NCBI GenBank assembly: GCA_025345505.1
Contig: JANVCC010000077.1
Coordinates: 517,800-581,799, forward strand
DNA length: 64,000 nucleotides
From: Todiramphus chloris collaris
Lineage: Eukaryota; Chordata; Aves; Coraciiformes; Alcedinidae
Reading direction: 5' to 3'
This document shows, piece by piece, positions 1-64,000 of this stretch. Positions within the stretch are counted from its first letter, which is position 1. Each line of letters opens with the position of its first letter. Below the pieces are notes generated by a model. It ran no database searches. It was not told the origin of the DNA and saw only the letters and a program-made list of their open reading frames with translations. The translations under genes and the position numbers were made by a program.

Positions 1-44
1 GGAGGGACCTGCCAGCCCCAGGAGGGTGAAGGAGCCGTGTTCAG
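1..44 (+). CDS. SLIT1: SLIT1 exon (5' end outside window): part of EGF-like repeat 2
   Basis: This exon is cut by the window edge. It reads [14 protein letters not shown] plus a split Arg codon, the middle of an EGF-like repeat (the CxxGGTC signature). It ends in phase 2 at a consensus donor (CAG|GTGAGT) and continues into the exon at 760. Confidence 0.9.
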
Positions 45-3000
45 GTGAGTGCTGGACAGGAACCCTTGGGTGGGTGTTTGGATAGCAGCATGGATCAGGG
101 ACATCCCTTGAGATGAAGTTTCCTTCCCCTCCTGCATGCCCCTGTGGGCATATAGCTCAGATGCTGCATTCACCCAGCAGCTCCAGCCCATGCTGCCTGC
201 TCTACACAGCCCTGCCTGCACCTCCTGCCAGCACAGCACCAGCGAGGGCTGAGTGCTTGCTCTGCTTCCCCCTTTCCCTGAGCCCTGCAGGTTCCTCTGC
301 TTGAGGGGGGAGAGGGTCCTGCCACCACAGGAGGTATGGGGAGCCAGAGGGCAGCGGGATATATGGCTAGGATCCAGCTGCGCTGACTGCAGAATGGGAC
401 AGGATGTGACCCCGGGGTTGCTGCTGTGCCCCTGAACACCCCTCGCTACCCCAACTGCTTCTGCCTTCAGGGAACTGGGGTCCAATTGGTGTCTGAAAAT
501 AGACGGCGGGCCAGGGGCGAGGAGCTGGCTGCGCAGCTGCCCGGCACCCCCACGCTCTGCTGAGTGGCCTCTCAGTCCGTTGTCGTGGCAACTCAGCATC
601 CTCGCCAAGTGCTCCCGTGGGGCTGCACATTGCCACCCTCCCCTGCGCCCAGTGTTCAACAGGCCATGAGTGCCTACTCCTGTGCTGGCATTTTGGTGGG
701 GGATCACTCTGAAATGTCTGTTTTCTGCCCCCTGATGCTGCCTTGTGCCCTGGTGGCAGGTGCCTGTGCCCAGCGGGCTTTGAGGGTCCGAGTTGCCATG
801 CTGCCAGCGACCCCTGCAAGGAGCACAGCTGTGAGAATGGGGGCTCCTGCGTGCCCAGTGCTGCCAACTACACCTGCTTGTGCCCTGCCCACTACACAGG
901 TACCCAGCATGAGGGCTAGCCATCCCCAGACCTCATGGGCCTGGCAGGGGGGTGTGCCCAGTGCTTCTCCCTTCCCAGAAATGAGGGCTAACAGCTCCTC
1001 TGCCTGCTGTCCCAGTGCCCATCACCATGGCCTGAGGGCTCCTCTGGGCACAGCCACCCCGAGTTTGGGTACACCTAGCTGAGCCCTCCATGCCCTGGGT
1101 TGCCCTCAGTGCCTGGCCTGGGCACGAGCAGAGCCCTGCGTCCATGGTGGTGCGAACGGCAGGCTCGGCAGCGCCCTTGCTTGAGCTGAGCCCCCCATGG
1201 GCATTCCCTGCCCTGTGGGGACAGGGGCTGCCTCTCTGGTCCTGGAGCTGCTGGGCACCCCCTGGCACCCACTATTCTGCCCTGCAGGGGATTTCTGTGA
1301 GCAGCCACCAGATTTCTGCTCAGATGAGCTCAGCCCATGCCAGCACGGCTCCACCTGCATCTCCACCAGCCAGGGGCCCAGGTGAGCCTCCTCTCCCCAG
1401 ACCGCTTTCTCCCAGCTGCCTGGAAGGAGAGATTTGCTCTGGGGGGGCTGCAGCTCGCAGGCTGGCGAGGGGACACAGGGAGGGGCATGCCAGGAGGAGC
1501 TGGTGCCCACCGGCACAGGGGGGAAGGAAGGCACGGCCATGAGTCCCCGGCCTGCCCCAGGTGTGAGTGTGCGCCCGGCTACGTGGGGAGCAACTGCAGC
1601 GAGGACTTCGACGACTGCCAGGACCATCGGTGCCAGAACAACGCCCGCTGCCTGGATGAGGTGAACGGCTACTCCTGCCTCTGCACTGAGGGCTACAGGT
1701 ACCACTGGGAACACAGGGGGTCACTGGGGATAACGGGGCCGGTTACATGTCACCATGCAGGAGGGACCAGTCCTGGGTACCATATCCATCCACCCCCCAC
1801 ACTGTGAGAGAAGGAATGGGGCTGGGTTGGGGATCTCCAGGGATGCAGGCTGGGGGAAGCCTGCATGCCTGGTAAGAGACCCCAAGGAAGGGCTCAGCAG
1901 CCAGGCCTCCCTCTGATGCTGCTGGCTGGAGAGCCTCCCTAGAGATGCCAAAACGGGGTCAGAGCCGCATGGGGCAGTGGGCAAGGGGTGTAGTGCATTT
2001 TCCCAGCCCCGTGCCCAGCAGCACCCTTGGCCCTGCAGTGGCCAGCTCTGCGAGATGCCGCCCCACGCTGCTGGCCAGCCCGGCCTCTGCGAGCGAGCCG
2101 AATGCCAGAACGGGGCCCTCTGTGTGGAGCGGGGCTCCCGTGCCCTCTGCCAGTGCTTGCCCGGCTTTGGTGGCCCCAAGTGTGAGAAGCTGCTGAGTGT
2201 CAACTTTGTGGACCGCGACACGTACTTGCAGTTCACTGACCTGCAGGACTGGCCCCGAGCCAACATCACCCTGCAGGTGAGGGCTGGCGGGGCGTGGGGG
2301 CATCAGGGGCTGGCACCAGGGGTGCTACCCCAGGCATGTGGGCTTCCATCTCTCCCATTGCCAGGTTTCCACAGCTGAAGGCAACGGCATCCTGCTGTAC
2401 AATGGTGACAGCGACCACATGGCTGTGGAGCTGTACCAGGGCCATGTCAGGGTCAGCTATGACCCTGGCACCCATCCCAGCTCAGCCATCTACAGGTACC
2501 TGCCACCCCTTCCCTGCTCACCAGAGACCACCACCCCCCATTGCATGGGTCTGGGGGGGGTCCCTGTTGACCCAGCCATCCCCACCAGTGCTGAGACCAT
2601 CAACGACGGGCAGTTCCACACTGTGGAGCTGGTGACTTTCGACCAGATGGTGAATCTCTCCATTGATGGCGGCAGCCCCATGACCATGGACAACTCGGGC
2701 AAGCACTACACACTGAACAGTGAGGCCCCCCTCTATGTGGGAGGTAGGACAGGGCCTGTGAGGGGCAGTGGGTGGCACTGGGGACATCCGGTCACACTGA
2801 TGGTTCTGTTCTCCCCAGGGATGCCTGTGGATGTCAACTCGGCCGCCTTCCGCCTCTGGCAGCTCCTCAATGGCACCAGCTTCCATGGGTGCATCCGCAA
2901 CCTCTACATCAACAACGAGCTGCAGGACTTCACCAAGACGCGGATGACGCCGGGGGTGGTGCCAGGCTGCGAGCCCTGCCGCAAGCTCTACTGCCTGCAC

Positions 3001-4353
3001 GGCATCTGCCAGCCCGCCGGCGCCCAGGGCCCCGTCTGCCACTGTGAGCCCGGCTGGGACGGGCCCCACTGTGACCAGCCCCGTGGCGGACCGTGCCAGG
3101 GGCACAAGTGAGTGCCCCCACACCGTTGTCAGCCCCGCGGTGATGATCTTGCCCCCAGTAGCTGCCCTGCAGGGGCCCGTCTGTGCCATTGGCTGTCCTG
3201 AAGCGACGGCACTGCCCCATGGGCTGCCCCACAGTGACCCACCTGCCCCTTTGGCTCTTTGGTCACTCCAGCTCATTGGCTGCCCCACCACAGCTGCCCC
3301 TCTCCATTGGCTCCTTGCCTACCCTTTCTTCATCGGTTGCTCTGGCACAACAGCCTCACTCCGTTGGCTCATTGGCTGCTCCTCTGACCACCCTTCTCAT
3401 CCCTGCCCTCTCCGTTGGGTGTCCTGTCCTTGCCCTGTCCACCTCTCCCATTGGCTGTCCTCCACCCTCCCCAGGGACTGTCTGGAGCTGGTGATGCCAG
3501 GCCATGGTGGTGCCTTGCTGTGGCAATGCCATGCCATGGTGGTGCCATGCCATGGTGGTGCCATGCCGTGGTGGTGCCCTGCCATGGCAATGCCATGCCA
3601 TGCCACAAGCACTGAGTCATGCCAGTGCTGTACTGTGACAGTGGTGCCATGCCAGACCCATGCCAGTGCTGTGGCAGTGCCGTGCCACAATGGCTGTGCA
3701 ATACCACTGCCATACCAGTCTCAGTGTGGTGCTGTGCTTGTGCTGGTGCCATGCCGGTGCTGGTGGGCTGTGCATGCATGTGGCGGGCTGTGCCAGCAGG
3801 TGCCTGACAGCATCGGGTGCCCACAGGTGCGTGCACGGGCTGTGCCTGCCCCTCGACGCCCTCTCCTACAGCTGCCAGTGCCACAAGGGCTACGAGGGTG
3901 CCCTCTGCAACCAGCCCGCTGAGCCGCCTGACCCCTGCCACCACCAGCCCTGCGGCCACGGCCACTGCCGCCTCACCCCGGGTGGCCAGCCCACTTGTGA
4001 GTGCCACGGTGGCTACACCGGAGCCTTCTGCGACCAAGGTAGGCACGGGGCAGGTGGGTGGCACAGCCCTATGGCTGAGACACCAGGCTGAGCATCACTG
4101 TCCCACAGAGCCGGAGTGCCACGGGGAGCCGGTGCGGGACTACCACCAGGTGCAGCGGGGCTATGCCATCTGCCAGACGACGCGGCCAGTGGCCTGGGTG
4201 GAGTGCCGGGGCACCTGCAGGGGCCCTGGTGCCAGCTGCTGCACCGGGATGCGTCTCCGACGCAGGAAATACGCCTTCGAGTGCAGCAATGGCGCAACCT
4301 TCGTGGAGGAGGTGGAGAAGCCCAGCAAATGCGGCTGCAGCCAGTGCCTGTGA
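1..4353 (+). CDS. SLIT1: SLIT1, 3' part of the gene (last ten coding exons)
   Basis: SLIT1 is a large secreted glycoprotein ligand of ROBO receptors that guides axons and migrating neurons. The window holds its C-terminal 561 codons in exons 1-44, 760-899, 1288-1381, 1561-1698, 2039-2276, 2365-2495, 2589-2743, 2819-3107, 3827-4038 and 4109-4353. The exon lengths sum to 1686 nt, exactly 562 codons with the TGA. Every intron is GT-AG and every split codon joins cleanly. Domains in order are EGF-like repeats 2 (partial) to 6, laminin G, EGF-like repeats 7 to 9, and a C-terminal cystine knot. SLIT1 is preferred over SLIT2 or SLIT3 because of paralogue-specific stretches such as [27 protein letters not shown] and [14 protein letters not shown]. 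The leucine-rich repeats and signal peptide lie upstream of the window. The gene is tail-to-tail with LCOR, as in human 10q24. Confidence 0.97.
760..899 (+). CDS. SLIT1: SLIT1 exon: end of EGF-like 2 and EGF-like 3
   Basis: The exon begins after a TGGCAG acceptor and reads [12 protein letters not shown], which closes one EGF repeat. A complete six-cysteine repeat follows, starting [14 protein letters not shown] and containing [12 protein letters not shown]. It ends with one base of a Gly codon before a GTACCC donor. Confidence 0.95.
1288..1381 (+). CDS. SLIT1: SLIT1 exon: first part of EGF-like 4
   Basis: The exon reads [20 protein letters not shown] and onward to STSQGPR, matching the SLIT repeat with an extended spacing before PCQH. 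It is bounded by a CTGCAG acceptor and a CAG|GTGAGC donor. It enters in phase 1 and leaves in phase 2. Confidence 0.95.
1561..1698 (+). CDS. SLIT1: SLIT1 exon: end of EGF-like 4 and most of EGF-like 5
   Basis: The exon reads [12 protein letters not shown], then [14 protein letters not shown] and [12 protein letters not shown]. The DxDDC start and the NGYSC aromatic position fit a calcium-binding EGF repeat. The splice sites are CCCCAG and CAG|GTACCA, with phase 2 at both ends. Confidence 0.95.
2039..2276 (+). CDS. SLIT1: SLIT1 exon: end of EGF-like 5, EGF-like 6, start of laminin G
   Basis: The exon opens SGQLCEMPP, then encodes EGF-like 6 ([12 protein letters not shown] to [11 protein letters not shown]), then [15 protein letters not shown], the first strand of the laminin-G domain. 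It ends in phase 0 at CTGCAG|GTGAGG. The text from DRDTYLQF to ANITLQ is nearly identical to what I know of mammalian SLIT1. Confidence 0.97.
2365..2495 (+). CDS. SLIT1: SLIT1 exon: laminin-G domain, part 2
   Basis: The exon encodes [20 protein letters not shown] and then [20 protein letters not shown], beta strands of the laminin-G sandwich. The intron before it is only 88 nt, one of the short introns of this compact gene end. It ends in phase 2. Confidence 0.97.
2589..2743 (+). CDS. SLIT1: SLIT1 exon: laminin-G domain, part 3
   Basis: The exon encodes [20 protein letters not shown], then [16 protein letters not shown] and ends with APLYVGG. These residues are characteristic of SLIT1 rather than its paralogues. 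It is flanked by introns of 93 and 75 nt. Confidence 0.97.
2819..3107 (+). CDS. SLIT1: SLIT1 exon: end of laminin G, EGF-like 7, start of EGF-like 8
   Basis: The exon encodes [20 protein letters not shown] and [17 protein letters not shown], ending the laminin-G fold. EGF-like 7 follows ([16 protein letters not shown] to GWDGPHCDQ), then the first cysteine of EGF-like 8 (GPCQGHK). It ends in phase 2 at AA|GTGAGT. Confidence 0.97.
3180..3480 (+). repeat. Degenerate minisatellite with repeated ATTGGCT motifs in a SLIT1 intron
   Basis: Within the intron 3108-3826 the core ATTGGCT occurs exactly at 3188, 3275, 3306, 3371 and 3450. Near-copies (GTTGGCT, ATCGGTT, CATGGGCTG) lie between them, usually followed by a pyrimidine-rich spacer containing TGCCC or TGTCC. 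It looks like an old tandem repeat with a unit of about 30-40 nt. ATTGG is also the inverted CCAAT box, so binding by NF-Y is possible but not shown. Confidence 0.65.
3490..3790 (+). repeat. Minisatellite of CCATGGTGGTGCCATG-like units in a SLIT1 intron
   Basis: A tandem of roughly 15-nt units built on CCATGGTGGTG and CCATGCCATG runs from about 3500 to 3610. It then degrades into CCATGCCAGTGCTGTG-like units to about 3780. It sits just upstream of the acceptor at 3826. The repeat has few stops, which explains several long open frames seen here in both directions. Confidence 0.8.
3827..4038 (+). CDS. SLIT1: SLIT1 exon: EGF-like 8 and 9
   Basis: The exon encodes [18 protein letters not shown] and GYEGALCN, completing EGF-like 8. 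EGF-like 9 follows ([13 protein letters not shown] to [12 protein letters not shown]). The 719-nt intron before it is filled by minisatellite sequence. It ends in phase 1 at CAAG|GTAGGC. Confidence 0.96.
4109..4353 (+). CDS. SLIT1: SLIT1 last exon: C-terminal cystine knot (CTCK) and stop
   Basis: The exon encodes [20 protein letters not shown], then [14 protein letters not shown], a basic [11 protein letters not shown] strand and the terminal KCGCSQCL, followed by TGA at 4351-4353. This is the CTCK dimerisation-type knot that ends every SLIT. The loop before the paired cysteines reads CRGPGASCC, apparently a little longer than the mammalian form I remember. Confidence 0.97.
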
Positions 4354-4517
4354 GCTGCCACCGGCCCTGGAGAGCTGGGGGGGACAGCGGGGGACCCCCC
4401 CCGAAGCCAAGGACTTCGCTTTGCCCTGCTGCCACAGTACTGCTGGCTGCGTGGTCCTGAGCCACAGCTGCACCCAAGGAGCCTGGCGCAGGGTAGAGCT
4501 GTTGCATCTAGAGAGCT

Positions 4518-4536
4518 GGGGGGGGGGGGGGGGGGG
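4518..4536 (+). repeat. Run of 19 G in the SLIT1 3'UTR, followed by an A-rich tract
   Basis: Nineteen consecutive G are followed directly by a purine-only A-rich segment to about 4556. The tract could form a G-quadruplex in the RNA. Homopolymer length may also be unreliable in an assembly. Confidence 0.8.
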
Positions 4537-7055
4537 AGAAAAAGAGGAAAAAAAAACCCAGATAAAAGAAAAAAACAACCCCACAAACAAAGAAAATGTG
4601 TAGATAGAGATTTTTTTAAGAACTGCAGCAACACAGATGTGTGAATACAGGGTGGCTGCTCTGCCTGCTCTCTGCGGTGCTTCTCCAGGGAGGGCAGCGC
4701 CTGTGTCCCCCTGCGTGTCCCCTCCCTGGCAGCCCTCTCCCTTGCCTGGAGAGCTGGGGGCTTTTCCATCACCTGGGGCTGGAGCAGAGCAGCCTGGCAT
4801 GGCAGAGCCTGATGGGCCATGGCAAGCCATGGCTGGCAGAGGGCTGTGTGGTGCAGACAGTACCCCAGTGAACCCTGAGCCAGTCTCCCCAGCCTCCAGC
4901 ACCCCTGGCCTCCCAGATGAGGACCTGCCCTTGCCCCAGTGCTGCAGTGAGCAGCTCCCTGGTGCAGTGACTGGGATGCTGGAGCCCAGAGTGCCCCAAA
5001 TAATGTCACCCAAATAATGTCTGCAGCCTGACCTGCTGGTGGCACCTCTGGGCTCTGTTTGCTGGCCAGGCACTGGGGTGCGTGGGGCACAGCTCCAGCC
5101 CGCTGTGGTGGCATAGGGACCGTGCTGGATGGAGCATGGCCTGGGTTGTCTGAGGCCTACTGAGCAGGGGCACAGGCACCAGGGTGCAGATGTCTGGGGG
5201 GGATCCCAGTGCCAGTCTTGCCCCATGCCACAGGGTCCAGCACTGTGCCGTTGATGCAGAGGGGGCCATGAATGCTGCAAGGACAGCCAGGCAGCTCTGC
5301 TCAGAGGTGGGAGCTGCATGGGGCAGCACAGGACTCACCCTGGGCAGGGGATTCTGCAGCTGGGTGGAGGTGCTCTGTGTCCCAGTGGGCTGAGCCAGGA
5401 GGCTGCTGGGACAGCTGGGGTGCAGGTTTGCCATGCCCATCATTCAGACTTCAGCCTTGTGGGTGCCAGGGCCAGTTGAAGAGGCTGAAGATGGCCAAGC
5501 TTGCAAGCCTGGAGCTGACACCACTGCCAGGGCAGGTTCCACCTGCTTCTGGATTCAGGTGTTGGTGTCTGGGCAGCACCTCTCCAAAGCCCACAGTGGA
5601 TGCGCTGGGCTTGTGTGGGAGCAGGGGCAGCACCTCTGCTGGTGCAGCACAGGCAGCCTGCACCAGGGTACCACATGCGCCTGACCTCCACAGCATCACT
5701 TCTACCCCTGTGGGGACTGAGGATGGTGGGGGCCTGACCTGGGACACGGCCTGCGGCTGGACAGTGTGTAACCAAGTCACCTGGGGGGGCAAACTCATAC
5801 CAGGACTACAGCCCCAGCTCCCCCCAGCACACCACTCCAGCACATCGGCTTCAGGTCCACACTGCCAGCTGCAGCCAGGCTCCAGGCATCTCCACTGGAG
5901 GCATCCAGCTCTGTGGGTGCTGTCACCATCCCTGCTCATCACCAGCATCCAGGACGTTCCCACCACCACGGGGATCTATTTCTGCCACAAACGCCCTCTC
6001 TGCAGGAGCCCCCTGTGCTGCACAGAGGAGCTGGGACGCATCTCATTTTGCCCGTGGCCCAGACAGGGCTTGGTTGTGTTGTGTTTCTGTTCTTGCTGTA
6101 AGCTAACCGCTAAAGTATCTCTTTATACAGAATACTTACAGATTCTAATATATATTTGTATTTCATTTTGTTATAGTATTTTTATATGTTCGGGGTCCAC
6201 AAATGATGCTTTCTTTTTGTTTACAGATGCTACTGGGCAGGAAAATGACGGTGGCTTTGTTTGGCCTGTGGGGTTTGTGTGTGTCACTGTTGAAGACGCT
6301 GGTTTGTACTAGGCTGGGGAGGGAGGCACTCGGCATCCCTCCGCTGGCAGAGGCTGTATTGTTTTAGGAGGTGTTTGGTATTGTCTATGTTGTCTTCCAT
6401 GTGAACATGACATTTATGCATTCAGAGGCTTTGCCTCTTCTTTCCTGGAGGGGAGAAGGTGGCAGCTGGTGCTCTGGAGCTGCTGAGCATAGGAGGAGGT
6501 GGCACAGGCTGGGGAGAGCTGGTGCCATGGATGATGACCTGGTACTCCTGGAGCAGCCCTGGCCACCTCTTCTGGACAGAGCATTGCCCACGTGGTGCTG
6601 GGACATGCAGCCCCAGGCTGAGGGCTCATCACTGAGGAGAGCCGGGGCTGTCCATACAATGCCTTGCCAAAGGAGTGGTCACTGCCTGGGTTGTGTGGAG
6701 CACTGTGAGAAGCTGAAGGGCCCAGTGCCTGCTGTGAGGATAGAGCAGCTGTGGGGGAAACTGGGCAGCAGTAACTCTTTGGGCAAGGGGAGGAAGGGCC
6801 GAGGCAGAACCAAGGGGCTGCACTGTTTGTGCCACAAAAGCAAACCTGTCACCGAAAGCAGCTCCACCAGCTCAGACACGGGCACAAGAGCATTCAAATC
6901 CCAGCTGGCCAGCTCTGTTCCTCGTCCTGGCGGGTGGGGTGTCCTACCCAGCGGGTGCCAGCCTGTGGCTCCCCCGGTGCACTCTCTCACCTTCACCCTT
7001 CCCCAGTTACCACACCAAACAAGTGCTGATATCAAAGAAATGTTTAATAAGCTGC

Positions 7056-7061
7056 AATAAA
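7056..7061 (+). promoter_or_regulatory. SLIT1: Candidate SLIT1 poly(A) signal AATAAA
   Basis: A canonical AATAAA lies in the context GCAATAAAATACGG. The downstream sequence is not strongly GU-rich, so assigning it to SLIT1 rests mainly on position and on the lack of a better hexamer nearby. Confidence 0.4.
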
Positions 7062-7080
7062 ATACGGACCTTTAGAAAGC

Positions 7081-10000
7081 TCATAGGGTGAATATCGACA
7101 GTAGAGGAAGAAAAGAAAACAAGGTGGTGGGAATCCTTGAGGAGTTCAGATCTGAGTCAGGGACCTTTCACCTGGAACAAGAACACAACTTCTTCCATAG
7201 GCTAGGATGAAATAAAAGACAGGAGCACAGAGTTCACAAAATGTCAACATTTAGAGAGTCGATACATATTCAAAGTTCAAATGACCCAGCTCTTATAGCT
7301 ATACATATTGATTTAAAGCAACTTAATATAATTTTCTTTTCTTTTTTTTCCTTTTTTTTTTTTTAATATATACACTTTCAAAGGTTCGTCAGGTGAGGTA
7401 TGTAAACATTATCTAATGGAAACCCCTCTCCACATTTCCAACCGAGAATTCACAGCAGACAGTTCATTTTCCCAACTCACAACACAGAAGTCCCCGTTCC
7501 CCAGGGTAGCCGGGAATGCCGGTCCAAGCCACGGCTCTCCCGGGTGCAGCCACCAGCTCCTGTTTCCCACTGCTGGTCTGTACAGTTCACATTGCTTAGG
7601 CTCAAACATACAGTACCTGACAGGAGGACTTTTCAGCTCAGTGTCTAAAATTCATAAAGAAACAGAGAAACAAGACTCTCCCAGGGAAGCAGACATAGAT
7701 GAAGGAAAAATATTTGCTGTCAGGTGGAGATAATATTTAAATGTTGAGCATCTTGTAAAAGAAAAATTTACTGGGTTGCTGTTGTCTTTTTGTTACCTTT
7801 TCTTTTTTTCTTTTTTTTTACACACCTGTTCCAAGGGTGAAGCGTGGGGCTGCTGGGGGGGTCCTGCAGGGATGGGACCTGGCAGCACTCCCCGTTCCAC
7901 ACTCCAGGTCAGGGACCCACAGCCACAAAAGCAGCAAGGGTCCTGCCCCAAACAGAGAGCTGGGCTGGGGGAGGGGGGCACAGCCAGCAAACACTTCTAG
8001 GCAAAAAAGGGGTTTTAAAAAAAAACCCAACAAAACAAAATAGAAGAAAAATCCAAACCGACTTAGGAAAAAACAACCAAATGATCTGAAACCCCCTAGA
8101 AGGAGAGTTAAAATTGCAGCATGGCAAGCAAATAAGCAAACAACCTTCTGGAGCCACCGCTGGGATTGGGCGACAGTGGTGAGCTCCCTTGGGTCACCCA
8201 CACCCACAGGAAGCACAGGAGCCCCGAAGGCAGCTGCTCACTACAGTAATTTGCTATCACTGACTACCCACCCTTCCCCAGGCACTCTGGGAGAGTTCCT
8301 TCCTTGGGGGTGATAGCAGCCCCCACCTCCTGCATCCCTGAGGACACCTCCTTGGACATCCCCAGGCCAACAGACCCCCCCTCATGACACACTGGACCAA
8401 GCCCCCACCAGGAGCAGAGGTATTCCCATCCAGCCCTAAGAGCCCCTGCCATCAAAGCAGAGTTTATTACTACAAATCTTATTGCTTGCAGTGCCCCCCC
8501 TGCCCTGGGGAACGGCCACCCTGGGTGGCCATGGGAGCTCACTGCTTCCCTGGGGACTGTGGCCATTGACCAGGTCTGACATCATCAAAATGCGATAAAG
8601 AGAAAGAGTTAATGCTTCAACTTTGATGTGACATTAAAAAAACCCCAAACCAACCACCACCACCACCCAACCCATCCCATCCCATCCCGTCCCGTCCCCC
8701 CCATGCAATAGCCAGCCCTTTGGTTGCGGCACACTGGGCACTACAGCCCCAGCAGCCAGCACACCAGTCAGAACAAGAACCTGTGGAAAGCCCATGAAAT
8801 AAATATTAAAAAAAAACCTATTTACAATATTATATCTGTGAGCATGAAGTGAGAGAAAAATGCTTTTTCTTGCCCCAAAAAAGCTTAAAAAGTAGGTTAG
8901 CATCCTGCTGCCTAGCACAACACTATCTTACATGGCACCTACACATAATATATATTCACATTTCATTTTAAAATTAGGTACTCTTAAAAACAGACTTAGA
9001 AAACATTGGCTAGCAACGCAGCCCGAGGGACCCCTCGGCCTCCAGACCCACGCCACAAACGCTGGCCAGCTGCATCCCAGCTCCTCCAGCTGCCCCCAAG
9101 CTGCCAACGTGCCCTGAATCGAAACCGCCAGCTGCCCCCCCAAGTGCCCTTCGGGGAGAGGGTGGAAGTGCTCGTGGAAGAGAGGGCTTGTCCGCGGGGA
9201 GGGGAGGAGGAAGGATGGGGAGCGTGATTTTTGCTAAGCCTAGGGGTGAGCTTAATACAAACAAGAACTCCTGAGAACATCTTAGAACAGATGGATTCAT
9301 TTCACAACCACCAAGCTAAAGGATGGGCCGAATGGATGCTATGACACACAGGGTGGGGGGGGACGCGCGCGATGCAGGGACACCGTAGCTTTGTGGGTTG
9401 CTCAGAAAAACTACTGCTACAAGAAAAGCTGCAGTGGCTTTCCCTGGCAGGTGGGACCCTACCCTGCCTTGTTCCCGGGCCATCCAAGCGTACAGCCCGA
9501 GGACACGGGACTGAGGATGCCTTGGCTGGGGCTCAGCCCTCTTCCCCCTGCAGACTGCTGGAGGTGGAAAGGCAAGAGCTGAGCCAGACAGCAGCGTGCT
9601 GCCCCAGGCACTGCTCATGCCTATGGGAGGCTGGGAACTGGGGCTTTCCTAGTCACCTTCAACTGGGAATGCTTTGTCAGGCTGAAAGAATACAGGGTGG
9701 AGAGAAACCGTCCATCAGCAAGTCTTAAAAACAGGGCAGCAGTACATCTGTGTCCTTCTGAGATTGTGTCTCTATTTCCTGGGAGGTTGCTAGGAGCTGG
9801 GAGGCAAAAAGCTGCTTAGGCAGCCCACCAACCCGCTCAGTCCTGTGCTGCATAGCTCTCCCCAGCACTGGAGGGACGGGGATCCGGAGAGCAGTGGGGA
9901 CGAGTTCATCCTGCTCTCCCAGCTCAAGGAGGATGATGACCAGCAACGCGGCAGAAAGCTTGCCACAAGTATCAGCGTTGGCTAAACGGCTCTTCGGAGA

Positions 10001-13000
10001 AGGTTTGCTGAAAATACATCTCGCTGACATGTTGGCAGTTGAATACAGATACACCACTGCACGCAGCAAACACGAGCGAAAAAGGACCTCATTAGTGATG
10101 AATATAAACACACGTGCACACCTTGGATATACTGCACGTGCCCCGTCAGCGGAGAAACGCGGTCTGGGGCCAGCACTGTTAGACAAGGATCTAACGGCTA
10201 CAGGCAGAAGGAGCTATCCTGGGCTCAAACTGATCTTGCTGCAGCCCTCAACCCCCAGCAGATAAATTTTGACTCGGAGCTCGGCAAACCCAGTCCCTCC
10301 TGGAGATCAGGTAAGATGGATGGCTCCTGACCACATGAAGTGTGGAGCCACGGATGACAAGGTGGAGAAGAAAAGGTAACCATGCAATGAGAGAGAGGGG
10401 CTGGTAGCAAAGGGACAAAGCAAGGACATGAGTGGAGGCAGAGAGCTAAGAAGATGCTGCTCCTGCGACATGGATGGGGGAACTGGGGTGGAGACTCGTT
10501 TCAAGAATAGGATGAGAAAGTGGCCATCGGAGACAGCCAAAGTAACAGGAAGATGAGAGGTCTGTTTTGTGGGACACAGCACTTGTGCTAAAGTCTGAAG
10601 CTGAGAAGCAGAGCAGGGAGTTGCTGAGTGGCCCAGGGGAGGAGGAGGAGCACAATGAGGCTGTGGAGCTGAGGATGGCACTGTGGTAGTGCCAGTGGGC
10701 ATCTCTGCAAACCAAAACACACTTGACACCTGTGTGGAGTAAGGCAATAAATCATGTTGCTTATTAAGATCATCTGCAGCTCCCTGTGCATCCCTTGCAT
10801 TGCGTAGAAGCTGCATTTACTGGTAACAGGCTGCTTTAAAGCAGCCTGAGCCTCAGCAGCACACCTCACCATGGCCTCGCTGTAGAACACGCAGAAACAA
10901 GTAGTGCACATCCCAAGTAATTAACAAAGAGCAACAGGTTACATATATGGTGTTATGTCTACTTATTTTTGTCTCTCTTGCACACTGTTCTAGCTGAAAT
11001 GTGGCTGTGTGGCAAGAAGAAATTGGGAAACAAATCAAGAAGAGAGTAATGTGACATGAGGACTGACTGGGGAAAAAGAAAAGGAGTAAAAATCCAAACA
11101 CTTGAGCACCAGTGAAGAAAATGGAGCTATCCAGACAATGCCACCCTGCCAGGCAGTCACCTCATAGGCAGACACTAAATTGAAATTTAATTTTCTAGTA
11201 AATTACAGCATTCTTCCTTCCTGCCCCAAAACAAAGCCTCACACAACCGAGTGTGAAGTACATTAAAAGCAGGTCTTGTAGTCTGCAAGACCTGGTAGCT
11301 ACTACTAGTGTCAAGTAGAGAATGCACACAGAAGAGTCAGAGGGGCCAAAGACCATCTCCCAGAGCAGTGACAGCAAGGAAAGGAGCCCTGCAAGGAGAA
11401 GAAAGCCTTAATGCTGTTCTAGTGATGATGACCACCCCTGGCCTACTTCACCCTTGGGGTAACCCAAAGGATTGCACAATTCTGTCATTCAGAAAACTTG
11501 TACTAGAGAACCACTATTCCCACCTCATGGTGGGCTGGAGAGGTCACAGCTCAAGCACTTGCTGCAGTAACTCAACCAGAGGTGACGGCTTCAGCCTACC
11601 CATCCTTCAGCAAACAAGCCTGCTCTCCATAAACAACTACCTGCACAAGTTAAACCCAGCACTGCAGCTGTGGAAGGAAATGCTCCTGCCAGCTCCTCAC
11701 AAGCAGCACAATGTAGAGAAGAATCACTCCAGGTTTTCTCAGAATTGTAATTTTTAAACAGTGGGGAGTTGTCGGGAGGAAAGGAGGCAGAGAGCAAAGC
11801 AGCTCTGAGCAGGGTTTATGTGCCTGGCCAGGGAGAGCCCAGCAGAGGCTGTGGTGCCAGGAACTGGCCCCGAGGATGGCAGCGTCGGGAGCTGAGAGGT
11901 CTGTGTCGACAAGAGCTCAGAGCATCTGAGCCGTCAGGACAGTCTGGCACAGCAGCTCCTGCAAACCCACTGCCCCGTGCCCTGCAGATGGCAAAGTGCT
12001 GCTCTGCTGCCTGCCCGCTGGAGCCGGGCAGCAGGAGGGACATGCAGCACACACCCGGCCTGGGCTGGTCCTGGGCACAGCCTGCGGAAATTGTACTCCA
12101 ACACGTCTTTCTCTGAAAAACACCCAGGATTATTTGCTTTGTCTTCATCTGCTTTCCAAAGACAAGAACAATCCACAGCCCAGCCCTGAGCTCTGCTTTC
12201 AGCCCCATCTTGACAACAAAACACTCCCTCTACCTTTCATCATCCAAGGGGGCAGGAATTCAGATCTAAACCCGCAAGGCACAGTCCAGCTCCCGTTAAA
12301 AGGCTCTGTGCACAGATTTTGTGAGTGTTAGTTTTTGTGCAGGACATGCTGGATTTAACGTGGGAAAGCCAGGGATTGCTGAACGTCTCTGGCATCCCCA
12401 AGGAGGAGACAGAGCTACTGGCTGAAGGCAACTGAAGCCTAGGACAAGCTGCTGGTGCCTTGAGGCTCAGGTCACGTAGCCTGCACACCGTCCATCACAG
12501 TCAATGGGACCTCAGTGCCTCCCAGAGTCCTGTGACTCCTACAGCATCTGCTGACAGGACTTCATCTCACAGGGGCCTGCCTCCAGCACAGGAAATCTTC
12601 ATCCAACCAAGCTGAAACACAGCAGTGTGACAGAAAAACACAGGCCGAGACTGGAAATCCAAAGGAGTGGGAGGAATACGGTTGTCCTTTTAATATCTCT
12701 GACTTCTTCCCATGATGGGCCCTGGCCATTCCTCTCCAGAGCTGATGCCTGGCTGGCGCCACTGCTGGGAACCTCAGCCTGCTGATCCCTCCACCACCTA
12801 AGCCAAGCAGCGTGCACCAAACTGGGACAGACACCCAGGCACTGCTCTGCTCCTGCACCAGTGAGACACTTGCCATCTCCCACCTAATCCACGCTGAGCC
12901 AGCTGGTGCTGGTGGAGCCCTGGGGTGCAGGAAGGGAGCTGGGAGACTGGAGCAGCAGCACCTCATCCAGAAAGCCTCTCTGCACTTGCTTTGTCAAGGT

Positions 13001-15204
13001 TTTTACCCTCACGAGGTCCCCACTCCCAGAGCACAGAAGATGGAGAGCAGAGTGGCCTGCATGGACCAGCAGCAAAGGGAACTGGAGAGCAAGAGTGTGG
13101 GAAAGGCCCACGGGGCACTGGGAGCGGGGTGCCCAGCACGCACGGCTCCGCGCACGCCGTCCAGCACAGTCGCCTCGGGAGTCAGGGCAAAAGATGGAGA
13201 AAGAGGGGGTGAGAAGGATGGGGAAAAGAGGGTTTGCTGCTGGGGAGTGGCACGAGGAGAGGGGTAAGAGCGGTGCTCCTGGGCACACCCGGCCCAGGGG
13301 AAGGAGAGCCCCACGTGCCTGCCAACAGGCTGCCCCAGGCAGAGCTTACAGGAGGACGAGATGGAGAAGCAAGAGGGAAAGAAAGCCTGTACAGATCAGT
13401 CATTTAACTGCCATCAGTGCCCTTCTGCCTCACACCTCTCCTGGAACACTCTTAAATCTCTTCTGATGGAATGTTTGACATATTTAATGCATGCAGTAAA
13501 AATTAAAGTAACAGATAACTTCATATTAATCTGTACAGGGACTGACAGGCTAGATTTAATCACTTCCTAGCTGTTCAGAGAGTTAACTTATTCTACCATG
13601 ATTCAAAGGAAAGGTAAAGGATTCTTATTTTTTTTTAAATCAGCCATTTCATAGTAAGAGAAAAATGTGCCGCAGCCTCTTGTGCGTCAGTGCGGGGGGA
13701 AGGGAATACCTGCAAGAGAGCCAGAGGTGCTCTGTGAAGGGCATGCGAATCTCAAATGCCTTGTTTCATTCTCTGTGCTAAACGAGAACAATGAAAGATT
13801 TAAAGACGATTATCTGGTTTCCACCTCCAGTCCACAGGCTTTGGGATCTGGGGTTCAGTACCAACTGTGAAAAGCAATTCCCATTACAGCCAAGCCCTTT
13901 CTAGCCTCTGCCCCCAGGGCAGGTGTCTCTTGAACCGGTGGCCAGCCCTGGAGCCTTGCTCTGAGCAGGGACAAGGGAGCCAAGCCAGGCTGTTAAAGAT
14001 TGGGTGACCCCAGAGCCTGCCCGTCCCCCTCTGAGGCGCTGCTGCTTTCTGTGCGGGAGGCGCTTCCAGCGGGATTCATGCAAACAGACTTTGTGCAGCA
14101 ACGTGAGAAGTGAAGCTGTGGCAACACAATGGCCAAGCACGGCCCTTTGAGCGCAGACCTCAGCAATCCCCCCCAGCCACGCAGCACCCCTGCCCGGCAG
14201 AGCCAGCACCCACACATGCACTGCGCACAGGTTTTCCTGGGCAGTGCTGGGCACCATGACCCGGTTCTGCCACTTACAGCCCCTCAGCTGGTGTGAAGCG
14301 TGCTGCAGGGGCTCGCGGAGGAGCCCCGCAAAGGTGCCGTGCAGGGGAGGGCAGAGGCTTGGACGCTCTCAGACTCCACAGCGTGAGACACAAGCGAGGG
14401 CAAACCAACGGCACCTCGCTAGTCAATGGATGAAATGCAAATTACAGTAAAAAATAAACTTAAGTCAGTCCCTTATCCCAATCCTATTCCAACTGCAAAT
14501 CCTGGCTTAGGAGGGTGCAAGGCAAGACGTGCACAGGAGCACAGGGTGAGGACCAGGGCTCCCCTTCTGCAGAGCACCATCAGAAGGAGCCTGAGCCCAT
14601 AAAAAGGGAGAGGGACAACCTTCAACAAGGCGCTGCAGAAACTCATTTGCCGCCAGGGACCACAGAAATCACCACGAGCGCAGCAAAGTGGGAGAGGAAG
14701 GTCTGTCCAAAAGCAGGGCATGGTAGGACCGATTCATCCCTGAAGCCAGCAAGAAATAAAGACGGACAGAGCCCAGCACACCTGCCCAGCAGCAGAGCAT
14801 GGGGCAGCCTGGTACCCGCAGCATCTCCTCTGCCACCTCCGCCTGGGCGGGACCTCCCTACCCCAGGGGCCGTGCCATGGGGGAGCGAGGTGGCCATCAG
14901 CAGTACACACACCAGCAGCTAATTCATACTGGGGTGCAGGCGACAGTATGGAACACCGGCAGCTGCTACCAACGGACCGACAAAGGACAGATTCGCCTTC
15001 CTCTCCCTCGGGGATGGGAAATGGTTTTGGTTTTGCTTTAAATGCCACTAAGGAGACAAACAGAAGGAGGACTCGGAAGGAAAGGGAAATGTTTGTGTGC
15101 ACCCAAAGGCTGCCGAAAGCTACTTCATGTGCACAAAGGTGGTTTTCTTTCTGCTACAGTACAAGTGCTTGTGCCTCAAGTATAAAACGCAAGCCTCCAA
15201 ATCA
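7081..15204. other. Tail-to-tail interval between SLIT1 and LCOR; no gene recognised
   Basis: Both strands were read without finding a protein or RNA family I recognise. Contents seen are a T-rich tract at about 7337-7364, A-rich tracts near 8020, a CCCAT/CCCGT pentamer repeat at 8650-8702, AT-rich UTR-like sequence at about 8580-9000, and a CpG-dense block at about 9930-10170. Some of it may be an extended 3'UTR of the PALI1 isoform (minus strand); a minus-strand AATAAA at 8463-8468 would suit a distal end. Confidence 0.4.
8650..8702. repeat. CCA and CCCAT/CCCGT microsatellite
   Basis: A short (CCA)n run is followed by imperfect CCCAT and CCCGT pentamers and a C-run. It is simple sequence in the intergenic interval. 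Confidence 0.75.
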
Positions 15205-15223
15205 CACAGACGAGCTTCTTATT

Positions 15224-15229
15224 TTTATT
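15224..15229 (-). promoter_or_regulatory. LCOR: Candidate proximal poly(A) signal for the PALI1 isoform
   Basis: TTTATT on the plus strand is AATAAA on the LCOR sense strand, about 290 nt after the PALI1 stop. About 15-20 nt further along the sense strand is a GU-rich stretch (TCTGTGTGATTTGG), as expected for a working cleavage site. It would give a short 3'UTR of roughly 310 nt (15205-15517). Confidence 0.5.
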
Positions 15230-15517
15230 TTTAAAGTGATAAATAAGGCACTGTACTTTTAACTAAAACTGCCTGGTTCCAAGTTTAAAAAACCCAAGGA
15301 ACGTTCAAACTGCAGAAACTTCCTTCTGAACAGCAGAGCCAGACAGGTGGACCTCTTCTCTGTCCGAGACACATCTGCCGATGCCTAAAATCACGGGCAT
15401 TATCCTTTAACTGCGGATTTTCAAAGGCTTGCTACAGCTTATAAAAGCAGCTTTAGTTAATGCATGGTAAAGGGTTACTACTATACATCAGTTTTGTACA
15501 TGGCTACCGGTTCTTTG

Positions 15518-18500
15518 CTATTTTGGGTCCATTCGTGAGCGTTTGCTGTGCGAACAGTCCACTTTTGCCCTCAGCTTCCTCTTGCCCTGTGACCCACCGC
15601 TCTCCTGCATCTTCTTCATGGACCTCGTCAGGGTCTTCCCACTGCTGGACTTCTTGTTGGCCATCTTCTGTGACCGTGTGGAGGACTCTCCCAGGGGCTT
15701 CTGCTTCGGGGACTTGGCCAGCTCCTCGTGGCTGGGGAGCAGCATGGCCCGTCTGCTCGTGTTCTCCTTGCCCTTCCGCATGGGGAGCCGCACCTTCTCC
15801 AGCTGCCTTTTTGGGACTCTCTTCTCTTTCAAAGATATTTTTCTAGCCAGCTTATTGCTTCTCTCGATGGCAGCCTGCTTTCGGGTGGCAGGAGCTTTCA
15901 CACTGACCTCTGAATGCTTTAATTTAATGGCCTTCTTGGCAGGCAGCTTGTCCTTGGTGGAGGAGCTGGACCGCTCCTGCATGCTCCCGCTCTCCTTCAG
16001 CATCCTCTTCTTCCTGCTAAGCTGGAGGTCAGCTTTGGGCGACGGGTCCTCCTGGGACCTGCTCTTTCCCTTCCGCCCCTTCCCAATCCCATCCACTGAT
16101 GGAGATTTAGCAGGAAAGGCATCTGCTTTGATCTGCAAGGCCAGCTTTGGAGACATCAGTGGGTTGATGCACACGCTCTTCCGGCTCTGCTTGCTCTCCA
16201 GGGACAGGTGGTCCCCTGGGCCATCACTCTTCTTCTCCGCCTTCACCATGCGGTGCTGGGCTCGCAGCTTGCCCCGCAAGTTGGAGTACTTGCGTAGGAT
16301 CCTGGTGCTGGCCTGCGTGGGCAAGCTAGGGGCAGGCTGGATGGTTTTGTCTTCACTCAGGTCCTTGGTGCCAGCATCGGCAGGAGACATTTGGATGGAA
16401 GCAGAGGCTTCTTCAGCTTCCATTTTATCCGCATTGTCCCGAATTTTAGCCCAAAGCTTTTGGTTCTTCAGGTTATTCCGAGCTGGGGTAGTGGCAGCAA
16501 ACTTCTTGAGGTGTTTTTTCAAACGTTCGGCTTGCAGTGAGCTAGGGTAGAGACTGGAGGAGGAATATTTCTGCATGGGGACTTTGATGGGGGGGATCTC
16601 CCCTGGGAGACGGGTGTTGAGTTTCTTCACGATCACTAGAGACCTGGTTTCAGTCGTCTCCAGAAACCACTGGCAGATGTCAGACAGCTTAAAGGCCTTC
16701 ATAAACAGCATCTGGACAGGAGAAAGCTTTTGCACTTCCAGCGAGCCTCTACTTTTCCGTGTCCTTTTCTTGCTTTTCCAAATCTCTTTCAGTTTATCAG
16801 CTTTGTTCTTTACCTTGGGGGTTGGCTGCACCTCCTTCTCCAGCTGAATCCAGCCCTTTTGAACTTTCATGTACTGGGCATTGAACTCGGCAATGAGCTC
16901 CTGGTTCTCTTCTTCAGCACACCACTCCATGAACTTTGGTTTGCTGTCAACCACGTCTATGTCCTCCAATGCTGAGGAGTCATCGTTCCCTGAACTGCTT
17001 TCGTCCCTCGGTTTGGGGATCACTTGCACAGACTCCTTCCCTGGTGTGCTCTTTTTTGCAGTATCTACAGGTGCAGGTGTGTGTCTTAAGTTATAAAACT
17101 GCAGGGCAACTTTTTTATGCTTCGCAGCCTTTGCTGGAAGATGCTTGCTTCCACCTCTGCTGCTAGGACATGGAGGTGAAGTGGCCAGTGGCTCGTAGTT
17201 TTTCAGCTTGCTCGTGTCCACGGCACTGTCGGAGCTCTCCTCATCCTTCGTGCTGGCATCATCTGGTTTCACATCCACTTGCTCAGCATCCTTTTCAGGC
17301 AAGCTGCTCTCTGGAGAGAGGAGAATGTTCCTCTTCTCAGAATCAGCCTGGTCACTGATTTCCAGCATCTCATCCAATTGACTTTGGCTGCCATTAGCAG
17401 GGTGGTCATCTTTAGAGGAATTTTCTCCCTCTGCTGCAGTCTCTTTTGCTAAGATGCTTTTGTAGGTTTGTCTGGTAGTGACACCATTCTCCTCACCTGG
17501 CCACTGCTCAGCGATGCTCTCTGGAGCCTGGCCAGTGCCTGGCCCCTCACTGGTACTGAGCAGCATATTGGGGAAGCAGTCGTTTGGGAAGTGCACAGAT
17601 GCTGCCCCATCCAGGTGCACTTCTCTCTTGAGCCGCTTAGCGCCAGGGCTCTTGGAGAGTTTGATCGAAAGGCAAGGAAGCTGAACAGAGCTGGAAGAAC
17701 CAGCATCTTCAGCACTGCCCTCAGCAGGTGACTGGGACAGCTGGCTTCGGAGACGCCGGTCTGATGCCACAAGCACTCTCCTTCCTTTCTTTCGCTTCTT
17801 GTCTAGACCATCTTTGGAAGAGTTAGAGTCTTTCCCTGCAGTGTCTGAGCTGTCTGGTTCAGGTGGCATTTCCCATTCAACGGGCTCTTTTTCACTTGCT
17901 GGGCTGTTATTCTGCACTGCCTCCCCTTCTGAGATTTCGGGGAGGGCTGCGCTGGCCTGCACAGCCTCCTCTTGCGCAAGGGAGGCATCACCCGCCGTGC
18001 CTGATAGTTCAGCTTTTGGTTCAGCATCGACGCTTTTGTTCATACCCACAGACTGCACTGTGGCAGGGGGCTCTGGGGGGCTCTCCCCATCCATGGTGGC
18101 AGGGATCTCACTGGGAGGCTGCCAGCCTGGAGAGTGTGAAGAGGGCTCCACCAGACAAAGCCCACAGGGCTCTGTGTCCCCTGTGCCTGGAAGCTGGGCA
18201 GGATCCTCGGCACCATCATGGGCCGGGGGTGCTATGTCCACATCAGCAGAGGGCTGCAAGGAGGACTTTGGCTCTGGGATGCCAGAGAGGTCTGGATCAG
18301 TTTGTGCATCACAGCCAGAACAACTTTCCTCCCCACCGGGTGCTTCTGAGATAGGAAGGGCAGGAAGATCAGCAGCCTGCCTAAGGCCACTGCTGTCCCC
18401 AGAGGAGCCCAGGCTGCTGTCAGCCTCGCAGGGGACACTGCCTCCCACTCTGGTCCCATCTCCTTCTGCGGGAGGAGAGCTGGGGCGTGGGGAACTGGGA

Positions 18501-20036
18501 GGTGGCGAGTCTGCTGAGCTGTCCTCTTTCTGGGGGCTGGGTGGAGCAGAGAGGGAGAAGAAGGGCACAGCCATGGTGGCTTCCCTCGACCGCAGCGCCC
18601 GGGTTTCCCGGGGCTGTACAGAGCCCAGCTCAGCTCTCTCTCTCATTTCTCGGCTGGTTGGTGCCCCCTTAGCCAGCAGCCTCAGGGAAACCCTTTTCTC
18701 ACCTTCCCGTCCGGCCTCTGCAGACCCCCCCACTGAGAGCACCAGGGGTGGCTTAGTGCTTATGAGGGTCTCTGTTCGCAGTGCCGGGCTGCTCCCTCTC
18801 TCCTCTGCCCGGGAGCTCTTGACCAGCGTGCGGACAGTCGGGAGCTCGCAGCACTCCCCGTTGAAGTAATAACCCCGCGTGCTCTTCCTCGCGGTCTTGC
18901 GGGACGACACTGACCGCTGGCTCTCGAAATGGCACTCGGTGATGGGCTGGCTGATGTAGACCACGTCGCACTGGTTGTCATAGTCGTTGATCCTCAGCCC
19001 TGACGCCTTCTTGCTCTTCCGAGTGGATCTGAGGGAGGCTGCCTTGGCACGGGGGTGCCCGCTGGGGGCCCGGTGGGCGGCTGGCGCAGCGCTGGCAGGC
19101 AGCCAGCCCTCTTTGGACTTGTCAAGCGGGCCCTTGTCAGCTGGGTGCAGCTGGCAGCCTGCCTTGCCCTTGGCCATGGCGTGCAGGTGGTTTTCTTGCT
19201 TTGGTCTCACATCTTGTTCTTTTGCATCTAAGTCCTGGTGCAAAGATGCTTTTGAGCTGCATTGCAAAGTGTTCTCTTTGTCAGCTCTGCGAGGGGGGGT
19301 CACAGCAAAGCCAGGATCCCAGGACTCTTCCGGCAGAGCTCTGAAAGAGCTCTTCTGGGACCCCAGACAGCTGTCTAAGCTGTCCTCGCTGCCGTTCACA
19401 TTCGCCACTTTGACCGAGATATAACCTTCCACAAGAGTCTTACCTGCTAGCTGGTCTTTATTGTCCTCACACTTTCTGACACTGGCTTCCTGCTCGTGGC
19501 CAGTGGCTTGCTGCCCTTCCAGGCTCTTTGCGGCATGATGGAAATTCAAAGAGGAAGAGTTCAACATGCTGAGGTATCCTTGGGTGAGGCTATCCTTTGG
19601 ACTAGCAGAACGAAGCCTGGTGATCGGGAGCTCTGAGAAGTCCCTTCTCAAAGCAGGACTGGAGCTCTCTGCTCTGTCCAGAGACTTCAGCTCCACTGGC
19701 TGCTTCGGGGCTTGTCCTGTAACAGGCAGGGGGCCATCGGACCCCAACTGGCCTGGGTCCAAGGAAGAAGGGGACTTTGATTCGGTACAAGTAGCACCCC
19801 TATCCTGACTTTCAGTGCTTCGCTGGCTACAACCAGAGCCACAAGTAGAGGCCTCCATGCTCTCGGATTCAGACAACTGCTGGCCTTCAGAGTCTGGTTG
19901 TACTTCAGTGTATATGTCGTTTAACACACGAATGAACTGCTTCTGGTGATGTGTACACAGTCTGACCATAAACTTTTCCAGTGGAGACTTCGGCTGATTG
20001 TTAGAGTCTATTGCTATTGTCTCTGCTGCATCCTCA
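15518..20036 (-). CDS. LCOR: PALI1-specific last exon of LCOR (C10orf12-type), 1505 codons
   Basis: A single uninterrupted exon starting after a CTCTCTAG acceptor with T, which completes a Gly codon, then EDAAETIAIDSNNQPKSPLE, ending at TAG (15518-15520). The fourteen residues of open frame upstream of the acceptor are intronic. Conserved parts are an N-terminal LCTHHQKQFIRVLNDIYTEV segment, a DNQCDVVYISQPITECHF segment (exon residue about 347), a basic KKRKKGRR motif (17777-17800), the KFMEWCAEEENQELIAEFNA block (about 1036), an ASTRILRKYSNLRGKLRAQ block (about 1241) and a Lys/Arg-rich tail. The middle is Ser/Pro/Glu-rich and probably disordered. In mammals this exon makes PALI1 a PRC2.1 subunit that promotes EZH2 methylation. 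The exon is fully intact here. Confidence 0.95.
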
Positions 20037-23000
20037 CTAGAGAGACAAAGAGAGAAGCAATCAGTAACATGTACCAAGGAATAAGAGTTTATGCTGCAAA
20101 ACTGGAATAACCCTTCTCCTCCCCCACAGGCATAACACTTGCTTGACCCCCAGGTCAGATCAAGTATCCTGTTGTCCCAGGGCTGGCAGGTCTCCCTTCA
20201 GTCCCCAGTAGCACACTTAAGTATGCGTACTGCTGGCAGGACACGGACTGCACTTTTGTTTGTCTCCTGCTGCCAGAGCATCCACAATTACACTGTGCCT
20301 AGGACATCCTGGTGTGTAGGCACCAAGCAAACCTAAATTTCCCAGTAAGAATCAGATTTAGCATCTACACAGTGCCCAATGTAGATGGCCCAGCTCTTCT
20401 GGGACCCACCAGGATGACTGCACACCTCTGCACACTCGATCTGCACAGCCAGAGTGGGTGAGAGCAGAGCAGCATCCCTTCTGGGCAGCCCCATGACAGA
20501 AATCTCCAACTACTCTAGGCCCTCAAATTCTGCTTACACCTCAGTGTCAGAAGATGGGTCTAGGGCAAACTGAGCAGAACTGAGCCTCCTCTGTAACCAG
20601 TGCAGAAATTTTGGTGAGCTCTCAGCCCGCAGGACGTGCAGGCAGCAATTCACGTGTGTGCAGTGCTTTGCCATTTGCACTGACCTTTGATTTACTGCCA
20701 TTTGATAAAGCAGCTCTGCAGCTGATAGTCGCTCAGAAAGGTGTGCTTCGGCAGCACAGGATCCCTGCCACTAGCTAGCTCTCAAACCAAGGTGATTATC
20801 ATTTACCTGCTTGGCAAAGGCAATTAATTAGGAGTTATTGTGGAAAAGTTAAGAGATGATTGCCCAGTGTTTGCATGAACTCATGTGTGTGCCATGCCAA
20901 GTGCTGTTATCGAGACCATCTCTGTTCCCAACAGCAGTGCAGGCGACTCCCACCCAGCCCTCGCCACACCAAGGCGGCTGCGCGCCTTGGCACCCACTCT
21001 GCCCGGCACAGGATCCTTGCCAGCAATGTTGGGTTGCTTTGCAGTAACAGTTGCACTTTGCACCTCCTGGCCTTGTACCAACGGAGTGAAAGTCGTTTCC
21101 CTCCCTACAGCCTTGCTCTCCCCTCCCAGCACTGGATGCCAACCTCTCTTGCTTGACTGGGTCAAGGGGGGCAACTCTTATCACAGGGTTTGGGGCCAGG
21201 GTGGGGAAAAGCAGCTTTATCTGAAGTGGATTCTCCCTCCCCATGCCGTCAGGTGCAGGGCTCAACAGGTGGACAAGGGGGAAGAGCCCCTGGTTTGGAA
21301 GCCATCAGCACAGAGAGGGAGGAGGGAAAGCCAGGGGCTGGACCAGCTGTGCTCGGTGCAGCCAGCGTGCCAGAGCTGGCCCTGGGCAGCCCTCACTTGC
21401 TGCTTACATGCTGCTTTCTGCCTGCTTGCTTTGAGCTGAGAAGTGCCAGGGAGGCACCTTCAGCAACCTGCTTCCCCCTGGAGCATGGGGTCTGCTCCCA
21501 AACTCAGCAAAGGGCAAGTAAAGGTGCCCAGGGGCCACTCTGGGCTCTGAGCTGACCAGGTCACACTCCGTCTCCTGTTAGCCCAGAAATGCCAGGCTGC
21601 AGCCAAGCCTGCCCCGAGCATCTGCTAGCCAGCCCTTTGCTTTCCAGTTTGCCCAAATTTTGAAGTGTAATGAGGCTTTGCCTCTCAATCACAGCCGCTC
21701 AGTTTCTTGAGGCAGGACTGTCCCAAAACCGCCCAGAAAGGCTGAGCGAGCTCAGCTCGCCGAACGGCTCCGGCACCTCCAGAACATGCTCCCGGGGTTC
21801 CCCACGAACAACGTACCTCAGGACTGCTTTACTACACCCGGGCAAGAAAAATGCCCTCCAGCAACCGTCTCAACTGGTTCTACCTGGCGCTGCGGTGGCT
21901 TTCAATTCGGAATGCCTGGGATTAGTTTAAATAAAAATGCTCAGGTAGCACCTGGCCGGTCTCCAGAGCCCTGCTTGGGAAGGGTTGTGTCAGCCAGGAT
22001 CTCTTACACAGCCCAGCTCCTCCCCTTGTCCTGCTGAATAACAAAGGGGATAAAAAAACCTTTCACCTCCCTGAAAGAAGAGGGCTTGGAGCAGGGGCCT
22101 TTGTGAGGAGGCAGAGCTCAGCACAACTCTTTTTCGAAGAGGGCGGTTGCTCTGCCCTCACCTGCTGGGCAGCCCAGCTCCTAAGAATGGCATCCATCTC
22201 CCCTCAGCCCGCCTGCCTTTATAAGGTGGCAGCAGAGGTGTGGCCCTGCCCGGCCCACGCTGCTGCCACGCTCCCGGCAGCCTTGCAAAGCCGTTAGGGC
22301 GGCAAAACAACCAACACCCGCCTTGCCAGGGCACCCTTGGGTGCTACACACAGGCAGCGGCGAAGGAAGAGCCCCTGGCGTAGGGGAAGCTGCTGGCTGG
22401 GTGGGTGGCGAGGAAGGGAAGGTGAGGCACGGGCAGGGCAATGCCTGCAAGGGCATTGTGGGTCTGTGTACGGTACGGGGTCCCTGCTGGGGAGAGGGGA
22501 CCAAAGCGGCTGGGCACAGTCTTTCCTCGCCTTGCTGTAGTGACGCTAAACGCAGCTGGGCACAGGTCACGCCTGCTTTGCACCCATGTGCGGGGCTGAA
22601 GAGACCCGTGTCCTGCTCCTATGGCGGAGGAGACCTCTGCTCCCTCGTCCTAAAGCCTCCGGGATGGTATTTCTGCCTTGCCTTCAATTAGTTCCTTCCT
22701 CTGAAGTGTCACTGAGGCCATGGTGCTCATTTTCACCTTATTGCCCCACTGTACTCCAGCGAGTCAATTTGAGATATGCACGGCATGTCAAGCTGTAAAT
22801 TTAAGAAACAGAGATAAATACTGCTCCTGCTTGATAAGAGAAATAAACCCATTCAGCCTCAGTGCTCTTTGTCCCTAGAAGACCCATCTCATGCTCAGTG
22901 ACACGGTTCACCTGCTATTGCGGGTGTGTTGCGTTCAGGGTCCTCTGCTTCCACCTCACTTCTGCTCAAAGACAGGCTGCAACTTCTCACCTTGAGCTCA

Positions 23001-26000
23001 TCTGCTTCTTCCCCAGCCCACCCCTGTCTGGACCCTGCAGACAGTGCCCCCTTTTTCTCAGTTTCAAAGGATAAGCTTGAGGCAGAGCACTCCCTGCCAC
23101 CTGAGCACACCCGGATCCCACCTTGGTCCTTCCAATCCCCGTACTCCTGGCGTGCTGAGCCACACAGCCTGTGCCTCTCCATCCCCTGCTAACCCAGACA
23201 TAGCTCTGTGCTCCCTGGGACTCAGGAATCCATGCATTTTGGTAGCTGCCCAGCACTTCGCACCATTCCTATCTGTTCTATCTCTCGCTACTAAATAAAA
23301 CACGCCCGTGGCCATTCTCTTGCCCAGCCAAAGGATGCAGGTTTGCCTACACCCTCTCTACTTAAGGCAGTTTTGGAGAAGAGCTTGTTTCACGTTCAGA
23401 TGCAACAGAAGAGTTTATTTCAAGTGTCCCACAGCTTCAGGCAGGGTTGCTTACGGACTCTGTAAACTGTTGCAGAGAAACTATTTACGTGACTTACTGG
23501 AGAGAAGACGAGAGGAGAGCTGATTGCAGATCTGAAGCAGTGCCTTCCTATGGAAGGCGCCAGCTACTAACAGGTTACTCAGCCCTGCTGGCAAAGGCAC
23601 AGTGGGAGCTGAAGACTGACCGGTGAACACAGAGGCTGGGAGTTAGGAACATGGTTTTGAACAGAAGGAAAAATTGTTCCTGGGAGGCAGCCACCCCAGT
23701 CTCTGAAAAGCCTGCCTTTCGGGAGGCACAGGCCAGCCCAGCAGAAGCTGCTGGGCTCAGTAAAGTGAGGGAGCCCAGGGCAGCCCGTACCATTTGCAGG
23801 CTCTCCCCAGTGCCCATGCTCAACCCTCTCCACACGGCTTGGCCTGAAGCTCTTTTTTGAGTGTGCAAGAGGAATGTGTCGTCTCTCTCAAGGGGAGAAA
23901 CCACAAGCGTACTGCAGCTCCACGGCCAGGGAAACGTGACGTACTGGGGACCCTCTATGCCTACAGCCAAGCTGCAAGTGCAGGCACAAACTCATATGGG
24001 GTAACTAGGAGTCACTGCAATGGGAGACACAATCTACCTGCCAGTGAGCCTTCCTGCAGAGACGAGGAGATGGCAGGTCTGCCCTTTCTGGCCACCAGCC
24101 TTGAAAGCTGCCTATGCAAGGCTGCAGCTTCTGGGGGCTCCCCTGCTCCTGCGCCCCAATGCCTCGCTGCACATCTCACCCCAAGCCAGCAGAAGACACT
24201 CCAACGTCCCAAGTAAACCCTATCACCTGAGCCCCTCGCTATCTCCTGGCCCTTCTAGCTTTCCCAGGGCAGCCCTGTTCTCTCCTCCTTCTCTGCCTGC
24301 CGCAGAAGGTGTCAGAGGCATCAAGGGGCAGGAGCTGTCAGAGACACAAACTGAGCTGTTGCTACGCAACCCTGGTGGTGCAGCAATTAACGCTGGGGAA
24401 AACGTGCTGTGCTCTAAAGCTATTTGCATAGCTGCATGCTGCAATACATTTGTTTGCACTGTGCCTCCAGTGTTTAGTGGAGTTTGAAGTCAATCCTCCT
24501 CAGCTCTTGCTGGGTGGGGACCTGGGGCTTCCAACAAAGGCCACATGGTTTGGGATGATGGAGCTGGGGTTTGTCCTGTCCGTAACACCTATAGACTGCA
24601 CAGTTATAGGATTTACAGTACAGGGGGGAAAGGCTAAGTTATCCGGATTTCATCCTCTGCAGCCCAAGGAGCTTTTCCCACCTTGCTGAGGCAGCTCCTG
24701 CCATGCCCCTGACCTACTGGTGGGGTTGTCTTAATTCCCCTTGTCCAGGTGCACCAGGGTGACTGCACTTGTTCTGCTCATGAATGCCAGAACAGCTTTA
24801 CAGGCAGCCCAACCTGCCTGTAATTCAAGAGTATAGTTTGGGGGGGAGAAAGGGGGAGAAGGAAGAGAGGAAGAAAGAAATCAACTGGTTCATACCAACC
24901 TACCTGGGATGCTGGTCTCCGAAAACCTGCCGATTGCCAACTGCAATCTTCTGGTTTGCCCACCCCAAGTGTCTCACTATTGAACATGGAGCCTGTGCCC
25001 TTTTTGGGTTTCTTTTTTTAGCCCTTGAACATTGGTTTGACTGATTATAAGTTTACAGGTATGTTTTGTACCTCAGAGGCACAAGAAGCAGCAGCAGAAC
25101 AAAAAGTTCAAGGCTAAGTGTTTCTGTTCCTTTCAGACCACTCTAACCACCAGGATTATGTTCTGTAAAAGAAACAAAACATAGCTATAAACTTATAAAA
25201 TCCAATTCAGTATTTGTAGGGGGATGACCTCTCCCCTCCCTCTCCTGCTGACACAGCTGACTGTGTGCCAGTTAGTGAAACGCTGCCTTGCACCCCCCAA
25301 AACCAGAGGTACCACTGGAGTACCCCACAAAGTTGAGGGGTGCCTTAGAAATCTGTCTAAAAGCAGAGATTTGAGAAACGTGGATGACTAAGAAGAAAGC
25401 CTAAGTTGCGAGCAATGCTCTCCATCATCTGAACTCAAAGCACTGACCATGTCCCCTCTGACCCCAAGGCTGGAGGCAGCGTGTCTCACTGCCCTAGGGT
25501 GGCACCTCCGGCCCTGCTGGCTTCAGCCACTTCATTCATTTTTCAGGGTAAGTGGAAATATCATTCTGAGGGACTGCAAAGGAGCAGAAGGCTCTTAAAG
25601 GGAGCTCTCCCACCAGAGGCAGTCAGGTGAGTGACCCCAGCCCCAGGGGCATTGTGAATCCTGCATGCTGAATGTGCATTTGAAAGCGGCTGTGGCTGGA
25701 GGCTGCCAAAGATGGGCTCTCCTTCCCCAGTGCCGGGAGGCCTTGCTGCAGAGCCACACAAGGCTCTCGCACTGCAGGAAGAGAAAACGAGTTCTCTGCC
25801 AGCCGTGGTTCAGCTTGCTGGAGTAGCCCTGCGAAAGCAAATGCCAGTGGGGAAAGGCAGGAAGTGGCACTGTGTCTTTCGGTGGCAGCCCACCCCACTG
25901 TCACCACGGTGGGTGGGGAGCCGTGGCTGCTGCCAGCTCTGTGCCAGAAATCATCATCCCAGGGCAGCAAAAGGCAACCCTCGTGTCATCTTCCTTGCTC

Positions 26001-29000
26001 CACCTGACACACAGTATTGTGTTCAAACCCATCTTCGCCCACAGCTGCTGCAAAGGCCTCGTGTTTCGAGAGGTGGAGGTGAGGGGACATCTTTCCTTCT
26101 GCTGGCACTACTCTGGGGCTTGAGATCCCTTGCAGGGGGTGGGCAAAACAGCCATGGGCATGAATAGCGTAAGCCACTGCTGCCAGATTTGCTGGAGCTC
26201 ATCTCTCAAAGCCCCAGTTAAAGGCTGACACTGGGTGTACCAGTTTAAATGCCTGCATTTCAATCCTCAGAAATATGCCTGGCGCCTAACACTCCCCACA
26301 CAGATGAATGAGTCCCTTCACACCTCTGTGGGTGCTATAGTAATTCTCTCTCACTGCACTGACAAAAAAAAAAAAAATAGAAAAGCAGCACAGAGAGAGC
26401 TGAGGCTCCACACACAGCTAGGAAGCATTTTTCTTCTCTAAATTAAAAGCTGAAGTTGTGCAAAGCCAGCCAAAATAACTATGGAAATACTGCCGCTGGG
26501 TTCTCAAGGCCCTGAATTTACGCCGTCCTTGGTGACGCGTGTGGGGATGGACTGAGCTTGCCTTGCAACTGAAAAGCAGGAAGAAACAAGTTATAGATGG
26601 GGTTTGTTTGGTTGGGATTTTTGTCAGCTGCATGTATTCGTCAAGGTATTCAGGTTGTACAATAAGCCAACTGACTGGATAAACAGACATCTATTACAGA
26701 TGCAGGCTTTTAACCCTTCAGAGTAGTGTTGTTTATGTATTTTTAAAGTAGTTAAACATTAGAAATCACCTTCTCCCCACCTGTAGCCAAATAAAAATCA
26801 AACAAATCAAAGTTGGTTTTACCTTAAAAAAAACCCCAACACAATAGAAACCTCAAATAAATGTCTTTTTTATATTCCTGTCATAACTTCCTCCACTCCC
26901 ACCTTCCCCCAGTAACTAAGTCAACCATATTCCACAGTAGTTTATCATCACTTGTGATACTTCTAATACAATATTTAATGACTAATTAAAATTTTTACCA
27001 CTGAGCTATTGCTTTAAAACCAAGGGAAATTTATCACGTTGGAAACATTATTCTACACACTAGCTTTCACAGCCTTTCTAGAATTGTCCTTGCTAACTTT
27101 TCTAATTATCAAGGACATCTGGGATCTTCCCTTTAAAGAAAAAAAAAATTGCCAAGAGTGTTTGTCTCCGAGGCAGTACTCTGCATCTTCCCTGGGCTAG
27201 GTGCTCCAAAAGAATAGATAGCACCAGAAGACCAGAATAGAAAAACAGATAACACCAGAAGACAGATAACAAAAGCATACACGGGGGTGGGGGGGAGTTC
27301 TTACAATGATTTTCACAGCTTTGCACGTTTTAAAAAAAGCAGCACCCAGTTAAGGCAAGGGAGAACGAAGCACAGGGACCAGTCCTATGGAGCAGGGAGG
27401 GATGCCCCGAGTTAGCTTTAATAGTCCTGGGCACGAATTGGGAACACTCGGTGGCTCTGGACCTGAGGTGAGGCGGGTGTGTGGTCCCTTGCCCACTCCC
27501 GAGCCCATTGCTGTCGGCTCCTTGACCATCCTGCAGTAAACTGGGGACAGGGCTGCCTCTCCTCAGCCCTGGGGCACGCATACACAGGTCAGCTGGAGCC
27601 TCTGTGTCCTCAGAGGTTCAACAACAGGTAAACCCTCCACCAAAGCTGCACTCATCTGCATCAAAATGAGGCTTGCAAGCAGGATCTGCTGCGCTGAGAT
27701 CATAGAATGGTTTGGGTTGGAAGGGATCATCTATTTCCAACCCTCTTGCCATGGGCAGGGACACCTTCCACTAGACCAGGTTGCTCAAAGCCCCATCCAA
27801 CCTGGCCTAGAACACTTCCAGGGATAAAATCCCACCTTCCTCTCCTACGCTGCCCCTAATACTGCAGGGTGGAAGAAAACCCAAATGTATGGGATGCCCT
27901 CCCCACAGACATTGCTGGTCCCAGCTCCACAAGCCCATTACCATGCAGAGCCACTGTCTGCTGCTAGAAGTCTTCAAGGATTTTAAAGTCTGCAAACATC
28001 CAGGATATTCCCCCCCCCAACATGAATATGAAAAACCATCTGCAGCAGATAGGTAGAGCTCTCACTAGAGCTAAACACACTCAGCACAGCCTGGTCGCCA
28101 AAGCTTGGGAGGGGCCAGTGGAAGACATCTGGAGAGCAGAGGGTATCTTGGGTGTAATTAACAGATGTTGGGGGATATGACCCCATTTCAGATAACCTGG
28201 AGATGCAGATAATTGGGCCTCAGATAATCAAGGTCACGCTGTTAATAGAAACAGTATCCCAACTCCTAACGGCAGCGTTCCCACGTGCCGATGCTACACC
28301 CCCTTGCACACAAATGCCTAGTGAAAGATGAATTAGCGGTTTGATACGTGTCCGTATTCTCTGCCAGACTGAGCAGCCAGCCCTGTTTCTGATGCACCAC
28401 TTTAGCTGGCTGCTTGGGAAATAGGTTAAGGCAGAGAGGTGGATTGCAGCCCCGGATGCCTGGGGACGAGGCTGTCTCAGAGCTGACACGCTAGGTAAGC
28501 TCTATTTTGAAAGTGGGTTAATTTAACTGCCATTCATCTACCATTAAATGATGTAGGTTAATTTTATAGTCAGATAACTATTAAGAAACCAAAACATAAG
28601 GCAGGAAATGTCTCTCTGCCTGCAAGTAGGTAGAGGTTTCCTCTGCACTAATGCACACCCCTGCTCTTCAGCTCAAACCTCTCATCCTTCCATTTCTGCA
28701 CATCCCTCACATCATCTCTGGTTTTTTTAAACCCTTGCCATTACACACTATTGTCCTTCCTCCCCCTCTTAAGGGATTCTATTCTCCTCTCAAAAATTCA
28801 CTTCAGTATCCTGGCCCACAATTATTTTTCTCCTTCATTTACATTGCCACAAATCTCAGTGCTAAAGGAAGACAAACAAATAAACCTTGTCTGACAATGG
28901 CGAACGTCCACTAAAAAAGATCCCATCTCCTCCATGCATCCAATATTTGTCCAGCTACGTGGCAAGCAGAGGCAGGGAACTACATCTTGCTTGTCATGTA

Positions 29001-32000
29001 ACGCACCACCAGTACTAATACACCCAGTTTTCTTAGTATTGTTTACTGCATTTAATACACACTCAATTTTTGGTAGTTTAGCCTTTATAATTGGATGCCA
29101 CAGTTAAAATGAACTTTATGTCTGTGTAATTTTCCTTCCCGCAACATAATGATAGGGATTGTTTTTTTCTTTGTACTGGGGATAAAACCCATCAATTTCT
29201 GGTTTCCCATAAAGAGAAAAATAAAAGGAAGAAATGTATCAACAGCAGCTTACGCCTGTGAAGGAACAGATCCCTCGAAAAAAATCCAAAGTGACTCATC
29301 ACTCCTCACGGGCAGCGAGGAAGGAGTGAGCACCAGAGCCAGGCAGATCCCCCCTGAGACGCCTTCCAGATTGCCTCCCTCTGACTTCTCCACCTCCCTG
29401 GTCCCACTGCTCCTAGAAGGAAAATGAGTCCCTAACCTAACACAGGGGAAGCTAACGCAATGATGACCCATTAGCACACACTGCCCATCAAGCCCTGGCA
29501 GATCTTCTCTACCGCAAACGTCTTTTATCGTATTAACAGTAAGTGCACTATGCAAACCCTAAGAGCTCAGAGAAATGAACTCATGCTTAACCACGCTGTG
29601 GTAACGAGACGTTAGCATTTTAGCCATGCTTTATATGGCTAGAGAAACACAGAATGTGACCACTACCAGAAATTACAGCAAAACCACCTCTGAAAAATCC
29701 TCCTTGCAATGACTCACATGTTCAGTCGGCGACGCCAGAGCCCAAACCACATACACCGTGGGGATTTTTGACCCACAAAAAACTGAGTGCCAGATTCCCT
29801 GTTGTCCTGCTGAGGCCTTGCTACTCATTAATCTCAGAAGAAAAGTCCTCTTTTTCACTCGGCAGCTATAAAAGAACAGATGAGACAGCCAAAACTCAAA
29901 CTTCATCAGCCTGTTCTTCATCAGCACTAAGACACTGTCTTCATTACCTTGTGCTAGGTTACACTGTTTTTAAGCTTTGTCACTAATTATTAATCCTAAT
30001 TTAAGATCATTAAAGGAGCTGCAAGAAGTATTTCTTTTAAATCCAGTTACCTTATTTTTGCTTTTATCAATTAGCAATCCAGTCTACACGTGAACAATAA
30101 AGGCACCAACATAAGGACAGGTATAAGCAAGAAGGTGAGAATCAAAGAGCAGCTGAGCAGTCAGCCTTACCGTAGACACTCTTGTTTGTCTATTACAGAA
30201 AAGACATCACAGGTCCTGAAACAGGAGCAAAAATCTAGGGGGTTTTATATATCAGTAGAAAAGCTCACTGAGTTACAGCCAGGCAAGCCACTACTGAGCA
30301 GGGAAGTCCAGCAAATGTAACCAGGGTCCAACAAGAACTTCGTTACTAGTGAACAAACGTCAGCTACTGAGTAAACTGGGATTTGTTACACGTCTCGGGC
30401 TGATGTTTGACAGCTAGAAATCAAAAAAGAAACTGTATTTCTGTATAAACAGGGTAAACTTGTTATAATAGCTGCTTATGCAAAACCAGAATCCCAGACT
30501 GTCTTTTTTTACAGTCTCCTTTCCAAGTGAGATTGTTTTAAACAGCTGCTAACATCTCAAGAGCAGCTTCTTCCTTTAAAGGCCTGAAAGGAATCTGAGG
30601 AAGATACCACATGGGACCACAGCACATCTGAAAACATGAAAAATGGCACCAGCACCTTCACCTAGAAAGGGAACAGGATGGAAACTAGGGGATTCCCCAA
30701 GCAAGCACCTCAGGCTTAGATTACAGCAAGGGTCCTAGCACAGGTATTGGTTAGGTGTACGAAAACCCCTTCATGTGTGGGGAAGCTGTTCAGCTGCTGC
30801 TAGTGTCAGTTCTTCCCCTGCAGAGCCAGAGTAACTCACAGCAATCAGTATCAGAGCATTCCTTCAAAGCTCAGCAAGAAGAAAAGCACAGTCAAAGGCT
30901 TGGCTTTAAGGAAAGAAGCCATAAAAGCCTCTTTCAAAGTTAGGAATGTCATTCCAAAATGAGTTAAGCAACCCCTACACTTTATTAACTGGGCAGGAGG
31001 GATCTGGGACACATGATGATAGGATCTAGGTGCACGTCAGCAAAAGCATCCCCACGCCCTAGCAGGTGTAACAAAACTGCCTATTTAGCACTACAGTTTT
31101 TACAGGCAGTCTGCTAATAACCCTGCACAGACAAACCTCTCCTCTGGTTGGCACAAGGCAGGCTGATCAGGTCCTGGAGGCAGCAGCCCAGCAAAGGTAG
31201 GCACACAAGCTGTGAGTGAGCCAGCCCGGGTAACACAGCAGCACAGAGGACAAGGCAGGAGCAGTTGTATGGGCTGGGAGAAGGGTGTTGCAGGACCCAC
31301 AGCAGCTCACACACAGGCTGGGGCCAGAGCCTCTGCCCTGCCCTTCGCTGGGTTGCCCTGGGCATTGGGTAGGTTACAGTCCCAGACTCTGCTCAGGCCC
31401 CTGGGGAGATGCAGCTATATGTTCACACAACCTTTGCATTTCCAGTGCTGACATTTCTATACTCTGACACATACCTTAAGTACTTCTAATTTTAGCTGAG
31501 CTTTTAAACAATTCCTGGAGATGTGAGCTTTAGCCATCTCATACAAAAAAAATGCCTTTTAGTTAAGTGTGTAGGGAGCAGACCTCCTGCAGAGCTGCAT
31601 GACACCTGCAGAGAAGGCAGCAACAGAAGATTTTAGCAGTTTTCTTTCAGATGTGACCTGCAAATTTTGATACGTTAAAAGCACCTTGCAACATTAGGAT
31701 GCAATTGTTTTGTGTTCCCTTTTCATGATATTACAGGAGAGCTTTTAAAAGAAGTTGTGTTGTCTGGGGTTTTTGGGGAGGTGGAAAGAGGAAGAAGGAA
31801 CTTAATTCGTAATTCACAAGTGTGAAGATATTCAAATTTCCTCTGAATTTCCCACTAGACAACTGAGAACATCTTTGATTTTAAGTCATAGAGTCTGCAT
31901 CAAATGTAGCAGAAACAACTCTCACAAATGGTGTTTGGGAACCTGCCAGAAGTGTAGCATCTAATAAAGCGTCTTGAGAATAACTACATTAAAAAGATCA

Positions 32001-35000
32001 ACTTTTATTTTAATCTCTTTGGCAACTTCATTGTATGAAAGTCCATATTCCTGGATCTGCCCCTAACACTTCAATCTCCATTTCTGAGATTGCTTTTGGT
32101 CTGTACCTCTGTATATGAATCACATTCCCACACAGGTCCAAGAACCTGCTACTCACTTCCAGTTAAAGCCACAGTTCAGCAAGTACCCAGGGCTGGACAC
32201 CTGCCAGAGCAGAGTTTGCAGATTAAGAAATTAATGATTTGCTGAAGTATCTTCCTGATTCAGGATTTAAATACTTCCCCCAGATCCACTTTTGTCAGGC
32301 CTCCAAGACATCAGAGCTCAGCACACTCAGGGGGAAGAACCACCAGTGATGCACCTGAGAGAGGACACCAGAGCAAGCTCTGCACTGCTGCTATCAGAGC
32401 TCTGGGCAGCCACAACAGGAGGGCTCAGGTCTGGCTGCACCAGATGATGAAATTGTGATGCTCAGTAGTTTCCTTAACTGAACCACCTTCATGCACAAAA
32501 CTTAATCTGATTTCCAAGACAAGAGTGCTTCAGATCCTTCATGATGTGGTCAGGGAGTTACCTACTTTCAGGTCCAGTATTAATCCCACCACTTGCAGGT
32601 GACGCTTTCTGCTCTTCCCTTCAGAGGCACACGTTTGCACACAGGAGCCATCAAAAGAGCCTCTCATTTCACAGCTACTAGATCGTATGGATCGTACAAA
32701 GGTGTATAGGGGGGTACAGTCCACTGCTACTCCATGGAGGCCTTGGGTACTTCAGAAGGTGGCCAGAGATGCTCCAGTAGGTCCAGGACAAGCAGCTGCC
32801 TCTTTCACTAAGAAGTGGGGCAGGTCAAAAACCCTCCTGAGTCAAAACATGCCAAGGCAAATTAGCAGAGCTGCCTAACAGTGCTAATTGGGTTTTTCTA
32901 CTTCTACAACAGCAGCAATGGATGCTTCTTTCTGGGTCTGGGTGCAACATCTTGCACGCTCTCATCACAATACATACTTGTACTACAGAAAGCAGCTTTG
33001 AAAGAAGAATTTGAGGCTGTGTTCCTTTAAGTCTGAACAACTTCAGCTTAACAGTGCAAGACCATCAGGAAGTCCTCCAGGAAAACCAGAAAAACTTGGT
33101 GTTTCTGATAATCACAGGACTAAAAGTGTCGATTAAAAAATGTTCTGGGAAAAGCTTGCAGAGTGTAATACATCCTAAAGAATGGCAGATGGGAACATGG
33201 TTCATCACTTTCAAAGGCTATTTTCATAGATTTGACAGATGTATTCAGACATACAGAAAAAATATGACAAATGCTAGTTTACAGCACAAGGCTTTTGAGC
33301 TATTTACACATAAAGACTTACTGTTCCCAAATAAGTGCAAGATGTAGTCTCTAGTCAAACCAAGTTCTTTTTTTTTATTCAAAAGAAATTTGTCAAGTAA
33401 AGCTAAACCAGACAACGCCCAGCTACCTTACCATTTTGCTTTTTCTTTTTAGTTCCAGTGTTAGCATACCAGGAATACAATAGTTTGTGATGCAACAATT
33501 AAAGGGTCTGAATAAAACAAGGTACTGAAAAACGGTTAGCAAATGCAAACCCTGAATCACCTACTTTTCAATAGCACCAGCTGAGAAAGGAAATTTCTCA
33601 GGAGAAAAGGAACCTGGTCTAGACAGTGTGCAGCATTATAAATTTTCCTAAGGCTAGGAAATCCCTACGCGCTGCTCTCAAAATCATCTTAGAACTGAAC
33701 ACAAAGGTTGGCCGAAATGCCTAAACTCACGTGGGTTCCATTATACACCACTTACTGTAACCTACTTTTTAGTATTCAGCACTTCGGTATCAATAATGCA
33801 TAACATCAAAAGTAGTTCAACTCAAAGTACGGTTGGAAGAAAGTAAACATGGGCCTCAACCAAGAGCCAGCTGAAGCACAGCGTCGCTGCCGAGTCTGCC
33901 TTGTGCCCCTGGGCAGGAGGGCAACAGGACGGTCACTGGAGTGGGAGCAAGGGACCTGCCCCTCTCTGGAGGGAGAGCTGGTGGCCACAGAGAGAACAGA
34001 ATGAAAGCAACACCAGTGCCTATTGGTACAAGAGTGGCTCAGCAGCCTCCCTCAGCCCGGTCCCTCTGACCTCTGGTGCACAAAACGCTGCTCAGAAGGC
34101 ACCCGTCCCACTGCCGCCTGCACGCGCCAGCCACACCAAACGGCACATGCCCCTGGCCAGCGCTCAGCCACGCCTGGCTTACCACCCTGCCTACCTTGAC
34201 TTGTTACTGAGAGCTCAGTGAACAAGCCTACGTCACTACCCCCCCCCCAACACCACCACCCCCCGAGGCTGTTCGTTCTACACCAGATCAATTATTTACC
34301 GTGAAAGAAATTACGGTGGCCAGTAGGGAAGGGCAAATTAGAGTGCGGGAGTTCATGAGACAGGGCTGCAGCGAGGCAGCATTTCAGCTTTCACCGGTGT
34401 TCCCTGCCCAGCTGCTAGAGCAGCTTTAAGGCCAGTCCTAGTTAGGACAAGAACCAAATGGAGTACCGAGACTCCAAAGCTCAATCCTCTGACTAGAATT
34501 CATCCTTCCTTCTGATTTCACTTCCTCCCCCGCTTCCCTCAATTTGTGAAGCTTGCCTTTGGTAACCTCAGGGGATTAGTGCGAGCATTTAGAAAGCACA
34601 CTAGAAACAACAGAATTGGAACCCCTTAAAGTTTTTCACAACAAAATTTATTAGAAGAATAGTGGTTTTGAAAAGTCTAGCATCCAGTGAAAACTACCAT
34701 ACACAACGTTACAGCTGGGAATGTGTTTCCAAAATGACATGGTCAAATAATACAATGGAGCCATTAAATCTTACACATGCACAACAAGAGAATTAGCGCT
34801 TTGACATACAATGCAAAAAATAAATGGACCACATGAAATAAAAATTTTAAAGTACTTATCACATACATTAAGACACAGCTTATTTAGTCCAGTCAAAAAA
34901 TCAGAACTGCATTAAAAAAAATTAATGTAGTGCAATCAAACCAAAAACCTTAATTTGTGATCATAAGTGCTCTACTACATAAAACATTGATCATAGCAAG

Positions 35001-38000
35001 GAACAAAAAATTCAAATCACACAGTACAAAAAAAATCTGTAAATAAATATAAACTACAGTACAAGAGAAATATTAAATTATACAATTCCGTCAAACTGTA
35101 AACAGTATATTGAAATGAGGTCCATAAGAGTAAAGGGGGGGGGTTCCTGTTTTTTTTTTTCTTTTTTTTTTTTTCCATGACACTTGAACTTCTAGAGGTC
35201 AGAGAGAAATGCCATTTTCCATACTCTTCAAAGACTATGGGTTACATAAATAGAAAGAGAAGACTTTTAGATGTAAAGTGTCAAATAATAAAGCAGAGGT
35301 GTTGCTGACTTGCGACTGCCAACAGATCACTGCGAGAGCAGAACAGCAGATTTCACTGTGAGGTTTCGGCTCCCCGCGAGCGCAGCGCGGGGGCCGTCAC
35401 TACCAACGTGAAGTGCCAACACATTCCCAGTTAGTGCTCAGCGTCAGAGTGGAGACACCTGCTGAGGGGCTGGCCCTACCCATGAGGTGGAAGTGATTAC
35501 GTGCACCGCTACCGAGCCGGACCTCTGCTGATTATCTGACAGGTTTACACGCTCGTCACACAAACACCAACTTTGGCAGAACAATTACTAATAAACTCAA
35601 AGCACTCCCGGCCCATTGGTTTCCATCACAGTGGCCAGTGCACAGAATTCTCTAAGGACATTGCATAACTAGAGTGTAGAGGTCAGACAGCCAAGGACCC
35701 GTGCTTGAGGTTAGAAGTAGTTATGGTGAGAGAGAAGCAAGAGCCACGTTAAGAAGCTGCCTCTGCCGTTCGCAGAAGCAGTTGGGAATGTATTTCATTT
35801 TTAGCTGCGCTGGCTAGTAGTGGCATTTTAAAATATATAAGTTTAAGATAACATATATACTATATATGTATATAATATAATACATATTATATAATATACA
35901 TAGGAATTTCTTACAATACATACCAGGAACCCCCACGCGATCTGCTCAGTAGTAATAACTGAATATACAGAATGCCACTATAAGTGTCTGAGGCACTGTG
36001 TGCTGGAGAGTAAATATGCAGCTTTAAAATCCGTTTGGCTGAGTTATACCTGGATACCTGAACTGAGTTTTAAGTTGACATTCATCAAGGATGTGCTATC
36101 AGCACGTCAAAAGAAAAGCAAAACAAAATACAAGTCACTGCTAGGTTTAAGAAGAGAGTACAAGTACCTGAATTGAGTGAGGATAGTGTGTAAACTGTCC
36201 CTGAGGGTTTTTAAACAGTGTGTGTACAAGTTGGATTCCTAAGAACATTAGTTTAAACTTACATTGCGGACTGATAAAATACCAATGTCTGACAATTTAA
36301 CAAGTGGAGGTTAGAAAGAGTTATGAGCAAACACTCAAAACATATTTTATACATTTTAAAGCAGCAGTAAGCTGCTGTAAGCATACATCCCATCAGTACA
36401 AGCAACACATGGGACTCAGATAAAGGTTTCTATTTGCAAAAAGCCCATCATATATCGATAAGTAAAGAATATTCACCTGCTAAATTAGAATGCACCTAGT
36501 TACAGACTAGCAATTCAAGATTAATTTTTTTTAATCAAATACTTTGCTATACTTTGCTATTACATACTAAAATTCCTTAAGCTCACTAATGCTGGTATTC
36601 TAATCTATTTTTTTTTTTAAATGTTCCCCCTTCATTTAAGAAATATACCATTCCACAACTTAAACATTAAGATCCATTTTCAGTCCTCAGATGTAAAAAG
36701 CATGTCAATGAGTTTATATTAAAAATTTACATGGTAAAAAGGCTTGAATTTCAGCCAGAGATTCTAAATACTACTCATTCCCTGAAGGCATAAGGGAGAA
36801 AGAATCCCTACCCATTTTTCTTGTGATATAGTTTCAAACTGAACATTAAATAATGGTCCAAAATGATTTTTCAGTTTGGGAAACTTCCCTTTCCCTACCC
36901 ATCATCCCAGATTCCAAATGTCAAGCCCTGAAATGGCCTATTGAAATGATTAGTTAAAAATATCAGGCATGTATATATATATATACACACACACGCCCTG
37001 CCTGAACTTCAGAATTTTTTGTTGTCCTAGTCTTTTAAAGACAGATTAGTATCCCAAGAGAACTTGTGATCCGACCTGAAAAGCCATTAATGATCCTAGA
37101 TTGTACATTTAAAATATCTCATAACCTGAAGACCAGATGTAATTAAGACTCTGGCATTGTAACAGAAAAAGTGCTGCAGTTATTTATCCCTTTTCTGGTA
37201 CTTTAGGTCAGACAAGTGCTTTTTATAGTGACAGTAAAGTTTACATGCTTTCATGCAGGCATAAAAAACATTACCTGCAAAAATATTTGCAAAATGTAGC
37301 ACCAAGTAGTTGATAAACTGTATTAGTAGCTGTAGTAGTGTCTTCATTATTTCAGAGTAGCAAAAAACCATTAAGTTAGACTGTACTAGGTCATGACTAT
37401 AGACATTTTTCGACAAACTTTTCCTGCTCCAGTCAGAATGAAGTCTGTGTCCTAATCTCTGCTCCATAAGGTGGAGTTATCTTGAGTCTTCCTAAATTAT
37501 ACTTACCAATTCAGTAGAGACAAGCACAGGGGTGGGGATGTTTGCTTTTAAGAAAGTGAATTGAATGCCCTGGATAGGCAAAAAAAAAAAAAACCCCAAA
37601 CAAAAACCACCCAATAAATAATAATAAAAAAATCTCCTTCCACCTATCCTGTCACCCAGGAAAACTGATTTTGCAACAGGGCCAAGAGATTTTTGCGAAG
37701 ATTAAATAAAGCTCTCTTAATAGAAAGTTTATCAGGACAACACCTAAATATAGGCATAATTCTATAGGAAGTGAAGTCCAAAACTGCTGCTGTAATACTG
37801 GTATAGAGACTAGGCCCCAGTTAAAAGCAAGAACAGGGGAGAGAGGGAGAAAGATGGACACACTACTTACAGGTTTTTCTGGTTTACGTAGAGTGGACCT
37901 ACGGATCATTTTGAGTCCGCAGTATCTCCCTGCTTAGAGATCATCACAGTACACCGTGTTTATACACTGGATAATCAGAAAAAACTGTAGTGGTTATTTT

Positions 38001-41000
38001 ATTTGCTACATCCATCAGAACTGCATATAACTAGCAGTGCAGATTTTCAGGTTTCTTACGCTTCTAATTACTGACTTTGAGATAAATTTGAGATCAAGTG
38101 GAAACCTTTATAGTACCAAAACCAGTCTCAAACCTATCGGGTTTTGGTACAGCTTTTTAAACTACTGTTATTTAACATTGTCTACTGGTGCCAAGAAAAA
38201 GCACTGAAAAAAAAAAAAGACTGAAATTACATTTAATTTCCAAAACTTTTGTCAGGAATACCTAGAAGTTTCTGATCCTCATGAAAATGAGGGAAACAGC
38301 TCTTCCTGTTCTACCTTTAACATTTGGCAGAGAAATTAAACTGCTTAAAATACTGCGACAAAGCTTTCATACAGGTTAATAATTTTGCCTTCATAAGAGT
38401 TTGGACTACAACAGGTGTATAATTTTTTTTTTTACACCGAAGAGTTAAAATTTTGTCTTCACTGAAGGAAGAGCTCTTTACTTTGCAGATGTAACCACAC
38501 TGTTTTTGAGAAACAAGGAAACAGCACGATGCTCCCTTCACTCCTTGGACACTGTGTTCTCCTAAGACTCAAGGACATCTTAAGAACATTACTTCAAAGT
38601 AAAATGGAAAAAAACCCACATGGTAATTCCAGTTTTGCCTGTATAACAATGGCTGCAGATGATGTAAAAAGCAATTCAATCAGAATTAAAAAACTGTTCC
38701 CATCTATATGAAGCTTACTCAGCCCTAAAGCCCCTGAATCACTTTGCCAGCTCCTGTGAATTTCCAGAGGAAAGCATTGTACTCTCAGGTTCTCATGAAA
38801 AAAATATTTGGACTCAAATGTCAGCCTGCCACAAGACAAAGCACAGGCTATTCCTCCTCTGCTCTTAACCAGTCTAAACACATGTGCAGTTACCTCCTGC
38901 TAGAAAGCCCCTCCAAAAAGGTGGTACAGGAGTTGTGTGAGAACGCAGAAGTGGAGTGTGTTCCCTTTCTAGAGTCACTACCCTGCCCGCACACCTGCAC
39001 CACTAAAAGTCGTTTGTTTTGCAATTGCCATGAGAATTCAGACTTCAGCTTCAGGTCTCTAGCAATAGGGTTGGGTAATACAAGCATCAAATCATGAATT
39101 CCTGCAACAAGAAGAAAGTAAAGGCATACCTGTACTGCTTATGCAGCAACTTCTCCTGTGCATCAGGGCTGGGGGTGTGTGTGGGTGTGTGAGAGATATT
39201 CTAAGGGAAACTGTCTTGAGACTTAAAAAAGAAAACCACAAAAAACCCCAAACCAAACCGAAAAAAATAAAATAAAAATTGGGGAACGACTGGCAAATAA
39301 AACATCTTTTGACAGAAATAAAACGAGTCCAGAAGCATGTCCCTAACAATATCTAACTGGAAACATTCAACTCTATAGCTGTACTCAAGCATTACGGCCA
39401 CAATAATGCCTACAACACTGTGGAATGAGGATCCAGCTGGCTGAAAGTGAGGTAATAGTTTGTAATAGGTCAGAGTTCTAAAAATGCACTTTTACATCTT
39501 ACAAGTCCAAATTAAAAAAAAGGACACATTTCATACATGTTGGGCTTTCTCACCAGAACTGTACGATAATTAACTCCACACCAGGACCCCTACCACACTA
39601 AGCCTTACTCATCTTCAATTATATGCTGCAGCAAAGATTTACCAAGCGACACCTAAACTTCAGTACAATATGAAACTTGATTCTTAAAACTTTATACACA
39701 CAAAATATAAAATTACTTTTCTAGGATGGGGTAGGGGAGAGGGATTCTCCTTCATGATACTTGGACTGAAAAACTAGTTTTCAGAGACTGCCACAAATAT
39801 TATTCACAGTTTCTTGCTGTCAGGCTTTGTCAGCTACATCAACGTAGTACACAACAATACTGTTAAGTCCAATAACTACATCGGATGGACGTTCTCGGGA
39901 ATAAGAGCAAACTAGTGACGAAAAATACCCGAAAGGCCTCCTCCTAACGACGTCTCGATTTCTACAGGGCTGTCTGTCACACGTTAATGCGATCTCAATA
40001 GAGCAGCAGGAGAAAGATTTTAAACCTTCTCTCCCATCCAAGTGATCCAAGTAACATAAGCATCCACTTACCAGAAATAACATGAGGAACAAGGCTCTTG
40101 TTACAAAGACAGCAGTGAACCACACCTTCCCACACCAAAATATGGTCAACCAGGGATTTTGGCCATGCAAACTGCTGGTCAGCAGAAAATTAAGCATGCT
40201 AATGGACAAACATTAATTCCAATCATATATTTAAAATGATCCCAAATACTACTAGTTAGCTACACTGAAAGCGCCTGTAAAGAATACGTAGTGGAAACTG
40301 AAAGGAAACATTAGTGATCACTGCAGCACTCAGAGTGATACTAGTCTTACGTGATGAATCACTTCAGAGAAAATACATTAGATGGGACTTCCAAACAAAA
40401 AGGTAACATTAAAAGGTGCACCTGAATATTACAGACTAAATTTACAAAACCTACAATAAGGTAAAATATATATCTTTTGAATATTCAGCAGCTTTTTTTT
40501 AAATTTGTTTTTATTTTTTGAGAGGCTCATGAAATTTTAAAAAGGGACCACTAACTAATCTCAACCATGCTTCACAAAACAATAATGGCTATTTCATATT
40601 GCAGTTACCAACGTAATGCAATTAGTGCTTAAAAAATAATCTACACTTTTTTTCTTTTTTTTCCTTTTTAAGCAGAGACCTTTGGAGGAAATACGGTTGT
40701 TCAAAAGCTTCTTGAAAAAGAAAGATTACCTGAATATTAAGTTATCACAGATCAAGTGTTGTGTTTAAAAGCTTTGTAGACATGACTATTACAATCTTCA
40801 GGTCTCAGGACATTTAAACTGAGAAAGTTACGCGTTTGGTTTGTTGTTGGTTGCTTTGTTGTTTGTTTTTTTTTAAATCCACCTTCTAACCAAAGCAAAT
40901 AAAGAGTACTCAACTTCTCACTATCTATTTACAATTCTTAGCCTACAGTCTGAAATGACAAGACAAATTCTCTTTTAAAACTGCAGCATTAAAGGGTAGG

Positions 41001-44000
41001 CACACCATTCTTCTGCTGCACGATTGTCACCCACTTAAACATACACATACAAAATAGTTAGGTTAGTAAAATGAGCACTCCACATACACTATAGTGACAA
41101 GTTTTTTAAAACTCAACTCGTGTTGCTTAAATAAAGACAACTGCAAAAGGTTAAACCTCTCTGAACAGTAAAACTGTGTTGCTTTTTTTTTTCCTTTTTC
41201 TTTTTTTTTTAAACTTGCAGCAAACTTTCTACCATAACCTCCAACAGCAGATGAAACCACACGTTTAACTGCACCGTTATTGCAATCACCAGCTAAACTG
41301 GAACATATTGCAGAGTTTATATACTGCTACTGAGCTTAAACTGCTTTAAATGCCAAGACGACAACTAGAGAGCTATGAGGAACCAGGATTTTGAGTACTA
41401 AAATATATTAAGTAAACAAAACCAAAGTATATTGGGGCCAAATGCCCAGTCTGTTTCAAGAATGAGCAGTGCATATTTCAAACAACAGCAATGGTGTGCC
41501 TAACCTTTGAAAATAGGAAGTTGCTGGGGAGGGGGAGAGGCTGATGGAATCAACTGTTCCAGGAGTCATTCAGCACCCCTAGGGCTGTCTAGGCCACCCT
41601 CCCATGAACTTTGAGAAACCACTTTCAGTCACTGACATCACTTAATGCTCTCACACAAAAACTCCAATGCTTCTTTTGGTTGTGCAAATGGGGAGAAAAA
41701 AAAAAAAGAACAGAACAAAACAGGTTATTCTATCTACCTTTTGCACAGATTAAGACCAAATTGTTTCTACCTGAAGAACCAGCAGTTCCCATTTGGTCAT
41801 ACTGTGGTTAAGTCCAGTAAGCTCCACCTAATTACTGATCACTCCCGCGGAAAGTATCAAAGATAAAAGTTCTGTACAAAACTTATCCTGGATCTCCATA
41901 TAATGATAACAACACCATCATATTGAAAACCCCCTGGATTTGTGGGTTACGGAGTGCTTTTACGGTGTTTAAATGCTTATTCTAGCATGTGCTAAACCAC
42001 TATCAAAATAGATTAAATAAAAACAACAACAAAAAAGCAGGACTTAGATAAATTCCTGCTACTGGCAACTGTAATATTTAAAAAGGAAACACCCATTCAT
42101 TGAGTGTTCGACCCTGACAGTATTACAGATAGATATGATGCAGAGCCTGATTTAGACCAGGCTACCAGTGTTTTACTTCTTCCCTGAACATTAACAAGCT
42201 CCTTCACTAATGTGGATATTTGGGCAGACTACTGAGGTTGTAACGTTTGAGATCACCATTTTCTGGGCTTTTTTTTTTTTTTTTCTTTTTTTCTTTTTTT
42301 TTTTGCAATATCACAGTAGTTTGTTACACAAATCCCCCTTCCCCAGATTAGAGTCATTTAAACTAGTTGTTGGAACCACATAGTTTCGTAAACTCAGAAT
42401 CAAGTCTGTAAAAAGCATAAAGGTCACAAAGAACCACAGTTCTGTTATAATGAGGCATACCCTAATACATCATTTAGTGTACCCTGACTGCTCCTGACTG
42501 TGAGAAGCTTGTCTTCCGTGAGATAAGGCTACATCCTCAAGCAGGTGAGTCTAAATATCACCCTTCAAAAATATCAAACTAAATTACAGCGAAGGTAGTG
42601 TTACAAATAATTAACTGACATAATCTGAAGGTAGTGTATGTAAGTTTTCCCTCCCCTCCCCGCCGGGTGAGCACTAAGCAGACAGTGAATGGAAAGCATG
42701 TTTAATTTAGAAAGTAAATAGTGGAGAGCCTAATTAGACCCAATTGATTATCCATCTGATAAATCTCTTAAGTTCAAGAACGGCACCATTCCTAAATAAG
42801 TTGATTTAGCTTAAATCTTTCAATCAACTGGATCAAAGAAAAGGACGGGGAAAAAGATTTCTGAAACAGTTTGAAGAATGACAGTCTGATTCTCATTTGA
42901 AAAATGCCTGGGTTGACGAGAGTATCAGTTTAAAAAAGTGGACTTATTTCTATAAAGGCAGACAAGAAAAATCCAACACCAGAAGTTCAGGCAGGCTCTA
43001 CAGGCAAGAAGTCCACTTCCACAGATCTGCATTCTTTGTGAGGTAACTCAACTCTCTATTACAGAGAAACATGCAAAAGGCAAAAGAAAAACAAAAAAAA
43101 AAAAAGGAGGATAGGGGGGTGGGTGCTGGGGGTAGTGGGCAGGAGGAGGGACACTGTGCCATACCAGGCTAGAAAACATTTACAAATGTGACATTCAGAG
43201 CACACCTTTCCCCTGTGTTCACACAACTCTACACTAAACTGCAAAGGAAAGAGCATTGCAGTAAATAGGAGAATCAGGTGCGCTCAGTGGTGGTTGAACT
43301 ATGCAGTAGTGCTCACCCAGTTTGCAAAGTAATTGGCACTCTACAACATCCCTACTCATCTTTCAATTCATTTGCACTTTGTGCTGCTTCTCCCTGGGGA
43401 TCTAATTCAATCTTTACTGAAACATCCTGCCCCTCCGACCTCATTAATTTCATTTTTTTCTTTGGAGGGTTTTTCAAAGTGCCCAGCCTCTCTTTAACTT
43501 TGTACTCCAGTGTACTGTGGGGGATCCCATAAATACTCTGAGCTTTGGAAACACTCATTTTCCCGCTCATAACCACAGAGATTGCTTCCTCCAGTATCTC
43601 GCTGTTGTACTGTCTGTATCTCCCTCTTTTCTTCCTAGGTTGCTTGGAGCCAGGATCTCCCTCTTGATCTGAGGTGGGATATGGCTGTCCAGAGGTAGAC
43701 TGCTCAGCATCTGAGCCCCAGGAATCTGGTCCAGCATCCAGCAAACTTCTCCTGTTTTGTTTTGGAAGGATAGCCCTTAACTTTTTGCTAAGCGCGCTCT
43801 CCGTTTGTGAACCCATTACCAAAGAGCTATAGCTGTACTGGTCACCAGTGCGGGACTCCCATGAAAGGTCCATGCCTCGAACTTGTGGTATCTTTAAATC
43901 CACAGGAGATGAATGGCTCACGTCCTTTTTCCCATCCTGTTTACTTTGAAGTGCCATTTTTTGAAAGGCAGAGTTTTCTGTAAGAAAAGGAAGGTCACTG

Positions 44001-47000
44001 ATGTTGCTGAGTGCACCATTTCCCCTGAATTTCATGCGGCTGAAATTGAATTCGTAGTGTGGTTTTGCCCAAGAAGCCTCCCTGGATAATATTAAGTGCT
44101 GTCCATGATTCTGTAGTCCAGATGGCCCATGGCTGGCAGCCGTAGAAAACTGGTTTCTGCTCAGCAGTTCTTCACTAATCTGGAGTGATCGAGCCAGCGG
44201 TACTTTAAGAGATGTGGAGTGGCCATAACCTTCCCTGGTTCCATCCTGCAAGCTTCTTGGAGGTACCCCATCACCACTCTGTAGTCCCTCCGGATGGTGC
44301 TGGCTGGGTCTCCCAGGTCGCCTAATTGGATGGAAGGAAACTGATGTGAGCAGGACTTGCACAGGTAGGGAGGGATGGGTGAGGGGGCCACTCCTTTATT
44401 AGAAGGCCTTGCTTGGGTAACATCACTTTTTGTGTTATTTATTTTTCTCTAAATTTGTATAATTTTTTTATTACTTAATTATTTATTTTTTAAGTCTCAG
44501 CATCAGTCAGTTTTAAAACTTGTTCATAAAAAAAGAGAAGCTTTTTGGGCAAAGAAAAATGAAACCTGTTGGCTGGTCTCTGGTTGGGTTCACAAATTCT
44601 CGGAGTAGAAAAGACTTCGCGCAAGCGTCTGAAAATAGCACCTTAATTACAAAGTAGTAATCAATCTCCATAGATCTACACACAACTGTGTTACTGGTGT
44701 GACGTTACCACTAAACAAGTACAGTAATAAAAGAGTAAGCCAAAGTGCAATATATTCAACATGCAAATATGAGTGCCACCTGCAGTATCTACAAATAGGT
44801 GGAAACCTTGGATGGTGTTTGCTTACATCATATTGAAAAATTACTGCTCAGGATTAAAAAGAAATAAATAAAAGGCCTCAAAGGTATTTGCTCAACTTTC
44901 ATTAAGCACCAAATATGAAAGCTGGGATACTCCAGATCACAAAGAAAAACAATGCATGACACTAGACTTACCAAATTGCTCTCTTAACTAATTGTGTATA
45001 TATATACACAAGTATATATATACACACACACACACACGTATATACACATGTCCCTGCTTCTCATTTGATACACAGCGTGGCTAGGAAAGGCAGAAGATCC
45101 TAGCTCCAACTGTCACCCAGGTCAAGAGTTAATAGTGGAGAAAACGGCATGTATTTTTACCCTTTCCCTTTCAGCACAAGTGTTCTATGACACAAAGCAT
45201 TACTACTGCAGACAAGCACATGTATTTTAATGTTTTACTTGCTTAGCCCTCTGTAGTAATTAAATCACACTAGTTTCAAAATCCACCTCCAAACTTTTCA
45301 ATGTTCAACATAAAAATTACCAAAGAGACTAGTAAGCAATTCTATTTCAATGCTCTGGGACACTACACTGGTGTAGAAAGCCCTCTAGCTGAGTCGGCGT
45401 TATCTGAGGATAGGATGCGTAATACTGAAAAGCTACATTATTAACATGACATTGGGATAAAAGGAAAAAAAGCTTTTAAAGAGAAGACATCCACTGAAAG
45501 GACCTGTCAGGTAACACACACATGCATGCTGCTAGCTTCTCTCCAGGATGCAACAGGTCATAGTTGAAGTGGGCAACAAAAGTCAACAGGGATTCGGAAG
45601 AAAATCCAGAGAAATGAATGGAAGTTTGCTATTGCAGAGAGCACTCTCAAGCAATGTGTATCCTCTGCCCCTTCTACAGCAATTATCAGCACCAGAATGC
45701 ACAGCACTGATTCTACGCCTAAATAAAGGTCATACTGGCAGCTAATTGGGACAGAGGGTCATGATTTCATTGATGCTAAACAGACTGCAGTCCCCTTCAG
45801 GTACCACACACCTGCACAAGTGACCACAGGTGACAGCGAGCAGCATCCTCTCTGGACCCACGGAACTGATCAGGACAGCAGCACACGCTGCTCCTGTCAT
45901 CCCTGCGTGCCAGACTTTGGCCCTCACTTGATAGGTAAACAAGGGAACAAACAACACAACCTCAGTGGCTTCTGCTGCCTTCCTAGGAAAGTAGAACTGG
46001 AAATAACCTGTTCAGAACTGAAAGAGAAGAGCTGCTGGGGAAGGTTTATGCTAAAGAATTGCAAAAAAAGTATTAAGACTAACTTTTAAACTAGGATTGA
46101 AGTATTTTATTACTAGAAACATTAAATGGAAAAAGTAATCTTTAAGGGAGAAATCTGAGACAGTAATATTTTTCCAACGAGAAGTGCCGAAGTTAAATCA
46201 GCTGTTAGCAGTACATGGGATTGATGGTGGTGGTGGGTTGTTAGTTTAAAATTTCAAGGTTTTCAAAGACTATTGCAAAGCTAAACTCAGCAATTAAATT
46301 GCAGTCTAAACCACATACTGTTTCTACAATTCACTAAAAAAAAAAAAATTCCTTGTACACAGTGTGTTTGATAAAACTCTCCCATCAACACCCAAAATTC
46401 CTCTTACCCCCAGTCAGCCTCTCCAACACTCAATCCTAACTAACAGTAAAGGGTTTCTAAAAGCATCAAAAGTGACCATTAGAAATATGAAACCTGAAAG
46501 AAATTTTTTATATAACATTTTCACACCTTCAACTACTTAAGGTAAAAGTAGTACACCACATAATTTAAAGGGAAAAAAAAGGTAAAAACCAAAAATCCCC
46601 AAACAAACAAGGACAATAAGGGAAAAAAACCCCAAACAAACAAACCCAAAGCAAAAATTGTTCGGTGCTACAGTACAACCACAAATCCAGAAAGACGTAT
46701 TTAAAGTTTTCTAAACTACCAGACTGCCTAACCTGTCTACTTTTAAGTTGGCATTTATGGTGGGAAATATGAACAAAGAGCATGCAGTGATTCAAATCTA
46801 CTTCAGCTTGGTTCACCACTCAAGTAAAACTCACCCTAAAGTAAACTTTCCTACTAGCTAACTTTCCCCCGGGTGAAGTGAAATCTAAGTTAAACTGAAC
46901 TTGTATCTCCACAGACATCACTTATCACAAAACCCAAGAATCAGGTAATGGAAGGATCTTTGGCCAAGTACTAAATGGCCCAAAATAACATATATTGGAG

Positions 47001-50000
47001 TTTTTAACTGCAAGTTAAGCTGTCTCAGTTTGCAACAACTCTTATTTGGCAGGTGGGGTGAAGGCATTTGCCAAAACTATGAGCTGAAAAACACATTACT
47101 CCAAAGGGTTAACACCAAAAGTAAGTTAAAATTAACAGACTGTAAGCACACATTCTTAGCAAAAAAACAAAACAAAACCAAAAGTGTTTTAGAAGGTCAT
47201 AGTAAGTTGCTTTCTCTTACCCATTTCCCGGAGTACTGGAGCACCCTGGAGAATGACTCAGAGAGGTGCTGCCGGCACAAGGACTCTTCTTTGTGGATAA
47301 ATCAAGCACACCGTCTGGAGAGACAAAAGAAAGACTTCAGTTTTTGAAGCAGGATCAGCCACGTTGTCCCTTGACAAAACAAGACTTCTGAACATTTTCC
47401 ATTTTATTTTTATTTTTTATTTAAATAAATTGAGACTTGTATTTATTTGCAGTTTGACTTCAACATAGTCCTCAGAAGTCACAAAGAAAACTGGCAAAAA
47501 TAAAAGCGCATCTGTTACAAGAGCCAGAGAATAAAAGACGACCTACAGATGACAGTTTAGGGTGTAACACACCCCATTGCATAACTAACCCTCAGCAGTC
47601 CCAAAAATGAGACAAACTTAAAATTCCTGAGATATCCCCCCCCCTTAAAGGGGGGGGGGTTTAAAGCAGTATTTGAATTGGGGTTTTTCTTTTTAATCCA
47701 AACCTCTATAGGAAAAGTCATTGAGTACTTCATACTGGAAATTCACTCTGAACTGAACTCACACACACAACTCCTCCTCCTCACCTGGCAGCTAGCTTCA
47801 GCCCTTTTTCCACACCTCCACTGGGTCCCTACTGGCAAAGCTGCTGCCTTCCCTTCTCTATTGTTTACTCCCCCTCTTCTTCCATGTACCAAATTGTTTT
47901 CCCTGCTAGACTGCTTCATCCATCCTCACTAATGGACCTCCCTTACACTCACCCATGGTCCTCTGCAAGCCCTTACGTAAACTCTGCATTTCCAGGCAAC
48001 GGAAAAGGGAGCGCTTTTTGCTAGAAAAGCCTTGCTCCCACTGCACTGAAACAACTTGCAATTCTGGTCATTTTAACGAGGGCAACATTGACACAGAAGC
48101 ATTGCAGCCATATGAAATTCCTGGAAACTTTGAAACAAAGAATTTATGAGGCAAAGATAAATGAAACATGTTGGCAAGGTAAACCAGAGGCATTTCAGAA
48201 CTCCTCGCTCATTCCATCTAACCAAGTAAATACAACCCAACACAAGAACAATGCAAGATAGATTTCAGATGGCTTAAAGTTCTCATTTGACATATGGAGA
48301 AAACACGCAATAAACAGTGAACTAGAATTAACTTACAGAAAGCTGTTCCACCCACTGCATTTGGGAACATACCATACCCCAAACTTAAGCAAGCAGAGAA
48401 TTCAATCTTCCTTTTGAACAACACTGATGAAGCCACAAGCTACAGAGACTGGATCAAGTAGCACCTCCTTTACAAGAAGCTATACTAAACAGCATGAGCT
48501 GCTGCCAGAGGCACTTGCATCCATGATTCCTTCATCAGAAGGAATTTTGTGATTAGATTGTGACCTAGATAGATAGATTGTGACCTAGCAATCTCTGAGG
48601 GCAAACAGGGCCAGCCTCATACCCCACAGAGAAGTTTCCAGCTAGCTGGGTTCCCCTCAACCCACCAGAACAGAAATACAGCAAGAAGCACCACCGTAAG
48701 TCTTTTGCAAGTCTCTCGAGTCTCTCAATCAGAAGTTTGGCAAAACCTCTCCCCAATTTACACTTAATGTAATTGGGAAAAACAAAACAAAAAGCATCAG
48801 CAAACAGATTACTGTAAGTTAATATGCACATGTTCTAATTCCATAACAAGTGCTATGAACGTTATACATTATCTTACAGCCTTTTTGTCACATTGCAGCT
48901 AAAGAAGTTTGTGTACCTGCTTTCTTCTTCATCATCCAATCCTCTAATTAAAAAAACCAAACAACAACCAACCCACAAAACCCAAACAAAAAAAAGCCAA
49001 AAGCAAACCTGATTCTCTCCCTCTCAGTGAAAGTCTTCACAATGAGAACACTAACATAATACAAAAGATACTTGTGAAATACATTTCTAATAAAATCAGC
49101 TAGAAACAAATGCTACCAGCCAAAAGTACAGGTTCACACTTTGAGACAGACACCATCCAACCTCCCATTGCAGCTTGGTAACTCAAGTGTGGCACCAATT
49201 TTCAGCAAGTGCTCCGCGTGCAGTAACTTTCCAGACGCTCAAGCTGCATATTGTTGGACACACAAAGTGAACCTTTTTACAAAAGGCTTCATAAGCCCAA
49301 GTTCAAAGTATAAAGGGATACCTACCATTCTGTATTAGCTAGCAAAAGCCTTTTCTTCTTTTTTTAAAGCACCTTTTCCACTTGAGAATGGACAGCTTAC
49401 TTTGGTAGAATTATTTCAGACACTGACACTACTCTGAAGAAGGGTAAAGGGGTTAATTTTAACCCTATCAGTAGGATAGGCTTATGATGACCTCCAGTCA
49501 AGTTTCAGGAAAAAACCCCAAACATTCACATGTTGTAATCACTCACACAATTTGCTTGTTAAAAATGTTTTTGATGGAAAGCAAGGTTTGCAAATTGAAA
49601 CAAGCTCTGCAACACTGTTACAAAGTATTCAATCTGGGCTCCAGGGAACAAATCTATTTTTAAGGTAGAAGAGAGGTGTTTCTTTCAAGTGCATAAACCT
49701 GCAAGTTTTGTACAGTTCATGGGTATCCATTTTACAGTCTTCACAAAGCAATCTCTCGCAGACTTTTAGAAGATACTGTTAGCACACTATGACCAGAAAG
49801 AAAATAAACTACTCCTTCAGTCAGACCGGGTACTAACCTTCAGAAAGGAGGCAACATGATGGTTTTCATGACCATGTAAAAACCTTGCTTTATCATCAGT
49901 AACTTGTCTTGTCAGACAGCATACAGTCCATTTTGGCAGACTGTTTCTCGCAGCTTGTCCCCAGAGTTTGGAGCATCCCCATCCCCTTTGCCCTTTTTCA

Positions 50001-53000
50001 GAAAACTTGCTCATGTCTATGTGCCTACGTGCTTTCACAAAGTCTCCCCTCTCACAGCCATACCTACTATGATACTGTAAAAACATTCACCACTTTCCCA
50101 TTTTACATAAAAGTGGAAACTTCTAATTGTCTGGTTATGCAACAAGGATGCCATCAATGGATTGCTGTAGGATGCAAGACACTGAGAAGAGTCCTACCTT
50201 GTTCACTAGGTTCTGACTGAGACTTTCTGACAGTAAGGTCCAGAGGTGAGTCTTGGTCAGCCATGAGAAGTTTGCTGAGCACAGGGTTCTGAGCAGTTGC
50301 AGCCGTGGGAGAGGAGGCGACCAGAGATGCTTTCAGCAGGCTTTGGTTCTTTGTGCTATTGGGCTGGCTGGAGTCCTGAGTAGAGCTATTTTTTGAGGTA
50401 TATTCAGCAGCAAACTGTCGGATCATTCGCTGCATGATCTCACGGGCCACTAGGGGAATATTGGGGTCAGAGACCCCAGGACTGTCTGTAAATATTAGAG
50501 AGTGGTTTTTTTTAAAGGAAGAACTTTAAGTAAAACAGCTTTTATATTAAGTCATTGTTGATTAAAAAAAAAAGAACCAAAAACGCCACACACACACGGT
50601 GAAAAAAAAAAAAAAAAAAAGAAAGAGCCAAAGACAAGTAGTTTTTCTAGAAAATGTACTTTCGTCTTAGAATACTTGAACAAGAACCATTGCTGATTCT
50701 GGTATAACCCTCCAAAAATAACAATTGCCTGACAGAAATACACAATCTCATCTTTTGTTTTCAAATATAGATACATTTAACCAGAACTTTAACATTTGTG
50801 GAAATGGAAAGGAGATCTAGACCCATGAAGAAGAGTACCACGTGATGAAACTCATTCCAAAAAAACTGAACAGGTTAAGTCAGTGGAAGAATAGAGTAAC
50901 TTACCTGCAGCTACAGAAGGGGAGCAGGGGGAACAGATTTGCAGCAGTCCCCAACAAATTTACTGGGAAATGAAGCCCTACAGTTCTGATTCTTCAAAAT
51001 AACCCACATGAAGATCAAATGTTCAAGTGTCTTCCATCCCATTCTATCTATTCCTTTTCATTTTTTTTTAAAACGTGTTTATAATCAATGCAGTACCAGG
51101 TATTACCCAAAGAGCTTTCACATAGACAGAAAGACAGAATGTGAAAGTAATTCTATTTCTAGAAGAGACGATAAATCTATTAATAAGGAATGTGAACTGG
51201 AACAGGTAGACATTCCAACGTAGTCACGTAAAATAGTGCATAAATACAGCTATCTGGGGATGTGAGCAACCCAAAAATATATGGAGGGGTGGGGGAAAAA
51301 AACCTGCTATTTTACATTAGCAGTACTTTGTGATGTCAAAGCAAATCTGTAACTTCTAAATCACAAAAGCTAAATCCTATCACTCCACCTCAAATACCAC
51401 TTCTGTTCTCTAAATCAGGTTTAAAACAACAAAAAAAGAAAAAACCCAAAAATGACCGTAACAAAATACAAAAAAAATCCCAAACACCAAAAACAAAACA
51501 CAACCAAAAAACCACAAACACCAATAACAGCTCCAGAAATAGCTCAGACAGTTTTATTTTCTATTTCTAAGAAACATTCAGAGAAAATTGTGCTGTAGAA
51601 GACCAAACAAATCTTTAAAAGCAGCTCTCAGAACAATAGTAAAGTGTTCATTTCCTCTTTAAAAAAATTTCCCAGGTTGAAAGGCCATCTATGGAGATTG
51701 AACTATTAGAAGCATTATCAAAATCTTGTGTGGGACATTTCAGTATTAGATTGGGATTTTACCACCATTTTTTCAAAAATGCATCAATCCAACAAACCAG
51801 CTTTAGTGTGTCTATCAAGGATGACTGACATGAAGGTTCAAGCATGTAGCTGCCCACAAACTACAAATCAGCAGTAAGCAGCTGATGTGGTTCTTGACAG
51901 AAAACCCTACTGAGCTTTAAATTCTTAATCAAGCCCAATTTCCTAAGATTTTACGCAGCCAATAGGTGTATTCTTATAGGGTACAGTAGCTGCAAACTTT
52001 TAAGATGTTTATGTAAATAACCATTTTCTCATAAAAATCTACAGTATGTTTTCCTGTTGCTAAGGACAAGACACTAGAGTTCTAAGAGATCACCAAGAGA
52101 TGAGCCAAACTTAATTTTAGGTACATTTACATTCCCACTTTCTCCCCAGATGGTCCACAGTGACACAAGCCTGGAAAAGCACAGAGGCTTTTTCTGATAT
52201 GGTGACATTGCTTCCATTTTCTAGGCTCTCTACTGTAACCTGCTGAAGGACATATGAAAGGGTCTAGAAAAGCCCAGAGGGACACAAGATGATGACATGG
52301 CCACACTGATGCCAACTATTTGGGACATGCTTGTAGTGTATACATGTAGGGCTGTCATGAAGGCAGAGTTCTATGGCACCTGTGTTTTCTGAAGAAGAAT
52401 CATGCCTTTACGGTGCACCCATGTTCATAGGGACACTCAGCAACGCTGAACATATCTCCAAATACAGGGAGAAAATACTACATGTGCCTACCTCCATGCA
52501 TCTTTGTAATCTGCAACTTCAAAGAATCAGCACAGAGTGACTACTGTGAGTTTTTAAGTGCTGCTCGAGATCAACTCTCTAATTCAAGACAGAAAACTCA
52601 GTTTTCAGCCAGAAGTCACCCCACACATTAAAGACTTCTTGCTTAATATAAAGCCTGAATGCTAAGGATTAAAACTGTTACAGGCAAGTGCAAAGTACTT
52701 GCTGTTGCCTCTGCAGCATCTCTTGAAATCAACTAGATGTTTGACTCCAAGTGTCTAGGCTTTTTGAAAACAAAACCCCAAAGCTAACTAAAACAGTGAT
52801 TCTCCAAGAAAAATACAGCAAATGTGTATCAGCTATAAATAGCCTAAAGCAGTATTCCTGAGCTTTAAAATCTTAGCAGGTTTTGTGCATCTTATCTACA
52901 CTGAAATCTTAGAAGGGCAGTATCAAACAAAAAAACAAACTTCCTTAAGCCTTCAAAAGGAGGTCCTGTCCTGCTACAATGGGTAACAGAAACTAGGTAC

Positions 53001-55157
53001 TACCTTTCTGCTTTTTTATTTGAAAGAAGCATTACTGAGTCAGAACGCCGTGGCACAAAGCAGAGAGGAAGTACGTAAGATTAAAGGACAGTAAACCTGT
53101 TCAGATAGTTTGTGATCCTGCTAATTACCTATGATTGTTAAGTGCGTGAGAGCATGTCCTTGACATGCAACAGGCATCTGTTAGCAGAACATCTGCATTT
53201 TCTCTGATCTGCTTGGGCTATAAATTACGAGTCTCGAATATTACTGGCAGTGAGGATGGAAAGACAAAGAAAGAACTGATCACTGGCATGAAACCAGGAG
53301 AGTCAAGCATCTCTGAGCAATGCAGGAGTGTCAGAGTTCTGCCATTGGTTGTGTCCTGCTTGGCATAATAGTGCCTGGGGAATCTTATGGCAGTGGCATG
53401 AGTTAGAATAATGTTTCAAGCCATCTAAATACAGCCAAGCTTGACAACAATGCATTAAGGATTCAGAGCTGACTTCCTGCTGGGCTTCTTTCCCTCCCTT
53501 CCCCTTATTACTCTTGCACCAAACACAGCTCTGCCAGAGGCAGGAAAGCAAGAGTGTACTAAAAAAAATTCTCAAAGATGCTTAGACACCTGAAGTGATT
53601 TCATTACCTTCATTCTGTGTATCTGCCCATGGACAGTGTTCAAGTCCTCGTTAGCACACTGCAATACCTGCCAATAGTGTTCCAACAACTAAGGAAGCAG
53701 GCATGTCTCCTTTGACACGGACACAGACCATACATAAAGATTTATGCAGAATGTTAAAAGGGATTAAGTCTTCAATAAACAATTTGGTAGTGATAGAACT
53801 GTACTTTTTTTAACCCCTCTACCCAGAAAAGTAATATGGAAAAAAGTATATTTTCTCTGGATTTTTGTTTTATTAAATCCCTTCTGGATTTATAGAGAGA
53901 TAGGATACACCTAAAAGCAAGAGGAAGCCTTAACCTTAAAATAAACCAAACCAAAATAAAACAAAACCACTGGAAATGAAGATTTGGAATAAAAGCATTA
54001 TCTGAACCATCAGTAGTAATGAATTAACTATCCCTCCTACCATCCTACATGCTTCCATACCTTATGGAACACAACATAATGTACAGTTTGTATTTATTCA
54101 TATGAGTCATAAAGGAAAGGCTAAGATACCGTTATCTACTTGAAACACCTTTAAATATTTTGGTTGCTGATAGGAAGGGCTGAGGACTGGCTACAGCAAT
54201 TTCTAATTTGTTAAACTGAAGCCTTGCATTGTCACCTAGCAGAGAGGTTGAAATTACTGATTTGGCAGATTTTCTCACACATGGGTTGGACTGATAAGTA
54301 CAATATACTTTCCTTCAGGATGCATTTGGAAGCAACCTCTGGATTCCCATTTCTCAGACTGCTAAAAACCAGTAAAATGAGTTTTGTGCCTTCCTAAGAG
54401 GACATAACTAACAGACACAACTCTCCAGAATAGATTTAGAGGATTTTCTAGCACTGAGCTACTGTTATTGTTCTTGGCATATTCTACAGAACTGATTCTC
54501 CAGTTCTTCTGCTGATCACGTTCTAAATTCTCCACATAGCCCCCTTAGCTCTATTCCAACAATATTTGATGCTGTGGATTGCTGGGGGTGTGTAATCACT
54601 ACAGACCACAGGGAGAAGACTGCTGACCTTTAAGAAAAACTGCGTTAGTACAGATCCCCTTAAAATTAAAAATAAATACCCACTGCCACTTGCCCCGCCT
54701 TCCAAACAGCCTGCTCACCTAAACATGTGTTTCAGGGGAGCAGTTCTGCTGTATAAGGACTCACTCCTCCAAAAGTGCAAAACATCAGTGCTCCCCACCA
54801 AGAGATCTGTTTCAGAGTTAAGTATGTTATGCCCTCTGCCTCTGTCCCAAGCTCACACTGTTGTACTCCTACGTTATTTGAGTCAAATTTTTACTCTTGA
54901 TTTATAGAACTGAAAAATATTGAACATAATGACAACTTGAACATCAGATCTTCAATATCTGCATTGCATGCAAAAAGACCAGCAAGAGATACCATTTCCA
55001 TCACAATACCCCATCAAAACCAACCTTTTCTGTAAAAGACTGCATTGAGGAACTCTTCCGCTTGCTTTTCAAAACGAATGATTTTTGCTTGCTCTTGTCT
55101 AAGCAGAGCTTCTTGTCCAGCTTCCGAGGCTGGCTCATCCAGACTGACTAAGTGTTC
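15518..55157 (-). CDS. LCOR: LCOR locus: corepressor LCOR and PRC2 accessory isoform PALI1, alternative last exons
   Basis: Ligand-dependent nuclear receptor corepressor locus on the minus strand. Shared exons are 55157-55025, 50485-50198 and 47314-47221. Classical LCOR then uses 44321-43352, and PALI1 uses 20036-15518. All junctions are GT-AG and phase-compatible. The reading frame is already open at the start of exon 55157-55025, so translation begins further upstream, beyond 64000. An internal Met (MQRM, in exon 50485-50198) would give 434 aa (LCOR) or 1617 aa (PALI1). The 434 aa form matches the roughly 433 aa of the commonly listed human protein. LCOR represses through CtBP and HDACs at ligand-bound nuclear receptors; PALI1 binds PRC2. 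These roles are family knowledge; the exon structure is read directly from the sequence. Confidence 0.95.
16430..17110 (-). other. LCOR: PALI1 conserved block containing the likely PRC2-interacting region
   Basis: This part of the PALI1 exon encodes the densest conserved text: KFMEWCAEEENQELI, NAQYMKVQKGWIQLEKE, LKEIWKSKKRTRKSRG, LSPVQMLFMKAFKLSDIC, WFLETTETRSLVIVKKLNTR and LQAERLKKHLKKF. KFMEW falls at about residue 1148 counted from the internal Met, inside the span reported for the human PRC2-interacting region (about 1058-1329). The human lysines methylated by PRC2 should lie in or near this block, but I cannot assign them without an alignment. Confidence 0.7.
17777..17800 (-). other. LCOR: Basic cluster KKRKKGRR in PALI1, likely nuclear localisation signal
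   Basis: Eight basic or glycine codons at exon residues about 746-753, followed by VLVASDRRLRS. The cluster stands out from the acidic, serine-rich surroundings and fits a nuclear localisation signal. Confidence 0.6.
22216..22226 (-). promoter_or_regulatory. TATA-box-like element upstream of the PALI1 exon (speculative)
   Basis: The plus strand reads CCTTTATAAGG. On the LCOR sense strand this is TTATAAAGG, a good TATA box, in GC-rich surroundings. About 35-50 nt downstream on that strand is an ATG, and at about 22160 there is a strong donor (CAG|GTGAGG). The element is nearly palindromic, so direction is uncertain. No transcript evidence can be seen. Confidence 0.25.
24840..24880 (+). repeat. 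41-nt pure polypurine tract
   Basis: Only G and A occur from 24840 to 24880 (G-rich, then GGAAGAGAGGAAGAAAG-like). Such tracts can form triplex DNA and often mutate by slippage. It is intronic in LCOR. Confidence 0.75.
27700..27830 (-). mobile_element. CR1 LINE fragment (3' end)
   Basis: The plus strand begins TCATAGAATGGTTTGGGTTGG and continues through CCATGGGCAGGGACACCTTCC and GACCAGGTTGCTCAAAGCCCC. This is the reverse complement of the familiar avian CR1 3' end. It diverges from CR1 after about 27825. The copy is a 5'-truncated relic and has lost several bases after GGAAGGGA. Confidence 0.85.
34647..34652 (-). promoter_or_regulatory. LCOR: Poly(A) signal AATAAA, likely end of classical LCOR mRNA
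   Basis: TTTATT on plus is AATAAA on the LCOR sense strand (context CTAATAAATTTTG). The next 50 nt of sense strand contain TTGTTGTG and CTGTTGTTTCTAGTGTGC, a GU-rich downstream element. This is the best-formed signal in the 34-43 kb region. Confidence 0.6.
35372..35392 (-). other. GC-only hairpin within the LCOR 3'UTR
   Basis: CCCCGCG at 35372-35378 pairs perfectly with CGCGGGG at 35386-35392 around a 7-nt loop (AGCGCAG). The surrounding UTR is AT-rich and CpG-poor, so the element stands out. Confidence 0.6.
35830..35903. repeat. AT-rich TATATA/TATAATA low-complexity repeat
   Basis: About 74 nt consisting almost only of A and T, with TATATAC, TATATGTATATAATATAA and ATTATATAATATAC blocks, partly self-complementary. 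It lies within the putative LCOR 3'UTR. Confidence 0.8.
36971..36994. repeat. (TA)n(CA)n microsatellite
   Basis: GTATATATATATATACACACACAC, a compound dinucleotide repeat in the putative LCOR 3'UTR. Confidence 0.85.
42269..42304 (-). repeat. Long interrupted T-tract (A-rich on the LCOR strand)
   Basis: About 36 nt of T interrupted by two C. In the LCOR transcript it would be an internal A-rich stretch, a likely false priming site in oligo-dT cDNA or 3'-end data. Confidence 0.8.
43352..44321 (-). CDS. LCOR: Classical LCOR last exon: pipsqueak-type helix-turn-helix domain
   Basis: The exon begins after an ATTAG acceptor with the base that completes a Gly codon, then RPGRPSQHHPEGLQSGDGVP, and runs 322 codons to TAG (43352-43354). 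It is almost identical to mammalian LCOR throughout. RKKRGRYR (43613-43636; residues 341-348 from the internal Met) is the basic nuclear localisation/DNA-contact region. It is followed by the HTH (QYNSEILEEAISVVMSGKMS, VSKAQSIYGIPHSTLEYKVK) and a tail ending NELKDE. The HTH is the psq family fold that binds DNA. Selection of this exon ends the transcript before the PALI1 exon is reached. Confidence 0.98.
43469..43630 (-). other. LCOR: HTH psq DNA-binding domain of LCOR
   Basis: Encodes KRGRYRQYNSEILEEAI through GIPHSTLEYKVKERLGTL, with the spacing of a pipsqueak helix-turn-helix. The recognition-helix segment IPHSTLEYKVKER matches vertebrate LCOR and LCORL. This domain is absent from PALI1. 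Confidence 0.93.
44322..47220 (-). other. LCOR: LCOR intron before the HTH exon
   Basis: GT-AG intron between the second CtBP-motif exon and the HTH exon. It holds a compound TA/CA repeat at 44994-45050 and A/C-rich low-complexity sequence at about 46570-46650. No exon or RNA gene was recognised. Confidence 0.8.
44994..45050. repeat. Compound (TA)n(CA)n microsatellite
   Basis: GTGTATATATATACACAAG is followed by TATATATATACACACACACA and CGTATATACACATG. It is intronic in LCOR and likely polymorphic. Confidence 0.85.
47221..47314 (-). CDS. LCOR: LCOR shared exon: second CtBP motif; splice branch point for the two isoforms
   Basis: A 94-nt exon reading DGVLDLSTKKSPCAGSTSLS then HSPGCSSTPGN and two bases of a Gly codon, between a CTCCAG acceptor and a GG|GTAAGAG donor. 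VLDLST (47292-47309) is the second CtBP-binding motif of LCOR. It ends in phase 2, and both the HTH exon (first base G) and the PALI1 exon (first base T) restore Gly. This is therefore the common donor for the isoform choice. Confidence 0.96.
47315..50197 (-). other. LCOR: LCOR intron between the NR-box exon and the second CtBP-motif exon
   Basis: GT-AG intron with no coding content recognised. It contains a C9-TTAAA-G10 palindrome at 47636-47659, a duplicated GATTGTGACCTAG at about 48556-48590, and A/C-rich sequence at about 48950-49010. Confidence 0.8.
47636..47659. repeat. C9-TTAAA-G10 palindrome
   Basis: Nine C are followed by TTAAA and ten G, a perfect 9-bp GC-only inverted repeat able to form a very stable hairpin. 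It is intronic. Assembly of such homopolymers should be treated with care. Confidence 0.8.
50198..50485 (-). CDS. LCOR: LCOR shared exon: nuclear-receptor box and first CtBP motif
   Basis: A 288-nt exon reading DSPGVSDPNIPLVAREIMQR then MIRQFAAEYTSKNSSTQDSS and onward to KSQSEPSEQ, with an ATTTACAG acceptor and an AAG|GTAGGA donor. The LxxLL nuclear-receptor box LSKLL is at 50265-50279 (residues 53-57 from the internal Met, the same numbers as in human). The CtBP motif PLDLTV is at 50229-50246. The frame is open through the acceptor side, so the internal MQRM start is probably used only by shorter transcripts. Confidence 0.97.
50229..50246 (-). other. LCOR: CtBP-binding motif PLDLTV
   Basis: PLDLTV lies directly after MADQDS, twelve nucleotides downstream of the nuclear-receptor box region on the sense strand. 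It is the first of the two CtBP motifs known for LCOR; the second is VLDLST at 47292-47309. Confidence 0.9.
50265..50279 (-). other. LCOR: LxxLL nuclear-receptor box (LSKLL)
   Basis: The LSKLL codons lie in the context NPVLSKLLMADQD. In LCOR this motif contacts the ligand-bound AF-2 surface of nuclear receptors. It is shared by the LCOR and PALI1 products. Confidence 0.93.
50486..55024 (-). other. LCOR: LCOR intron with low-complexity sequence only
   Basis: GT-AG intron. It contains an A19 run with an adjacent (CA)n at 50585-50620 and an A/C-rich block at about 51424-51530. No exon, RNA gene or transposon was recognised in the rest. Confidence 0.75.
50585..50620. repeat. (CA)n followed by A19
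   Basis: CCACACACACACGGTG followed by nineteen A. Simple sequence close to the acceptor side of exon 50198-50485; on the LCOR strand it reads T19 then (TG)n, about 100 nt before the acceptor. Confidence 0.8.
55025..55157 (-). CDS. LCOR: LCOR upstream shared exon: N-terminal LCOR/LCORL-family segment
   Basis: A 133-nt exon reading EHLVSLDEPASEAGQEALLR then QEQAKIIRFEKQAEEFLNAV and FYRK plus the first base of Asp. The acceptor is CTTTGCAG and the donor AAAAG|GTTGG. The segment belongs to the longer N-terminus shared by LCOR and LCORL and joins in frame with DSPGVSDPNIP of the next exon. It is not marked by a long open frame and was found by reading through the splice sites. It enters in phase 0, so an upstream coding exon is required. 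Confidence 0.9.
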
Positions 55158-58100
55158 CTGCAAAGATATTTAATATTTGTAAGATCTTCCTGACTGAATA
55201 AAGTTCCTTATGCATTAAATATTTTACTCAATTCAAAACTTTGTTAGCTACCCAACACAGAGTTGAATCTATTGAAATCACAACTTGATTTTTGACTGCT
55301 CCAGAACACCATAATTTGTCCTGTTTTGTTGTTGTAAATGCAGCAGAAGCCTGTAAGATTTGATAACATTATGGGAAATGAAACCACTGTGAAGGTGATG
55401 AGTTAAGCCTTTTACAACATTTGACTACAAATCTCATATCTAGCATTGTTCTTTGGCTATTACTTTTAGTTCTGAGAAATACCTGCTGAAGGTAAAACAC
55501 AGAAAGTTCTCCTTAATTTACACAGCATTCACAAAAACTGAACAATAAACAACCAAGTATTAGCAAAAAAAAAAGGTCCTTTTGTGAAAAGGCTCAGTAA
55601 CAGCTATTTAAGTGAAATAAACTGTTAGCTGCTTACAACATCCGCAATGAAAAGTACTCTCTATCTCTGATACCAAATTAGCTCAAGAATATTTTAAAAC
55701 AAGTGTTTTAACTAGGATAATTAAAATTGTGCAAGATGCCAAGATAAATTACTCATTTTCAATACAGCTCAAGGAAGCAGAAGACAATGGTTGCAAAAAT
55801 ATGAAGTCTAAATGCTTGGATTCTGCCCAGCCCCCTCCTGACACACACCACTTTTCCCATTTCTTGCTCCTGCTTAGGAGAACAATTTCTTTCCTGGCCC
55901 ACTCCCTCCACTTTCATTTTAAGCTATATTAGAGTTACCTGTATTTACCTACTGCAGGAATGCATACACAACCACTCTTTGGGTTTAGGGAGTGTTTTGT
56001 TTTGTTAACCTTTACAAAGTATCAAGTTACCATAATATGTAGGCTACAATTGGATTTTTAGCTTCTAGCTCAGAAATTGATTTCATGAGACTAGAATGGA
56101 AGGAAAGAACTGGCAATTCATTTATAATTCACAAAAAAAAGAAAAGTAGCAGCCATTCTTAAGTTTGTACCATCTAAACAACAAGAGGTTTAATAAAGTA
56201 CGGTTACATAGCCAGCCCATAGCAAATTAATGAACATAACAGTCACGTGCACTACATGCAAAGGGCAATAACATGAAAGGCTGTGGACTCTGGGCTGCAC
56301 AACATGGCCTCTCCCCTTCAGATTCGTAATCCAACGGCTCCCAAAAGTTCTCTATCAAAAGTAACGAGAGACACTATCTCAGACAGGCTCTAGAGACAAA
56401 GCAGCATTCTACACTAAACCAAAAGAGGAGGAGCATGAGATGACAGAAGGGACAGGTGAGTAAAACACCGCATTTGCTGTGAAGGCAGAAGTCAAAACCT
56501 CACAGAGAGACTGGCGCTTTTGTCCGTACCAAAGAGATTCCAGGCTTGCCAGCTGCCATAGGAAAGATGAGAGCTTTTCAGACAGTCTTCAAGAACATGA
56601 ATGTGAACCAATGGGTTAATTGTAATAAAGGCATTCACCTCTGTGCCAGGCAGTCCTGTACCAGTTACCAGCAGTAGTGCCCCCGTGGTTCACTGGCATT
56701 TTATGAACACAATGGAAACACAGTTGTACTTTCCCAATACTTAAAATATGTGAAGTATCTGTACAGGATTTCACAATAAAAATATCTCTGGTGAATACTC
56801 CCAGTATTTCTCCAAGAATTGCTCTTCAGGTGAAACTTCATAGAACATACCTGCATTCTCTTTTGGAAACTGTGTTTCTACATCTGACAAAGTTTAATGC
56901 AGGAGCTGTCCGAGTTACTGACAGCCACTCCAAGTCAAGCTCCATCATCTTTTAGGCGTTAGGAGGACAACTGTCACTTCAGCTTATCAGTTTGTGTAAA
57001 AAGCAGACATTTGTGCAAGTTAACTAATAACAGAAGTAATCTGTGCATACAGAAGTGTTAGAACAATCACTGGGATATCTAAGCGCTTACAGACAAACTG
57101 CTTTAAGTTTGACTTCCAAAGGAATCTCGGCAAACTGATGAGCAGAGATTTGGCTGTGCAATATCCGTTAGATAATTAGCACACTCTGTCTCAAGTCCCA
57201 CAAGCCACTGCGAAAAAAAACTTTCTTTTAATTCAAAGGACAAACGGAGAATTCAGAATGGAAGCAAACAATACCCCTACAAACCTGGTCTGATACTCTG
57301 CCCTTTGACAGACTACAACTCTGCAAGAAGCCTAAAATAAAAATAACCCTTGCACAACACAATGCATTTCCAATCTTCCTGGTACTTTGTACAACTAAGA
57401 TAATACACGGTAAGTAGAAGCCTAGCAACTCAGTGGAAACGGAGTTCAGCGGCAGCGTGCCTCACCATAAACAAGTGTACTTTACATTACTCATATGAAG
57501 GTAATGTATAAAGAGTACAATTTAATCTACCGAGGCTAACTAAAGCTGTACATTTTCTACATAAAGAAAGAATGAAGAAAAAAAGATCAGACAGAAAAAA
57601 AAATTTTAAGTGGCTTACAATGGTGAATAGCTGCATAAAGGATCATTTGATCTGCATTCAGAAGAGGAGGATAGCAAGGCAACAGCAGCACTTAGATCTT
57701 ACCCCTCCAACTACGGAGCGCGCATCTTTTTACATGTATGATTTTTATCAATGTCCATGCTAAGACATCAAAATGTAAAGAAATGCAGTTACATAAAAGA
57801 GTCAGATTTAACCTTGTGCATAGGAAAAAAAATCTTCATCTATTTTCTGGCATCTACAGTAAAACACTGACTACATGAGACAAAACATATTGGAAAGATT
57901 TCTTTTTGTTTTGGGTTTTTTTCTAGTATTATTATTTTCTTATCAATTGTGTCACAATTATTCCAGCAATCTTTGCAGTTGGATCATTCCTAGAAGGAAA
58001 CTTCAAGTTTCCACACTAAATATTTGAACATGATTGTTATTCAGAGTCAACTTCAAAAAGTGGAGGTTTTTGTTTGCTTGGGGGTGTGTGCTTGTGCATT

Positions 58101-59413
58101 TTGTCTGCAGGTTTTTGGGTTGGTTTTTTTTTTACATTTTCCACCATTTCTTCCCAATAATCATCATCTGGATCCACTATCTTCAGTCTTATCCTCACAC
58201 TCTACAGTCCCTAATTATATCAAAGGTTTCAGCACCAACAATGCAGGTAATAGGAAGAAGAAAAACCTATTGATATTTAGACAGAATTGTCAGTGGTTAC
58301 AAACGCCCTAGGAAAAAAAACCACCAGTTACTTTTACATATTATTTTTAGCACAGCATTCACTCTGTTCTCTTAGTGCTTCTCTTCAGGTGGGAATCATG
58401 CTCCAGAGCATCCCTGGAATTCCACCAGTGAATGTGCAGTACCCCTATACTGAACAACACAGCTTCAGGAAAAGATAATTGGAGTGGTTTGCACAAGCTC
58501 CCAGAGGGCTAAAGCTCTTTTTTGTACATTAAGATACACAGCATAAGTCGAAGAGCCTTAGAAATAAGGGATGATTTTTTTGAAGTGCAAGGTCAATGCA
58601 CGACCTCGAGAGACCACCCAATCCTGGGCAGCCCAGCTGTGTCAGCACTACTGCTGGATTCTCACCGAGACCCTCCTTGGAGGAAACGTTGATACAGCAA
58701 TTCTAAATGCTAAACTGCTGGCATAAAGAGAGAGGTAAGATGCAGGCTGGTTTTGTATAGATACAGCAATAGCAGCTTCATGTGTAAGCCACAGGCCACA
58801 AGCAGATGGCATGGGACACACGTACAGGCTAGAACAGTATGACATCATTATTATCCATCTGCATGGATAAAACAGAGGCAGGCTTCCTACAGACTATCAG
58901 AGGCTGTCAGGCCAAGCCACAGGCCCCAAGGACACAGTCTGGCCTCCCACCTCGCCCCACTGCAAGATCAAGAACGTTTCGGCACCCCGAGGCGGTCTTC
59001 TCCAACACTTCAGTTGTCTTCAGACTGTACAGGCTTTAACTCTTGGCCAGTGCAAAGGAGAATAGTCTACTATGTTCTGCAGACGAGCTTTAAAGGGCAC
59101 TAGAGACTGTTTTTTCTCCTGCCTTCAAGAGTATGTCATTGTCATTACCTTCACTTCAAAGCTATTCAGTTTGTTACATCTCTCCTAAAACATGACACCC
59201 AGACGAGGCTCCACCAGTATTTAAGTTTTCCTCTCCAGGTATTAAGACAAATGCCCATCTTGATATAGCCCCAATACTACTGTTATAATGCTAGCACTTT
59301 TCAGACATCTGTAACTCATGACTCAACAAAACAAGTCTGTCTTTCCTGTTTCTCATATTTATCAAGATCAGTTTCAATTCTGAGCATGTCCTTTAAAGCA
59401 TCTGCTCCCATCT

Positions 59414-59910
59414 TCATAGAATGGCTCAGGCTGGAAAGGACCTTAGAGATCATCTAATCCATCTCCCCACCATGGGCAGGGACACCTTTCAATTAGACTA
59501 TGTTGCTCAAGGCCTCATCCAACCTGGCCTTGAACGCCTCCAGAGAGGGGGCATGCACAGTCCCTCCGGGCAATCTATTCCACAGTCTCACCACCCTCGT
59601 ACTGAAAAGCTTTTCCCTAAGATCCAATCTAAACCTATTTTCCCTCAGTTTAAACCCCTTTCCCCTTGTCCTATCACTGGACACTCTTGTGAAGAGTCTC
59701 TCTCCAGCTTTTCTGTAGGTTCCCTTCAGGCACTGGAAGGCAATTATAAGGTCCCCCATGGAGTCTTCTCCAGGCTGAACAATCCCAGCTCCCTCAGCCT
59801 GTCCTCGCAGCAGAGGTGCTCCAGCCCCTGGATCATCTTTGTGGTCCTCCTCTGGACTTGTTCCAACAGATCTATGTCCCTCTTATGGTGGGGACACCAG
59901 AACTGCCATC
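59414..59910 (-). mobile_element. CR1 LINE, 5'-truncated copy with remnant of the ORF2 C-terminus
   Basis: The plus strand starts TCATAGAATGGCTCAGGCTGG, the reverse complement of the CR1 3' end, and aligns by eye with CR1 text to about 59910. On the minus strand 59759-59493 still reads as an open frame ending in stop. It contains RGKGFKLRENRFRLD, TRVVRLWNRLPGG and SLEAFKARLDEALSNIV, the typical C-terminus of the CR1 reverse transcriptase polyprotein. The copy lacks the endonuclease and catalytic RT domains and cannot be active. Confidence 0.92.
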
Positions 59911-62900
59911 AATTTAGAACTAATAAAATTACCTGAATTCCAAGACATCTCTCACTTACTGAGCATACATACTTTTATAGTAAGAAACAGTATTATTTCC
60001 TTAAGATGACTGATATCGATTTACCAAATTCAAAACAAATTTAACTTGACTGATCCACAGCTATTGAATATTATTATCTACAGTAGGAAAAAAAAACCTA
60101 CATCAGTAGAAATCTAATATGCTTACACTGGCATTTATACACAAGCAAAACTGTAACCCTGCATTCCTGCTAAACACAGCTAGAGATTATCACAAACAGT
60201 CTCTTCAGGTTTTAGCTTCCTTATCAAATTATTTTTAAGCCACCCAATACAAAATTGACAGTCTAAATGCTTGAGGTTTTTAAAAGGGATGAAATCCATA
60301 AAAAATGTTTTAGACCATCTTCTAGTGCACTTAGGATCTCTGTACATTTTAAACATTCTAGAGCCATGAAAAATCATGAAGGTTTCACAACTTAAACTCA
60401 TTTTCAGATATTTCCTTTGCCATCTTCAATTATTCTATGAGTTAATGCTTTAAATGATAGTGGTAGCTTCTCTTCAGAATTATTCAGATACCTACCATGG
60501 TTTACTACTTATTATGTTCCTCCATAGTGAAAACACACCAGATTCAGATGCTGTTATGACTAATTTCAATCAAATAATGCGATGATATCTTCTAGATGTT
60601 TGTGTAAAGCAACTACTTAAAAGCTTTTAAAAATACCCAAATCATATCAGAGTAACTCTGAATTTTAAAATGACTGCTTCATGTGCTGTATGCTAATACA
60701 CTGCTTTACAACTGGAAGAATCATTAGAGGTCCTTACTCTGAAGCCCAGGTATTTTATGGTACTTTGAAGACTAGATTTGACTTTCTAACATCATATTCT
60801 GGCACGAGATGCCAGAATATGCTCCTAGAAGTCATTTTGTCTCTTGCTATTTTTGTAGCTTAAATATATCTGTAAAACAGTTAATGTGCTTAAGAGTATT
60901 ATCCTTCTTGTTCTGCTCTCACCAACTAATAAGATTAGTTGTGTGTCTGCCATGTACCTCCTCCCCCTTTTCTTAATGCATATGAATTGTTTTATGTAGC
61001 TTTAGACAATAGTATTTTCCTTTCCAAGTGAATATACTCAGCTGAATTCTATTTAAGAATTATTTTTCCAATTTCCCCTCTTATTATTTGTGCTTTCTTC
61101 TGGCCTTATCTGTGTCTTTAAAAAAAAAAATCTTAAACTAGGCTTGAGCTCCAACTATGAGCTCCACTCAACATGGAGCCACAGATTTCTTCTGTATGAT
61201 AGCTCTGTCAGTTTATTTAACAAGCCACAATAAAAAATTAAGAACCCTAATTAAACAGAGATAAATCAAGTACACTTAAAATTCAATCCATCTGAATTGA
61301 TTCATCTCCTCTACACCACAAGGTTTTTAGAAGGAAAAGCTTCCTAAAGAAAAAAAAAAGCCAACCACCTTGCAAACTACACTACCTCTTAAATCTTTCC
61401 TGTGAAGCCCATAAATAAAGCACCTAAGGAATTGAGAGTTGCCACATTTGCAGATTAGCCAAATGAGAATTTAAGGGGTTTGGTCACCTAGAACTCCATC
61501 TACTTCCTTCCACTACGAGTAGGCAGCTAGAGCTGCTAACTTTATCTTTCTTGTCTTTCATGCCCATCAATGTACCCGTGCATTTCTGCAGACAGGTGAA
61601 TAACCTAGTAACTAGATACTCCCTGATCGTATCATGCTGAATCAATTGTGTATTCTGTACTATATGATGAAAGGAAAAAAAAATCCAGTTGCTAAAATCT
61701 TTACATTATTTTACATAACCATTTGGATTTAGGCAAAAATACATCTGGTAAGATTTTAGCTCCCTTTGTATTTTATTCTTTCAAATGAAGACACCTAGGA
61801 CCATTTCTCTAACCAAAAACTGATTAGACTTCGACTGCCAAAAAAAAATCCATGCATTTACTCACTATTTGCAAGTAGAACTACTGCTACAAGTAAATGA
61901 ATCTTTTCAGAATAGTTCAGCAGATGGTTCTCCATCCTTTGAAGAATTCATGTAATTGAATCTGACTGCTTGTAAAAGCAAAGACCAGCATTTCTGAAAT
62001 GGCTGGGAGAGCAAGTGCAGGTTTTTTCTCTTACACAGCTCTGCTAATAAACTAATCTTGGCCTCCAATTCTCATCTTGCAGTCCAGAACTCAATCCTTC
62101 TTAAGCACAACTACTAGTCTCCTAAGTTACAGGTAATGCTTAAGGGCAAATGAAAACCATTAAAAAAAAAAAAACCCTGAAGATTTCTATTGGTTTTGAA
62201 CTTGTCAGACCAGGTACCTACAAGACACTGAAAGGTAAAAATCAAGTAAACTGATTAATTACTCCACTAATCCAAAAGGAGGTATTGGTAGAGATGTACT
62301 CACTGTAAAAAGAGGCTAGGCACAGCCATCCACTGTTGTAATAAACGGTTTGTGGCTGTCTTGCTTCCAGGTACAAAATCAATTGCACATTTTTTTAATT
62401 CCATATGCAAGCAAAAACCCAAATCATCACACCCTACCAAGTTCTCTTCCTAAAAAGGTAAGAGGACTCACATGAAGAATAAAAAAAATAAGCGGACTAG
62501 AGGATGTGACACAGAAAGCACAACAGCTACCACATTATGTACAGGAGCAGAAAAGTTTTAGTAGTTATAGAAGACTGAGCCTGCAGCTCCCTAAAAAGAA
62601 GAGTTAAAGATATCCATATGGATGCTGAATTAAAGTGATCTCAAATAAACTAGTATCATTTCAAATTTAGTTCAGTCTCTCAGCCAAAGACTGTCCATCA
62701 CTTGGCTAAATATCAAATGAAGTTACAATCTTTTGACTAACAATTCCATCTTTTATGTTTTAGTTCAAATTATGCTGTTGTTAAACCCATGCTATTCAAA
62801 GGCTCCCATAAAAGAATCAGTTAACTCTATATTGCAAGCTAATGACATCAGCAATGGCCAGCAGTGCAGCAATCTGGTGTACCCAGAGAAAGGAAGCACT

Positions 62901-62969
62901 CCCACCCTGCCGTCTCTCAGCTGATATACAAGAGCTCACTAGATTTAAAAGGAGCCATATTCTTCCCTC

Positions 62970-63235
62970 AAAACTAAAAAACACATACAAAAAAACCCAA
63001 CCAACAAAAAAACTCCTCCCCAAAAACTATGCAAACCCAAGATAATTGATAGAAAGCCTGAGGGGCAGGATAAAAAAAAAACCCAAAACCAAACCGCACA
63101 CACAAAACAAAAAAATCCTAAAAAGACACAAAAACCCCAGAAGGAACAAAAAAACCCAAGCCACCAAACAAACTACCACCACAACCATCAATACCCCCCT
63201 TCAAACCTTATAAAAATAAACAAACAAACAAACTC
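62970..63235 (+). repeat. A/C-rich low-complexity block with (CAAA)n
   Basis: Long runs of A with CCC or CC interruptions (AAACCCAAAACCAAACC-like), ending in a short AAACAAACAAAC repeat near 63215-63232. Similar blocks occur at about 46570-46650, 48950-49010 and 51424-51530. Confidence 0.75.
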
Positions 63236-64000
63236 CTCCATACTCCAGAGAAGCCCTGTGCCAGGCATGAGGGCAATCACCAGGATTATCAAAGAAGTCA
63301 CAAGTCTGATCTGAATGGTCTGGTTCACCCTCCTTCCCCATTACCCCAGGCCATGATCCCTGGCCACACAGCAAGCAAGCATCTGTACAAAGCTCTCTTT
63401 GCTGTGCCAGTTTATCAAACAGCTGCAAGAAGTGATTTAAACAGGTATTTTTTGCTACTGAAATGTAAAGTGAAAGAAATTGCTCAGGTTTTATAAATAA
63501 GTTATTTTACCCAAGCTTGTATTAGTTGACTGACACTACCACAGCCTTTCTTAACTCACATTTCTTTCCAGCCTGCTCAGCACTTAAAACCTCCTTTCCC
63601 TTCACCCAGCACCTCTGCCTAGTGATGCTGCACACCCCTGTGAGTTTTGTGTCATTCTGTACAGAAGCCCAAATATCTCCTTAGACCTCTGATGCCAAAC
63701 ACCATGGAACCCACCAGATGTGACCACATCCGAGTCTTTTCTTTGGCCTATTTAAAAGCCATCATACAGTACAATGGGAAACCACGGGAGGAACCTTAAC
63801 TCAAGTGAAAAGTACTACTAGCATAAGGAATGTATCACCAATTTTACAGTGAAACTCACAATCTTATCACTTCACGATGTGAAACCAGCAAGATGACCAT
63901 GCCTAATAAGCATGCTATACAGCGGACACTTGCGTTCTTAGTTTGTGTCTTCACCTAACAATCACTAATTTTCAGAAGCTTTATTTTTATTATTGTGAAA

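Follow-up and report, generated by a model that had tools for sequence, protein, structure and literature searches.

PALI1, which also goes by the names LCOR isoform 3, LCOR-CRA_b and C10ORF12, reportedly has its founding paper in Conway et al., 2018. According to a review (PMC8864842), it derives from a splice isoform in which a single exon is exceptionally large. The human protein has 1557 aa, and a C10orf12 cDNA clone was the source of residues 311-1557. It binds PRC2, whose methyltransferase it stimulates and by which it is methylated at K1214, K1219 and K1241; the residues at -1 are Q1218 and K1240, the residue at +1 of K1241 is F1242, and an aromatic residue stands at +1 of K1219 (PMC8319299). 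According to the same paper, the K1241 site is needed for full PRC2 stimulation, and full conservation across the vertebrates that it covers extends to K1241 and F1242, without K1214 or K1219. The initial annotation of the locus analysed here had taken this structure to be established for mammals; the structure is indeed known, but not in mammals only, PALI1 being described as vertebrate-specific, with Gallus gallus in the species list of a JARID2/PALI1 alignment legend (PMC8319299, Zhang et al. 2021).

The 64,000-nucleotide stretch of Todiramphus chloris collaris DNA that was analysed (the window) almost certainly carries the vertebrate LCOR gene with both of its alternative last exons, LCOR and PALI1, intact, as judged from sequence homology. 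All the exon coordinates were confirmed on the minus strand, by direct reading and by script, and comprise: an upstream shared coding exon (50198..50485), with its ATG at 50435 and a phase 1 end followed by GTAGGA; a last shared exon of 94 nt (47221..47314); the classical LCOR last coding exon (43352..44321; 322 codons plus stop); and the PALI1 last coding exon (15518..20036; 1505 codons plus stop). An in-silico join that includes the upstream exon gives a classical LCOR of 433 aa and a PALI1 of 1616 aa, which have their first 111 residues in common; the PALI1 join (47221/20036) is in frame and yields 111 + 1505 aa. Exon 47314-47221 is preceded by TCTCTCCAG and ends in AAATGG (read AAT GG), with the donor GTAAGA next, so that the frame is left two bases into a codon. 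This agrees with the initial annotation, according to which the exon ends in phase 2 and both acceptors, 44321 and 20036, continue the frame. The accompanying argument, that a single base completes a glycine codon at each acceptor, is true to the letter (G at 44321, T at 20036) and uninformative: with GG as the last two bases of the shared exon, the codon reads Gly whichever base follows. The phase match, for its part, is informative only at about 1 in 3 per acceptor.

The 111 shared residues contain LSKLL (50279-50265), which we take to be an LXXLL nuclear-receptor box, together with PLDLTVR (50246-50226) and, in the last shared exon, VLDLSTK (47309-47289), both of which we take to be CtBP-type motifs. 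For PALI1, an LXXLL motif and an interaction with CtBP are stated in a review (PMC8864842). The Pfam scan gave no match in the last shared exon (47312-47223) and one chance-like match to YceG in the upstream one (50483-50199; E 0.06, 13.2 bits where the cut-off is 32.4). Both shared exons stay below the Pfam cut-offs, so the putative identity of this part rests on the short motifs named above. The 5' edge of the upstream shared exon presumably lies at 50485, after TTTACAG. On the minus strand the frame is open for 16 codons 5' of the ATG, up to this acceptor (50485-50436; DPNIPLVAREI before MQRM), so a longer N-terminus, contributed by further-upstream 5' exons, is possible. To look for additional N-terminal exons of LCOR or LCORL, the part of the window above 42 kb was scanned with 18 short motifs; the only minus-strand match was DPNIP, inside the known exon, and one plus-strand CNLQ was put down to chance. 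Any additional coding 5' exons of LCOR may lie outside the window, or may have been missed by the motif scan.

At the classical ending, acceptor 44321 (CCAATTAG then G) leads into a 322-codon frame that closes with a TAG stop at 43354-43352. This 970-nt exon encodes a Psq-type helix-turn-helix (PF05225; 43472..43600, minus strand; Pfam E=1.9e-15), and its alignment with the PDB chain 2COB_A, named 'LCoR protein', shows identity at 63 of the 65 aligned residues (E=1.6e-34), with both mismatches confined to the first two aligned residues, at its N-terminal edge. The product has the composition of classical LCOR: N-terminal LXXLL and CtBP-type motifs and a C-terminal Psq HTH.

At the PALI1 ending, acceptor 20036 (GTCTCTCTAG then T) leads into a 1505-codon frame with a TAG stop at 15520-15518. 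The window has 41 stop-to-stop frames of 150 aa or more, and this one is the longest of them (1559 aa from stop to stop, the next having 421). When the 31.7-kb stretch 47220-15518 was simulated 200 times with a first-order Markov model, stop-free runs reached 223 codons at most (the longest runs averaged 150), and an estimate from base composition puts the chance of a 1505-codon frame at ~9e-27; its length is far beyond chance. Within exon 20036-15518 the other two forward frames contain 80 and 46 stops, and the three reverse frames 34, 17 and 55. The third-codon-position GC along the exon ranges from 0.52 to 0.79 (ten full 150-codon bins), with peaks in codons 301-450 and 1351-1500.

The large exon had been annotated as fully open and as retaining its conserved block, and both points were borne out: all 1505 codons are open, and a DUF4553 block (PF15090; 15527..16957, minus strand), within which the conservation of the exon was assessed, matches positions 2-478 of the 479 in the Pfam profile over 477 residues (E=2e-211). 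A methyl-lysine segment (16499..16585, minus strand) contains K1262, K1267 and K1289-F1290, the counterparts of human K1214, K1219 and K1241-F1242, with spacings of 5 and 22 that are identical to the human ones; the neighbouring residues are Q1266, Y1268, K1288 and F1290. The counterpart of the human PRC2-interacting region (human 1058-1250) falls at 16475..17053 on the minus strand when a constant offset of +48, taken from K1241, is applied, and these limits are approximate, chiefly at the N end. The large exon therefore has the residues of PALI1, namely the methyl-lysine pattern and a C-terminal DUF4553 with the putative PRC2-interacting region. Because the three lysines and their neighbours match the human pattern and spacing, the site needed for full PRC2 stimulation is kept in the predicted product (K1289-F1290). 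By analogy with the human and mouse work, PRC2 would methylate K1289-F1290, and EED would read this mark and stimulate PRC2. A search of PDB sequences with this exon gave no match at E 1; 6V3X and 6V3Y, the EED-PALI1 peptide entries (PMC8319299), probably fall below the 20-residue limit. In one scan of genome contigs, meant to pick up stray vertebrate sequences related to the large exon, 8 pattern matches came up, of which tblastn confirmed 0. That the two C-termini belong to named families, as the initial annotation held, is correct (Psq HTH and 2COB 'LCoR protein' for one, DUF4553 and the PALI1 methyl-lysine pattern for the other), and the putative assignment of the endings to LCOR and to PALI1 is supported.

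The splice sites were scored with a crude weight matrix, over all the GTs and AGs between 50485 and 15518, and the resulting ranks are approximate: 70th of 2100 GTs for donor 47221, 44th of 2750 AGs for acceptor 20036 and 161st of 2750 for acceptor 44321. The sites are good without being exceptional, and the proximal acceptor (44321) looks weaker than the distal one (20036). Because by this matrix the splice sites are ordinary, the case for LCOR/PALI1 rests on protein homology, with no reliance on splice-site strength. Candidate poly(A) signals are present after both endings: the nearest after the classical stop is an ATTAAA 0.65 kb downstream (42701..42706, minus strand), and an AATAAA (15224..15229, minus strand) lies 289 nt past the PALI1 stop, with a GT-rich stretch after it. 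Such hexamers are common by chance (7 AATAAA and 7 ATTAAA between 43352 and 20036; 2 AATAAA, at 15229 and 8468, and 6 ATTAAA past 15518 down to 4300); the sequence context was inspected at 8 candidate sites.

In the mechanism that we propose, donor 47221 would be spliced to 44321 and the RNA cleaved and polyadenylated further downstream, and the product would be classical LCOR, with its NR box, its pair of CtBP-type motifs and its Psq HTH; alternatively, the HTH exon would be skipped by a 27.2-kb splice from 47221 to 20036, and the product would be PALI1, composed of the 111 shared residues and a long PRC2-binding C-terminus. Each product stops within its own exon, so the two C-termini would be mutually exclusive at the protein level. 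Since acceptor 44321 looks the weaker of the two, we conjecture that the outcome probably depends on how well recognition of the HTH exon, together with its polyadenylation, competes with a splice that is 24.3 kb longer. It is also conceivable, and in our opinion unlikely, that in this lineage the stronger distal acceptor makes PALI1 the default and classical LCOR the regulated form, intronic polyadenylation at the HTH exon being the control point. From homology we infer that the junctions 47221-44321 and 47221-20036 are used in this animal, and that the word 'switch', chosen in the initial annotation, may apply to it. The contrast drawn there between a DNA-binding corepressor and a Polycomb subunit is valid for the added tails, which are different, but too sharp for the whole products, since the NR box and the two CtBP-type motifs are present in each; because these corepressor motifs are common, the two forms would differ in the part that is added, a DNA-binding HTH or a PRC2-binding tail.

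The large exon could also be read in two other ways. It might be a separate downstream gene, as in the old reading of C10orf12, translated from an internal ATG of its own and matching LCOR in phase only fortuitously. Human LCOR and C10orf12 were in fact once separate gene models, although they have been resolved into one locus in GENCODE (PMC6886504); in the present exon the first in-frame ATGs are at codons 23, 60 and 157, any of which could serve such a gene, and a phase match alone would occur by chance about 1 time in 3. However, an acceptor that ranks 44th of 2750 AGs sits where the phase fits, and the frame is open for the 53 codons directly upstream of acceptor 20036 with zero in-frame ATGs among them, both of which argue against an independent gene; we regard this reading as very improbable.

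Alternatively, both last exons might be present in one mRNA, the HTH exon being spliced from its 3'UTR into 20036, in which case the large exon would itself be 3'UTR and PALI1 would never be made from that transcript. The region between 43352 and 20036 has no donor scoring above 8, but the real donors, at 3.0 and 4.2, lie below that threshold too, which makes the result uninformative. A 1505-codon frame with a nearly full-length DUF4553 would, however, be unexpected in untranslated sequence, and an mRNA of this kind seems to us scarcely credible. The preferred reading is a single LCOR gene whose shared exons are joined to one or the other of two coding last exons.

Elsewhere in the window, the 3' part of a convergent gene is present on the plus strand (2281-4353), with a laminin G domain above the cut-off (PF02210, E=3.4e-23) and EGF-like matches below the Pfam cut-offs. 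From the LCOR-SLIT1 neighbourhood in human, this gene is presumably SLIT1. The last stretch of it that was scanned (3808-4350) gave no Pfam match at E 0.1, and Rfam gave no match in the whole window at gathering thresholds.

The predicted long product resembles human and mouse PALI1: its N-terminus is also that of LCOR, its last exon is a single, very large one, and a DUF4553 and the K1214/K1219/K1241-F1242 pattern are present. It is longer than the human protein (1616 aa compared to 1557 aa, net +59), 48 of these residues preceding the K1241 site if the same start is assumed; and whereas K1241 and F1242 are the only ones of these residues fully conserved across the vertebrates considered in PMC8319299, it has all three lysines. 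The comparison with classical LCOR (Psq HTH; PDB 2COB) is limited to the HTH, in which there is no notable difference. The same gene layout recurs in the paralogue LCORL, whose long isoform, PALI2, binds PRC2 and has a K-F site at K1558 (PMC8319299); PALI2 is described with three AT hooks (PMC8864842), and in dogs, goats and cattle its loss-of-function variants have been linked to body size or growth (PMC11121065). Unlike PALI2, the window locus has an HTH that matches a chain named 'LCoR protein', and LSKLL is present; LCORL is set apart by description. In a literature search on LCOR, C10orf12, alternative last exons and chicken or Gallus, no title among the matches listed was on both junctions in a bird. 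The two-ended LCOR/PALI1 layout is already known in vertebrates and the window holds one more orthologue of it: publications already cover the arrangement, its range among vertebrates and the way in which the PALI1 tail works, and to these the window adds one more sequence, a clean and intact example of one N-terminus offered to two repressive machineries.
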